Below are positions 1 through 44,667 of a stretch of 44,667 bases of DNA, piece after piece. A model generated the notes under the pieces. That model saw only the letters and a program-made list of their open reading frames with translations. It did no database searches and was not told the origin of the DNA. The stretch is from a virus. How positions within the stretch are numbered: position 1 is the stretch's first letter; the number at the start of each line of letters is the position of its first letter. A program made the position numbers and the translations under genes. Where the stretch lies: positions 1 through 44,667 of the IMG/VR virus record IMGVR_UViG_3300028666_000008. One strand, 5' to 3'.

Positions 1-313
1 TCGCGCCGACCAGTCTCGCGCCGACCAGTCTCGCGCCGACCAGGCTCGCGCCGTCCAGGCTCGCGCCGTCCAGTCTCGCGCCGTCCAGGATCGCGCCGTC
101 CAGTCTCGCGCCGTCCAGTCTCGCGCCGTCCAGGATCGCGCCGTCCAGTCTCGCGCCGTCCAGGCTCGCGCCGTCCAGTCTCGCGCCGTCCAGTCTCGCG
201 CCGACCAGTCTCGCGCCGTCCAGTCTCGCGCCGTCCAGTCTCGCGCCGACCAGGCTCGCGCCGTCCAGTCTCGCGCCGTCCAGTCTCGCGCCGTCCAGGC
301 TCGCGCCGTCCAG
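1..313. repeat. 15-bp tandem repeat, left contig end (21 units)
   Basis: About 21 head-to-tail units of tctcgcgccgtccag (plus-strand form), each encoding exactly one pentapeptide on the minus strand. Units vary only at the first two bases (tc, gc or ga, giving R, S or I) and at one internal base (t or a, giving Asp or Val); no other substitutions were seen. The first unit is truncated to 13 bases by the window edge. Confidence 0.97.
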
Positions 314-418
314 TCTCGCGCCAGCTCGAACAGCTTCTACCACCGCAGTGGCGATGTCTTCGGCGGTCGCGCTCGTGTAGAGTACGGCCTTTGTGTAGCT
401 ATTGAGAATTTCGATCAT
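1..418 (-). CDS. Pentapeptide-repeat protein, N-terminal part (gene continues across the contig ends)
   Basis: This is the 5' part of a leftward gene that continues at the right end of the window (44667 down to 44224). It starts at ATG 418-416 behind a GGAGG at 430-426, seven bases away, and its ATGA overlaps the stop of the upstream gene. The leader MIEILNSYTKAVLYTSA is followed by a short helix and then A-x-L-D/V-G repeats with x = R, S or I. Pentapeptide repeats fold as a right-handed quadrilateral beta-helix. Phage proteins with a short N-terminal cap and a globular C-terminal cap around such a solenoid are common, but their role is unknown; DNA mimicry is known for some members (Qnr, MfpA). 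No catalytic residue is visible. Repeat number may be misassembled. Confidence 0.85.
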   Translation of the reverse strand, partial: MIEILNSYTKAVLYTSATAEDIATAVVEAVRAGARLDGASLDGARLDGARLDGASLVGARLDGARLDGARLVGARLDGARLDGASLDGARLDGAILDGARLDGARLDGAILDGARLDGASLDGASLVGARLVGARLVGA

Positions 419-762
419 CGTTGGACCTCCGGAATTGGTCTTACTATCTGCTCACTCACCCGCACCGCGTGCAGCCTCGTCTCAACCCTCCACCCACCAG
501 GCACCCGCATCAACGTAATGACGAACAGGTCATCGCCGAAGAGCTCGCTGATCTGTACGAGCTGCCCCATAGGCGCGTGCGTGTACCCGGGCAGGACCAG
601 CCTCCGGGTGGTGGTGTCGCTCAGGGTGAGGACCATCGTCTCCCTGAAAACTTCCGGGTTGAGACGTCCAGCCCGACACAAGAGCGCTTCGCGGGTGCGT
701 TCGTCCTCCATGTCGGCCCGGAAGCGGTCCGCTACATTCGAAATGGCTTGATCGATGTTCAT
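415..762 (-). CDS. Hypothetical phage protein, 115 aa
   Basis: Not recognised. The start is ATG 762-760: it overlaps the stop of the preceding gene as TAATG and has GGAGG at 776-772, nine bases upstream. Longer in-frame extensions upstream run antisense-like through the neighbouring gene and are not credible. The protein begins MNIDQAISNVADRFRADMED and has an acidic helical first third, then a beta-rich second half (LVQISELFGDDLFVITLMR, GGWRVETRLHAVRVSEQI). It ends in an ATGA overlap with the pentapeptide gene, so both are translated from one message. Confidence 0.75.
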   Translation of the reverse strand: MNIDQAISNVADRFRADMEDERTREALLCRAGRLNPEVFRETMVLTLSDTTTRRLVLPGYTHAPMGQLVQISELFGDDLFVITLMRVPGGWRVETRLHAVRVSEQIVRPIPEVQR

Positions 763-1037
763 TAGCATTGACCTCCACATACGCGGGATTTGACCAGGCC
801 GATAGCTTCCCTGACGCTGACCCCGTCGGGAATCATCGAGAGCATCTGGATGATCGATTCGTCGTGAGGCAGGAAGTCTGCCGGCCTTACGATCTCTGGC
901 CTTGGCCCTCGGGATAGTCTGGGCGACACCAGCGGCCGCGTCGTGGGCGCCGGTGTCCATTGCTCGCCATAGTTCTCGGCGACTGCCAAACCCTGAGAGT
1001 GGCGGGCACGGGCGATGCAAAATTGGAGACCGTTCAT
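762..1037 (-). CDS. Hypothetical phage protein, 91 aa
   Basis: Starts MNGLQFCIARARHSQGLAVA at ATG 1037-1035, overlapping the upstream stop as ATGA, with a GGAGG about nine bases before it. The middle is proline- and arginine-rich and the C-terminal third is a predicted helix (SIIQMLSMIPDGVSVREAIG) followed by a CGGQC end. No domain recognised. Fourth gene of the leftward operon, between a Cys-cluster protein and a small helical protein. Confidence 0.72.
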   Translation of the reverse strand: MNGLQFCIARARHSQGLAVAENYGEQWTPAPTTRPLVSPRLSRGPRPEIVRPADFLPHDESIIQMLSMIPDGVSVREAIGLVKSRVCGGQC

Positions 1038-1255
1038 CGGAGGAACCTCCCGGAACCCGACTGGCAGCCACAACCGCAGACTTTGGATCCCTGCTCGCCA
1101 CGTTTTAATTGAGCGCCGACGGGAAGGTCAGTAGCGATGCAGCGCAGGTAGGCCTGGCGGGCCCGGTCGCGAGCTTCCTGCCTGGCCTTCTGCCGCTCCC
1201 AGAGGCCTTCCAGGTTCTGTTGTACTTTGCGTCGGGGTTTTGGGTTCATTCCCAT
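1034..1255 (-). CDS. Small basic protein with C-terminal Cys cluster, 73 aa
   Basis: ATG 1255-1253 has AGGAGG eight bases upstream and lies one base after the stop of the large replication-like gene, indicating translational coupling; ATG 1249 is an in-frame alternative. The N-terminal half is a long, highly charged helix (WERQKARQEARDRARQAYLR) and the C-terminus carries CGCGC. That could bind a metal, but there is no second cysteine pair elsewhere in the protein. Function unknown. Confidence 0.7.
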   Translation of the reverse strand: MGMNPKPRRKVQQNLEGLWERQKARQEARDRARQAYLRCIATDLPVGAQLKRGEQGSKVCGCGCQSGSGRFLR

Positions 1256-1256
1256 G

Positions 1257-2855
1257 TCAGTCGCCTCCTACGGCCTGCAAAAGCGCGCGGCCGTTGCTCT
1301 CGCTACCTGCCGGCCTTTTCGCTGCCAACATTTGAGCGTCCAGCTTTTCCAGTTCTGCTTTGAGAGCGCCTAGCGTCGTCTGGCGGGAGGTCTCTTTACC
1401 GCGATACCAGGGATCCGTTCTCACGTAGTTCATCTTCCGGACCAGGTCGTCGCGTTGAGTCTGGAGCGCGCGAAGTTCCTCCGGCTCCTGGAGGTCGACC
1501 TCTGGGCCTGGATCGCATTTGTCGGCCGGATCCGCGGCTTGTGGGCGATCTAAACCCACCATCTTGGATGGTAGGTACTTGATGATCCACGCGAAGGCCT
1601 TGCCTTGCTTCCGGGCCTCCTGGGCCATGTAGTCGCCCATGCCGCAGATCTGAGCTGCTGTACAGCCAGGTGCATTGGCGCGGGAGCGGGTGATAATCGC
1701 CTGACACCCTTCGAGGTCCGCGGCGACGTGCTTCCGTAGGACCTCGAGCAGTTGGTAGGCTTCAGGCGAAGCGTTCTCGGCGGCCGTAGCGGTGGAAGGG
1801 GGTTGGGAACCGGGCTTGCTGACAGCATGCGCCGGCTGTGTTCCTTTACCGTTGGAATTTACGGCCGCCGGAGGTTGTGAGGACCGGGGCTGCGAAACTA
1901 AAGGGGCGGCCTCTCCACGGGATTCGACTGCTGCTCTGGAGCCGTTCCCGGTGGGATTTGGAGAGGCCGATTTCGTCTGCTGCTGGCGGATTTCCTCCAG
2001 GCATTTTTCTACCGCCGCTTTGGCATTTGCCTTGGCTTCAGTGAGCGCTTGGGCGACTACCGCCAGCTCCGGCCGATCCGCCATTTGCGCGAAGGCTTCC
2101 CGGTACTTCGGAGAGACAAAAGGCAGCAAAAGCTGAAAAGTGCCGCTGATTTCAAAGGAGTTAGGTCCTAGCGTTAGCCCATTAATGGGCTCATGCCGCG
2201 CGTAGGATTTTGCGGGCCTTGGAATCGCATGAAAGAACAGCCCGACGCGATTTCGCCTCGAATCAGAACCCAACCTCCTCCGCTCCTCATCAGTGAGCAG
2301 TGATAGCGGTGTTAGGAGGCCCGCGGCGACAGCGCGGTCGTAACCGATATCGGCGATCTTCTCTGTCTCGCGGTTCACCCGCGCCCTGTTACAGAACCCG
2401 TCGTCTTCCAGCTCGGCGACATTGCGGCGCACATGTGAGCCCATGCAGTTGCTGTCCAGGCGGGCGAGCATGTCCTCCGTCGGAGTGACCTGGGACTCCT
2501 TCCACGCCGCCCTCGCTCCCTCCCGAAGGAAGCGCGCGATCCCCTGCATGGTCAGGATCTCGGTGACGGCCGGCTGCTCACCGGCCCCCTTTGGCGCGTG
2601 CACCTTGACCAGGTTTCTCACCCGGTTGGGGTTTTCTCCGGCCTTGAGCTTGCGCATCACCACAGCCAGCTCGGTCGAGTAGCCGAACGCCTGGCCGAAC
2701 CCTACGCCCAGGATGTTGACCTTGAGCGGGAAGATGTCCGGCCGGACCATGGCGAGGGCCGTCAGCTTGCTCAACTGGATGGACTGGCCATCGACCAGGC
2801 CAGCGTTGGCAAGGTACGGCGCGATGAACTTGGTGCTCGTGGGTTTCTTAGCCAT
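1257..2855 (-). CDS. Replication-initiator-like protein with winged-helix segment, 532 aa (tentative)
   Basis: First large gene of the leftward operon, starting at ATG 2855 with GGAGG six bases upstream. Residues about 100-165 look like a winged helix-turn-helix (MGSHVRRNVAELEDDGFCNR). Residues about 290-370 are a Ser/Pro/Ala linker. Residues about 370-435 form a compact helical domain (EAYQLLEVLRKHVAADLEG, AFAWIIKYLPSKM), and the last 80 residues are coiled-coil-like. Such a layout of DNA-binding head, disordered linker and helical tail is typical of phage replication initiators that recruit host helicase, but no signature residue proves it. A DNA-binding regulator is the alternative. No polymerase or helicase gene is present, so this would be the only replication function. 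Confidence 0.5.
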   Translation of the reverse strand: MAKKPTSTKFIAPYLANAGLVDGQSIQLSKLTALAMVRPDIFPLKVNILGVGFGQAFGYSTELAVVMRKLKAGENPNRVRNLVKVHAPKGAGEQPAVTEILTMQGIARFLREGARAAWKESQVTPTEDMLARLDSNCMGSHVRRNVAELEDDGFCNRARVNRETEKIADIGYDRAVAAGLLTPLSLLTDEERRRLGSDSRRNRVGLFFHAIPRPAKSYARHEPINGLTLGPNSFEISGTFQLLLPFVSPKYREAFAQMADRPELAVVAQALTEAKANAKAAVEKCLEEIRQQQTKSASPNPTGNGSRAAVESRGEAAPLVSQPRSSQPPAAVNSNGKGTQPAHAVSKPGSQPPSTATAAENASPEAYQLLEVLRKHVAADLEGCQAIITRSRANAPGCTAAQICGMGDYMAQEARKQGKAFAWIIKYLPSKMVGLDRPQAADPADKCDPGPEVDLQEPEELRALQTQRDDLVRKMNYVRTDPWYRGKETSRQTTLGALKAELEKLDAQMLAAKRPAGSESNGRALLQAVGGD

Positions 2856-2976
2856 GGCTGGCCTCCAGAGCGACCGAGTGAGGGTGCTTACTCTTTAACC
2901 TGAGACGTTGTAAATAAAAGTGCGGTGGGTTGGATGATAGGCCTAAGCAGAAACCGACGTTGTGTCCAGCATTCAT
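2848..2976 (-). CDS. Possible leader peptide or small ORF, 42 aa
   Basis: ATG 2976-2974 follows a purine-rich GAGGAAAGG at 2993-2985 with an eight-base gap, a good ribosome site in a region otherwise without genes. The 42-residue product starts MNAGHNVGFCLGL and has no recognisable domain. Its TAA (2850-2848) lies inside the start of the 532-aa gene, so its ribosomes would terminate on the next start codon, as in translationally coupled leader ORFs. The evidence is only the ribosome site and the overlap. Confidence 0.35.
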   Translation of the reverse strand: MNAGHNVGFCLGLSSNPPHFYLQRLRLKSKHPHSVALEASHG

Positions 2977-3021
2977 AGAACGTACCTTTCCTCAAAATGA
3001 AACTGTGGTCAGGGGTCTTTG

Positions 3022-3066
3022 AGCGCTGGAGTGTGCCAGAATATAGGGGTCTGGCTTCCCAGCGCT
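3022..3066. repeat. Long imperfect dyad in the control region
   Basis: AGCGCTGG (3022-3029) and GCCAGA (3035-3040) pair with TCTGGC (3050-3055) and CCAGCGCT (3059-3066). That gives an 8-bp plus 6-bp stem with a small asymmetric internal loop and a nine-base AT-containing tip. The outer AGCGCT is itself palindromic. It lies between the integrase and the replication-like gene, a position suited to an operator or replication origin; which of these cannot be told from sequence. Confidence 0.6.
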
Positions 3067-3161
3067 GGTCACTGTTCCTCGGCGGCGCTCACGTTTCTCA
3101 GGCGATGGATGCGTCGTCGGGGAATACCAGAATGGGAGGCGGGCGGCCCGATACTCGGCAT

Positions 3162-3186
3162 AGCAATTCGATTACAATGTATTGCT
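3162..3186. promoter_or_regulatory. Inverted repeat AGCAAT-13-ATTGCT upstream of integrase
   Basis: AGCAAT at 3162-3167 and ATTGCT at 3181-3186 form a symmetric pair with a 13-base spacer, about 70 bases before the integrase start. The spacing would put the half-sites about two helical turns apart, as expected for a dimeric repressor site. No matching second copy was seen. Confidence 0.35.
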
Positions 3187-3252
3187 GTAACCGTCGAGCC
3201 TGCCTCTGACTTTTCTTTCTTTTCCCGAACAAACTAACTAAGTTTGCCGATA

Positions 3253-3268
3253 TGTGTTTTCGAACACA
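3253..3268 (+). promoter_or_regulatory. UUCG-capped hairpin over the integrase start codon
   Basis: TGTGTT-TTCG-AACACA is a perfect 6-bp stem closed by a TTCG loop, and the GTG start codon at 3254 lies inside its left arm. UUCG tetraloops are unusually stable in RNA. There is no Shine-Dalgarno sequence before this start. The dyad could hide the start in mRNA or be a DNA operator; ATG 3269 just after the hairpin is the alternative start. Confidence 0.5.
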
Positions 3269-4204
3269 ATGAACCTCAGGGAAGAGCATCTTGCGACTCT
3301 CGCGAGAGAGAGCAAGCGGCTTAGCGAGGGGATCTTTGCCGCGAACACAATCACCGGCTATTCCTACGACTGGGACATGTTCCAGGCGTGGTGTGACGCC
3401 TACGCGCGCGTTTCGATCCCGGCTGAGCCCGACACGGTTTTGCTGTATCTGACGGACCTGATCCACCAGGGAAAGAAGCTGACGACGGTGAACCGGCGCA
3501 AGTGCGCGATCGATCACCGGCACCGCACCAGAGGACTCTCCTCGCCGGTCACCGAGGAGGTGAAGATCATGCTCTATGGAGCTTGCAGAATTCAGGGGGA
3601 GAAACCGCGGCAGATGAAGGCGATTACGGTCAATCAGCTGTCCAGGATCAGCGGACAACTGGCGGCCGTCGGGACTTTCACGGCGCTGCGCGACCGCTCG
3701 CTGCTGGTCTTGGGCTTTGCCACGGCGCTGAGGCGTTCGAACCTGGTCGCCCTGAAGGTGGAAGACATCGAGCAGTGCGACCAGGGGCTGATCATCCATA
3801 TCGACCGCGAAAAGCAGGACCAGGCCGGAAAGGGAAGGGCGATCGCCGTCACCCGCGGCAAGCGCGCGGCCACGTGCCCCATTCGAACGCTGGGCGACTG
3901 GTTGAAGCGGCGCGGCAAGATACCCGGGTGCCTCTACCCACGGCAGGGGCGCGGCGGTGGACCGCTCGACGGGGATAGCGTCACCCGCATTGTGAAGTCC
4001 CGGTTGAAAATGATCGGTATCGATCCGGATCAATACGGATCCCACTCTTTGCGCGCTGGCTTCGTCACGGCTGCTGGCATCGCCGGCGCCACCGATGCGC
4101 AGATCGCAAGACAGACCGGACACCGGTGTCTCGCTACCGTGCGCCGGTACTTCCGGCCGGCCGAGCTGTTCCGCGCCAACACGTGCGCAATGGTGGGCCT
4201 GTGA
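3254..4204 (+). CDS. int: Tyrosine site-specific recombinase (phage integrase), 316 aa
   Basis: Integrates and possibly excises the phage genome by tyrosine-mediated strand exchange. The N-terminal 100 residues are a SAM-like core-binding domain (NTITGYSYDWDMFQAWCDAY). The catalytic domain shows the first arginine in LGFATALRRSNLVALKVEDI, a lysine in the beta-hairpin (REKQDQAGKGR), the H-x-x-R box in GSHSLRAGFVT, the second histidine in QTGHRCLATV and the nucleophile tyrosine in VRRYFRP. Length and motif spacing are normal. The start may be GTG 3254 or ATG 3269. It is convergent with the small gene at 4209-4382, with four bases between stops. An attachment site is not proven, but repeat-rich DNA follows at 4460-4506. 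Confidence 0.95.
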   Translation: MFSNTMNLREEHLATLARESKRLSEGIFAANTITGYSYDWDMFQAWCDAYARVSIPAEPDTVLLYLTDLIHQGKKLTTVNRRKCAIDHRHRTRGLSSPVTEEVKIMLYGACRIQGEKPRQMKAITVNQLSRISGQLAAVGTFTALRDRSLLVLGFATALRRSNLVALKVEDIEQCDQGLIIHIDREKQDQAGKGRAIAVTRGKRAATCPIRTLGDWLKRRGKIPGCLYPRQGRGGGPLDGDSVTRIVKSRLKMIGIDPDQYGSHSLRAGFVTAAGIAGATDAQIARQTGHRCLATVRRYFRPAELFRANTCAMVGL

Positions 4205-4208
4205 CATT

Positions 4209-4382
4209 TTAGGACTGTGAGGCTTGCTCCTCGGTCTTAGGCTTGCCCCAGCGGGCCTGGGCGACCTTCTGCATTAACGCGGAACGCTCTTCCTTGGGCA
4301 TAGCTGCCAGTCTCCTAGCTCTTGCCTGGCCGCCTCTCTTTCCAATTTCGCGAAAAAGTTGCCTGATCTCTTCTTGCTTCAT
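4209..4382 (-). CDS. Small basic protein with GG-A-R motif, 57 aa
   Basis: MKQEEIRQLFREIGKRGGQA continues into RARRLAAMPKEERSALMQKV and ends ARWGKPKTEEQASQS. The pattern G-K-x-G-G-x-A-R-A, then a P-x-E-E-R-S helix and an A-x-A-R-W close, recurs in short bacterial and phage proteins of unknown function that are sometimes called histone-like. It is basic and helical and may bind DNA. It starts at ATG 4382 with no clear ribosome site and is convergent with the integrase. A role in controlling integration is possible only by position. Confidence 0.7.
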   Translation of the reverse strand: MKQEEIRQLFREIGKRGGQARARRLAAMPKEERSALMQKVAQARWGKPKTEEQASQS

Positions 4383-4459
4383 GTGTAACTGAGATTACTC
4401 CCATTCATTGCTGGTTTGCAAGAGGGAAACCAAAAAACTGAATCAGATGTCCGTCAGAG

Positions 4460-4506
4460 GGCTACTCACTCACGGCTACCTGCCAATGGCTACTTCAGGT
4501 AGCCGT
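4460..4506. repeat. GGCTAC iterons at 14-bp spacing with an 11-bp inverted repeat
   Basis: GGCTAC starts at 4460, 4474 and 4488, exactly 14 bases apart, and an inverted copy (GTAGCC) sits at 4499-4504. Superimposed on this, ACGGCTACCTG (4472-4482) and CAGGTAGCCGT (4496-4506) are perfect inverted arms around 13 bases, and CCGTCAG occurs directly at 4451 and 4503. The array lies in a gene-free stretch about 260 bases past the integrase. It is a candidate attP core or arm region, iteron origin or operator array. Confidence 0.65.
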
Positions 4507-4586
4507 CAGGTGACAGCGTATTGAAAGGTTTAAAGGAAAGAAGAGGCCCCTCGGGTTTTTGTCCCTTTTGGAGGTACTTAAAGCAA

Positions 4587-4634
4587 CCCGTCGTCGTCGT
4601 CGAAAAGGGCCAACAGCAAAACGACGACGACGGG
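4587..4634 (+). promoter_or_regulatory. 14-bp hairpin of CGT/ACG triplets before a small gene
   Basis: CCCGTCGTCGTCGT (4587-4600) is perfectly complementary to ACGACGACGACGGG (4621-4634) across a 20-base loop. The stem ends 12 bases before the ATG at 4647 and could cover its ribosome site. No T-run follows, so it is not a classical terminator. The triplet repeats suggest that it can slip. Confidence 0.6.
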
Positions 4635-4646
4635 TAAGATGGGAGC

Positions 4647-4811
4647 ATGAGCACGGAAGAAAGCCGGGCTATCGAGTGGGAAGAGGCGGAGACCGTTCGA
4701 CAGGTCCGCGAACGCCTCGCCCGAACAGGCCGGAAGCTGGTGAGCATCAGCCAGGCCCTATTTGAATCTGAGCCTCCAACGGACGGCTCTGAAGCTCCCA
4801 CCGCCGCGTAA
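4647..4811 (+). CDS. Small acidic hypothetical protein, 54 aa
   Basis: MSTEESRAIEWEEAETVRQV starts at ATG 4647 and continues as an amphipathic helix (RERLARTGRKLVSISQALFE) before a Pro/Ser/Ala tail. No domain recognised. It sits between a strong hairpin and a membrane protein gene on the same strand. The start has only GGGAG immediately before it, too close to be an optimal ribosome site, so its translation may be low or depend on the hairpin. Confidence 0.5.
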   Translation: MSTEESRAIEWEEAETVRQVRERLARTGRKLVSISQALFESEPPTDGSEAPTAA

Positions 4812-4838
4812 TCCCCCGCTCCACACAATCCGCGCAGC

Positions 4839-5141
4839 ATGCTACTCTCAGCGGCCATGCGATTGAGCCTCACCTACAAAGTCCGTTTCCTGCAGCTCGT
4901 TCACGCGGTTGACAAGGGCTACAAGTGGATCGTTCTGATCTTCTGTGCGGTTGCTTTACTGGTGGTGCACAGCGACTGCACCGCCATCACCGCCAAGCTC
5001 GATCAGGTTTCGATCGCGGTGGACCCGAACGCAGACTGGTTCGAGAAGATGGAGAACCATCTCGACTCCGTCGACAATGATCTCCAGGCGATCCACACCG
5101 ACTTAAGCGATCTTTCCGTGACGGTGGAGAACGTGAACTAA
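4839..5141 (+). CDS. Single-pass membrane protein with coiled-coil tail, 100 aa
   Basis: One transmembrane segment near residues 29-43 (WIVLIFCAVALLVV) is preceded by a positively charged stretch, predicting a cytoplasmic N-terminus. The outside part has a regular heptad pattern (MENHLDSVDNDLQAIHTDLS). This resembles small spanin, superinfection-exclusion or immunity-type membrane proteins, but none is identified. ATG 4857 is an in-frame alternative start; neither start has a good ribosome site. It is convergent with the LuxR-type regulator and overlaps it by four bases. Confidence 0.65.
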   Translation: MLLSAAMRLSLTYKVRFLQLVHAVDKGYKWIVLIFCAVALLVVHSDCTAITAKLDQVSIAVDPNADWFEKMENHLDSVDNDLQAIHTDLSDLSVTVENVN

Positions 5142-5506
5142 GCCGCGTCCTCGAGCAGGGCGCAGATCGCTCTGCCGCAGAGGCAGCCTGGCGGATGGAA
5201 CGATGGTTCAACCGGGCAGCCCATCATCGCTTCGGGATGCTGCCAACCCCACACGATGAGCTGCTGTCGGCCGCTCAGACCCAGCTCTCCGACGATCTCG
5301 TCGATGTAGCCGTCGACGGTGTGGGTCGACAAGCGAAGAATGGCGGCGATTTCTTTGGTGGGTGGGGCCACAGTGCACAGCAGGCGTAACACCTGAACCT
5401 GCCGCACTGACAGCTGCACGCGTCCTGCGGGATCGATGATCAACTGGTACCTTAACTTTCGGCTTACCCGAAAATTACTCCCCGCAGAATTGCCGGATTG
5501 CCTCAT
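5138..5506 (-). CDS. LuxR/GerE-type helix-turn-helix regulator, 122 aa
   Basis: Residues about 28-90 form a GerE fold: LSVRQVQVLRLLCTVAPPTK, then EIAAILRLSTHTVDGYIDEI with the recognition helix, then a fourth helix ending near QQLIVWGWQ. There is no receiver or ligand domain, so it is a stand-alone DNA-binding protein. The tail carries several cysteines (MMGCPVEPS, GCLCGRAIC) that could hold zinc. It is divergent from the late operon, whose promoter lies at 5498-5526 over its own 5' end, so it is well placed to control late transcription and itself. It is the only repressor-like candidate in the window. Confidence 0.8.
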   Translation of the reverse strand: MRQSGNSAGSNFRVSRKLRYQLIIDPAGRVQLSVRQVQVLRLLCTVAPPTKEIAAILRLSTHTVDGYIDEIVGELGLSGRQQLIVWGWQHPEAMMGCPVEPSFHPPGCLCGRAICALLEDAA

Positions 5507-5526
5507 TGTAACTTGGCTCCCATAAT
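5498..5526 (+). promoter_or_regulatory. Sigma-70-type promoter for the late operon
   Basis: TTGCCT (5498-5503), a 17-base spacer and CATAAT (5521-5526) match -35 and -10 boxes at 4/6 and 5/6 positions. Transcription would start near 5533, two bases before the ATG at 5535, so the first message would be leaderless or nearly so; no ribosome site precedes that ATG. The -35 box lies inside the start region of the divergent LuxR-type gene. Confidence 0.55.
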
Positions 5527-5534
5527 TCCGATAG

Positions 5535-5990
5535 ATGCCCCCAGTCTTAGAACTCCCCAGGAAGCCTCTCCTGTCAGAAGCTGATCTCCGCAGAAAAATC
5601 GATCAAGCCGGCGAGCTGGATCGACAGATACAGCTCGTTGGCCCTGCCACGGATGAGTTCGAAGTGCTCAAAAAAGAGATTCAGGCGCACTTCGCAGACG
5701 CGGCCGCCGAAAAGCCGCAGGTCGCCGAGGGCGACACGTACCAGGTCCAGCTCGGGTCCAAACGGAACGAGCGCACGATCAAGGACAAGAAGAAGGTTTT
5801 TGCCCTGATGAAGAAGGCCCTCGGGTTCGATGGCCTGCTGGCGGTGATCGATATCGGCCTCGGTGTGGTCGACAAGAACCTGCCGGAGAGCGCGACCAAA
5901 ACGCTCATCCACGAAGAGCGCAGCGGTTACCGCTCCTTCAAGCTGGTGGCGAAACACCCGCAGCCATCGGCGCCCCCCAAGGCGGCATAG
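5535..5990 (+). CDS. Hypothetical protein, first gene of the rightward operon, 151 aa
   Basis: Starts MPPVLELPRKPLLSEADLRR. Residues about 15-60 are helical and coiled-coil-like, followed by a compact alpha/beta region (GDTYQVQLGSKRNERTIKDK, KKVFALMKKALGFDGLLAVI) and a Pro/Ala tail. No function recognised. The ATG lies about nine bases after a -10 box, so translation probably starts on a leaderless mRNA. The gene is followed after two bases by a small coiled-coil gene. Confidence 0.75.
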   Translation: MPPVLELPRKPLLSEADLRRKIDQAGELDRQIQLVGPATDEFEVLKKEIQAHFADAAAEKPQVAEGDTYQVQLGSKRNERTIKDKKKVFALMKKALGFDGLLAVIDIGLGVVDKNLPESATKTLIHEERSGYRSFKLVAKHPQPSAPPKAA

Positions 5991-5992
5991 CC

Positions 5993-6157
5993 ATGGAACC
6001 AGCTCTCGAAGCGGTCTTACTCGAGGCCGAGAACAAGGTGATCCGTCTACAGAGCAACCTGCTCATCGAGCAGACGAAGACGTTGGTGGAATTTCAAAGG
6101 CAGCTCGACGGACTAAATACCCGTATTGCCGCCCTGGAGGCCGCTCAACGTGGCTGA
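5993..6157 (+). CDS. Small coiled-coil protein, 54 aa
   Basis: MEPALEAVLLEAENKVIRLQ continues as an almost uninterrupted helix with leucine heptads to LNTRIAALEAAQRG. It starts two bases after the previous stop and overlaps the next gene by eight bases. It may act as an oligomerisation partner for a neighbour, but nothing specific is recognised. Confidence 0.65.
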   Translation: MEPALEAVLLEAENKVIRLQSNLLIEQTKTLVEFQRQLDGLNTRIAALEAAQRG

Positions 6158-6581
6158 CATCACCTCCCGCCCCTATTTCACCGGCGAGCCCGACAAGTGC
6201 TGTGACGCCTGCGTATTCGGCCGGGGCGACCATGCAGCGTACTGCGCGCAGGCCGCCGCTGTTTTCCTCGAGGCGGATGAGCACGCGGGCTGGTGTTTGC
6301 GCCAGGCCTGCGGCATTTGCGGCAGGTACCACGGCACTGGAGAACCGCATTACCTTCCTCCGTGCCGGGTTACAGGTTGTCCCAGCGCCGCCGCCAAACC
6401 GCGAGGGTCTTGGTGTGTTGAGCACTGCGCGCAGGCCGCCGCTGTTCCCCTCGAGGCGGAAGTTTTCACGGTCACGCATGAGTTCCTGCTACAGATCCCC
6501 CTGAGCGATCTCGAGGTAATCGAGATTCTGGGCAGCGATCCCATCTCGCAAACCGCGCAGGTGGTGATCCATGCCGACTAA
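6150..6581 (+). CDS. Cys-rich protein with an internal duplication, 143 aa
   Basis: Start GTG 6150 has GGAGG nine bases upstream and overlaps the preceding stop. The protein has a CCDAC...C block, a CGICGRYH block and a CRVTGC...WCVEHC block, suggesting two or more zinc sites. The motif CAQAAAV-x-LEA occurs twice. At DNA level, about 37 bases starting at 6241 recur at 6424 with two mismatches. This is a short internal duplication that keeps frame (183 bp apart). The C-terminal 40 residues are acidic and non-Cys. Function unknown; it precedes the terminase genes and overlaps the small subunit by 11 bases. Confidence 0.75.
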   Translation: MADITSRPYFTGEPDKCCDACVFGRGDHAAYCAQAAAVFLEADEHAGWCLRQACGICGRYHGTGEPHYLPPCRVTGCPSAAAKPRGSWCVEHCAQAAAVPLEAEVFTVTHEFLLQIPLSDLEVIEILGSDPISQTAQVVIHAD

Positions 6582-7011
6582 GAAGGGCACCAAGGGCACC
6601 AAGACCGAGAAGGAGCTCAAGCGCCGCAAGGTGGCCGCCGGGGCGATCGCGGGCAAGAACACCGACCAGATCGCCCAGGAAGCCGGCTGCAGCCGCCGGC
6701 ATGTTCTGCGGCTCATCCACGAGCAGGAAACCAAGTTCATCATCGCCAACGCCCTGCACCCCTACCGCGATCAGTTGAACCGCATGGCGGGCGCCGCGGT
6801 CCGGGCGGTCGAGCGGGCCTTCATCGCCAAGAAAACCGACAAGGCCGATCACTTCACCCAGCTGCGCGCGGTCGAACGGTACGGCGATCTCCTCGAACTG
6901 GCGGCCGGAGACACCAGAAACGCAGGGAAGGAAGCGGAGGCCGGGCGGCGCCTGGTCACTTGGACCGAGTTTGTCTTAATCAAAAAGCAACGCCAGGAGG
7001 TGGCAGGGTGA
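6571..7011 (+). CDS. Terminase small subunit-like protein, 146 aa
   Basis: The N-terminus is Lys-rich, and residues about 31-52 form a helix-turn-helix (TDQIAQEAGCSRRHVLRLIH), followed by long helices suited to ring assembly (RMAGAAVRAVERAFIAKK). Terminase small subunits bind the packaging site through such an N-terminal HTH. Size and position before the large subunit support the call, although a sigma factor gene and a small membrane gene lie between them. It overlaps the preceding gene by 11 bases and ends in a GTGA overlap with the sigma gene. Confidence 0.65.
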   Translation: MPTKKGTKGTKTEKELKRRKVAAGAIAGKNTDQIAQEAGCSRRHVLRLIHEQETKFIIANALHPYRDQLNRMAGAAVRAVERAFIAKKTDKADHFTQLRAVERYGDLLELAAGDTRNAGKEAEAGRRLVTWTEFVLIKKQRQEVAG

Positions 7012-7673
7012 GTGTAGTCCGCCTGAGTAAACGGCTCTGGAAGGAATACCTGCACCAGGTGCAGATCAAAGCGGCCCGCATGGCCGCGGAGAACGAGCTC
7101 CGGCAAAAGCGTGAGCAGTTGATTGTTGAGCACATGCCAGTGGCCCGCGGGATCGCCCGCCAGATTTTCCATAAGTTCCGGCACGCCGCCGGATCCGGGG
7201 GATCGAAGATTGCCTTCGAGGACATGCTCAGCTCGGCGTATATCGGGCTCGTGGAAGCCGCCGGCCGCTGGGATCCGAGCAAGGGCGACTTCGCGAAATA
7301 CTGCTACTTCCGGGTAAGAGGGGCGATTATCGATGCTCACCGGAGGCAGGCTTACCAGGAACTGCTGCCGGTGTCGCTCGAAGAGTGTCTGTACCGCGAA
7401 GACGACAAACAACGGAAACGCGAGATGAGTCTGGTGGACGGCCGCGCCCTGCCCGACGAGCTCGCCGGCGAACGCCAGAAGACCAGAGTGCTGGTGGCAG
7501 TGATCCACCGCGTGTTACCCGACGACGAGCGGCAGGTGATCCAGGAGGCCCTCGCCGGGCGCAACGTAGCCCAGATAGCACAAGCTCACGGTGAGACACC
7601 TCTGTGGGCGCGTTCGAAGCTGTCCGCGGCGAAGACCAAAGTCACGGCCGAAGTACAGCGGAGGGTTGCTTGA
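7008..7673 (+). CDS. Phage-encoded sigma-70 family factor, 221 aa
   Basis: Start GTG 7008 has AGGAGG seven bases upstream and overlaps the previous stop as GTGA; an upstream in-frame ATG has no ribosome site. Residues about 42-115 are sigma region 2 (HMPVARGIARQIFHKF, FEDMLSSAYIGLVEAAGRWD, FAKYCYFRVRGAIIDAHRRQ). Residues about 163-218 are region 4 with an HTH (LPDDERQVIQEALAGRNVAQ). Region 1 is absent, as in alternative sigma factors of the FliA/SigF type. It would direct host RNA polymerase to specific promoters, most simply to later phage genes. Its place between the two terminase genes is unusual and suggests control of morphogenesis genes downstream. Confidence 0.88.
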   Translation: MSVVRLSKRLWKEYLHQVQIKAARMAAENELRQKREQLIVEHMPVARGIARQIFHKFRHAAGSGGSKIAFEDMLSSAYIGLVEAAGRWDPSKGDFAKYCYFRVRGAIIDAHRRQAYQELLPVSLEECLYREDDKQRKREMSLVDGRALPDELAGERQKTRVLVAVIHRVLPDDERQVIQEALAGRNVAQIAQAHGETPLWARSKLSAAKTKVTAEVQRRVA

Positions 7674-7858
7674 AGTCCCTCCCCGACTTCTGCGTGCCGC
7701 TGGGCGGCGGTACCGGCTGGTTCTTTGAAGGCATGCTTTGCTGGGGCCTGCTGTTCGGCTTTACGGTGCTTGTGAACCCCACGCCAGGCCTGGCCATCAA
7801 CTTCGGACCTGGAACCCTGATCGTCTACCGGGTCAACCACCCGAAGCGGAAGCTGTGA
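7670..7858 (+). CDS. Small membrane protein, 62 aa
   Basis: Start TTG 7670 overlaps the sigma stop and has GGAGG five bases upstream. The first residues KSLPDFCVPLGGGTGWFFEG lead into a hydrophobic helix (MLCWGLLFGFTVLV) and a short polar tail ending HPKRKL. One membrane pass is predicted. No homology recognised. It ends in a GTGA overlap with the large terminase start, so it is translated with it. Confidence 0.6.
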   Translation: MKSLPDFCVPLGGGTGWFFEGMLCWGLLFGFTVLVNPTPGLAINFGPGTLIVYRVNHPKRKL

Positions 7859-9600
7859 GGTACGAGGAGCTCCAGTCCGCCTTCAGCGATCACCCGCGGT
7901 TCTGCCGCGAATCCCTGGTGGTCGAGAACGAACGCCGGCAAGTGGTGCCGATGATCGAGCAGCCGGGCCAGGCCAGGCTGACCGCCGTCATCAAAAAAGA
8001 GCGCGAGGCCCGCCGGCCGGTCCGCGTCATCTACCTCAAGAGCCGGCGCATCATGGCCACCACCGGGACAGCCTCCCACCTGTTCAAGGGCACCGCGTTC
8101 GACGCCGGCGTCCACACCCTGGTGATGGCGCATAGCGACGACTCGGTGAAGGAGATCTTCCCGGTCTACAAACGCTTCTACGACAAGTATTTGCCGTTTG
8201 GTCTCTCTGAGGATCCGCCGCCGCCTGGCGAGGAAGACTACGCGATCACCATGGGCGCGTCGCGGGCGCTGACTCAGGAAATCTACTGGGAGCACGGCGG
8301 GGATCCGGACAGCTCTTACATCAAGATCCACACCGCCGGATCCCTGAACTACGGCCGCGGTACCCGCTTCACCAACGTCCACTTCTCGGAATTCCCCTAC
8401 TACGCCGACTCGGCGGCCACCATGCGGTCGGTGATGTCGGCCGTGCCGGCGCTGCCCGACACCACGGTGGTGATCGAAGGCACCGCGAAGACCATCGGCG
8501 ACCAGTTCCAGCACATGTGTATCGAGGCGATCGAGAAGCGCGGGGAGTGGGTCTTCGTCTTCATGGGTTGGTGGGAACACCCGCTCAACCGATACCCGCT
8601 CGCCGTTTCTCCCGAACGCTTCCAGGACTCCCTGACGCGCGAAGAGGGCGAACTGAGGGGGAAGTATAACCTCGCCCTCGAACAGATCGCCTGGCGCCGG
8701 TTCAAGATCTCGAGCGAGTTCCCCAACGACCTGCAGGGCTTCAAGCGGGAACACCCGGCGACACCTGAAGAGGCCTTCACCGCCTCGGCGCGGAACCGCT
8801 TCAGCATCCCGCATATCAACCGCATCGTGGTGAGGCGCGAGGCGCTCAAGGGCGAGCTCGGTATCGACGAGATCGGCAATGAGAAGCGCATCGTCTTCCT
8901 GCCGAACGATACGGGAGCGCTCTCGATCTACCGGATGCCCGAGCGCGGCCGGCTGTACGCCGCCGGCGCCGATCCTTCCGGCGGGGCCGACGCCAACGAT
9001 GGCAAGGGGACCCCGGATCCGGACTGGGCAGTGTGCGAGATCGGCGATCGCGACACCGGGGAGGAAGCGGCCGTCCTGCGGTTGCGGTGCATGCCGGGCG
9101 AATTCGGCCGCTACGTGCACCGGCTTGCGAAATTCTACAACAACGCCCAGGTGGCCCTCGAGCGCACCGGCGCCGGCATCGGCTCCCTCGAGGCGCTGCT
9201 CAACGAGCAATACCCGAGTTCCCTGATCTATCACCGGCCCATGGCGGCCGACCAGGACCCGGCGGTGAGCTCCGACAAGATCGGCTGGCAGACCGATGAA
9301 GTGAGCCGGCAGCAGCTGGTCTCGCTGCTCGACGATGCCATCCGCGCGGCCTCGATCTACGTGAACGATCCCGCCGTCGCCCGGGAGCTGATGACGTTCA
9401 TCATCAACCCCCGGGGCAAGGCGGAGGCGCAGAAGGGCGGGCATGACGACTGCGTGATCGCGCTGGCCCTGCGGTGTGTCGTTATGGCACGGATGCCGCG
9501 GCCGATCGTCGCAGCCAATCCGCTGATTCCCAAGCTTCAGAGGTACGGCCAGAAGGTCGAAAGAGATAGCAGGGGTCAAATTGTCAAACTGCGGCGGTAG
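7855..9600 (+). CDS. terL: Terminase large subunit (DNA packaging ATPase and nuclease), 581 aa
   Basis: Powers DNA translocation into the procapsid and cuts the concatemer. The ATPase domain has a deviant Walker A near residues 58-72 (VIYLKSRRIMATTGTASHLF) and a Walker B-like strand near 173-180 (NVHFSEF). The RNase H-fold nuclease shows its acidic residues near 370 (AAGADPSGGAD), near 436 (ALERTGAG) and near 531 (GGHDDCVIALAL). Start GTG 7855 overlaps the previous stop as GTGA; reading further upstream would run through the membrane gene in another frame. Length is typical for the family. Confidence 0.93.
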   Translation: MRYEELQSAFSDHPRFCRESLVVENERRQVVPMIEQPGQARLTAVIKKEREARRPVRVIYLKSRRIMATTGTASHLFKGTAFDAGVHTLVMAHSDDSVKEIFPVYKRFYDKYLPFGLSEDPPPPGEEDYAITMGASRALTQEIYWEHGGDPDSSYIKIHTAGSLNYGRGTRFTNVHFSEFPYYADSAATMRSVMSAVPALPDTTVVIEGTAKTIGDQFQHMCIEAIEKRGEWVFVFMGWWEHPLNRYPLAVSPERFQDSLTREEGELRGKYNLALEQIAWRRFKISSEFPNDLQGFKREHPATPEEAFTASARNRFSIPHINRIVVRREALKGELGIDEIGNEKRIVFLPNDTGALSIYRMPERGRLYAAGADPSGGADANDGKGTPDPDWAVCEIGDRDTGEEAAVLRLRCMPGEFGRYVHRLAKFYNNAQVALERTGAGIGSLEALLNEQYPSSLIYHRPMAADQDPAVSSDKIGWQTDEVSRQQLVSLLDDAIRAASIYVNDPAVARELMTFIINPRGKAEAQKGGHDDCVIALALRCVVMARMPRPIVAANPLIPKLQRYGQKVERDSRGQIVKLRR

Positions 9601-9646
9601 TGGAGCAGCACGGCAGCGAACAGCGGGCCCGGACGGCCGGCTGAAG

Positions 9647-9802
9647 ATGAGCTCGGGCTGGGATGAGACCCGGCAACGGGAGCATGACTTTTCAAACGCC
9701 GTGCAGCAGCTCGTACTGGCGTATGAGTTGGGCGACCGGATGCTGGTCGACTTTTTCGTCGACGACCTCAAACGGAGATACTCGGAGGCCCTCAGGAAAT
9801 GA
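9647..9802 (+). CDS. Small hypothetical protein between terminase and portal, 51 aa
   Basis: MSSGWDETRQREHDFSNAVQ is followed by a helix (QLVLAYELGDRMLVDFFVDD) and a basic end. The start is uncertain: TTG 9581, preceded by AGGGG, is in frame and would add 22 low-complexity residues overlapping the terminase end. It ends in an ATGA overlap with the portal gene. Small helical ORFs in this position are common in phages, and their role is unknown. Confidence 0.6.
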   Translation: MSSGWDETRQREHDFSNAVQQLVLAYELGDRMLVDFFVDDLKRRYSEALRK

Positions 9803-12030
9803 CGCAAAAAGACTACCAGCTGAAGTGGCCGAAGTCCGAGGTCGATCGCATCGGCAACCGGGTGGAGACCGACTACCGGGCCGACATCAGCGACCACAAC
9901 CGCCGCATGCAGCGGTGGAGAGACTATTACCGCCGGTGGCGCGGCATGGTCGACGTTCCCCTCGAGGGAGAGGAAGAGACCAGCAACCTGCCGGTGCCCT
10001 ACTCGCGCTGGAACTCCATGACGAAGTGGGCCAAGGAAATGGACTCCCTCTTCGGCGACGATGCCGAGATCCAGGCTGTTCCCGTCGGTCCCAGCAATTA
10101 CAAACGCGACGTCAAAATCTCGCAGTACATGACCTGGCGGGTCTTCAACTCCATGAAGCTGACCAAGCGCTTCTGCGAGTTCGTGCTCCGCAAGATCATC
10201 TTCGGCCGCTCGGTGGCGTACAGCCCCTGGAAGAAGGAAACCTTCGTGGTGCCGGCGACGGAAGACAGCCAGGACGCCGTGGCGAAAGGCTTCATTCAGG
10301 AGGGCACCGAGGAAGACGGCGGATACCGCGTGGTCGACTACGAGGGCCCGGAGTTCGATCCGTTGTGGCCGGACGATTTCATCGTGCCGGCGGAAGAAGT
10401 GCGATCGCTCCACGACTTCTCCCATGTGATCAGGCGCTACCGGGTGACTCCCGAGCAGCTGCTGCAGGGAGAGGAAGAGGGCCGCTACCAAAACATCAAG
10501 GCCAACTGGAAGACGATCGTTGCCCTGGCTCAGCACGGCAGCCAGCGGGAATTCGAAGGCGAAGAGGTCAAGCTCGAGAAAGACGAGGCCGAGGGCATCA
10601 TGTACCAGCGGCCGCTTTCCTCCGGCGAATGGCTGATGGTGCTCGAGTGGCATGGCCGCTGGCGGCCGCTGAAGAAGGGCCCCCGCGGCGGCATGCCGTC
10701 CGCCTCCGAGTGGGACTTCGATAAGCGCGAAATGCACCAGAAGGACTTTGTGGTGCGCTTCCTGTGGGACCTGCGCCTGGTGATCGGGATCCAGGACCTG
10801 GCCCAGCTCTATCCGCTGAAAAAGAACCGGCGTCCGTTCGTCGAGAGCGCCATGATGGCCGACGGCACTTACTGGTCTCCGGGCCTGATCGAGCTGCTCG
10901 ACACGATCGAAGACGATCTGCGCGCCAACCACAACCAGGCGACCGAGGCGGGGCAGCTCGCCATGAATCCGCCGATCGGGTACCGGCCGGCCTCGGGCTT
11001 CGACCCCGACACCTTCCACGTGGAGCCAGGCCTGGCCATTCCGCTGAACGATCCCAAAAACGACATTTTCCAATTCCAGATCAAGGCGGATATGTCGATC
11101 GCGCAGTGGAAGGAACAGGTGCTTCTCGCCTACGGCGAGCGGCTGACCGGCATGAGCGACATGCACCTCGGCCGGCAGTCCGATCGGCCGAACGCGCCGC
11201 GCACCGGCGTCCAGACGCAGCAGCTGCTCGAGGAAGGCAACGTTCGGATCTCGCTCGACACCAAAGTGCTGCGGGAGGATATGTCCGACATCCTCAGCCA
11301 CTTCTGGGACCTGGAATACATGTTCAGCCGGCCGAGTGTCTTCTTCCGTGTGACCGAGGAAGACGCCGGGGGCCTCTTCAGCGTCAACAACGGCGGCGCC
11401 ATGCTCACGCTCGAGGATCGCGACGGCCGCTATGACTTCCGCCTGCAGTTCGCGAATTCGGTGTATTCGAAGGAAGCGAAGAAAGAACAGTCTCTCGCCC
11501 GCTACCAGCTCGACCTGCAGAACCCCCTGATTATGCAAAACCCGGTGGCGCTGTGGGAGGTGACGAACGAAGCGCACGCCGCCCTCGGCGATCCCAACTT
11601 TGCCGACATCGTGCCGCGGCCGCCACAACCCGACATGCCGGTCGATCCGAAGACGGAATGGATCAACCTGCTGCACGGGGAAGACATCCACGTAAACCCG
11701 CAGGACAACGACCAGCTCCACCTGATTCGCCATATGCGCGACCTGCAGGAAGCGGAGAAAGACGATCAGGGTCCAACCGCGGATCCGGACGCCATCAAGA
11801 AGCTGATGTCGCACTACCGCGACCACATCGCCCAGCTGCAGCATAAGAAGCTCCAGCAGGCCATGGTCGAGCAGGCGGTGCAGGCAGCCGGCCAGCTCGC
11901 CCAGAGCGGGGCTCTGAACTTCCCCTCCGGGCTATTCGGGAACGCTCCCCAATTGCCGCAGGGAAACCCCGCGGCGAATGGGCCCTTCGTGTTCCCCAAC
12001 CACGACGAAAGCTTACACGGTAATTCATGA
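9799..12030 (+). CDS. Portal protein, P22-type, 743 aa
   Basis: Forms the dodecameric portal at the capsid vertex through which DNA is packaged. Typical features are the N-terminal helical wing with many aromatic and basic residues (RRMQRWRDYYRRWRGMVDVP), a central stem and clip region around residues 360-430 (GLIELLDTIEDDLRANHNQA), and a long C-terminal helical barrel from about 620 on with Gln-rich heptads (RDHIAQLQHKKLQQAMVEQA). At more than 700 residues it belongs with podovirus portals (P22 gp1 type) rather than the shorter siphovirus ones. Position after the large terminase fits. Confidence 0.88.
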   Translation: MTQKDYQLKWPKSEVDRIGNRVETDYRADISDHNRRMQRWRDYYRRWRGMVDVPLEGEEETSNLPVPYSRWNSMTKWAKEMDSLFGDDAEIQAVPVGPSNYKRDVKISQYMTWRVFNSMKLTKRFCEFVLRKIIFGRSVAYSPWKKETFVVPATEDSQDAVAKGFIQEGTEEDGGYRVVDYEGPEFDPLWPDDFIVPAEEVRSLHDFSHVIRRYRVTPEQLLQGEEEGRYQNIKANWKTIVALAQHGSQREFEGEEVKLEKDEAEGIMYQRPLSSGEWLMVLEWHGRWRPLKKGPRGGMPSASEWDFDKREMHQKDFVVRFLWDLRLVIGIQDLAQLYPLKKNRRPFVESAMMADGTYWSPGLIELLDTIEDDLRANHNQATEAGQLAMNPPIGYRPASGFDPDTFHVEPGLAIPLNDPKNDIFQFQIKADMSIAQWKEQVLLAYGERLTGMSDMHLGRQSDRPNAPRTGVQTQQLLEEGNVRISLDTKVLREDMSDILSHFWDLEYMFSRPSVFFRVTEEDAGGLFSVNNGGAMLTLEDRDGRYDFRLQFANSVYSKEAKKEQSLARYQLDLQNPLIMQNPVALWEVTNEAHAALGDPNFADIVPRPPQPDMPVDPKTEWINLLHGEDIHVNPQDNDQLHLIRHMRDLQEAEKDDQGPTADPDAIKKLMSHYRDHIAQLQHKKLQQAMVEQAVQAAGQLAQSGALNFPSGLFGNAPQLPQGNPAANGPFVFPNHDESLHGNS

Positions 12031-12290
12031 AAACCCGTACCCGTCCCGACACGCGCACCGAGGAGCTCGAGGCGCGGGAGTTTGAAGAGATGCTCGCCTC
12101 GCGTGCCTTCCGGCACTATCGGGCCAGGCTGGTCACTATGTACCAGACCGCGGCGCTGCAGTGCATCAGGGAAGAGAGCGACATGGTGCTCCGCCGGGCG
12201 CAGGGCGCCGCGGAGAGTTTGCGGGCAGTTTCCGCCGTTCCGGAGACCATGCTCGCAGAGCTCAAAAAAAAGCCGAATAACCGGACATGA
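12027..12290 (+). CDS. Small helical protein, 87 aa
   Basis: ATGA overlap with the portal stop. Mostly charged helix (TEELEAREFEEMLASRAFRH, MVLRRAQGAAESLRAVSAVP) with a basic end KKKPNNRT. Its last codons contain the CGAATAACC motif that precedes the next gene. No function recognised. Confidence 0.7.
   Translation: MKTRTRPDTRTEELEAREFEEMLASRAFRHYRARLVTMYQTAALQCIREESDMVLRRAQGAAESLRAVSAVPETMLAELKKKPNNRT
12274..12282 (+). promoter_or_regulatory. Start-associated motif CGAATAACC, copy 1
   Basis: GCCGAATAACC ends four bases before the ATG at 12287, which has no Shine-Dalgarno sequence. It overlaps the last codons of the preceding gene. It is one of five identical 9-mers on this strand. Confidence 0.6.
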
Positions 12291-12853
12291 ACTCCCTAAG
12301 AGCCGGTTTTCTGATCGCGTGCCTGGCCTGTGTGGGCCTGGCGCAAGTCACCATCAAATTCACTCCCGAGTCGAAGGCCGTACCCGCGGCGGTTGTCGCT
12401 AACGCCCGGAGCCTGACCAGATATCAGGCGGACTTCTGCAACGTCGGCACCCAGCCGGCCGTGCTGACTCCGCAGGCGATTAGCCTGGCCGCCCCCACCA
12501 TTCCGCTCATCGACAGCTACGACGCGGCCATGGTCCTCAACGGCGACGTGAGTAAGACGTTCTGGAGCCAGCTCGAGCATTACGCCAGTATCGGCTCTCA
12601 GGTGGCAGCGTTGGCTCTGGCGGTGAAGGGCGGCAGCTCCGCCTGGTCAACCGGCCTGGCGGTAGGTGGCAGCCTGTTGCCGGGCGTCGTAACCATCGCG
12701 AGGGGACAGGTGCCATCCGCTTCTGCGCTCCTGGTGCAGTTGCAGTATCCGCTGACGTTGCCGCCAGGCGCGTGTAATACCGATCACTTCTTCGCCAGCA
12801 GATCCAGGAAAGGCGCGGCGGCGCCCGTGGTCGTTACGATCGCGGCCCATTAG
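12287..12853 (+). CDS. Exported or membrane-associated hypothetical protein, 188 aa
   Basis: The N-terminus MNSLRAGFLIACLACVGLAQ is a classical Sec signal (basic start, hydrophobic core, small residues and AQ at the likely cut site), unusual in a phage structural cluster. The mature part is beta-rich with a glycine-rich hydrophobic stretch near residues 115-140 (GLAVGGSLLPGVVTIARGQ) and one disulfide-capable pair of cysteines. The start overlaps the upstream stop as ATGA and carries the CGAATAACC motif instead of a ribosome site. No homology recognised. It may be a host-surface or lysis-related protein. Confidence 0.65.
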   Translation: MNSLRAGFLIACLACVGLAQVTIKFTPESKAVPAAVVANARSLTRYQADFCNVGTQPAVLTPQAISLAAPTIPLIDSYDAAMVLNGDVSKTFWSQLEHYASIGSQVAALALAVKGGSSAWSTGLAVGGSLLPGVVTIARGQVPSASALLVQLQYPLTLPPGACNTDHFFASRSRKGAAAPVVVTIAAH

Positions 12854-12865
12854 AAAGGAACTTTC

Positions 12866-13735
12866 ATGCAAACTTTTCAACTCGTCGCAGCTCCGAACTC
12901 CGCCATGGGCCAAAGAGACGGCCTTGGCTTCTCTGAGGTCATCGTGCAGGATCTGGCCACGCCGGCGTCAGGCGGCATTCAGCCTGGCGACAAGGTCGCC
13001 TTGTCCGCTTACGGGGGACCAGCGAACCGCAGCTATATCGGCGTCAAGGCTCCATGGTCCGATCTCAACGGACCGTTTCAGATCTGCTCAACCGACGGCG
13101 CGGGCACGCTGTCGACGTTACTGACAGTTCCGCAATCCGCCGGCCAGGGTCCATTTCTGCCGGAGGGACTGCTGATCTCATCGGCGGTAACGGCTGCCGG
13201 CAACAACAGCCCGTTCGGCTGCTCGGTCTGCGCCTATGCGGATCCGGCGCCGCCGGCGGCGGCTGTGACACCGGGCATCGACTATACCGTCGGCCTGGTC
13301 ACCAAGTCCTGGAGCTCGCATATCCCGTTCGTCGACTTCCTCTCGCCCCTGACCTGGGGGCAAGTGTCCTACCAGACCATCGACCCGATCACCGGCCAGC
13401 CGACCACCGTGGCGGCAGTGGGACCGTGTTCCGAAGGCCTGGGCGTGGCAGTGAGCTCCTTTGTAGCTTTTCTCCTGGCTGCAGCGCTCGGCGGGACCGT
13501 GACATGGAAGGTTCCCGACCAGGCGCACTTCGCTTTGTTCTACAAGGATCCGCTTGCGGTCGCCGGCAGCCTTTCGGCCGTCGCGTGGATCGAAGCCGTG
13601 ATGCCCGTCGGGCCCGACGGCACCTCGGTGATGGCGATCGCCCTGGCCGCGGACATCGTGAACGCGATCTACTACGGCCGCTTTGCGGGGATCAAGCCCG
13701 CCATCCTCGGGTGCTTCAAACCCCTGACCTCATAG
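12866..13735 (+). CDS. Hypothetical protein with C-terminal hydrophobic segments, 289 aa
   Basis: AAAGGAAC precedes ATG 12866. The first 180 residues look beta-rich with few charges and some cysteines. Residues about 190-215 (GVAVSSFVAFLLAAALGGTV) and 245-275 (VMAIALAADIVNAIYYGRFA) are hydrophobic and could be membrane segments. It is followed by a holin-like gene with a shared AGGAGG, so a lysis or membrane role is conceivable but unproven. Confidence 0.6.
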   Translation: MQTFQLVAAPNSAMGQRDGLGFSEVIVQDLATPASGGIQPGDKVALSAYGGPANRSYIGVKAPWSDLNGPFQICSTDGAGTLSTLLTVPQSAGQGPFLPEGLLISSAVTAAGNNSPFGCSVCAYADPAPPAAAVTPGIDYTVGLVTKSWSSHIPFVDFLSPLTWGQVSYQTIDPITGQPTTVAAVGPCSEGLGVAVSSFVAFLLAAALGGTVTWKVPDQAHFALFYKDPLAVAGSLSAVAWIEAVMPVGPDGTSVMAIALAADIVNAIYYGRFAGIKPAILGCFKPLTS

Positions 13736-13743
13736 GAGGGTCA

Positions 13744-14064
13744 ATGCTCACCGGCGTGAAAGATTTCGTGATCAACCGCGTGCTGCGTCAGATCGCAGAC
13801 AACGCCAAGCTGAACGCCTGGACTAACTGGATCGCCGTCGCCCTGACGGCGGCGATCGCAGCCAAGGCCAACTGGGTGGTGATCATCGCCTACTTCAGCC
13901 ATCCCACACCGGCCGGCCTCGAGGAAGTCCTGCGGGTCTCCGGGGTGATGGTGGGCGCGGTCCTGCTGTTTCTCACCGGCAAGTTCCCCGGGCTGAAGGC
14001 CTGGCTGCCGGTCGCCGAGGACATCATCGTCGAGGCGGAGAAAGAAGCCGTAACCAAGCCATGA
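13744..14064 (+). CDS. Holin-like small membrane protein, 106 aa
   Basis: ATG 13744 follows AGGAGGG in the preceding stop region. Two hydrophobic segments (WIAVALTAAIAAKANWVVII and VMVGAVLLFLTG) are separated by a short polar loop, and the C-terminus is charged (VAEDIIVEAEKEAVTKP). Size and topology fit a class II-type holin, but no endolysin is recognised nearby, so the lysis role is inference. It ends in an ATGA overlap. Confidence 0.5.
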   Translation: MLTGVKDFVINRVLRQIADNAKLNAWTNWIAVALTAAIAAKANWVVIIAYFSHPTPAGLEEVLRVSGVMVGAVLLFLTGKFPGLKAWLPVAEDIIVEAEKEAVTKP

Positions 14065-14213
14065 CCGTTATGGAGGGCTGGGCGCGCCAAGCCAAGGCCT
14101 CGATTGCACGCGGTGACACAAACGCCACCGCGATCCCGCAAGCCAACCGCAGCGTGCACCTGCACCCCGGCCGCGGCCGCGCGTCCGAGAGTGCCATCCG
14201 GAGGTCGCGATGA
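14061..14213 (+). CDS. Very small basic protein, 50 aa
   Basis: MTVMEGWARQAKASIARGDT is followed by an Arg/His-rich tail (HLHPGRGRASESAIRRSR). It overlaps both neighbours by four bases (ATGA at each end), and the GGAGG for the next gene lies near its end, so it is part of the translational chain. No function can be proposed. Confidence 0.55.
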   Translation: MTVMEGWARQAKASIARGDTNATAIPQANRSVHLHPGRGRASESAIRRSR

Positions 14214-14431
14214 GCGGCACATTCCCAGACGGTCCGTATGCCCGCGTGTGCTATAGCTACGAGTTCGTTTGCTTCCAATGCAAGAAAACAGAGACCCAGC
14301 ACTTTGCCGCTTACCGCGGTGAATGTGCCGCGGCGCCAGGGCTACCCAAAGGTTGGCGGATTGTCGACGGCCTAACGGTCTGCCATCAACACCAGACAAT
14401 CGTCCTGGTCGACGGCAAGGTGGTTGGATGA
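14210..14431 (+). CDS. Small Cys/His protein, 73 aa
   Basis: GGAGG stands seven bases before ATG 14210. Contains YEFVCFQCKKTETQH and GLTVCHQHQTIV with a further cysteine in GECAAA: a likely zinc-binding fold of C-x2-C plus C-x-H-x-H. Function unknown. Followed directly by a second zinc-ribbon gene. Confidence 0.68.
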   Translation: MSGTFPDGPYARVCYSYEFVCFQCKKTETQHFAAYRGECAAAPGLPKGWRIVDGLTVCHQHQTIVLVDGKVVG

Positions 14432-14787
14432 GCGCTGCGCCAGTCTTCCTCGAGACGTTCAAGTGCCACTGGTGCCAAAAGCACCGGCCGAAGTTCCGCG
14501 TGCACAAGCTCGAGTCGAACCAGATCATCTGCGACTACTGCCTGATGTGGCAACAGCAGGCGCTCGACGTCCTGGGCGGAGCGCCGCCCCGCGGATGCCA
14601 GTATTGCCTGACCACCTGGGAGGTCCTCAAGGAACGTAGCCCGGGCGAGCAGGTGCGCATGTACGTCCTGTCGAAGGATGGGATCCTGCAGCTCCTGTGT
14701 AAGGACTGCGTCAAAGTCTATTTGCCCAAAACCGCGGAGCTCTATAAGGGCACGCAATTCGGAAGTGAGTCGCTCAAACTCTTATGA
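14428..14787 (+). CDS. Zinc-ribbon protein, 119 aa
   Basis: ATG 14428 overlaps the previous stop as ATGA. Four cysteine pairs: CHWC near residue 13, CDYC near 36, CQYC near 56 and CKDC near 92, giving two probable zinc ribbons. Such small virion-region zinc proteins have no settled role. The last codons overlap the scaffold-like gene start. Confidence 0.68.
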   Translation: MSAAPVFLETFKCHWCQKHRPKFRVHKLESNQIICDYCLMWQQQALDVLGGAPPRGCQYCLTTWEVLKERSPGEQVRMYVLSKDGILQLLCKDCVKVYLPKTAELYKGTQFGSESLKLL

Positions 14788-15578
14788 CAACCCCCACCAC
14801 AGTTACCCCTCCCGCGGCAGCCGCGCCGCCGGCACAAGCTGCCCCCGTAGAAACCACGCCGACGGTCGACGTGGCGGCGCTGCAGCGGCAGCTCGACGAT
14901 CTCAAGGCCGCTAACGAGGAATCCAGGCGCACCGCTGAGTTCTGGCACAGCAGAGCCACCGAAAATCCGGCGCCGGCCGCTCCGGCCGCCAGCAACGACG
15001 ACGAGGCCGACATCGATGTCCTCGAGCTCGCCACCAAAGGCGGAAAGGCCTTCAAAGCTTTCCTCACCGGCTGGGCCGAGCAGAACGGCTTCGTCAAGGG
15101 CGAAGCCATGACTCAGGCCATCAACCAGAAGGCCCAGGAACTCGCCAAGCAGGGCGAACTGGTCGCCAAGTACCCGGACCTGAAAAAGAACGACAGCGAG
15201 TTTTTCAAGGCCACGGCGCTCGAGTACGGCAACCTGAAAAAGCTGCCGGGCATCACCGAGGCGCTCGCCATGGAGATGGCCGCCGAACGTGTGGAGCTCC
15301 GCTTTCTGCGCGAGGGCAAGGTCAAGACGCCGGCACAGATCACAGCCGACAAGGCAGCCGAGAAGGAACAGGCCCGGCGCGATCGCGCAGCCGCCGGCGC
15401 CGGCGATCGCGGCGGCCGCCGTGCCACGAGTCCCGAGGATGAAAGCGACGACGAGATGACGGATGCGCAGAAACAGATCGCCATCCGGATGCTGGTCGAC
15501 GACGAAACCACCCCCGAGCAGGCAATCGAAAAATACAAGGCCCGCGCTACTAAAGGCGTGGCAATGAGGTCCAAATAA
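14784..15578 (+). CDS. Scaffold-like protein, 264 aa
   Basis: Pro/Ala/Thr-rich N-terminus, then predicted coiled coil (LQRQLDDLKAANEESRRTAE), an acidic stretch (NDDEADIDVLELA), long helices and a highly charged C-terminus. This composition, together with the position between portal and capsid genes, is typical of phage scaffolding proteins, which line the procapsid and then leave. It is not identified by a specific motif. It shares a TAATG overlap with the next gene. Confidence 0.55.
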   Translation: MTTPTTVTPPAAAAPPAQAAPVETTPTVDVAALQRQLDDLKAANEESRRTAEFWHSRATENPAPAAPAASNDDEADIDVLELATKGGKAFKAFLTGWAEQNGFVKGEAMTQAINQKAQELAKQGELVAKYPDLKKNDSEFFKATALEYGNLKKLPGITEALAMEMAAERVELRFLREGKVKTPAQITADKAAEKEQARRDRAAAGAGDRGGRRATSPEDESDDEMTDAQKQIAIRMLVDDETTPEQAIEKYKARATKGVAMRSK

Positions 15579-16504
15579 TGCCGACGAAACCCACCCGCAC
15601 CGCGCCCGATCCGGCGCGCGCCGCAAACAAGAAAGTTTTGCAGGATCGTCAGGATCGCATCGACGCGAAGATGAAAGAGATTCCGGACCTCGGTCTCAAC
15701 CTGAAGGCCCAGGAGCCGGGAACGGCCGCGGAGTTCTTCGACGAATTCGATAAGAAGGCCTTCGGCGCCGCGGCGCACACTACCGTCCGCTGGGTCTACG
15801 GCCCCGACACTCTGGTCGACGACTCGCCGCAAATGATGGAGCTGCTGCAGCGCGAGGGCAAAGAGTCCACCGCGGAAATCTACCGCAGACTGATCCTCGA
15901 GAAACAACACGAAGCCGCCGGCGACGAGGTTCTGCGCAAGGGGCTCTACTACGCGATCCAGAAGTTCGGCGTCGAGAAGGTCGCCGAGGCTTTCGCCGAT
16001 CGCATTCTGAAGATTCCGGCGCGCCAGGTGGAGTACGAGACCGGGCCCGAGGAATTCGGGGATCCGCTGCTGATGGGCGGCAACGTTCTGCGCGAAGTGG
16101 TCATGCGGCACGGCAACCGGCCGGGCATGAGCTACCGGTTTCTTTCCCAGCGCTGTATCGACGTCCTGGGACTCCGCGGGTACACGCTCGTGAAAGACGA
16201 GCACGGCGAAGTGGTGAAGGCGGGCACGCTGATGCTGGGCGAGATCCCCATGGCGATCGCCGCCGGCCGCGCGCGCTACTACCGCGATCAATCGCAGCAG
16301 CTGGTGCGCGATGCCGAACAGGAGTACATGGAGAACGCGGAACAGCTGATCCGCCAGGCCGGCCGCGTGGGCGCCGGATCCCGCGCGCTGCGTCCGTCGG
16401 AAGTGATTCAGGGCTTTGCGAGCGAGCGCCGCGAGCTCGTAGGCGCCGACGTGCCGATGGGAGTGAACATCGAAAGAACTCCCGACGCTCCCAACATTCC
16501 CTAG
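15578..16504 (+). CDS. Structural hypothetical protein upstream of capsid genes, 308 aa
   Basis: Lys/Arg-rich N-terminus followed by mostly helical sequence (YRRLILEKQHEAAGDEVLRK; FGVEKVAEAFADRILKIPAR), then DPLLMGGNVLREVVMRHGNR and a C-terminal RRELVGADVPMGVN. No family recognised. It lies directly before the strong hairpin at 16505-16553, which closes this transcription or translation block. A role in head assembly is inferred from its neighbours only. Confidence 0.6.
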   Translation: MPTKPTRTAPDPARAANKKVLQDRQDRIDAKMKEIPDLGLNLKAQEPGTAAEFFDEFDKKAFGAAAHTTVRWVYGPDTLVDDSPQMMELLQREGKESTAEIYRRLILEKQHEAAGDEVLRKGLYYAIQKFGVEKVAEAFADRILKIPARQVEYETGPEEFGDPLLMGGNVLREVVMRHGNRPGMSYRFLSQRCIDVLGLRGYTLVKDEHGEVVKAGTLMLGEIPMAIAAGRARYYRDQSQQLVRDAEQEYMENAEQLIRQAGRVGAGSRALRPSEVIQGFASERRELVGADVPMGVNIERTPDAPNIP

Positions 16505-16553
16505 AAAAGTTCCCCCTGCTCTGGCGAATAACCACTCAGCAGGGGGAACTTTT
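16505..16553 (+). promoter_or_regulatory. Perfect 16-bp hairpin before the head genes
   Basis: AAAAGTTCCCCCTGCT (16505-16520) pairs base for base with AGCAGGGGGAACTTTT (16538-16553) around a 17-base loop, starting right after a stop codon. The 3' arm ends in a T-run, as in an intrinsic terminator, and also holds the only G-rich ribosome-site candidate (AGGGGGA) for the GTG at 16557. It may be an attenuator or processing site that sets head-protein ratios. A CGAATAACC motif sits in its loop. Confidence 0.85.
16525..16533 (+). promoter_or_regulatory. Start-associated motif CGAATAACC, copy 2 (in hairpin loop)
   Basis: Same 9-mer as the other four copies, but 23 bases from the start codon because the right arm of the 16-bp hairpin intervenes. 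If the stem forms, the loop is brought close to the start. Confidence 0.55.
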
Positions 16554-16556
16554 TAA

Positions 16557-17129
16557 GTGGCGAATCCAAATAACCCGTTCGGCTTTCGGCCGATCTCTCG
16601 TCTCGGCGGCATTCCGTTCAGCTGCACTGAATACGGCAAGCCGGCATCGGACGCAAACACGCTCTTCGCTTTCGACATCGTGAAGAAGGTCACCGGCGCG
16701 GTGGCAATCCCGGAGAGTCCGATCGGGTACAACGTCCCGACGATTCAGACGGGCTATCAGGGCACCCCCGGCACGACTCTCTGGGTGGGCTCCTCGCTGA
16801 ATTATGGCGCGCTCTCGACCCTCTCCGTTCACCTGGTGACGGATGAAATCGACGTCCTCTATATGGCCATGTGCGATGCCACCACGCCATTGACCACCAC
16901 GGCGCACATCGGCAAGAACGCCAACATCAACATCGCCTACAACACCGGCAGCACGGCGACCAAGCAATCCGGCATGACCGTGAACACCACCGGCATCGCG
17001 ACCACCAACACGCTCGATTTGCGGTTGACGCGCGTCTCGATGATCACGCCGAATCTCGAAGGCACCAACGCGGTCGTCGAGTGCACGATCAACAAGCACC
17101 TGTTCGGTCAGCAGACGGCGGGCGTCTAG
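16557..17129 (+). CDS. Decoration-like head protein, 190 aa
   Basis: Start GTG 16557, directly after the hairpin. Opens MANPNNPFGFRPISRLGGIP, an arrangement seen in small beta-rich head proteins. The body has low charge, many Thr/Asn/Gly and alternating hydrophobics (NINIAYNTGSTATKQSGMTV). It is immediately upstream of the major capsid gene and is controlled from the same hairpin block, which suits an abundant capsid decoration or stabilising protein. No direct homology was recognised. Confidence 0.6.
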   Translation: MANPNNPFGFRPISRLGGIPFSCTEYGKPASDANTLFAFDIVKKVTGAVAIPESPIGYNVPTIQTGYQGTPGTTLWVGSSLNYGALSTLSVHLVTDEIDVLYMAMCDATTPLTTTAHIGKNANINIAYNTGSTATKQSGMTVNTTGIATTNTLDLRLTRVSMITPNLEGTNAVVECTINKHLFGQQTAGV

Positions 17130-17144
17130 TAGAAAAGTTTTCGG

Positions 17145-17177
17145 GGGCGGGAGCCGGCCACAGAGCCGGCCCCGCTC
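17145..17177 (+). promoter_or_regulatory. GC-rich hairpin before the major capsid gene
   Basis: GCCGGC (17153-17158) and GCCGGC (17165-17170) pair across a six-base loop, and the stem extends outward by about seven more pairs with one bulged A. No T-run follows, so it is not a standard terminator. Upstream lies AAAAGTT as in the 16505 hairpin, and downstream is the strong GGAGGGG for the capsid start. It may stabilise the capsid message end. Confidence 0.5.
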
Positions 17178-17198
17178 GCAAGTTTCGGAGGGGTTTGA

Positions 17199-18131
17199 AT
17201 GTTTATCAGAACGCTATTTCCGGACCTGTTCCTGCAGAGCATGCTGCCGGCGATCGACGAAGTAGTGATGACCAAGTACTCGCGGTTCCCCGACGAATTC
17301 GTCGACGTGTTCCGCATGGAGTCGAGCTCGCGCTCGATCGAACAGACCACCGAGGTCACCGGCTTCGGGCAGTTCGCCCTGGTACCGGAAGGCGACACCA
17401 CGCGCTACGACGAGGCGTTGCCCGGCTTCAACAAGACCTACATCCACGCGCAGTATTCGCTGGGATTCAAGGTCTCGAAGGTGGCCATGGATGACGACAA
17501 GTTCGGGGTGGTGCGCAAGCTCGCCACCGAGCTCGGCCGCTCGGCCAAGGAAACCAAGGAAGTCACGGCCGCCAACGTCTTCAACACCGGCTTCAGCTAT
17601 GACACGGGCGTGGTCAACGGGCCCGACGGTCAGCCGCTGTTCTCTGCCTCGCATCCGCTTATCGGCGGCGGCGTGCAGACGAACAAGCTCAGCTATGCCA
17701 CCGATCCCGACGTCACGAGCATTCAGCTCGCCCTGACGGATATGCGGCAGACGGTCGACCACCGCGGCAAACGGCTGCGCATTCCGACCAAGAAAGCCAT
17801 CTTCCCGCCGGCGCTCGAATTCATCGGGGCGGAACTGTTGGGCGGATCCGATCGCGCCGATACGGCGAACCGGACCATCAACGCCTTCCGGCGCCGCTCG
17901 GGCATGCCCAGCTTCGACAGCTGGATGGTCTGGGACTATCTGACCGATCCGCACGCCTGGTTCCTCGAAGGCGAGAAGAGCGACACCGAGCTCCGCTTCT
18001 ACGAGCGCGAAGCTTTCAACACGGTGCACGACATCGACTTCGACAGCCGCTCGGTGAAGACCGCCGGCTGGATGCGGTTCAGCGTCGGCTACAACGGTTT
18101 TTACGGCATCTACGGGGTCGGCAGCCAGTAA
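17199..18131 (+). CDS. Major capsid protein (HK97-fold, Mu-type family), 310 aa
   Basis: ATG 17199 has GGAGGGG six bases upstream, the best ribosome site in the late operon, as expected for the most abundant virion protein. The sequence has the capsid hallmarks of a helical N-terminal arm (MLPAIDEVVMTKYSRFPDEF), the TAANVFNTGFSYDTG / PLFSASHPLIGGG region common in Mu-like head subunits, and a conserved C-terminal half (AGWMRFSVGYNGFYGIYGVG). Size is typical. It forms the icosahedral shell. Confidence 0.85.
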   Translation: MFIRTLFPDLFLQSMLPAIDEVVMTKYSRFPDEFVDVFRMESSSRSIEQTTEVTGFGQFALVPEGDTTRYDEALPGFNKTYIHAQYSLGFKVSKVAMDDDKFGVVRKLATELGRSAKETKEVTAANVFNTGFSYDTGVVNGPDGQPLFSASHPLIGGGVQTNKLSYATDPDVTSIQLALTDMRQTVDHRGKRLRIPTKKAIFPPALEFIGAELLGGSDRADTANRTINAFRRRSGMPSFDSWMVWDYLTDPHAWFLEGEKSDTELRFYEREAFNTVHDIDFDSRSVKTAGWMRFSVGYNGFYGIYGVGSQ

Positions 18132-18160
18132 CCGGCAGCCCGGCCACCTAAGGAGACCTC

Positions 18161-18688
18161 ATGGCGCAAATACCTCAATACACCCGGCCGGCGTCGACCA
18201 ATGTCACGCGGTCGCGCGTCAGCCCGACTCGAGTGGCAAAGGACCGGTCTGTGCTGGCGATGACCGCGCCCGCGCCGGCCAACCGGTCGGTGAACGCGGA
18301 AAACAAACAGGTCGCCCCAGTCGACCTGGTCCTGCAAGCTACGTACTCGCCCTCGGTGGCCCCGACGCAGTTGACGGGCATCACCAACAACTCCGTCGTG
18401 TCCTGGAACATCACCAACAACTGCCCGGGGCGCGCCCCCGACTTTTATCCCGGCGACATGTACGAATTCATGAGCCAGGACAACGTCAACGGGGCGAGCA
18501 CCGACGCTCTCACCGCGGCCAAGCTGTACGTTCTCGGCGTGTACGTCACGGGAGCCAATCCCTACGATCTGGTAATGATCCTGGTGAACCTTTCGGGCGG
18601 CACAGCGTCGACGCCGGTGTCTTACATCCCGACGCTGTTGCTCAACCGGTACGACAACCTGTCGACGGATCCGAACCCAATTCCGTAA
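18161..18688 (+). CDS. Hypothetical virion protein, 175 aa
   Basis: AAGGAG precedes ATG 18161. A polar, Arg/Pro-rich N-terminus of about 50 residues is followed by a beta-rich domain (GVYVTGANPYDLVMILVNLS; TPVSYIPTLLLNRYDN). No family recognised. Position between capsid and tail genes suggests a minor head protein. Confidence 0.62.
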   Translation: MAQIPQYTRPASTNVTRSRVSPTRVAKDRSVLAMTAPAPANRSVNAENKQVAPVDLVLQATYSPSVAPTQLTGITNNSVVSWNITNNCPGRAPDFYPGDMYEFMSQDNVNGASTDALTAAKLYVLGVYVTGANPYDLVMILVNLSGGTASTPVSYIPTLLLNRYDNLSTDPNPIP

Positions 18689-18698
18689 GGGAGCTTTG

Positions 18699-19139
18699 AT
18701 GCTGCAGTCTCGAGTCAGGCAACGAAACATCTTCCCCTCCCAGGCCTTGACGGCTGGGGGGGGCCCTTACTTTTCACCGACCCACACGGCGACGGTAGGT
18801 AAGGGACTGCGGCTCTATGTGACCACCTCGGCGGTGACCCCGTCGACCGCTCCCGATTCGATTTCGCTCTGCGGCATGCCTCCGAACGGCGGCGCCCCGG
18901 TGGTGATCGGCACCCTTTCGGGCCCGACTGCCGGCGGTCCCTTGACCGTCGCCGGCACGTACGTCTTCGACTTCTATCCCGGCTCCACCAGCTCGCAAGC
19001 GCCTCCCGGCACCGGCTCCGCGGCCACCTTTGGCGGCGGCGTCCTGGCGGTTTCAATTCCTCTGCAATGGCAGATCAAGATCGTGATCGGCACCAGCGGC
19101 GCGGCCACTGTGGCCATCGACGGCGAAATCCTGCCCTAA
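18699..19139 (+). CDS. Hypothetical beta-rich virion protein, 146 aa
   Basis: ATG 18699 with AAGGG seven bases upstream. Gly/Thr/Pro-rich, low charge, single cysteine, with strand-like segments (GKGLRLYVTTSAVTPS, QWQIKIVIGTSGAATVAIDG). Resembles small decoration or adaptor proteins only in composition. Confidence 0.6.
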   Translation: MLQSRVRQRNIFPSQALTAGGGPYFSPTHTATVGKGLRLYVTTSAVTPSTAPDSISLCGMPPNGGAPVVIGTLSGPTAGGPLTVAGTYVFDFYPGSTSSQAPPGTGSAATFGGGVLAVSIPLQWQIKIVIGTSGAATVAIDGEILP

Positions 19140-19149
19140 GTTCCAGCGG

Positions 19150-19158
19150 CGAATAACC
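19150..19158 (+). promoter_or_regulatory. Start-associated motif CGAATAACC, copy 3
   Basis: GGCGAATAACC ends four bases before the ATG at 19163, which has no Shine-Dalgarno sequence. It lies in the 23-base gap after the previous stop. Confidence 0.6.
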
Positions 19159-19162
19159 TACC

Positions 19163-21400
19163 ATGAAGACGCTTCGGCGCGCCGCGCTCGCCGCGGTCCT
19201 GGTAGGGGCCAGTTTCGCGCAGACAATCACCGTTCCGGGGCAGTCGACTCCGGTCTCCCTGTCGTGGCTGTACTACAACAAAATGCGCTGGGCGGGCGCG
19301 TGGAGCTCGTCGACCACCTACAACGCGCAGGACCTGGTGAGCTCCGGCGGCTACGGCTACATCAGTCTCTCCGGCAACAACCTGAATAACCTCCCGGTGT
19401 TTGGCGGAACTGCCTGGTGGGCTCAGCTGCCTGCTACCGCCTCCTCTTTGCCCTCGGGGAGCCAGACCCAATACCTGCAGGTGCAACCGAACACCAGCGG
19501 CGGGCTGACTTACCGCTTCGCCAGCTGGCCGCAACTGAGCGCCACGGACTACAACTTCCCGGCGCAAACGCCAGGCGGCTCTCTGATCGGCGGCGGGGCC
19601 AATCAGCCGGTCACTCTCACGCCTTGTCCGTTGGGCACTTCCGGCAGCGACACCGGGCACTACGTCTACCTATCCGGAGGCACGGGGACGGCTGAAGCCG
19701 TGGCAATCACCGGAGGCACCTGCACCAGCGGGGCGTCCACCGGCACCGTCACCCTTACGCCTGCGAACAGTCACTCGGGCGCCTGGACGATTGCTAGCGC
19801 CACTGCTGGAATCGAAGAGGCGGTGCAGGTTGCCGGGGCTGCCGGCGGTGGGATGGTGATTGTGCCCGCGGCCACGAACGCGGCCCGCGGTACGATCGTG
19901 GTCTCGCAACCGAACGTATCCATGGCCGGCACCGGGGCCGGCAGCATCATCCAGGCGGCAAATAACGCCAGCCTGCAAAACCTGCTTTCCATCACGAACG
20001 GGGCGACGGGGTTCCGGATGTGGGACGTTGCGCTCGACTGCAACCGGGCAGGCCTGGGAACCGCGCAGAACACCGGCAATAACGACTATTCCTGTCTGTC
20101 GGTCCATGCGGCGCATGTGACCCTCACTAAGATCGAGGTCCACAACGCCCAGGAGACCGCGGTGTATGTGGGCGACAACTCGGTGGCCCCGAACGACTTT
20201 AAGATCTCGCTTTCCTGGATCCATGACAACGGGGGAACAATCAACTCGAGCGGCTTTGGCACCGGATTCTTTCTGGGTGGATCGACCGCGTGGCTGGGAG
20301 CGGAAATTACCCAAAACCGGATCGAGAACAACTACAACACCGTCACCGGCCCAGGCCCGAGCAGCGCCATCAACGCGCCGACTCCCACCAACGTGGTGGT
20401 GTCGGGAAATCTCATCCGCAACAACTACAACGTCAACGGCGGCATGATCGCGGCCGGCAACACCGGCGGGGGAACGTGCGCGGGGCTGCTGATGGACTGG
20501 TCGATCATGGGCAACACAATCTATCGTTCCGGGAGCTTCGGCTCCGACGCGAGCTCGGGGATCGAAATTTGTGGCACCCAGTTCTCCATCGCCGGAAACA
20601 CCATTGCGGGATTCAACCAAAACGGCGTGAGTCTGGACCCCGGATCCTCCCAGGGAGCGATCACCGGCAACACAATTGTGCTTTCTTCGGGTTACGCCGG
20701 CATCGACAACGAAGGCAGCGGGCCACTGGGCTCGGTCAACGACATGATCGAGACCGGCAACAAGATCACCGGCGGCCAGTATGGCATCGCGCTCGACTAC
20801 ACGGGGATCGGAAATATCCTGATCACCGGGAACAACTTCACCGGCTCAGCGACGGCGGGAATTCATGATCTGTCGACGACCGGGAACAACACGATTTTCG
20901 CCAACACCGGGTTCTTCTCGCCGATTCAAAACTGGTATGGCTCCTTCCTTGTGAATCCCAGCACGGGCCTGACGCAGTTCTACACTTCAACCAACAACAG
21001 CTCAAGCAACGATTCCGTAAGGGTTGTGGCCCCCAACACAGCTAGCACCGTCACCGCTCCCTCGCTCGGCGCCAATGGGTACAACCCGCTCACCCAATCG
21101 GGCGATGCCGGATACTTCGGGGTTGGATCTGGCGGCGCGGACACAGGAGGTGCGGTTTTCGGCGTCGCGTCCTCAGTAGCGGCCGGAATGCGGGTGGACG
21201 GCCCGACTCACAAGGTCACGATCAAGGGCAGCAGCGTGGCGGTGAATTCCTGCACCCAGTATCAGGGCAGCGGATCACCGAATAGCGTCGTTACGGGCAA
21301 CCCCTGCGATATCTACCTCAACACCGCTGGCGGGGCGGCGACGACTCTGTGGGTCAAAGAGTCGGGAACTGCGACTAACACCGGGTGGGTGGGCAAATGA
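19163..21400 (+). CDS. Beta-helix tail spike with signal-like N-terminus, 745 aa
   Basis: Binds, and possibly cleaves, host surface glycans. Residues 1-19 (MKTLRRAALAAVLVGASFA) look like a Sec signal. Residues about 40-90 have a carbohydrate-binding-like pattern (WAGAWSSSTTYNAQDLV, GYGYISLSG). From about 220 to 600, short repeats rich in N, G and V/I (VVVSGNLIRNNYN, FSIAGNTIAGFN, ILITGNNFTG) make up a right-handed parallel beta-helix of the pectate lyase type. The C-terminal 120 residues are Ser/Thr/Gly-rich and end AATTLWVKESGTATNTGWVG, a common tail-spike end. No catalytic residues can be assigned. It ends in an ATGA overlap with the next gene. Confidence 0.85.
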   Translation: MKTLRRAALAAVLVGASFAQTITVPGQSTPVSLSWLYYNKMRWAGAWSSSTTYNAQDLVSSGGYGYISLSGNNLNNLPVFGGTAWWAQLPATASSLPSGSQTQYLQVQPNTSGGLTYRFASWPQLSATDYNFPAQTPGGSLIGGGANQPVTLTPCPLGTSGSDTGHYVYLSGGTGTAEAVAITGGTCTSGASTGTVTLTPANSHSGAWTIASATAGIEEAVQVAGAAGGGMVIVPAATNAARGTIVVSQPNVSMAGTGAGSIIQAANNASLQNLLSITNGATGFRMWDVALDCNRAGLGTAQNTGNNDYSCLSVHAAHVTLTKIEVHNAQETAVYVGDNSVAPNDFKISLSWIHDNGGTINSSGFGTGFFLGGSTAWLGAEITQNRIENNYNTVTGPGPSSAINAPTPTNVVVSGNLIRNNYNVNGGMIAAGNTGGGTCAGLLMDWSIMGNTIYRSGSFGSDASSGIEICGTQFSIAGNTIAGFNQNGVSLDPGSSQGAITGNTIVLSSGYAGIDNEGSGPLGSVNDMIETGNKITGGQYGIALDYTGIGNILITGNNFTGSATAGIHDLSTTGNNTIFANTGFFSPIQNWYGSFLVNPSTGLTQFYTSTNNSSSNDSVRVVAPNTASTVTAPSLGANGYNPLTQSGDAGYFGVGSGGADTGGAVFGVASSVAAGMRVDGPTHKVTIKGSSVAVNSCTQYQGSGSPNSVVTGNPCDIYLNTAGGAATTLWVKESGTATNTGWVGK

Positions 21401-22383
21401 TGACCTGGGGACAGCTCCGCTTCAACCTGCAGACCGGCGCGCCGGGTGTGTCACCCGACCTGCTCGACGGCTATCTGAACGAACGGTACGAGCAGCTGCT
21501 CGAGGCCTGCAAGTGGAAGGGCATCGACTACCGCACCACGGTGCAGACCATCGCGGCGTATCAGTCAGTTGCGGACAAGGTCACTCTCACCGTGGGCTCG
21601 ATCAACGTCACCGGAGTGGGCACCACGTGGACCCAGCCCGCGACCAACGGCATGACCTTCTATGTGCCTGGCGACACCGTGGTCTACACCTTCACCTGGC
21701 TGACGTCGACCAGCGGGACGCTCGACCGGCCTTACGAAGGCAATGGCATCGACCCGGCCGGCACCAGCTACCCCAACCGCTCCTACGTCTTCATGCAGGA
21801 CGTATACGCGCTCCCGGCCGACGTCGGCACCATCATCGAGGTCATCAACCCGGTCACCGGTTTCACTATGCCGCGGATGACCGACGAGGAGCTGAACCGC
21901 TCGAGCGGGACGCGCACCCTGGTGCAGGATCCGGTTACCTGGGCCCCCTACGACGACACCAACGAGAACATCACCGCGACGGTGAGCCACCAGATCCGCT
22001 TCTATCCGCCGCCACTGAACGCCCGCGGCATCGTGGTGAAGTACGGACACGTGGTGAACGGATTCGACGGATCGAACACCAACGCCTCCCCGCTTCCCTT
22101 CATTTCGAACAGCGCGCTGCTCTCCGGTTGCAGGGCGTCGATCGAGACCTACCTGGCGTCAAAGACAACGGGCGCCGAAATGGCTGCTCATCTCAATGCG
22201 GCCAAGGTCTATCTGGCCGAGTGGAACGTCGAGTTCAATCGCCTGCTGCTGCTGGAATTCAGCCAGAGACGCAAAAAGACGCCGATGAAGATGGCCAGCA
22301 GATTCACCCGCCACCGCGTCGATCGCGCAGCCAAAGGAATGCTGAACTACTGGCGAGGTGGCACCCCCGGAGGACCGAACTAG
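21397..22383 (+). CDS. Head-tail connector-like protein, 328 aa
   Basis: Starts at ATG 21397 (ATGA overlap). The N-terminal helices (LLDGYLNERYEQLLEACKWK) and the C-terminal helical region (AAKVYLAEWNVEFNRLLLLE, then basic) flank a beta-rich middle. That is the pattern of podovirus proteins that extend the portal (gp4/tail accessory type). Identification rests on layout and position, and a specific motif is not visible. Confidence 0.55.
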   Translation: MMTWGQLRFNLQTGAPGVSPDLLDGYLNERYEQLLEACKWKGIDYRTTVQTIAAYQSVADKVTLTVGSINVTGVGTTWTQPATNGMTFYVPGDTVVYTFTWLTSTSGTLDRPYEGNGIDPAGTSYPNRSYVFMQDVYALPADVGTIIEVINPVTGFTMPRMTDEELNRSSGTRTLVQDPVTWAPYDDTNENITATVSHQIRFYPPPLNARGIVVKYGHVVNGFDGSNTNASPLPFISNSALLSGCRASIETYLASKTTGAEMAAHLNAAKVYLAEWNVEFNRLLLLEFSQRRKKTPMKMASRFTRHRVDRAAKGMLNYWRGGTPGGPN

Positions 22384-23102
22384 TGAATCTCGGGACTATG
22401 CAGGGCCAGGTCTCGCAGCGGCTGAACGAGGGCCAGACCACGCCGACGTACTATCCCACGGCGGAGATCACCAACAGGCTCAACGAGGCGGAGAGGTTCT
22501 TCATCCTGCTCACGCTGGGCCTCGAGATCACCTCCCCGTGGACCGTGCCTGCTTACGTCCCTGGCACCCTGCCGTTTTTCCACATGCTGGGCACCTTCCC
22601 CGACTGGATCGTGCCGCTAAGGATCGCTTCCGTGGCCGGCGCCAAGATAAGGCCGGCGCGCGGGGAGGAGCTCTTCGGTCTCGATCCGCAGTGGGTCAAC
22701 TTGCCGGGAGCCATTCAGCGCTATATGACCGCCGGCACCGACCTGGTGGGTCTTTCCTATCCCCCGAAGGCAGCGACGGTCTTAAACGTCACCTACGCCC
22801 GCGCACCGGTGCCTCTGGTGGGCGTCGCCGACGTGCCCGAGGCTCCGGCGGAGTACCATCCCCAGCTGGTCGGCTATGCCATTAACGCGATCCGGGAGGT
22901 GGAAGGCGGCCAGGAATTCGAGAAGACCCTGCCGCTGTTCGGCAACTTCATCAAGGCGGCCACGCTGTACGGCAACTACGTGCGATCGCGCAACCGGGGA
23001 TCCCAGTACGACAAGGTGCCGTTCGAGCTCGAGAAGTTCGACATGTCACAGCTGCTGAAGCTGCGCAAAGATCTCATGCCATCGAGGCCTCCCAATGGTT
23101 GA
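22383..23102 (+). CDS. Tail accessory or connector protein, 239 aa
   Basis: Start GTG 22383, TAGTG overlap with the previous stop, GGAGG nine bases upstream. Begins MNLGTMQGQVSQRLNEGQTT, with a strongly helical start (YPTAEITNRLNEAERFFILL) and a helical end (YHPQLVGYAINAIREVEGGQ). The paired helices around a beta core resemble phage head-completion proteins. Function is inferred by synteny. Confidence 0.55.
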   Translation: MNLGTMQGQVSQRLNEGQTTPTYYPTAEITNRLNEAERFFILLTLGLEITSPWTVPAYVPGTLPFFHMLGTFPDWIVPLRIASVAGAKIRPARGEELFGLDPQWVNLPGAIQRYMTAGTDLVGLSYPPKAATVLNVTYARAPVPLVGVADVPEAPAEYHPQLVGYAINAIREVEGGQEFEKTLPLFGNFIKAATLYGNYVRSRNRGSQYDKVPFELEKFDMSQLLKLRKDLMPSRPPNG

Positions 23103-23742
23103 CGCTCTCAATTCCCTGACCGATGCGATCTATCGCCTGGGGTTTGTCAGCCTGGCGGAATCGCAGGCGGCCGCGGCCTACGTCACCAACGCGGAGCTCT
23201 ACCAGTTTGCCGACGACGCGGCCAAGAAACTGAGCTACAGCGCGGGCATCTTCGTCACGCTCGACAGCTCGATTGCGGTGACGGCGGGCGTGGGAGTTTA
23301 CAGCGAGCCGGCCACCCACGTCTTTACAGTCTACGCGTGGATTTCGCCACTCCCTGGCGTCGGTGGCAGCAGTCAGGTGCTTCGACCGACGACAGTGGCT
23401 CAGCTATTCGCGCTCGATTCCACCTGGTCGACGACGTCCGGAGAGGCCAAACGGTTCTCGCTCGACGCCGGCAGCGTGGGCACCATCACGATTTACCCGC
23501 TGCCGGTGAACAGCGGCACGCTCAATCAGATCTGCCAGGAGTTTCCGGCGACGATCTCCGCGGCCAGTTCGCAGGTGGCGAGCATGCCATCGGTGCTGCA
23601 GGACTACCTCACCTACGCCATGCTGGCGGGGGCCCGGGGGAAAGAGTCGGAGTCGGCTAAGCCCGAGATGGCGGCGCACTTCCAGCAGCGCTGCAGTCTG
23701 TACGAGCAGGTGATCGAGCATCTGTGGGGCCCGGGACAATAA
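23095..23742 (+). CDS. Tail accessory or connector protein, 215 aa
   Basis: ATG 23095 overlaps the previous gene by eight bases. Helical N-terminus (DALNSLTDAIYRLGFVSLAE, YVTNAELYQFADDAAKKL), beta-rich middle, helical C-terminus (LQDYLTYAMLAGARGKESES). Same general architecture as the two preceding genes, suggesting a series of stacked ring proteins between portal and tail hub. Confidence 0.55.
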   Translation: MVDALNSLTDAIYRLGFVSLAESQAAAAYVTNAELYQFADDAAKKLSYSAGIFVTLDSSIAVTAGVGVYSEPATHVFTVYAWISPLPGVGGSSQVLRPTTVAQLFALDSTWSTTSGEAKRFSLDAGSVGTITIYPLPVNSGTLNQICQEFPATISAASSQVASMPSVLQDYLTYAMLAGARGKESESAKPEMAAHFQQRCSLYEQVIEHLWGPGQ

Positions 23743-23771
23743 GCCTGGCTGATACTGTCGAAAAGCCGCAC

Positions 23772-23948
23772 ATGCACGATAAAGAAGGTTTGAAAGTCAT
23801 GGCTGCGATCATCGCCTCCGGCGTGGTGCAGTCTCACGGGGTAACCCCCGAGGAAATCGCGGCCACATCCATCGCGATCGCCAAGCACATCGTCTCGCAG
23901 GTGGACGCGGTGCCGCCCGAGGAGCCGCAAGACCCCCCCGTCGAATAA
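23772..23948 (+). CDS. Small hypothetical protein, 58 aa
   Basis: MHDKEGLKVMAAIIASGVVQ continues to EEIAATSIAIAKHIVSQVDA and an acidic Pro-rich tail. The start is uncertain: ATG 23799 has GAAGG upstream, and GTG 23724 is also in frame. Two short helices only. Its TAA is part of the CGAATAACC motif before the next gene. Confidence 0.6.
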   Translation: MHDKEGLKVMAAIIASGVVQSHGVTPEEIAATSIAIAKHIVSQVDAVPPEEPQDPPVE

Positions 23949-23950
23949 CC
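23942..23950 (+). promoter_or_regulatory. Start-associated motif CGAATAACC, copy 4
   Basis: GTCGAATAACC ends four bases before the GTG at 23955. It includes the stop codon of the previous gene and is the only initiation signal visible for the largest tail protein. Confidence 0.6.
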
Positions 23951-23954
23951 CCAC

Positions 23955-26900
23955 GTGGGTTACAAGCGCGAAAAGCTGCAAATTCTGGGGGGCGGTTTCA
24001 ACCTGCTGCCCCCTGGCGACAAGGTCCCGAAAGCCGATTATCTGCAGGCGCAGAACTGGCGGGTCGATCGACAAGGGCGGCTGGTGTCGCGCTTCGGCTA
24101 CGTGTCCAAATTCTCGATCGCGTCGGCCGGCCTGGCGCATTCGGGCTTCGTCAACGGCGGCATCAACGGCGACTACTACGTCGGCTGCAACGACACCATC
24201 AATCCCACCACGTCGAAGCTCTACTGGAACTTCAACGCGTCCGCGATCGCCACCGGCTTCGACGGCTACCGGATCGGCCTGGCCTGCATGAACGGCTGGG
24301 TCTATTTCATGAACCGCGGCAAGCAGGGACGGCATCAAGGCTCGCTCGGCGCCGGCACGTCGCAGACCTGGAACGTAGCGGCGCCCACGAATTCCCCCGT
24401 ACCCAGCACAGCGTCGAACCCGACGCCGAGCGCATCGGTCACTTATAACTACACGATTCAGGGCAGCACGTATGTGCACTTCCTGAACATCGCCGGCACG
24501 CTTTACAGCTTCGTGGAAAACGGGTATTCGGCCGGGCAGTTGCCCCTGGTGATTGCTTCCCTGGCTTCGCAGGATCCGAACTGCACGGTGAGCTACAGCG
24601 GCTCGGGTAGCGCGGTGGTCATCACGCCGATCGTGCCGAACACGCTGGTGCAGGTTTCGGGATCCGATGGGAACACAGCGACGAACCTGGCCAATGGAAC
24701 GGTCACCTCGCTGCCCAATGGGACCTATCAGTTCTATGTGACGTATCAGTCGGCCGACGCCACGCTCGAATCGAACCCCAGCCCGGTATCGGTGCCGATC
24801 GCGCTGGCCAACCAATCGGTAACGCTGACCTCCATTCCGGTCAGCGGAGATGGGCGCGTCGGGATCCGGAACATCTACGCAGTCGGTGGGACTCTCGGAC
24901 AGCCGTATCAGGTGACCACGATCGGCGACAACACCACCACCAGCCTGACCTTTAACTGGTCCGACCTGGCGGTGACGAACGCCGGGAATGTCATGCCCAC
25001 CGACCATGATCCGCCGCCGGCGGCTTCGGGAATGGTGGGGCCGCATTTTTCGCGGCTGTTCGCCTGGTCGACGGCCACTTATCCGAACCGGCTCTTTTAC
25101 ACCGATCCGGACCTGCCGCAGTACTGGCCTGGCTCGGCCGATCCCGCAGAGGGCAATTGGGTCGACGTCGGCGCCGAGGGCGAGGCGATCGTCTGGTGCA
25201 CAGTCCACACCAACATCCTTGTGATCTATAAAGAGCGAACGATATGGATGCTGGTAGGGGATCCGGGGACGGGGTATCTGCAGCAGATGACCGACGCGAC
25301 GGGACTGGCCGGCCAGTTCGCGGTAATCGCGGCGGGCAACAAGGACTACTTCGTCGGGCCCGGCGGCCTGCACATCTTCGATATCGACCGCGTGCTCGAC
25401 GGCGGCGCGGAAGTGCTGCCGATTTTTCAGGCGGGCGCGACCGCCGGCCCGTCGCCGAATGGCTCGAGCTTTCCGGGCAGCCCCGGCAGCATCAAGCCCG
25501 GGACCGCCTACAACGGGAACTCACTCTATCCCTACGCGCTCGCCCTGGGCTACGGGATGGGGAAGCTGTACGTTGGTTACGCGGAGACCATCGGGGTGGG
25601 GACCTCCTACTGCACGCTGGTGTACCACGAGGACTCCAAGCGATGGTTCTACCACCGCAATGGCATGGGCGGAGCGACCGGGTTCTTTGGCTTTGTCTTC
25701 GACGGTGCCCAAATGGTGGGCTTGGGAGGCTCCGCCGGCGGCACAGCCAGCGGTTACAACATCGACGGCTTCGGCTCCGCCTACACCCAGGACAACGGGG
25801 CCATCGCGATCCCCTTTACCTACCAGTCGCATTACGAGGATGCCGGCGCGCCAGACAACCAGAAGAAATGGCTGGACCTGGTCATCGACTACGAATTCGC
25901 CGGCGATACGGCGACCGTCTCGGTGGGCTACGACAACGGCGCAAACCTGACCGCCGCCGCCTACAGCGGCGTCACCACGTACGCGGTGAGCCAGTGGGTG
26001 ACCTCCGGAGGATTGACCTACCAGAGCCTGCAGGGCAACAACATCGGACACACTCCGGCGGGCTCCCCCACCTGGTGGATGGCGGTCAATAACTCGGGCA
26101 CCATCACCGGCACGGGCCGCCAGGCAGCCACCTTCGCTCTCGGCACTGACGGAGTACTCGCCAAGAACATCTCAGTCCTCATCGCGGGCGCGGCAAACGG
26201 GCTCATCGTGCTGCACAACGTGTATCTCTCCTACTACGAAGAGGCGCGCCTGGCGGCCGCGGCGAGCACCATGCCAACCGATCTGGGTATCGGAAAGGTC
26301 AAACAGTGCAAAGAGCTCGAGCTCGACATCGACGCCTCGCAGGGAGCGGTCAACGTCAATCTTTATAGCGACCTGCCAGGCAATGCGCTGGCGGTCAGGC
26401 AGACTCCGACCGTGGCGGCGAACAGCGGCCGCGCAGTGATGCGATACCCGTTCTCGACCGCGGGACCGCCTCCCAGCTACACCGAGGGCTATCTCTGGCG
26501 CGTGGCGCTGTCGGCCGCGGCGGGCCCATTCCGGATCTATGCCGTGCGCCTGCTGATGCGCGCCGTGGGGGTCTATGTGGAAGCCTACGAGGCGGCCGCC
26601 GGGTTCGTGTGGGACTCGATGGAGGAAAGCTTCGAGAGCCTGATGACCAAAGTGCCGCGGACTTTCGCGATCGCACTGGCGGCGGCGCCGATTAAACGTT
26701 TCCGGGAGCTCTCGCTCGAGATCGACACCTTCAACGCCGCTGTCACCTACACGTTCCTGACGGACCTGCCCGGCAACGCCCAGGCCTCGAGGCAAACCGG
26801 GACGGTGAACACGGGGACGGCCGGCCGGCGCTTCTTCCGCATCCCGCTGCCCGGCGGCAGCAATACGCCGATCGAGGGGCGGCTCTGCCGGCTGCAGCTT

Positions 26901-28571
26901 TCCGGCAGTGCCAAGTTCATTTTGTACGGCGCCGCGGTGGAACTGCTGCCGGTGGGCGTTTACATCGAAGCGTACGAAGGCGCGTCCACACCTGGCGCCG
27001 TCTACGACTCACGCCAGCAGGACGGCGGCACGCCCAACGTCAAGGAGGCGCGGGAGCTCGAGCTGGACATCGAAACCACCGGAGCGGTGACCGTGACCCT
27101 GAGCAGCGATATCACGACGCCGGCGATCACCGCCGCGCCGGCGACCACCGGCCGGCAGAAGGTGATGATCCCACTCACGGTGAACGCCGCGGCCGAGCAA
27201 TTCTTCGACGGCCGCCTGTACCAGCTGATCATCTCGGGTTCGAACGCTTTCCGGCTCTACGACGCGCGCATCAAGGTGCGGGTTTACGGCCACTACCTGC
27301 AGGCGAGCGAAGGCTCCACAGGAGCCCTCTGGGACTCGACCGACCTGGACCTCGGCACCCAGACAGTCAAACAGCTGCGCGAGCTGCAGCTCGAGCTCTC
27401 GGCCGCCGGCGCCTACACCGTGGTGGTCTATACCGACCTGCCGGGCAACGCCATGGTGGCGCGGGTGACCAGCAACCAGAGCGCGACCACGGGGCGCACC
27501 GCGGTGCAGATTCCTCTGCCTCAGGGCAGCGTCCCGGACAATTACATCTTCGGCCGCCTGGTGCGGGTGACGATCGCGAGCAACTCCGACATGAAGCTCT
27601 TCGGCGCGCGGATCCACGCGCGGCCGATCGGCGTCTATGTCGAGAGTTACGAGGCGGCCGCCGGCGCCGTGTGGGACTCGACTCCATCGGACCTGGGCAG
27701 TCCCGCCGACAAGATCTTCGAGCAGCTCCGCTTTGAGCTCGACACCGATGGCGCGGCCACCGTGGCGGTCTACACCGACCTGCCGGGCGAGAATTTCACG
27801 GGCAAGGGCACGTATGCCCTGACTGCCGGGGCGACGGGGCGGCATTGGGCCACCGTGCCGCTGCCGGCGGTTACCGAAGGCCGATCGATCCGCCTGGTGG
27901 TGACGAGCGCGGCCGGCTTCCGGATCTACCGGGCGCAGGTGAGGCACTTCAAGGTAGGCCGGTATCTGGCCATGACGCAGCCCGCCGGCAACGACTCGCT
28001 CACCACACTCGAGTTCGATTTCAAGAGCGAGCGCGTGAAGGCGTATAAGAAACTCGAGATCGACATGCGGGCGGACGGCGCCGTGAGCATGGCGGTGCTC
28101 ACCAACCAGTCCGGGCAGCTGGCCACCCAGTACACCCCGGCCGCGGTCACCACACCGAACGGCCGCGCCACCATCTACATGCCGCTCACTCCGGGAATCC
28201 GCGGCCGCTTGCTGCGCCTCTCCATGACGAACGGACCGGCGCGCATCTATCACCTGCGGGTCTGGACGATCGCCGAGAACGAGCCAGGCGCTAAGTGGCA
28301 GTGGGAAGATTACCCTCTCGAAGAGAGCGACGTGCTGCCGGCGTGGGCCGACTTGCCGGTGGAGGCGACACCGCCGGCATTCACCTGGTCGGCTCTTCCG
28401 GTACCGCCGACTCCTCCGGAGTGGCAATGGGCGCCGTTCCCGGTGAACCCGACGCCGCCCGGGAGTAACGCGACGGATCCGGCGCAGTGGCAATGGGGCA
28501 AGTTCCTGCAGGTGGAGGAGACGGCCCCCGACTGGAAGCTCATCGACGTGCCCTTTGAAGTGACGGAATGA
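23955..28571 (+). CDS. Large tail hub / DNA-stabilisation-like protein with tandem modules, 1538 aa
   Basis: Residues about 1-560 have the layout of P22 gp10-type beta-propeller tail plug proteins: a GGFNLLPPGDKVPKADYLQA start, then repeated strands, VIWCTVHTNIL-like blades and GPGGLHIFDIDRVLDGGAE. Residues about 660-700 repeat the carbohydrate-binding-like pattern seen in the tail spike (AAYSGVTTYAVSQWVTSGG). From about 777 to 1490 come six related modules of 105-125 residues, each with a charged R-E-L-x-L/F-x-L/I-E/D strand, a TDLPGN-like turn and a GRLxRLxL strand. The last 70 residues are six short W-x-W/x-P-V-x-T-P-P repeats. GTG 23955 has no ribosome site but carries the CGAATAACC motif. 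Confidence 0.7.
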   Translation: MGYKREKLQILGGGFNLLPPGDKVPKADYLQAQNWRVDRQGRLVSRFGYVSKFSIASAGLAHSGFVNGGINGDYYVGCNDTINPTTSKLYWNFNASAIATGFDGYRIGLACMNGWVYFMNRGKQGRHQGSLGAGTSQTWNVAAPTNSPVPSTASNPTPSASVTYNYTIQGSTYVHFLNIAGTLYSFVENGYSAGQLPLVIASLASQDPNCTVSYSGSGSAVVITPIVPNTLVQVSGSDGNTATNLANGTVTSLPNGTYQFYVTYQSADATLESNPSPVSVPIALANQSVTLTSIPVSGDGRVGIRNIYAVGGTLGQPYQVTTIGDNTTTSLTFNWSDLAVTNAGNVMPTDHDPPPAASGMVGPHFSRLFAWSTATYPNRLFYTDPDLPQYWPGSADPAEGNWVDVGAEGEAIVWCTVHTNILVIYKERTIWMLVGDPGTGYLQQMTDATGLAGQFAVIAAGNKDYFVGPGGLHIFDIDRVLDGGAEVLPIFQAGATAGPSPNGSSFPGSPGSIKPGTAYNGNSLYPYALALGYGMGKLYVGYAETIGVGTSYCTLVYHEDSKRWFYHRNGMGGATGFFGFVFDGAQMVGLGGSAGGTASGYNIDGFGSAYTQDNGAIAIPFTYQSHYEDAGAPDNQKKWLDLVIDYEFAGDTATVSVGYDNGANLTAAAYSGVTTYAVSQWVTSGGLTYQSLQGNNIGHTPAGSPTWWMAVNNSGTITGTGRQAATFALGTDGVLAKNISVLIAGAANGLIVLHNVYLSYYEEARLAAAASTMPTDLGIGKVKQCKELELDIDASQGAVNVNLYSDLPGNALAVRQTPTVAANSGRAVMRYPFSTAGPPPSYTEGYLWRVALSAAAGPFRIYAVRLLMRAVGVYVEAYEAAAGFVWDSMEESFESLMTKVPRTFAIALAAAPIKRFRELSLEIDTFNAAVTYTFLTDLPGNAQASRQTGTVNTGTAGRRFFRIPLPGGSNTPIEGRLCRLQLSGSAKFILYGAAVELLPVGVYIEAYEGASTPGAVYDSRQQDGGTPNVKEARELELDIETTGAVTVTLSSDITTPAITAAPATTGRQKVMIPLTVNAAAEQFFDGRLYQLIISGSNAFRLYDARIKVRVYGHYLQASEGSTGALWDSTDLDLGTQTVKQLRELQLELSAAGAYTVVVYTDLPGNAMVARVTSNQSATTGRTAVQIPLPQGSVPDNYIFGRLVRVTIASNSDMKLFGARIHARPIGVYVESYEAAAGAVWDSTPSDLGSPADKIFEQLRFELDTDGAATVAVYTDLPGENFTGKGTYALTAGATGRHWATVPLPAVTEGRSIRLVVTSAAGFRIYRAQVRHFKVGRYLAMTQPAGNDSLTTLEFDFKSERVKAYKKLEIDMRADGAVSMAVLTNQSGQLATQYTPAAVTTPNGRATIYMPLTPGIRGRLLRLSMTNGPARIYHLRVWTIAENEPGAKWQWEDYPLEESDVLPAWADLPVEATPPAFTWSALPVPPTPPEWQWAPFPVNPTPPGSNATDPAQWQWGKFLQVEETAPDWKLIDVPFEVTE

Positions 28572-29704
28572 AGACAGGGAACAATCTCACGCCGATTCCC
28601 TCGGGGTTGAACGTCGAGGATCTGATCACGGCTGTCAACGACCGGCTCCGGCGCATTGCGGGCGGCGCGGACACCACCACCACGATCACCAGGATGATTG
28701 TGGGCGGCGGGGGAGCGGTGCCTGCCAGCCAGGTCAATTACGGAACCCATGTGCAACGGAAGGCGGCGCCGGTGTCTGCCTTCGGCGAAGGCGCCCTGTG
28801 GTACGAGACTGATCGGACCGTGTGGTATCAATTGCAGGCCGGCGGAGCGAGCGCGGGCAGCTGGCGGTGGATCGACGGCGAATGTATCTGCACCCAGGCA
28901 AATCTGCCGACCGATCTGGGAGCGAACGATAAGGGGTTCCTCGCCAATGTGACCGACTACAACCACGTGCTGGCCTGGAGCGGCACAGCGTGGACCGCCG
29001 GGCCGGGATGGGATGAACCGTGCTATATCCGCGGCTTCATGGTGGATCCGACGGGCACAGGGTGGAAACTGTGCGACGGCAACGGCGACGACGGTAGCGC
29101 AATCGGCGTGGCGCATCCGGTGAAGTACCTCAAGCCCGACGGGACGCTGGGCTCGCTCACGTCGGCGACGGTGGCGCCGTGCGTGCCCAATCTGGTAGGC
29201 TCGCCGGCGTTTTTGCAGTTCGGCGCCACGGCCACGGGGATCAATGCCCCTGTAGCTCCCACCCTGGCGATGAATAGTTACACGCCGGCCGGCACCAACA
29301 GCACCGGCACGGTAACGCCTTTGGGGACCATCGCCTGGCCAGCGGGTGTACCCACCTTCGCCGGCACCGCCCTGCCAACGCACCAGCACGAAATACCCGT
29401 CGGGTTCATCAGCCCAAACTCGTATTTTCTGCAGTCGTACGGGACCGGGTCCGCACAGGCGATTTCAAAATTTTTCCCCGGCTCGGCCACCACGGGCAAC
29501 GTAGCGGCGGAACTCGACCAGGCGAAGTCGGCCGGGACCCCCTCGGGTACAATCTCCTGGCCTGCCGGAGTACCCACCTTCGCCGGCAGCTCGTCGACTA
29601 CATCCGCGGAGACGTTCACGGGCACGCCGGCCACGCTGACAGGCACAATCTCCAATACCGGGACTCCCCAGGGCATCACCCTGCGGCCCTGGTTCCGCAA
29701 GTAA
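28568..29704 (+). CDS. Tail fibre / collar-domain protein, 378 aa
   Basis: ATGA overlap with the hub gene. Residues about 155-172 (MVDPTGTGWKLCDGNGDDGS) match the tail-collar signature G-W-x-L-C-D-G. The protein ends GITLRPWFRK, close to the usual end of collar-domain fibres. Between them is a Thr/Gly/Pro region with a duplicated segment (WPAGVPTFAG twice, also visible as a DNA repeat near 29322 and 29544). It probably forms a trimeric adhesin or whisker. The duplicated part may vary between relatives. Confidence 0.75.
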   Translation: MKTGNNLTPIPSGLNVEDLITAVNDRLRRIAGGADTTTTITRMIVGGGGAVPASQVNYGTHVQRKAAPVSAFGEGALWYETDRTVWYQLQAGGASAGSWRWIDGECICTQANLPTDLGANDKGFLANVTDYNHVLAWSGTAWTAGPGWDEPCYIRGFMVDPTGTGWKLCDGNGDDGSAIGVAHPVKYLKPDGTLGSLTSATVAPCVPNLVGSPAFLQFGATATGINAPVAPTLAMNSYTPAGTNSTGTVTPLGTIAWPAGVPTFAGTALPTHQHEIPVGFISPNSYFLQSYGTGSAQAISKFFPGSATTGNVAAELDQAKSAGTPSGTISWPAGVPTFAGSSSTTSAETFTGTPATLTGTISNTGTPQGITLRPWFRK

Positions 29705-29706
29705 GC

Positions 29707-29715
29707 CGAATAACC
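29707..29715 (+). promoter_or_regulatory. Start-associated motif CGAATAACC, copy 5
   Basis: GCCGAATAACC ends six bases before the ATG at 29722, which has no Shine-Dalgarno sequence. It follows the fibre stop codon by three bases. Confidence 0.6.
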
Positions 29716-29721
29716 CGCTAG

Positions 29722-30537
29722 ATGTCCATTGAAATTGTAGAGCCCTTCCCGGCCTACGCCTGGCCGATGGCCTGGGCGTGGCTCGAAAAGCACCGGCGCC
29801 AGGTGTGCGACGACTTCAGTCCCAAGACGCCCGAGGAGTTTGTCGAATTACACAGTAGGGCAGCAGGTACCTGGCGGACCTTCGCAGCGCTGAAAGACGG
29901 GCAGATCGGAGGGGCTCTGCTCTTTGAGATGGCGTCGCCGGCAATGGCTATCATGCACGTCTTGTATAGCCGGCGCTTTTGGGACCATTGCAGCGCGGTG
30001 GAGGCTTCTCGCCAGGCCTGCCGTCAAGTGTTCGAGTCGACCGGGGCGATCAAGATTCTGGGATTGATCCCGGCCAACAACCGGCTCGCGATCGCGCTGG
30101 CGATCCGGGGCGGCGGCAAGGTGGAAGGGACGTTGCGGCATCACACGCTGAGAGACGGGCAGCCGCTCGACGCGGTGGCCGTGGGGATTACGAAAGAGGA
30201 TTTTTATGGGGTTGAGCCTGGGCGGGACAAAGACGAGCAGCCAAGCGACGGGGAGCACGCAGAACACCTACACGCCGGGGCAGTCATCGCTCCAGGACTC
30301 CCTGATGCAGGCGTTCAGCACGCTCCTCCCGGGAGTGGCGAGCGGGGCGATGTCGCCGAACGTGACCAACATACAGACCGCCAACGCCAACCAGATCAAC
30401 CAAAACTACGCGGGCGTGGGCGATCAAATGAACCGGTACCTCGCGGCGCGCGGGTTCGGCCAGTCGGGCAGCACGGGAAAGGCGGCGGTACAGACCGACC
30501 TCGCAAGACAGGGCGCACTGGCACAAAACGCAAGTAA
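29722..30537 (+). CDS. GNAT-type acetyltransferase with an anomalous C-terminal extension, 271 aa
   Basis: Residues 1-163 look like phage-associated GNAT acetyltransferases, which transfer acetyl from acetyl-CoA to an unknown substrate: WRTFAALKDGQIGGALLFEM, a loop, VFESTGAIKILGLIPANNRL, AIALAIRGGGKVEGTLRHHT and a DGQPLDAVAVGITKEDFYG end that normally closes the family. Here the frame continues for 108 residues rich in R, G, P, Q and H that lie on top of the next gene (30206-30721) in another frame. Just after the family end, a different frame has TGA within TTTTTATGGGGTTGA. A lost stop or an indel at the T- or G-run is likely. The core gene is secure, the tail is not. Confidence 0.7.
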   Translation: MSIEIVEPFPAYAWPMAWAWLEKHRRQVCDDFSPKTPEEFVELHSRAAGTWRTFAALKDGQIGGALLFEMASPAMAIMHVLYSRRFWDHCSAVEASRQACRQVFESTGAIKILGLIPANNRLAIALAIRGGGKVEGTLRHHTLRDGQPLDAVAVGITKEDFYGVEPGRDKDEQPSDGEHAEHLHAGAVIAPGLPDAGVQHAPPGSGERGDVAERDQHTDRQRQPDQPKLRGRGRSNEPVPRGARVRPVGQHGKGGGTDRPRKTGRTGTKRK

Positions 30538-30721
30538 TGCCTCCGGCCAGCAACTGAGCTTCGATCAGTCGCTGCTGTCGGATGCGCTGGGCGCGGCGTT
30601 CCAGCAGGTGGGCAACACGAGTAGCGGGAACACGTCTGGCAGCAGTTTCGGGTGGGGAGTCAGCGGGAGCGGGAGCACCGGGTTTATGGCCGGCGGGTTA
30701 CCCATTGGGCTAGGAGCCTGA
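30206..30721 (+). CDS. Ser/Gly/Gln-rich virion protein, 171 aa
   Basis: ATG 30206 has AAGAGGA five bases upstream. MGLSLGGTKTSSQATGSTQN and the repeated N/Q/S-rich helices (QNYAGVGDQMNRYLAARGFG) resemble small podovirus internal or ejection proteins that precede larger ones. It overlaps the acetyltransferase frame by 332 bases. This frame has the protein-like composition, so it is the reliable one. Followed by the next gene after one base. Confidence 0.72.
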   Translation: MGLSLGGTKTSSQATGSTQNTYTPGQSSLQDSLMQAFSTLLPGVASGAMSPNVTNIQTANANQINQNYAGVGDQMNRYLAARGFGQSGSTGKAAVQTDLARQGALAQNASNASGQQLSFDQSLLSDALGAAFQQVGNTSSGNTSGSSFGWGVSGSGSTGFMAGGLPIGLGA

Positions 30722-30722
30722 G

Positions 30723-32318
30723 ATGGCGAACTTCGCACCAATGATGTCCGCAGAGAATCCGTACGCGGCGGCATCGGCCCACGGCGGAGGAGCTCAGGCG
30801 GGGCTCGACTTCGTTCGTCAATTGCGCGAAGCGGCGAACCAACAGCAGCAATTACAGGCGCAGGGGCAGCAGAAGGCCTTTAACGACGAACTTGAACTGC
30901 GCAAGCAGGGATACGTCCCCTACTATCAGAATTCCGGTCCTGCGGACCCTAGCCAACCCAATGGGCTGAAGACTCGCACGCCGGTCCAGGGAGCGAGTCC
31001 CAGCGATACCGTCACCACACCGGACGGTCGTAAGTGGGTTAAGGCGCCACCTCAACTGACGCCCGAACAGCAAGCTACCCAACAGCACCAGGGCAACGGC
31101 GACTTGCTGACCGCGCTCAAAGATGGGGCCCGGCCGGTGTCTCCGCAGGGGACAGTGCAGCAGTACGGCGACATCCCCGTGCAGAGGATGGATGAAAGCG
31201 GCAACCTGTCGAATACGGGCCGCAGTGGTGTGAACCTGCCGGTATCCGATCAGCCTGGCACCGCGATGTCAATCGGCGGGCAGAAGCTGTACATGCCCAC
31301 GGAAGCGGAAAAGTCGGAAGACGATCTCCGCAAGAAAACGACCCAGGCGAGCGCGATGCAGGATGCCGAGGGCTGGGTGCTTCCGGATTCCCTGGCGCGC
31401 GCCGCGGCGAAGCATGCGGGCCTCCCGGATGATGCGCTGGTAGGAGTGAAGCTGCCGCATGAGACAGTCGCCGAGGCGTTCAAGGCCGGCACAACGCCGG
31501 ATAAGCCGGAGCGGCCCGACGCTACGCAGATCATTCCCGGGTACCAGGATGCGAGTGGCAGCCCGCTCGTGTTCGATCGAACCAAGGGCACGGCAACGCC
31601 GGTAAAGATGCCACCCGGCGCCAAGCAAGTGCTCACGCCAGAGCAGAGGGAGCGCGCCGGCGAAGTCGCCGATCGCCGGAAGGCCGCGGCGGATCAGCGT
31701 CAGCAGATCGAGGATGACCGGCAGCAGAAGGTGATCGAGGAGCTGGGCGGGAAGCGCGAGAAGATCAATACCGAGCGCGCGAAATTATCCCAGCACATGC
31801 AGGACCTGATCTCCGAGTCACGCAAGAAAGACGGCGAACTGGTGACGATCCGCGACTTCGAGAGCGGAAAAACGGCACAGAAGCCGATGTCGAAAGCCGT
31901 GCGCCTGCAGATCGCCGGCCGGTATCAGGACGTCAAAGCCAGCTGGGACGCGCTCGGTAAACAGTCCGACACGTTTAGCAAGCAGATCGAGCAGCGCCAG
32001 GCGAAACGCAAGCCGGCCGCAGATCAACCAGCGCCGGCGGCCGCGGCCGCGCCAACGCCCAGGGTGCAAGTGAATGGCGGCGGAGCGCAACCGCTCGACC
32101 AGGGCCGGCCGGTGGGACACGCGACGGGCGACATGGAAATGATCGACGGCAAGCTCCACCGCTGGGACGGCACGAAGTTTGTGCCCAACGATCAATATTC
32201 GCCTGCAGGGAAGACGGCGACCATGGACCACGTCAGGGCGTACGCCAAGCAGAAGGGCATCGGCGAGGCCGCCGCGGTCCGCGAATTCAAGTCGTCGGGA
32301 TTCACGATCGGACAATGA
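30723..32318 (+). CDS. Internal virion-type protein, Gln-rich coiled coil, 531 aa
   Basis: AGGAG stands six bases before ATG 30723. N-terminal helix with Q repeats (REAANQQQQLQAQGQQKAFN), a disordered Pro/Gly/Ser middle, then a long charged coiled coil (RKAAADQRQQIEDDRQQKVI) and a Pro/Ala tail. Such extended proteins are typical of podovirus ejection proteins stored in the capsid. No enzymatic domain is visible. The next gene starts one base after its stop. Confidence 0.62.
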   Translation: MANFAPMMSAENPYAAASAHGGGAQAGLDFVRQLREAANQQQQLQAQGQQKAFNDELELRKQGYVPYYQNSGPADPSQPNGLKTRTPVQGASPSDTVTTPDGRKWVKAPPQLTPEQQATQQHQGNGDLLTALKDGARPVSPQGTVQQYGDIPVQRMDESGNLSNTGRSGVNLPVSDQPGTAMSIGGQKLYMPTEAEKSEDDLRKKTTQASAMQDAEGWVLPDSLARAAAKHAGLPDDALVGVKLPHETVAEAFKAGTTPDKPERPDATQIIPGYQDASGSPLVFDRTKGTATPVKMPPGAKQVLTPEQRERAGEVADRRKAAADQRQQIEDDRQQKVIEELGGKREKINTERAKLSQHMQDLISESRKKDGELVTIRDFESGKTAQKPMSKAVRLQIAGRYQDVKASWDALGKQSDTFSKQIEQRQAKRKPAADQPAPAAAAAPTPRVQVNGGGAQPLDQGRPVGHATGDMEMIDGKLHRWDGTKFVPNDQYSPAGKTATMDHVRAYAKQKGIGEAAAVREFKSSGFTIGQ

Positions 32319-32319
32319 C

Positions 32320-35300
32320 ATGGCGGATCAGCAGCTCACCCCGGATAGCTTCATGGCCGGGCAGAAGGCCGCTCCGGAACTGACGCCGGATGCTTTCATG
32401 CGGATGTCCGGAGGCGGAGCGCAGCCGCCCGCTCCCAGCGGACAGCTGAAACCCTCGCAGCAACTGCCGCAACCCGACCAGGTGGTGCAGGATGCTACCC
32501 AGCACGCCCGCGTGATCGTAGAGGCGGCCACACGGCCCAGGCCGGTGTCAGGCATGGAGAGACTCGGCGGCGTACCGCCGGGCCCGGGGCCGCTGCCTCA
32601 GCTGCCTGTTCCGTGGGAGACAGAACTACAGCAGAATCCCAAAGGCAATAACGACATTCCGGACGATCTCCCGCAAAGAATTCTGAACAAGGGCATCGCC
32701 GGGGTGGGAGAGCTCGCCTCCGGTATCGAACAGATGGCAGAGCCGGGAGCGAGGCAAAAAGCCGGCGGAGCCCATCATGCTCTTGGCGGCGCGTTCGGTC
32801 TCGCGACCCCCACCCTCCTGGGTGCGGGCGCGGCCGCTCCGATCAAGACCGCCGTAACGCTAGCGGTGACCGCGGCGGCACAACACGGCGCCGAAACGGG
32901 CCTATCCTACCTTGGCATGCCGAAGGAGTATGCCGAGGTCGCAGGCGACCTGGTGGGCCTCATCTCTGGCGCGGTGGCTCACGGCAAACTGACGAAAGCC
33001 TCTATACGGCAGGAAGTGGAACCGATCCTCGCGGACCGGATGAAGGAGAAAGCAAATGTTCCCACCGAAGAAAAAGCCGGCCAAGGCGCCGAGCGTCAGG
33101 CGGCCGACACCCAAGCGAGGCCAGGCGTCACAGCCGGCGGGCTCTCTGCTCGATCGACTGAACCAGGCAACCAACCGGCCGCGGTCGAACCCGGTGCCAC
33201 AGGCCATCCCACCCCGCAAGCGGAGGTAACCCATGCACCGAGTCACGCTCGAGATCAGACTCCGCCCGGCGCAGCTCCGCGAGGTGGAGTCGTTAGCGGG
33301 CAGCCATCGCCTGTACCGCAAGGGGACGGACTACAGCTGGTACCTGGACCTCCCGGACCGGGCCGAGGCGGACCTGGCAATGGTGAACCTGGAGCTCATC
33401 CCGGGAGTGAAGGTTCGAATACTCGGCGGGTAACCGGTTCGGCCGATCTGCCTTTGACGCCGGCGGGCAAAGAGCAGGCGAAAAAGCTCGACGTTCCGGC
33501 GGACGTGAAAGTGTTCCACGCGCCGAACGATCGCTCCGCGGAGACGGCGCGGACAGCCAGCGATCGCGCGGAGCCGGCGGCCTGGCTGGAACCCTGGAAA
33601 CTTGGCGCGCATGAAGGGAAGCCGCTTCCGGCTGCGCAGCCCCTACTTGACGATCTGATGCGCAATCCGGATAAGCACCCGGGTGCGAGCCCACACTCCG
33701 GCGAGGAGGGGGAACCGTTCCGCCAGGCGCGCGATCGCCTGGTGACCGGCGCAGCGCGGCAGCGGGGAGGTCTCGGCCCGGGAGAGAGGGTACTCAACGT
33801 CACGAGCGGCCGCGCAATCGGAATCATAGCGGGCAAACCTTCGATGGAAGTGGAGCCGGGCGCGTTCTACCGGAAGACGGCCGGAGGAGTCACGCAAGTA
33901 CCATCAATCTCGGAGCCAGGCCAGTATTTCACGACGCACGCGGAAACACCCTGGAACCCGGCGGAGAGTGGGAGTACAATCAGTCAGGAGCAAGGCAATG
34001 AACGGTCAGACGCAAAGCCAGTGGACGCCGGAGCAGCTCGAGAAGGGCGGCCGGATGATGGAGCTGGTGCGCCAGTCAAGGGACGCGCATCTGGTGAAGA
34101 CACGGATGTCCTCATCCCAGGCGAAGACCGAGCCCTCCGAGCCCGCTACGAAGTCCGCGAACTAGCGGACGTACAACCCTCGCACAACGGTCAAACGTTC
34201 CTCCCCAACGAGCGGTACGCTCACCACAACGAGCGCGACTATTCGAAACCCGAGAATCAACAGCGGGTGATCGAGAACAGCAGCGAGGAGCGCTTCAATC
34301 CCCGGTACCACATCACCGACAATCCGGACGCCACCAACGGACCGGTGGTCATAGACGAAGACGGCAATGCCCTCGGCGGCAACAGTCGGGCGATGCACCT
34401 TCAGCGGGTTTACGGCCGTGATGGGGCCGGCGCCGCGGCATACCGTGCCCTCCTCGAGAAGAGGGCCGGGCACTTCGGCATCGACCCTGCAGCCTTCCGT
34501 GAAATGCGGCAGCCCGTTCTGGTGCGTGTGATTTCGAACGACGAATTAACGACCGTACCAGGCGGGTCAAAGTGGGCGATCCGTAAGACCAATGTCAGCG
34601 GCACGGCCCAGCTGTCGAGTTCTGAGCGCGCGGCCGCCGACGCCGGCCAGCTGGCCCCGGAACTGGTGGATCATATCGCCGGCGCGATCGAGGCGGCGGG
34701 CCAGGATGCCACACTGAACGATGCCCTTACCGGGAAGTCCGGAACGGCGATTGTGAACCGTCTGATCTCCGAAGGCTTCTTCAGCGAACAGGAGCGGCCG
34801 GCGCTGATGGATGGCAAGACCGGAGCCCTAACGCAGCTGGCCAAGGACCGGATCAGTAAGGCGATGCTGGGGCAATTCTTCCGCGACTCCGACCAGATCG
34901 CACGAACACCGGCATCTATCAAAGCGAAACTCGAACGTATTGCGGCGCCGCTCGCGAAGCTGCAGGCACATCCAGAATGGGATCTGACGCCGGCGATTCG
35001 CGAAGCAATCGACTTGCTCGAGTTTGCCGGCGCGCACAACATCAAGAACTTGAGCGACGTGGTGGCTCAGGAAAACATGTTCGGCGGAGCTCCGGAGTGG
35101 CACAGCGACGCGATTCAGCTGGCGGAGCTGTTGCGGGACGCCAAGCCCAACGACCTGGTGGCGGCAGTGCGGCGCTACGTAAACGATCGTGAGCCCACGA
35201 TGTTCGGGGAGTCGACGCCGGCGGAGGCCTTCGCCACCCATTTCGGTGGTGAGAAGGCGGAGCGGGCGCCGGCCGCGGCGACTTTGCCGGCACCGGAAGA

Positions 35301-37611
35301 TGTGCCGCGGAGTGCGGGCCCGGAGGAGCCTCCCGAAGTAAAGCGCTTCCTCAATGCCGGGGAGCGCGGCAGTTTTTCGTTCAAGCCCTCGAGCGGAAAG
35401 CCTGGCGTGGTGGAAGCAATTCTGCGCGCCGACATCAAAGAAGTCAAAGAGCTGAAGGCCAAGCGCGATGCTGCCCTGGCGGCCCTAAAGAAAGCGGAAG
35501 CCAACCCGGCCGAGAAAGCTTTCGGTCAGCGGATGGTGGAATACTACACGGGCGAACGTGACCGCTGGGTGTCGCGGGTGAACCAGGTGATCGACCGCCT
35601 GCGCACGTTGGTACCCGGCCCGGTGGAACGGCAGGGTATTTCGATCTATCGCGACTTCAAGGGACGGACCGGGGAGCTGAAGCAATGGCTCGACGGTACA
35701 CACGTGAATCTGAAGACGCTGGAGCCGGATGCTTACAAGACTGCGATGGAGCGGATCCAACAATTGCGGCCGGCGATCCTGCAGGCCATGCACCCAACCG
35801 CGCGCATGCTCGAGGCGGACAAGGTGTTGACGCAGATTGCAGAAGCTTCGTTTGCAGAGGGTCATCGGCTCGGCTTCATTCCGCGCGAGCTGAATTCTGA
35901 GCGGTACTTCACGCACCTGCTCTATCCGAAGGGGGAGGGCGAGACGCCGATACCGATCGGCGATCGCATCGGAAAGGCGCTCGGCGGGAAGATCGGCCGC
36001 GAGTACGCCTTCGCGGCCAGACGCGAATACCCAACGGTCCTCGACGCGATCGCCGACAACGCGAAGCCGAAGACCCTCGACGTATTCGACGCGTTCAGCA
36101 TTCACGGCGACAAGTTCGCGACGGCGCGGGCAACTCACCTGCTCATCGAAGCTCTGCAGCGGCCCGGCGCCGGCGGCTACGCCAACGGTGTGGGCAAGTG
36201 GGGAACGCACAGCGATAAGAGCGTGCCTAAGGACTGGGTGGAGATCGCGCCTCACGCCCGGCTGTTCCGTAACGACGTGCGATTCACCGATGAGAATGGA
36301 GAGGCGCAGATCGCACAGCAGACGCTCTTTGTCCCGAAGGTTGTGGAAAGGGCCTTGCGGCCGATCACAGATCCCGACTACATGAGCCGGCTGCCAGGCT
36401 TCGCCGCGTTGCGCCACAGCCAGGCGTATTTAAAGGCGGTGCAGTTGGGTCTGAGCTTCTTCCACGTGACCACCGAAAACTACATGGCCCTGGCGAACAT
36501 GGGGCCCAAGGGTTGGCTGGAAGGCCTGCGCGCGGATCGTCAGAGTGCAGAGTTCCTGCGGGCGGAACGGGAGTTTATCGCGCACGGCGGTACCACCTCG
36601 GTGCTCGGCCGGACAGTGGAGGCATACAAGGCGCTCGAGCCGGGTCTGATTCCGACGTGGGGCGACATCTGGAAGAAGGCTCCGGTGATCCGAGAGGTGG
36701 ACGCACTGGCGCAGAAGATCACCGACTTCACCTTTGGCAAGATACAGCGGCAGTTTAAAGTTACGGACTACTCGCTCCACAAGGCGGCCTGGCTGGCGGA
36801 ACATCCGCAGGCGTCACAGGTGGAGACGGCCACGGCGATGTCCTCGATCGCGAAAGAGATCAACGCGGTGTATGGCGGCCTGAACTGGGAGAACGTGGGC
36901 CTCAATCACATGACGGTGGAAGTCGCGCGCGCAGTGATGCTGGCTCCCGACTGGACCATCAGTAACGTGTTCAACATCAAGTACGCGCTGGAACGGAGCA
37001 GCGCCGGCGGGAAGCTCGCGCGGATGTTCTGGACGCGGCAGCTTGTTGGCGGGATTGTGCTCACGGAGATGATGAGCCTGGCTATAGGTCACAAGCTCTC
37101 GAAGAATCCGACTCAGGTCTACATGGGCAAGGATTCGAACGGCGAGGATATCTATCAGAATTTGTTTTTCAAGGGCGCCGGCGGCGACGCTGTGAACCTG
37201 GTCCACAACGTCTGGGACTACGGCGGGGTAGAGGGCCTGGTGCGGACCATGGCGGGTAAGGCAGCGCCGTTTGTGCGCACCGGCCTGGAGTTGATTAGCA
37301 ATCGCGACTTTCTGGGCCACGAAGTGATTCCGAAAGGCATGAGCCCGCTCGCATCGACGGTCCGCGGAGTTTGGGAGGCAGCGAAGGGCGTGGCGCCGAC
37401 GCCTCTCACCCTCAGTAACTGGAAAGACATGCTGGTGGGTCCCAACGCCGATCAGTACAGCGTGCCGGAGTTCTTCACGGTACCATTCGCAGGAACGCCG
37501 CCGCGGCACGTTCCACCTGGCGGGATGCGAATGACCAGGCGCGGCCTCGAGGATGCGCCGGAAAAAGAGAATCAGTCGACCTGGGACGAAATCATGACGG
37601 GCAAGCGCTAG
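32320..37611 (+). CDS. Polyvalent internal virion protein with degenerate histidine-phosphatase and ddrB-like ParB domains, 1763 aa
   Basis: Start ATG 32320. Residues 1-245 are Pro/Gln-rich with a Gly/Ala-rich hydrophobic part. About 245-365 is a disordered linker. About 366-515 follows a histidine-phosphatase fold (DLPLTPAGKEQAKKL, FHAPNDRSAETARTAS, LGAHEGKPL), but the RHG motif reads AHPG and the second active histidine reads VTSG. About 610-704 is a ddrB-like ParB domain (RYEVRELADVQPSHNG, GPVVIDEDGNALGGNSR). The rest, about 705-1763, is long and helical and ends in a region resembling polyvalent-protein-associated domains. Polyvalent proteins are injected with the DNA and bundle several activities. 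Three short ORFs lie nested in another frame (33056-34165). Confidence 0.78.
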   Translation: MADQQLTPDSFMAGQKAAPELTPDAFMRMSGGGAQPPAPSGQLKPSQQLPQPDQVVQDATQHARVIVEAATRPRPVSGMERLGGVPPGPGPLPQLPVPWETELQQNPKGNNDIPDDLPQRILNKGIAGVGELASGIEQMAEPGARQKAGGAHHALGGAFGLATPTLLGAGAAAPIKTAVTLAVTAAAQHGAETGLSYLGMPKEYAEVAGDLVGLISGAVAHGKLTKASIRQEVEPILADRMKEKANVPTEEKAGQGAERQAADTQARPGVTAGGLSARSTEPGNQPAAVEPGATGHPTPQAEVTHAPSHARDQTPPGAAPRGGVVSGQPSPVPQGDGLQLVPGPPGPGRGGPGNGEPGAHPGSEGSNTRRVTGSADLPLTPAGKEQAKKLDVPADVKVFHAPNDRSAETARTASDRAEPAAWLEPWKLGAHEGKPLPAAQPLLDDLMRNPDKHPGASPHSGEEGEPFRQARDRLVTGAARQRGGLGPGERVLNVTSGRAIGIIAGKPSMEVEPGAFYRKTAGGVTQVPSISEPGQYFTTHAETPWNPAESGSTISQEQGNERSDAKPVDAGAAREGRPDDGAGAPVKGRASGEDTDVLIPGEDRALRARYEVRELADVQPSHNGQTFLPNERYAHHNERDYSKPENQQRVIENSSEERFNPRYHITDNPDATNGPVVIDEDGNALGGNSRAMHLQRVYGRDGAGAAAYRALLEKRAGHFGIDPAAFREMRQPVLVRVISNDELTTVPGGSKWAIRKTNVSGTAQLSSSERAAADAGQLAPELVDHIAGAIEAAGQDATLNDALTGKSGTAIVNRLISEGFFSEQERPALMDGKTGALTQLAKDRISKAMLGQFFRDSDQIARTPASIKAKLERIAAPLAKLQAHPEWDLTPAIREAIDLLEFAGAHNIKNLSDVVAQENMFGGAPEWHSDAIQLAELLRDAKPNDLVAAVRRYVNDREPTMFGESTPAEAFATHFGGEKAERAPAAATLPAPEDVPRSAGPEEPPEVKRFLNAGERGSFSFKPSSGKPGVVEAILRADIKEVKELKAKRDAALAALKKAEANPAEKAFGQRMVEYYTGERDRWVSRVNQVIDRLRTLVPGPVERQGISIYRDFKGRTGELKQWLDGTHVNLKTLEPDAYKTAMERIQQLRPAILQAMHPTARMLEADKVLTQIAEASFAEGHRLGFIPRELNSERYFTHLLYPKGEGETPIPIGDRIGKALGGKIGREYAFAARREYPTVLDAIADNAKPKTLDVFDAFSIHGDKFATARATHLLIEALQRPGAGGYANGVGKWGTHSDKSVPKDWVEIAPHARLFRNDVRFTDENGEAQIAQQTLFVPKVVERALRPITDPDYMSRLPGFAALRHSQAYLKAVQLGLSFFHVTTENYMALANMGPKGWLEGLRADRQSAEFLRAEREFIAHGGTTSVLGRTVEAYKALEPGLIPTWGDIWKKAPVIREVDALAQKITDFTFGKIQRQFKVTDYSLHKAAWLAEHPQASQVETATAMSSIAKEINAVYGGLNWENVGLNHMTVEVARAVMLAPDWTISNVFNIKYALERSSAGGKLARMFWTRQLVGGIVLTEMMSLAIGHKLSKNPTQVYMGKDSNGEDIYQNLFFKGAGGDAVNLVHNVWDYGGVEGLVRTMAGKAAPFVRTGLELISNRDFLGHEVIPKGMSPLASTVRGVWEAAKGVAPTPLTLSNWKDMLVGPNADQYSVPEFFTVPFAGTPPRHVPPGGMRMTRRGLEDAPEKENQSTWDEIMTGKR
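33056..33229 (+). CDS. Nested small basic ORF in the polyvalent gene linker, 57 aa
   Basis: ATG 33056 lies inside the polyvalent gene in the +1 frame, preceded by a perfect AAGGAG with seven bases spacing. The product MFPPKKKPAKAPSVRRPTPK is very basic and Pro-rich to its end PPRKRR, suited to nucleic-acid binding. In the main frame this stretch encodes a low-complexity linker. Whether it is translated is not known; the ribosome site is better than those of most genes around it. Confidence 0.5.
   Translation: MFPPKKKPAKAPSVRRPTPKRGQASQPAGSLLDRLNQATNRPRSNPVPQAIPPRKRR
33233..33433 (+). CDS. Nested small ORF in the polyvalent gene linker, 66 aa
   Basis: ATG 33233 follows the stop of the first nested ORF by three bases, with GGAGG six bases upstream, so the two look like a coupled pair. 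MHRVTLEIRLRPAQLREVES and later YSWYLDLPDRAEADLAMVNL look like a folded alpha/beta protein with normal hydrophobic spacing. The main frame here is Pro/Gly/Arg-rich filler. No family recognised. Confidence 0.55.
   Translation: MHRVTLEIRLRPAQLREVESLAGSHRLYRKGTDYSWYLDLPDRAEADLAMVNLELIPGVKVRILGG
33998..34165 (+). CDS. Nested small ORF in the polyvalent gene, 55 aa
   Basis: ATG 33998 has AGGAG with seven bases spacing and lies in the same +1 frame as the two earlier nested ORFs. MNGQTQSQWTPEQLEKGGRM and the following helix (MELVRQSRDAHLVKTRM) are protein-like with a disordered Ser/Pro/Glu tail. The main frame at this place is the linker between the phosphatase-like and ParB-like domains. Confidence 0.5.
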   Translation: MNGQTQSQWTPEQLEKGGRMMELVRQSRDAHLVKTRMSSSQAKTEPSEPATKSAN

Positions 37612-37898
37612 TACTTTCCGCCGTGGGTGATGGCCGAGTTTGCGTCCATACGGGCCTCGCGGATCTTGCGAATCGCTGTGGTGCGATCGGGGCTCGGCGG
37701 CACGTCTCGCACAATCACTTTCACGGCTTCGGCAAGGATTTCGCGCACTCGTTTGCCGGCGGCCACCTGGTCATCGTCCCACTTGTGATACTCGAAGGCG
37801 TCGTCGATTGCCTGCTCGACTTCCGGTGTGAGGGTAGCAGCTCTGGTGAAGTCAACTCGCGTCGGTCTGTCGGTGGTGGTCTCTACCATGGCTCCCAT
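37608..37898 (-). CDS. Acb2/Tad1-like hairpin protein, candidate anti-CBASS or anti-Thoeris sponge, 96 aa
   Basis: Residues about 20-95 are two helices with the pattern F-E-Y-H...Q-V-A-A-G-K-R-V-R-E-I and PPSPDRTTAIRKIREARMDA plus NSAI. This closely follows the Acb2 family of phage proteins that bind cyclic nucleotide or gcADPR signals and block CBASS or Thoeris immunity. Length and the P-S-x-D/E-x-T/S-x-A-x-x-K-x-x-E/R-A core match. It is a single gene on the opposite strand right after the late operon, a typical anti-defence position. Start is ATG 37898 or ATG 37889; neither has a clear ribosome site. Binding activity is inferred from the family. Confidence 0.75.
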   Translation of the reverse strand: MGAMVETTTDRPTRVDFTRAATLTPEVEQAIDDAFEYHKWDDDQVAAGKRVREILAEAVKVIVRDVPPSPDRTTAIRKIREARMDANSAITHGGKY

Positions 37899-37926
37899 TA
37901 TGTCGAATTACCCGGCAGAGGGGAAC

Positions 37927-38109
37927 ATGACGGGGTGGATCTCGGTGACAATGGGCGTTCTCGCGGTGGCAGGCCAGGTGGCGAACGTGTTTCTCAATTT
38001 AAAGCTTCGGAATTCGCTGCTCGAACAGGAAAAGAAGATCCTCGCCGAGGTGGACGTGACTTACAAGCGCAAGGACGTCTGCGCGGCTGAGATGCAGGCC
38101 TTGTCGTAG
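37927..38109 (+). CDS. Small membrane protein with coiled-coil tail, 60 aa
   Basis: ATG 37927 has GAGGGG about four bases upstream; longer in-frame starts overlap the divergent gene. One membrane segment (VTMGVLAVAGQVANVFLNL) then a charged helix (KLRNSLLEQEKKILAEVDVT). It resembles small phage membrane proteins placed near tail or lysis genes; no role is assigned. It is convergent with the zinc-ribbon genes that follow. Confidence 0.6.
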   Translation: MTGWISVTMGVLAVAGQVANVFLNLKLRNSLLEQEKKILAEVDVTYKRKDVCAAEMQALS

Positions 38110-38111
38110 AT

Positions 38112-38387
38112 TCACTCGGCCGAGCGTTCCGTGGTGAATGTGACGACGTCGACGCCGGCGAGAGCTCTGTAGACCTGGTGAAGCGTCTTGATGGCGTCGG
38201 GAACATTGCTATCGTAGCGTTGGCCGCATTGAGGGCACTTCTGCGGCGGCTCGAATGGCCTGGGGCCTGACGCGGGCTGGAACTGCGAGGCGAAGTCCAG
38301 TGTCACCCGGGTCTCGCACTGGGTGCAGACTAATGTCGCGAACCTGAGGTCTCTGATCGAGATCAACATTTGCTTCTTCATGATCAC
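38112..38387 (-). CDS. Zinc-ribbon protein, 91 aa
   Basis: Contains LVCTQCETRV and KCPQCGQRYD, two C-x2-C knuckles about 30 residues apart, with a helical C-terminus. GTG 38387 overlaps the previous stop as GTGA; ATG 38381 is an alternative. It forms a two-gene leftward pair with the next zinc protein. Role unknown. Confidence 0.65.
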   Translation of the reverse strand: MIMKKQMLISIRDLRFATLVCTQCETRVTLDFASQFQPASGPRPFEPPQKCPQCGQRYDSNVPDAIKTLHQVYRALAGVDVVTFTTERSAE

Positions 38388-38578
38388 ACCCGGTTCTTCG
38401 ACGTCTTCCTCTTCGCCTCCTTCACCTTAGGAGGCCGCCCTATCTTCAGATTGCCCGGTGGTGTTTTCCAGTAGGGCGATCGGCACTTCGCACACCTAAC
38501 CGGCATGTCCGGCACTCTCCGTACCCATTCCGCCCCGCAACGGAGGCAGTGGCAAATCATGCTGGAAGGAATCGGCAT
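38384..38578 (-). CDS. Small zinc-ribbon protein, 64 aa
   Basis: ICHCLRCGAEWVRRVPDMPV followed by RCAKCRSPYWKTPP is a familiar rubredoxin-like knuckle of phage and bacterial small proteins (C-x2-C...W...P-x-R-C-x2-C-x-S-P-Y-W). The tail is Lys/Arg-rich. A nucleic-acid or RNA-polymerase contact is a reasonable guess, not shown. It is divergent from the OB-like gene with an 80-base promoter gap. Confidence 0.7.
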   Translation of the reverse strand: MPIPSSMICHCLRCGAEWVRRVPDMPVRCAKCRSPYWKTPPGNLKIGRPPKVKEAKRKTSKNRV

Positions 38579-38606
38579 AGCGCTCAGATGTTAGCACACT
38601 TTTCTA

Positions 38607-38636
38607 TTGACTTGTAATCGGCTCACGTGTGAGAAT
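38607..38636 (+). promoter_or_regulatory. Promoter with overlapping palindrome
   Basis: TTGACT (38607-38612), an 18-base spacer and GAGAAT (38631-38636) form a modest sigma-70-type promoter for the gene at 38658. CTCAC-GT-GTGAG (38622-38633) overlaps the -10 and is a perfect 5-bp dyad, a plausible operator. Confidence 0.45.
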
Positions 38637-38657
38637 ACTTATGGAGGCTGAAAGCGA

Positions 38658-39326
38658 ATGAGCGCAGCGTACCAGGTAGCACCGAAACCAATGACGAGCA
38701 GCAGCACCCTGCGGGAGCCCGTGGAGTTTGAGCCCAACACACCGGTGGAGGTGGCTTTGAAGTTCGCACAGGGCAAGCCGATCGAAACGCGCACCGGTCC
38801 GCGGGTGATGTTCTCGCTGACCGATGGGCGCGTGATGTTTCTGGATCCGGAGCCGGCGCGCCTGATCGAGGGCCTGAAGGCGCGCGCCGGCGAGAAGATC
38901 ACCGTGTGCATGCAGTGGACTGGGAAGCGAGGCGACGCCCGTCAGTGGACGGCCTGGCTGGCCACCGACACGGAACTGAGACGAGCACAGGCCGACGCTC
39001 GTGCGCAGGGCGACCGGTGGACGGATCGCAAACTGGAGGACAAGATGGTGAAGCGTGAACAGATCGCCCGGGAGCAATCGACACCTCCGCGGCCTTCGGC
39101 CGAAGCACCGAGCGGACCTACTCCGGTGGCCAAGCCGGCCATGGCTCCTCAGCAGATGCTTGAGCCCGCGTCGCTGATGCTGCTCTCGCAGACCCGGCAG
39201 CTGGTTGACGTGTACTGGTTCGCGTTGAGCTACGCGCGCAAAGAATACGGCGACCAGGTGAGCGCAGAGGTTGTCCTGGGCCTGGTGCAGTCGGCCGCGG
39301 CGGGGACGAAACATGCCGGGCGGTGA
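38658..39326 (+). CDS. OB-fold-like hypothetical protein, 222 aa
   Basis: GGAGG is ten bases upstream of ATG 38658. Residues about 30-105 show alternating strands (PVEVALKFAQGKPIETRTGP, RVMFSLTDGRVMFLDPEPAR, KITVCMQWTGKRGDARQWTA) that look like an OB fold of the kind found in single-stranded DNA-binding proteins. The second half is charged and disordered, then a helix (LVDVYWFALSYARKEYGDQV). A recombination or ssDNA role is suggested, not shown. Confidence 0.6.
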   Translation: MSAAYQVAPKPMTSSSTLREPVEFEPNTPVEVALKFAQGKPIETRTGPRVMFSLTDGRVMFLDPEPARLIEGLKARAGEKITVCMQWTGKRGDARQWTAWLATDTELRRAQADARAQGDRWTDRKLEDKMVKREQIAREQSTPPRPSAEAPSGPTPVAKPAMAPQQMLEPASLMLLSQTRQLVDVYWFALSYARKEYGDQVSAEVVLGLVQSAAAGTKHAGR

Positions 39327-39393
39327 CCGGCCTGGCCGCTTCTGGCGCGCGATCGGGCGGATCGTGCTCTGGTGGTGGAGAATAGCGGCATGA
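39313..39393 (+). CDS. Possible micro-ORF, 26 aa
   Basis: MPGGDRPGRFWRAIGRIVLW then WWRIAA: a short basic amphipathic or membrane peptide in the gap between two genes, ending in an ATGA overlap with the recombinase start. There is no ribosome site of its own. The coupling to the next gene is the only support. Confidence 0.35.
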   Translation: MPGGDRPGRFWRAIGRIVLWWWRIAA

Positions 39394-40205
39394 AAAAAGC
39401 TTCTGCCATCCAGGCTGACAAGCCGGCAAGCCTTGAGGATCTCCAGGCTGATGCGCAGCGGAACCCCGGGCGGCCGCGGCCGCTCGGGGCGAAGAACCTG
39501 AATATGAGAGTTGCCATCTATGCCCGTGTCTCGAAGGAAACCTGCACGGTGAAGGCATGCGGCCACCTGAAGACGCACCACGAGGGCGGCAAGGGCGCTT
39601 GCCAGCGGCACAAGTGCCAATGCCAGAGGTATGAAGGTCAGGACACCGAGAACCAGCTGCTCGAGCTGCGGGCGTACGTGATCGCGCAGAAGTGGGAGGC
39701 GGTGGAGTATATCGATTACGAGACCGGCAAGACCTCCGATCGCGATTCGTTCCGCCGGCTGTTCGAGGACGCCAGCCGCAAGAAGTTCGACGTGGTGGTG
39801 ACCTGGGCGCTCGACCGGATGTCACGCGAGGGGATCGGCGAGACCTTCGACCACCTGAAGCGGCTGAAGCAATACGGCGTCCGGTACGAGAGCTATACCG
39901 AACCGCAGTTCCGCACCACTGGCCCGTTCGGCGAGATCTTCGCCGAGCTGCTGATCGCGCTGGCCGCCTGGATGGCCAAGATGGAGCGGTTGAAGATCTC
40001 GGAGCGAACCGTCGCAGGCCTGGAGCGCGCGCGGAAGGAGGGGCGCGTCGGCGGGCGGCGCCCGAAGGTGTTCGACCGGGACCAGGCGACGAAGCTACGC
40101 AAGGCGGGATTGAGCTGGCGTGCGATCGAGAAAAAGATGCACGTTTCGCAATCTACCATCCGGGACGCTTTGAGCGGCCGAACTCGCGCGAAACCCCGGC
40201 CGTAG
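39390..40205 (+). CDS. Serine recombinase (resolvase/invertase family) with inserted Cys/His cluster, 271 aa
   Basis: Catalytic serine is S48 in VAIYARVSKE, followed by DRMSREG with the active arginine pair, a long E-helix region and a C-terminal helix-turn-helix (DQATKLRKAGLSWRAIEKKM) typical of Hin/Gin-type inverters and resolvases. Unusual is residues 52-78, between the catalytic Ser strand and the usual Q-x-x-x-N-Q helix (QDTENQL): Cys52, 57, 71, 76, 78 and His59, 63, 64, 74, a probable zinc knuckle. Start ATG 39390 (ATGA overlap); ATG 39505 would remove the N-terminal 38 residues. With the tyrosine integrase present, its job may be inversion or resolution rather than integration. Confidence 0.85.
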   Translation: MKKASAIQADKPASLEDLQADAQRNPGRPRPLGAKNLNMRVAIYARVSKETCTVKACGHLKTHHEGGKGACQRHKCQCQRYEGQDTENQLLELRAYVIAQKWEAVEYIDYETGKTSDRDSFRRLFEDASRKKFDVVVTWALDRMSREGIGETFDHLKRLKQYGVRYESYTEPQFRTTGPFGEIFAELLIALAAWMAKMERLKISERTVAGLERARKEGRVGGRRPKVFDRDQATKLRKAGLSWRAIEKKMHVSQSTIRDALSGRTRAKPRP

Positions 40206-40454
40206 GGGTGTGCGAGAAACGTCTTCTCAGGGGTGGGTTTCCCCTAACTGAAACAAAGGACTTAGCAATTCCCGGTTTTCCCTATGCGCACCGACCGTTT
40301 GGCGCACTGACGGCTCCCAAAAATCCTGTGGTTTTTGACTGGAAGATGGGCTCCGTCTCCCTCCTCGAGGGACGCCGGCGCCGCGGCCTCCCTATGAGTC
40401 TGGATGGGTCGCGCGCACGCGAGGGGCGGGGTCGAATGTCCTACCAGGGGGTGC
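40206..40454. other. Gene-free stretch after the recombinase
   Basis: No convincing ORF. It holds a small AGGGG...CCCCT stem (40229-40245) and an AT-rich stem CAAAAA(T)CC-TGT-GGTTTTTG at 40318-40337. The latter could work as a weak bidirectional terminator where the recombinase meets the leftward operon. Base composition is similar to its surroundings. It may contain the target site of the serine recombinase; no repeat supports that. Confidence 0.45.
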
Positions 40455-40712
40455 TTACTGTGTGGGGGGAAGCGGATCTTCCGGTGTATGAGCTGGTGGG
40501 TTGGGATCTGCCTGGGTATCGACGGCCTGGCCGCCTACGGCAGCTTGCTGGGCCCGGTGGACCGCGTAAGCGTGCTCGTAGAGTGCCTTGGCCATCTGGG
40601 CGGCCATTTTTGGCGGAAGGGTGAGCAGCATGCCGATCGGCTCTCCCAGGTGAAGCGTGACTGCCTCGTCGGTGTGGCCGACCCCAAAAATTAGTTGTTC
40701 GTTGTTTTCCAT
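40455..40712 (-). CDS. Hypothetical protein, 85 aa
   Basis: MENNEQLIFGVGHTDEAVTL then HLGEPIGMLLTLPPKMAAQM, a beta-rich first half and a helix (AKALYEHAYAVHRAQQAAVG) followed by an acidic Pro tail. Small phage proteins with the pattern beta-strand, then L-x-L-x-P-x-x-A-x-x-M helix are common and uncharacterised. Last gene of the leftward operon. Start ATG 40712 with a rather distant AAAGG. Confidence 0.65.
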   Translation of the reverse strand: MENNEQLIFGVGHTDEAVTLHLGEPIGMLLTLPPKMAAQMAKALYEHAYAVHRAQQAAVGGQAVDTQADPNPPAHTPEDPLPPTQ

Positions 40713-40727
40713 TTGAGTAGTTGACCT

Positions 40728-40967
40728 TTAAGCCGCGACGACCTTCACCGTGCCGCAGACCTGGCAGACCAGCACGCGGGTGTTCGGCAGGGTTGTGACA
40801 TTGCCGGGTACGTCGGCGACGTCGGACACGATAAGAGCGTAGGCTGGTTCGGATCCGTTAAACGAAGTGTGGCAGACAGCGCACGCTGGATAATTCGCAG
40901 CGCCTGAATGCAATTGAGCGAGGATCTGCCAGGGAAACAGAGCGGCCCACCATGATCGGCGGTTCAT
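40728..40967 (-). CDS. Small zinc-ribbon protein with twin-arginine-like N-terminus, 79 aa
   Basis: ATG 40967 overlaps the previous stop as ATGA. MNRRSWWAALFPWQILAQLH is hydrophobic after an RR pair, then PACAVCHTSF and VLVCQVCGTV provide two C-x2-C pairs. CAVCH matches the heme motif C-x2-C-H, but with the second CxxC pair a zinc ribbon is more likely. It might be membrane-associated. Function unknown. Confidence 0.6.
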   Translation of the reverse strand: MNRRSWWAALFPWQILAQLHSGAANYPACAVCHTSFNGSEPAYALIVSDVADVPGNVTTLPNTRVLVCQVCGTVKVVAA

Positions 40968-41182
40968 CGTTTGTGTACCTCGATTACCGGCATGTGCGCC
41001 TCTTCGGGACGCTGAAACCTGTTCGGTGTGGGATTGAGCATTTGCTGGCGAGACCACCGGGCGAGCTCCATGACAGGAGTTTCGCCGGGCAGCGCGTTGG
41101 TCTGGGCAATCCAGTCGGCCACGAGCTCGTCGAGATGCTCGTGGAGCTGGACGTGCCTCTGGCGGTGTTGATCGTGGGTCAT
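40964..41182 (-). CDS. Small His/Glu-rich protein, 72 aa
   Basis: MTHDQHRQRHVQLHEHLDEL continues as helix (VADWIAQTNALPGETPVMEL). Rich in His near the start. ATGA overlaps at both ends place it firmly in the operon. Not recognised. Confidence 0.62.
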   Translation of the reverse strand: MTHDQHRQRHVQLHEHLDELVADWIAQTNALPGETPVMELARWSRQQMLNPTPNRFQRPEEAHMPVIEVHKR

Positions 41183-41454
41183 TCTCCCCTTCCCATTGGA
41201 CTCTCCGCATACCGGCTGTAGCGGCGTGCTGCCGGCATATCAACGTCTCTCGGCTTAAGGGCTTTCCGCGGAACAGGCTTCGGAACATACCGGGTGTAGC
41301 GCCGTGATGCCGGCATATCAGTGGCTCTCGGCGCGGCCTCGCGTGGCGCGGGTGTCGGAATCTCCGATAGGACGCGCTGCCAATACTTTCGTCGCCATGC
41401 TTTCAACCGCGCAAGAGCGGCGAGGTACTCCCTGCTCTCTAGTTCTAGTTCCAT
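41179..41454 (-). CDS. Basic protein with a duplicated DMPA-RRY-RY motif, 91 aa
   Basis: Start ATG 41454 has GGAGG seven bases upstream. MELELESREYLAALARLKAW is followed by a basic region in which DMPASRRYTRY and DMPAARRYSRY recur 27 residues apart, linked by PKPVPRKALKPRD. The basic, aromatic repeats suggest nucleic-acid binding. It overlaps the upstream gene's end by ten bases. Confidence 0.62.
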   Translation of the reverse strand: MELELESREYLAALARLKAWRRKYWQRVLSEIPTPAPREAAPRATDMPASRRYTRYVPKPVPRKALKPRDVDMPAARRYSRYAESPMGRGE

Positions 41455-41573
41455 TCGTCCGCCTCCTCTGTCTCCTCTTCGCACTCGTGAATACATTCGT
41501 CGTATTCGTCCCACCACGTATCTTCGCCGTCGCAGTAGCAGGCTTGGCCACAGTCAGGGCAGCTGTGTGCCAT
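41445..41573 (-). CDS. Tiny zinc-knuckle protein, 42 aa
   Basis: MAHSCPDCGQACYCDGEDTW continues to DECIHECEEETEEADEWN. The first part, C-x2-C-G-x2-C-x-C-D-G-E-D, and the later C-I-H-E-C, resemble short cysteine-rich phage and bacterial proteins of unknown function. ATG 41573 overlaps the HNH gene stop as TGATG. Confidence 0.7.
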   Translation of the reverse strand: MAHSCPDCGQACYCDGEDTWWDEYDECIHECEEETEEADEWN

Positions 41574-42031
41574 CAGCTGGCAGCCTCCCGTCGTAGCAGC
41601 GGCCTGGCCGCATCCTTACGAGTCATCCGTGTCTCTTTCGAGTTGTAGACGTGCTGCGGAAGATCGTAGTTGAGATGGCACCATTGGCAGAGCACCTTGC
41701 CGTTTTCCGGCCGGTCATCTCCTGGTACTCGATTGAGATGCGCGGCCGTCAGCACGATTTTTACCGCCCGCCAGTCGGCGTTCTCGTGGGCTTCCATGAC
41801 GGCGAAAGCATGCAGGTGCGCCTGCAGGTTGCCTCGTGGATCGTAGGCCATCCCCGACGCTTCGCTCCACCACCAGCCCGCAAACTCCGTCAGGTTCGAC
41901 CGGAAGACCCGTGCTCGATTGGGAGCATGGCACTGCTCGCAGGCGTTACCGGACCTGTTGAGCAGTGCGTTGCGAAAGGCCTGATACTGAGGCCCTCGGT
42001 AGAAGTGGCGAAGCTGCTTAGGAATCGGCAT
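41573..42031 (-). CDS. HNH endonuclease-like protein, 152 aa
   Basis: Zinc-bracketed HNH fold: CEQCH near residue 31, then VLTAAHLNRVPGDDRPENGK and VLCQWCHLNYD, giving the paired cysteines, the first histidine (AAH), Asn/Asp and the closing H-x-N-x-D. GGAG is seven bases upstream of ATG 42031. It probably cuts DNA. In phages this class serves homing, packaging or anti-host functions; which of these here cannot be told. Confidence 0.8.
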   Translation of the reverse strand: MPIPKQLRHFYRGPQYQAFRNALLNRSGNACEQCHAPNRARVFRSNLTEFAGWWWSEASGMAYDPRGNLQAHLHAFAVMEAHENADWRAVKIVLTAAHLNRVPGDDRPENGKVLCQWCHLNYDLPQHVYNSKETRMTRKDAARPLLRREAAS

Positions 42032-42161
42032 GTGGCCACTCCATGTACCGTTGGATTTTCGCGTCCGCTCTGGCGACGTCGACGGCCAGCCAGAGAAATA
42101 TCACCACTGCGAGCGCGGCCAGCAAGCCAACGCACGACAACGCTATGAGTGTGAAGGGCAT
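42018..42161 (-). CDS. Small single-pass membrane protein, 47 aa
   Basis: MPFTLIALSCVGLLAALAVV continues hydrophobic to IFLWLAVDVA, then a short charged end. One membrane helix. TGATG overlap with the upstream gene, and its end overlaps the HNH gene start by 14 bases. The hydrophobic start of such short peptides can be a membrane-perturbing toxin or anti-defence factor, but no evidence here. Confidence 0.6.
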   Translation of the reverse strand: MPFTLIALSCVGLLAALAVVIFLWLAVDVARADAKIQRYMEWPHADS

Positions 42162-42406
42162 CACAGCCTCAGCTTTCCGTCCGCTGCGCGGACATGCAGC
42201 GGGCAGTAGTCAGTGTCGTTTGCGCGCCGTGTGGTGCAGGCCGTGCACAACACGGCATCGCAGGTCTTACCCCGGCCGGTCGACCCATCACAGAGGCGAT
42301 AGTCTTTAGTTTGCCGTCCGCAAACCGAGCACTTGCGCGGCCGTGGGGCGGCGCTCATCACGATGGCGGTAGAGCCGCCTGGGAGTCTCACAACGTGGCA
42401 GGGCAT
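42161..42406 (-). CDS. Zinc-finger protein, 81 aa
   Basis: CSVCGRQTKDYRLCDG, then GKTCDAVLCTACTTRR and DTDYCPLHV give C-x2-C, C, C-x4-C-x2-C and C-x2-H, a treble-clef-like cluster familiar in phage and bacterial small proteins. GGAGG lies eight bases upstream of ATG 42406. Role unknown. Confidence 0.7.
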   Translation of the reverse strand: MPCHVVRLPGGSTAIVMSAAPRPRKCSVCGRQTKDYRLCDGSTGRGKTCDAVLCTACTTRRANDTDYCPLHVRAADGKLRL

Positions 42407-42410
42407 TGAG

Positions 42411-42677
42411 CTACCTCCCGATCGCGCGCGGGCCGCCGGCCGCGGCCGCCGCCAGGCGCCGGCGTTCCAGGTTCTGCGGTTGGTCGAAGAATTCGCTCCC
42501 GGTATCGGCGTTGACCACCTTGAGCATGTCTATCTCGACCTTGGCCGTGTCGATGATGGTCTGGGCCACCTCGCTGATGGCCCTGGCCCGCGCCAGATCC
42601 ATCGGCTTTTCGGTGTCCTTCAGACTTTCGATTGTTTCAAAGAGATGATTGCGTAGGTCCGTCATTTTGTTCTGCAT
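42411..42677 (-). CDS. Conserved phage hypothetical protein, 88 aa
   Basis: MQNKMTDLRNHLFETIESLK then DTEKPMDLARARAISEVAQT and IIDTAKVEIDMLKVV match a widespread small phage protein family of unknown function (D-L-R-N-H-L-F-E-T-x-E-x-L-K, then A-R-A-x-A-I-x-x-V-A-Q-x-I-I-x-x-A-K-V-E). GGAGG is seven bases upstream of ATG 42677. The C-terminus is Ala/Gly-rich. Confidence 0.75.
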   Translation of the reverse strand: MQNKMTDLRNHLFETIESLKDTEKPMDLARARAISEVAQTIIDTAKVEIDMLKVVNADTGSEFFDQPQNLERRRLAAAAAGGPRAIGR

Positions 42678-43365
42678 TGGCCAGCCTCCTCAGTCTTCGT
42701 TTGAGTGCACCGTTCATTTGGATCGCCAGGGCAAGCGGTTGCGGATAGCGACCCCACATTGCGTTGCGGCGCGCCATGTCCGCGCGCGAGACACACTCCA
42801 GGTTCTCGATCGTGCAGTTGCTGCGATCGCGATCTTTGAAAATGATGTTGTGGCTGGGCGGGATGTGGCCATGGTGCTGTTCCCACACCAGGTGGGAGAG
42901 CTGAGGCCAGATATCTCGGCTCCACCCAACATGCCTGGGGTTGTCAGGCTCTCTCTCGCGAACCTTGATGCGATAGAAGCCTTCGTTGTCGGCGAGGATG
43001 GTGCCGATGGGCCGAATGGTGGCCGCGGCAAACCCGCTCAGGTTGCCTTTCTTGAACTGCGTCTCCTTCATCCGGCCTGGTCCCCAGCCTGGCTGGCGGA
43101 CGCCCTTGTTGACCGGCACCTGGCCAGGCCGAAAGCGGTACATGGCGCCGGAGATCTCGAGGAGCTCCGCTTCGATGCGGTTCTTGGCCGCGATGTACTC
43201 GGCCGTCTTGGTGATACGGAGTTTACCGGCGGCGTCGTACACGGCCAAGACAGTTCGACCGAGGCGCTGCGCTATGGCTTCGGTGTCTTCCACCGGGTAC
43301 CACTGGCGGACCTGGTCGAGGTCTTCTGCGGTCCAGAAACGGCGTTTGAGCTTAGGACGGCCCAT
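42637..43365 (-). CDS. HNH endonuclease with N-terminal DNA-binding domain, 242 aa
   Basis: N-terminus (WTAEDLDQVRQWYPVEDTEA, AIAQRLGRTVLAVYDAAGKL) is a Myb/HTH-like DNA-binding part. The C-terminal part carries a type 3 HNH motif: LVWEQHHGHIPPSHNIIFKD followed by RDRSNCTIENLECVSRADMA. This combination is common in phage homing-type endonucleases. It overlaps the next gene by 41 bases. The N-terminal domain may guide site choice. Confidence 0.82.
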   Translation of the reverse strand: MGRPKLKRRFWTAEDLDQVRQWYPVEDTEAIAQRLGRTVLAVYDAAGKLRITKTAEYIAAKNRIEAELLEISGAMYRFRPGQVPVNKGVRQPGWGPGRMKETQFKKGNLSGFAAATIRPIGTILADNEGFYRIKVREREPDNPRHVGWSRDIWPQLSHLVWEQHHGHIPPSHNIIFKDRDRSNCTIENLECVSRADMARRNAMWGRYPQPLALAIQMNGALKRRLRRLANAEQNDGPTQSSL

Positions 43366-43555
43366 TTGCGCTCACCACCATCACGGCGCGGCCGCTGAAT
43401 CCGCGGGAGAGCAGCCACACGGTAGCTCGCTCGCAGTATTGCTCTCGTGTTCCCTGGCCGGCGTACTGATCGAGTTCGAAGGCCTCCTGGTCGGTTAGCC
43501 GGTCGAGTGCGGCAATGATGACGTCAGGAGTGAAGAGCACTTCAGGCGGCGGCAT
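43352..43555 (-). CDS. Small hypothetical protein, 67 aa
   Basis: MPPPEVLFTPDVIIAALDRL followed by TDQEAFELDQYAGQGTREQY, mainly helical. TGATG overlap upstream and a 14-base overlap downstream. No family recognised. It may be a small regulator or toxin-antitoxin-like protein, but nothing in the sequence says so. Confidence 0.6.
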   Translation of the reverse strand: MPPPEVLFTPDVIIAALDRLTDQEAFELDQYAGQGTREQYCERATVWLLSRGFSGRAVMVVSANGPS

Positions 43556-43779
43556 CAGCTCACCACCTTTACTCGGCTGAGGAGATAGCAGCCGGAGATC
43601 CCTTTAAGCGAAACCACCGCCGTGTGGCCGCTGAGCATGAAGGCCTCTGATTTCGTGGTGGTCCTCTTGACCTCGCCAGAGTCGTTGGTGAACTCGACTT
43701 CCGCGCCGACTGGATGCCTCAGGTTCCAGTTTTCGACCTCAAGTTCCTGGATGCGGGTGTGGTTCTGTTGTTTTGTCAT
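43555..43779 (-). CDS. Small hypothetical protein, 74 aa
   Basis: N-terminal helix (TKQQNHTRIQELEVENWNLR) then a short beta-barrel-like region (GAEVEFTNDSGEVKRTTTKS, HTAVVSLKGISGCYLLSRVK). ATGA overlap upstream. Unrecognised; the strand pattern would suit a small SH3- or Tudor-like fold. Confidence 0.6.
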   Translation of the reverse strand: MTKQQNHTRIQELEVENWNLRHPVGAEVEFTNDSGEVKRTTTKSEAFMLSGHTAVVSLKGISGCYLLSRVKVVS

Positions 43780-44090
43780 AGCTCACCGTCCTTGTACGGC
43801 AGCCATTCCTGACGCCTGGGAGCCGCTGTAAGGGGCATCGCCTCAGGCTGAGCTATTCGCACCTGGCCGGGCTCGAGCACCTCATTGACGTGCTCTATGG
43901 CCCGAGCAACGGCATACGCATGGCCTGAGACGGCGAGGTGTCTCTTGGTGACTTGGTAGCAGATCTGCACGCCTGCAGGTGACGGCCGGGTCCATAATCT
44001 CACCCGGTGTCCATTGCGTCGGCCGGTCCATTTCCGCTTCTTGCGCAACTGCGCGAAGATAGTATCGTGCTGTGAAGGTTCGATCTTCAT
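43776..44090 (-). CDS. Basic hypothetical protein, 104 aa
   Basis: AAAGGA is six bases before ATG 44090. FAQLRKKRKWTGRRNGHRVR is strongly basic, followed by a beta-alpha unit (GVQICYQVTKRHLAVSGHAY, AVARAIEHVNEVLEPGQ). First gene after the pentapeptide gene in the leftward direction. DNA or RNA binding is plausible. Confidence 0.6.
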   Translation of the reverse strand: MKIEPSQHDTIFAQLRKKRKWTGRRNGHRVRLWTRPSPAGVQICYQVTKRHLAVSGHAYAVARAIEHVNEVLEPGQVRIAQPEAMPLTAAPRRQEWLPYKDGEL

Positions 44091-44223
44091 GGCGTTCCTT
44101 TCGTGACTGACGGGGCCGTGACGGGAGATCCCGGCCCCTTCTGTTCAGACCTGCCCACCTGTCAATTCACCCGATGAGCTTTTGGTTTACCCTGACACCC
44201 TCAGGGTGGGACTTCGAAAATCG
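44091..44223. other. Gap between pentapeptide gene and rest of the leftward operon
   Basis: Holds a GGGGCCG...CGGCCCC stem (44112-44118 / 44132-44138, 13-base loop) just upstream of the 44090 gene and an ACCCTGA...TCAGGGT stem (44189-44195 / 44201-44207) just after the pentapeptide stop. Minus-strand TTGACA (44165-44160) could be a -35, but the base pattern 17 bases on is not a good -10. No T-run follows either stem, so termination is not proven. Confidence 0.45.
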
Positions 44224-44667
44224 TTATGCGCTTTGCTGCTGGACAGGGGCATCGAGCGCCACTTCGGGCTGATCGACCCCGTAGGCCTGCATCCATGACG
44301 CGCAGTATTCGATGTGGGCGGCGTATTCGGCAATTTGCGGGTCAGTGTAGCCTTCCGCCTTGCCGAGCTTCTCGTAATGCTGGCGCCACCACTGAATCTC
44401 GTGATGCCTGCAGCCGATGGTGATGAATCCTGCGGATCGAACGATGATCGGGTGCCTGGTCCCGAGGATTTGCAACGGCGTTACGGCTCGCGGCAGCAGA
44501 CCTATCGCGCCGTCCAGTCTCGCGCCGTCCAGGCTCGCGCCGTCCAGTCTCGCGCCGTCCAGGATCGCGCCGTCCAGGATCGCGCCGTCCAGTCTCGCGC
44601 CGTCCAGGATCGCGCCGTCCAGTCTCGCGCCGTCCAGTCTCGCGCCGACCAGTCTCGCGCCGACCAG
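44224..44667 (-). CDS. Pentapeptide-repeat protein, C-terminal part (gene enters from the other contig end)
   Basis: Reading leftward from the right edge, eleven L-D/V-G-A-[R/S/I] units run directly into a C-terminal domain of about 90 residues with the stretch GFITIGCRHHEIQWWRQHYE, ending at a TGA at 44224-44226. This kind of cap after pentapeptide repeats is familiar from phage proteins of unknown function. Joining this piece to the piece ending at 418 restores one frame if the 28-base terminal overlap is removed (862 minus 28 is 834 bases, 277 residues plus stop), so the two are one gene. The next gene downstream in the operon starts at 44090. Confidence 0.85.
   Translation of the reverse strand: MVGARLVGARLDGARLDGAILDGARLDGAILDGAILDGARLDGASLDGARLDGAIGLLPRAVTPLQILGTRHPIIVRSAGFITIGCRHHEIQWWRQHYEKLGKAEGYTDPQIAEYAAHIEYCASWMQAYGVDQPEVALDAPVQQQSA
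44503..44667. repeat. 15-bp tandem repeat, right contig end (11 units)
   Basis: Eleven units of the same repeat as at 1-313. The last 28 bases are identical to the first 28 bases of the window, and the identity breaks immediately beyond, so this is where a circular molecule was opened. The outermost unit at 44503 has tat as its first three bases (ATA codon) where the repeat gives way to the unique C-terminal domain. Confidence 0.97.

Follow-up and report, generated by a model that had tools for sequence, protein, structure and literature searches.

The late promoters of bacteriophage T4 are driven from a -10 element only, by the phage sigma factor gp55. In the T4 genes e, soc and I-TevI, the late promoter lies inside a hairpin that masks the ribosome-binding site; long early RNAs hide this site, while late RNAs begun within the hairpin do not (PMC3014915, PMC2988022). 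Leaderless middle and late mRNAs are found in the Thermus phage phiYS40 (PMC3594737), and genes can be called leaderless by the criterion of a -10 box some 12 bp ahead of the start codon (PMC3160421). The -10 box of sigma-28 (FliA/WhiG) has the consensus GCCGATAA (PMC2859248). Start codons are also preceded by short repeats in the cluster K mycobacteriophages, whose start-associated sequences (SAS) follow the consensus GGGATAGGAGCCC, which includes a Shine-Dalgarno core (PMC3203893).

Here we describe a repeated motif in an IMG/VR virus record of 44,667 nucleotides (hereafter the window, meaning this whole stretch of DNA). We consider it likely that the motif forms an extended -10 box at the late promoters of a phage family probably infecting Acidobacteriota (Bryobacterales), that it is read by a sigma factor of the phage, and that it is embedded in a hairpin at the head-gene cassette. 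Late promoters with only a -10 box and a phage sigma factor (T4 gp55), leaderless late mRNAs (phiYS40) and promoters in masking hairpins are each known already; no example in the literature searched combines them with a FliA-like phage sigma factor and this box in a family of uncultured soil phages. To our knowledge, phages of the Acidobacteriota, which are abundant soil bacteria, are almost unstudied, and the literature searched yielded nothing on gene timing in these phages.

Copies of the motif in the window and in related phages

Among the gene products of the window are the terminase, the portal and major capsid proteins, further structural proteins and a sigma factor. A tRNA search by ARAGORN found none, and an Rfam search gave no match. 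The motif CGAATAACC occurs five times, starting at 12274, 16525, 19150, 23942 and 29707, and always on the plus strand, as a previous sequence-only reading of this DNA had reported. Dinucleotide shuffles of the window contain 0.26 copies on average and never reach five; the chance repeat, which that reading had named as its refuting alternative, is excluded. Four of the copies do end 4 to 6 bases before a start codon, with gaps of 4 nt to ATG 12287, 4 nt to ATG 19163, 4 nt to GTG 23955 and 6 nt to ATG 29722, and none of these four has a Shine-Dalgarno sequence. The copy at 16525 is found, as also noticed previously, in a hairpin loop; the inverted repeat that forms this hairpin is perfect over 16 bp, and the copy lies 23 nt 5' of GTG 16557.

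Ninety related IMG/VR loci were collected by portal and capsid searches. Strand and spacing were counted across these 90 loci after masking of sequence shared between them, which gave 0.91 Mb of non-redundant DNA. In this DNA CGAATAACC has 26 copies on the coding strand against one on the opposite strand, and CGAATAACG has 12 against 0. Exactly six bases separate CGAATAA from an ATG or GTG in 38 of 78 plus-strand copies versus one of 32 minus-strand copies, and for G[GT]CGAAT an RTG lies 9 nt after CGAA in 122/346 plus-strand versus 5/144 minus-strand copies. The spacing peak disappears on altering either CGAA or the preceding G[GT] in the search pattern, and no such peak is seen family-wide for the G[AC]CGAA class. 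The spaced motif is found in 16 of the 17 fuller contigs, while a reversed-pattern control scored 0 in all 17. Searching related phages for CGAATAACC, as the sequence-only reading had proposed, thus resolves the motif to G[G/T]CGAATA at a fixed spacing from a purine. Compared with CGAATAACC, conservation extends further 5' and is less strict 3', giving G[G/T]CGAAT(A).

A logo was made of 120 sites with the purine of the start codon set as +1. It consists of G-15, T/G-14, C-13, G-12, A-11, A-10, T-9, A-8 (64%) and A/G-7, followed on the start side by G-2 (61%), C/T-1 (87%) and R+1. G-15 is invariant even in a set chosen by CGAATAA and a start codon only. From -60 to -18 the 120 sites contain no strongly conserved column and no family-wide -35 element. 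Weak A-rich upstream columns are seen only in 28 GG-type sites, and those sites are related to each other. When hairpin-loop enrichment before starts was sought across the family, no loop was prominent; the small GG...CC hairpins seen at some sites are thus not shared by the family as a whole.

The candidate late promoter boxes of the window, all on the plus strand, are as follows. Leaderless starts are predicted at ATG 19163 (box GGCGAATAA, 19148..19163) and at GTG 23955 (box GTCGAATAA, 23940..23955), a gene whose orthologues have either a box or a Shine-Dalgarno sequence. A further GGCGAATAA box at 16523..16538 has its predicted +1 at A16538 and would be leadered, within the hairpin. The two GCCGAATAA boxes are weaker: one, at 12272..12287, has its predicted leaderless start at ATG 12287, in a gene not found in relatives, and the other, at 29705..29720, has its predicted +1 at A29720, with ATG 29722 two bases on. 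In a blind check, the window was scored with a box profile trained on the sites of other phages, the window sites being left out. This ranked 37917 first, 23955 second and 16538 third, followed by 29857, 19163 and 29720; every one of these is a plus-strand site. Less certain promoters are 12287 and 29720, where -14 is C and the profile score falls within the shuffled range. The match at 29857 is inside a gene and may be due to chance. The top-ranking site is new and strong (CGAATTACC), and precedes an ORF of 60 aa. Its box GTCGAATTA (37902..37917) would start transcription at A37917 and open the leader AGAGGGGAAC, after which comes ATG 37927. The ORF (37927..38109, plus strand) is the in-frame end of ORF 37828-38109, contains a hydrophobic stretch and is holin-like in size; by size and hydrophobicity, its product may be a small membrane protein.

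Transcription start or translation element

As a promoter element, the box G[G/T]CGAATA(R) would occupy -15 to -7, with no -35 element, and transcription would start on the purine 13 bases past the C of CGAA. For most of the boxed late genes, this purine would itself be the A or G of the ATG or GTG start codon, making the mRNA leaderless. At the head-gene cassette, +1 would instead open a short leader that contains a strong Shine-Dalgarno sequence.

The distance that is fixed is the one from CGAA to the purine 10 positions on, rather than to the start codon as such. Where the start codon lies two bases further on, +1 is still A in 11 of 16 sites. Where it lies one base further on, several sites read AGTG, and others read TATG or CATG, which may start one base later. 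The fixed partner of the box is thus the purine and not the codon. At sites without an adjacent start codon, +1 often opens AGGAGGGG, AGGAGGGGG, AGCAGGGGG, GTGGGGGG or ATATG. In about twenty relatives, the orthologue of the 16557 gene is preceded by the box, by a pyrimidine followed by a purine at the predicted start, and by a leader that carries a Shine-Dalgarno sequence; no start codon adjoins the box in these cases.

Among boxed genes generally, a Shine-Dalgarno sequence is present in only 5/120. In the orthologues of 23955, it is found in none of the ten boxed genes versus nine of the eleven unboxed ones. The position of the box and the scarcity of Shine-Dalgarno sequences agree with the criterion for leaderless genes (PMC3160421). 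In bacteria, leaderless genes are likewise marked by a -10 box, TANNNT, some 12 bp ahead of the start codon; the phage box differs from TANNNT and is no host-genome signal. The late genes also resemble those of phiYS40 in that they are predicted to be expressed from leaderless mRNAs, but here the promoters are tied to a phage sigma factor, their predicted starts fall precisely on the codon, and leadered promoters of this class occur beside them.

The sequence-only reading had offered both a promoter that makes leaderless mRNAs and an SAS-like translation-start element. Of these, the promoter is supported by the spacing to a purine at +1, the AGGAGGGG and ATATG leaders, the register of the sigma-28 box, the linkage to a sigma gene and the restriction to the late region (for the last three, see below), while the translation element is not. 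In that alternative, the motif would recruit ribosomes by a route other than Shine-Dalgarno pairing, or bind a repressor, within a long polycistronic late mRNA, which would account for its position beside start codons lacking a Shine-Dalgarno sequence and for its occurrence on one strand only. Both the box and the SAS/ESAS of cluster K phages are short, one-strand repeats before start codons, some of them near inverted repeats. However, SAS belong to the non-structural half of the genome with a variable gap of 3-7 bp, whereas this box is found in the structural half with one fixed spacing, and its consensus G[GT]CGAATA does not match GGGATAGGAGCCC and contains no Shine-Dalgarno core. The identical box with identical spacing also precedes leaders that have their own Shine-Dalgarno sequence and no adjacent start codon, and the distance is fixed to a purine rather than a codon. 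These observations make a translation element quite unlikely; the fixed spacing and the leadered sites fit a transcription start at a -10-only promoter. A very unlikely reading is that of an RNA-processing site, at which an endonuclease cutting one long late transcript 9 nt after CGAA would leave leaderless or short-leader mRNAs. Identical 5' ends and fixed spacing would be expected here too, but the pyrimidine at -1 (87%) followed by a purine at +1, the match to the sigma-28 register and the linked sigma gene fit initiation better.

If the boxes are promoters, we infer that RNA 5' ends would coincide with the predicted +1 and that the promoters would be late in timing. This gives a testable promoter code, with many exact RNA 5' ends predicted across the family. 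Gene annotation is also helped, since the box allows start codons to be called.

The phage sigma factor and the putative host

The phage sigma factor gene (6960..7673, plus strand) encodes a FliA/WhiG-like region 2 and a region-4 end (Sigma70_r2, E 3.8e-11), and its product is the proposed reader of the box. FliA_WhiG is the best of the named families, at 43 bits against a cut-off of 189.6, and FliA is the best match in the PDB. In region 2 the protein most resembles FliA/WhiG, with the RVRGA..D segment retained, but it falls far below the FliA_WhiG cut-off and, unlike sigma-28 factors, is modelled with sigma2 and sigma4 helices only, joined by a short disordered link, with no sigma3 domain. 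The gene lies just 5' of terminase in every relative with enough sequence to show it; where it is missing, the locus extends less than about 0.8 kb on that side. In 14 loci, the 74 kb upstream of the sigma gene contain no spaced box, and the 187 kb downstream contain 29 plus-strand copies and one minus-strand copy. All sites in the window are likewise downstream of the sigma gene, on the terminase and structural side.

Placed relative to +1 by our own alignment, GKCGAATA and the sigma-28 box GCCGATAA are in the same register and share 5-6 of 8 positions (G-15, C-13, G-12, A-11 and A-8). They differ at -14, where sigma-28 has C and the phage boxes mostly G or T, C-14 being present in two window sites only. 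The sigma-28 -35 element TAAAGTTT, located 11 nt upstream of the -10 box, has no conserved counterpart from -60 to -18 in the 120 sites, and the predicted phage starts, in contrast to those of sigma-28, fall at the start codon.

Residues D81, R84 and R91 of FliA take part in reading the -10 box. The phage residue equivalent to R84 of E. coli FliA, as assigned by our own alignment, is K in phages with GT boxes and R in phages with GG boxes, with 27 of 29 contigs agreeing. By site, K sigma factors go with 52 T and 5 G at -14, and R sigma factors with 5 T and 29 G. This pairing of a sigma residue with a promoter base is suggestive but not significant, because the phylogeny is compatible with no more than two or three independent K/R switches.

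A 24 kb megablast query against 50,697 phage records gave no match, which places the family outside isolated phages, and capsid matches among these records are at most 32% identical. Capsid relatives are present in five MAG contigs, of which four are labelled Bryobacterales/Bryobacteraceae (Acidobacteriota) and one Streptosporangiaceae. These labels suggest that the host is probably a member of the Acidobacteriota (Bryobacterales); this is likely, short of proven, since binning of phage contigs is fallible. The strict GT-box-ATG pattern was found in 39 stretches across all of IMG/VR versus 46 for the reversed control, and the element is therefore specific to this family rather than a general phage signal.

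The putative host MAGs encode sigma factors of the FliA_WhiG family, and the boxes could then be promoters for a host sigma factor, either housekeeping or FliA. The low score of the phage sigma against FliA_WhiG and the lack of a sigma-28-like -35 element also count against our main proposal. The spaced motif, however, occurs at roughly one per 10 kb in the phages and only about 0.3-3 per Mb in the putative host genomes, a small excess over the control pattern, and this scarcity makes a host promoter class less likely. The box is also missing from early regions, and the phage sigma residue tracks the base at -14. We regard a host sigma factor as unlikely, and the box is most likely read by the phage's own FliA/WhiG-like sigma.

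The hairpin at the proposed head-gene promoter

The gene at 16557..17129 (plus strand) is a conserved small gene of the head cassette which adjoins the major capsid gene on its 5' side and is preceded by the leadered promoter. Homologues were found in 77 loci, with the N-terminus aligned in 76 of the 77. The major capsid gene (17199..18131, plus strand; Phage_capsid_4, E 1.1e-13) has no box of its own and a strong Shine-Dalgarno sequence. Upstream of 16557, the hairpin (16505..16553, plus strand) pairs 16505-16520 with 16538-16553. Its loop contains the box, and its 3' arm the Shine-Dalgarno sequence AGGGGGA (16541..16547, plus strand) for GTG 16557. The sequence-only reading had noticed this hairpin, but its likely meaning had been missed.

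Leaders of the 16557 orthologues were folded. In six phages, namely the window (z -7.4) and its closest relatives, z ranges from -3.2 to -7.6; it is about zero in most of the remaining orthologues, and the hairpin is limited to the six closest relatives. Compensatory double changes are seen at the pairs +1, +2, +3, +4, +9 and +11, and in several pairs G-U replaces G-C, a substitution more fitting for RNA than for DNA. The 3' arm always begins at the predicted +1 and contains the Shine-Dalgarno sequence. RNA begun at +1 is predicted to be nearly unfolded (0 to -5.5 kcal/mol), while read-through RNA is predicted to fold at -24 to -32 kcal/mol.

In read-through RNA the stem would hide the Shine-Dalgarno sequence of the 16557 gene. 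RNA begun at the internal promoter would lack the 5' arm, so that the Shine-Dalgarno sequence would be exposed, and the hairpin would keep this structural gene silent until the internal promoter fires. The inverted repeat could instead be an intrinsic terminator or a DNA operator, given that in the window its arms are perfectly complementary and its 3' arm continues into TTTTT. Four of six relatives (L005, L032, L036 and L035) have the hairpin without a T run, and the G-U replacements and the constant start of the 3' arm at the predicted +1, with the Shine-Dalgarno sequence inside, point the other way. We hold the terminator or operator to be possible but rather doubtful, and infer from the folding and the compensatory changes that the hairpin may act by translational masking.

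With T4, this phage would share a phage sigma factor, a -10-only late box, its use at late genes and one promoter in a stem that pairs with the Shine-Dalgarno sequence. As in T4, the proposed late promoter lies in the 5' part of the stem and the predicted late RNA is without the 5' arm. The phages are nevertheless unrelated and the box is different; here region 2 of the sigma factor is FliA-like, the gene concerned belongs to the head cassette, and most boxed genes would be leaderless. A broader proposition seems to us evenly balanced. In it, a whole family of Acidobacteriota soil phages would run a late programme, with most boxed mRNAs leaderless by design, from -10-only promoters of a divergent FliA-derived sigma factor; the R84-equivalent residue would co-evolve with the -14 base; and a promoter-in-hairpin of an origin independent of T4 would guard the head cassette against premature translation. 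Alongside T4, the hairpin at 16505..16553 would be another example, of apparently separate origin, of a promoter enclosed by the hairpin that masks the ribosome-binding site it serves.

Box matches and strand arrangement

A weak match to the box, the proposed late promoter motif, occurs on the minus strand of the window at 38387, where ACGTCGAAGAACCGGGT is followed by GTG at leaderless spacing, i.e. with the predicted +1 on the first base of the start codon. This match precedes a minus-strand ORF of 91 aa, and its score falls inside the range obtained on shuffled sequence.

Strand arrangement differs in one related phage contig, IMGVR_UViG_3300021406_000005, which carries both of the loci denoted L050 and L113. 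Unlike in all other relatives, the head genes here lie on the strand opposite to the sigma factor and terminase genes, an arrangement that is either inverted or wrapped by assembly. One box is also found on the sigma/terminase strand of this contig.

Hairpin and inverted repeat

Immediately 5' of the major capsid gene (window about 17145-17180) there is a G+C-rich hairpin, GCGGGAGCCGGCCACAGAGCCGGCCCCGC, which is seemingly retained in close relatives despite sequence changes. This hairpin might serve to stabilise the RNA or act as an attenuator. The early region contains a perfect inverted repeat, ACCCGTCGTCGTCGT / ACGACGACGACGGGT, with 15-bp arms and a 20-nt loop (window 4586-4635).

Large ORFs and contig termini

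A giant ORF of 1810 aa occupies window 32179-37611, and its sole matches are to PHROGs of unknown function, covering a short part of it. Another ORF, of 1339 aa, lies on the minus strand at 7825-11844, in antisense orientation to the genes for terminase and portal. It is probably not a true gene but a consequence of high G+C.

Both contig termini carry an identical 15-nt tandem repeat, CTCGCGCCGTCCAGT (window 1-344 and 44474-44667), the minus-strand translation of which is a pentapeptide-repeat protein with LDGAR units. Probably, either the genome is circular or the assembler broke inside the pentapeptide-repeat gene.
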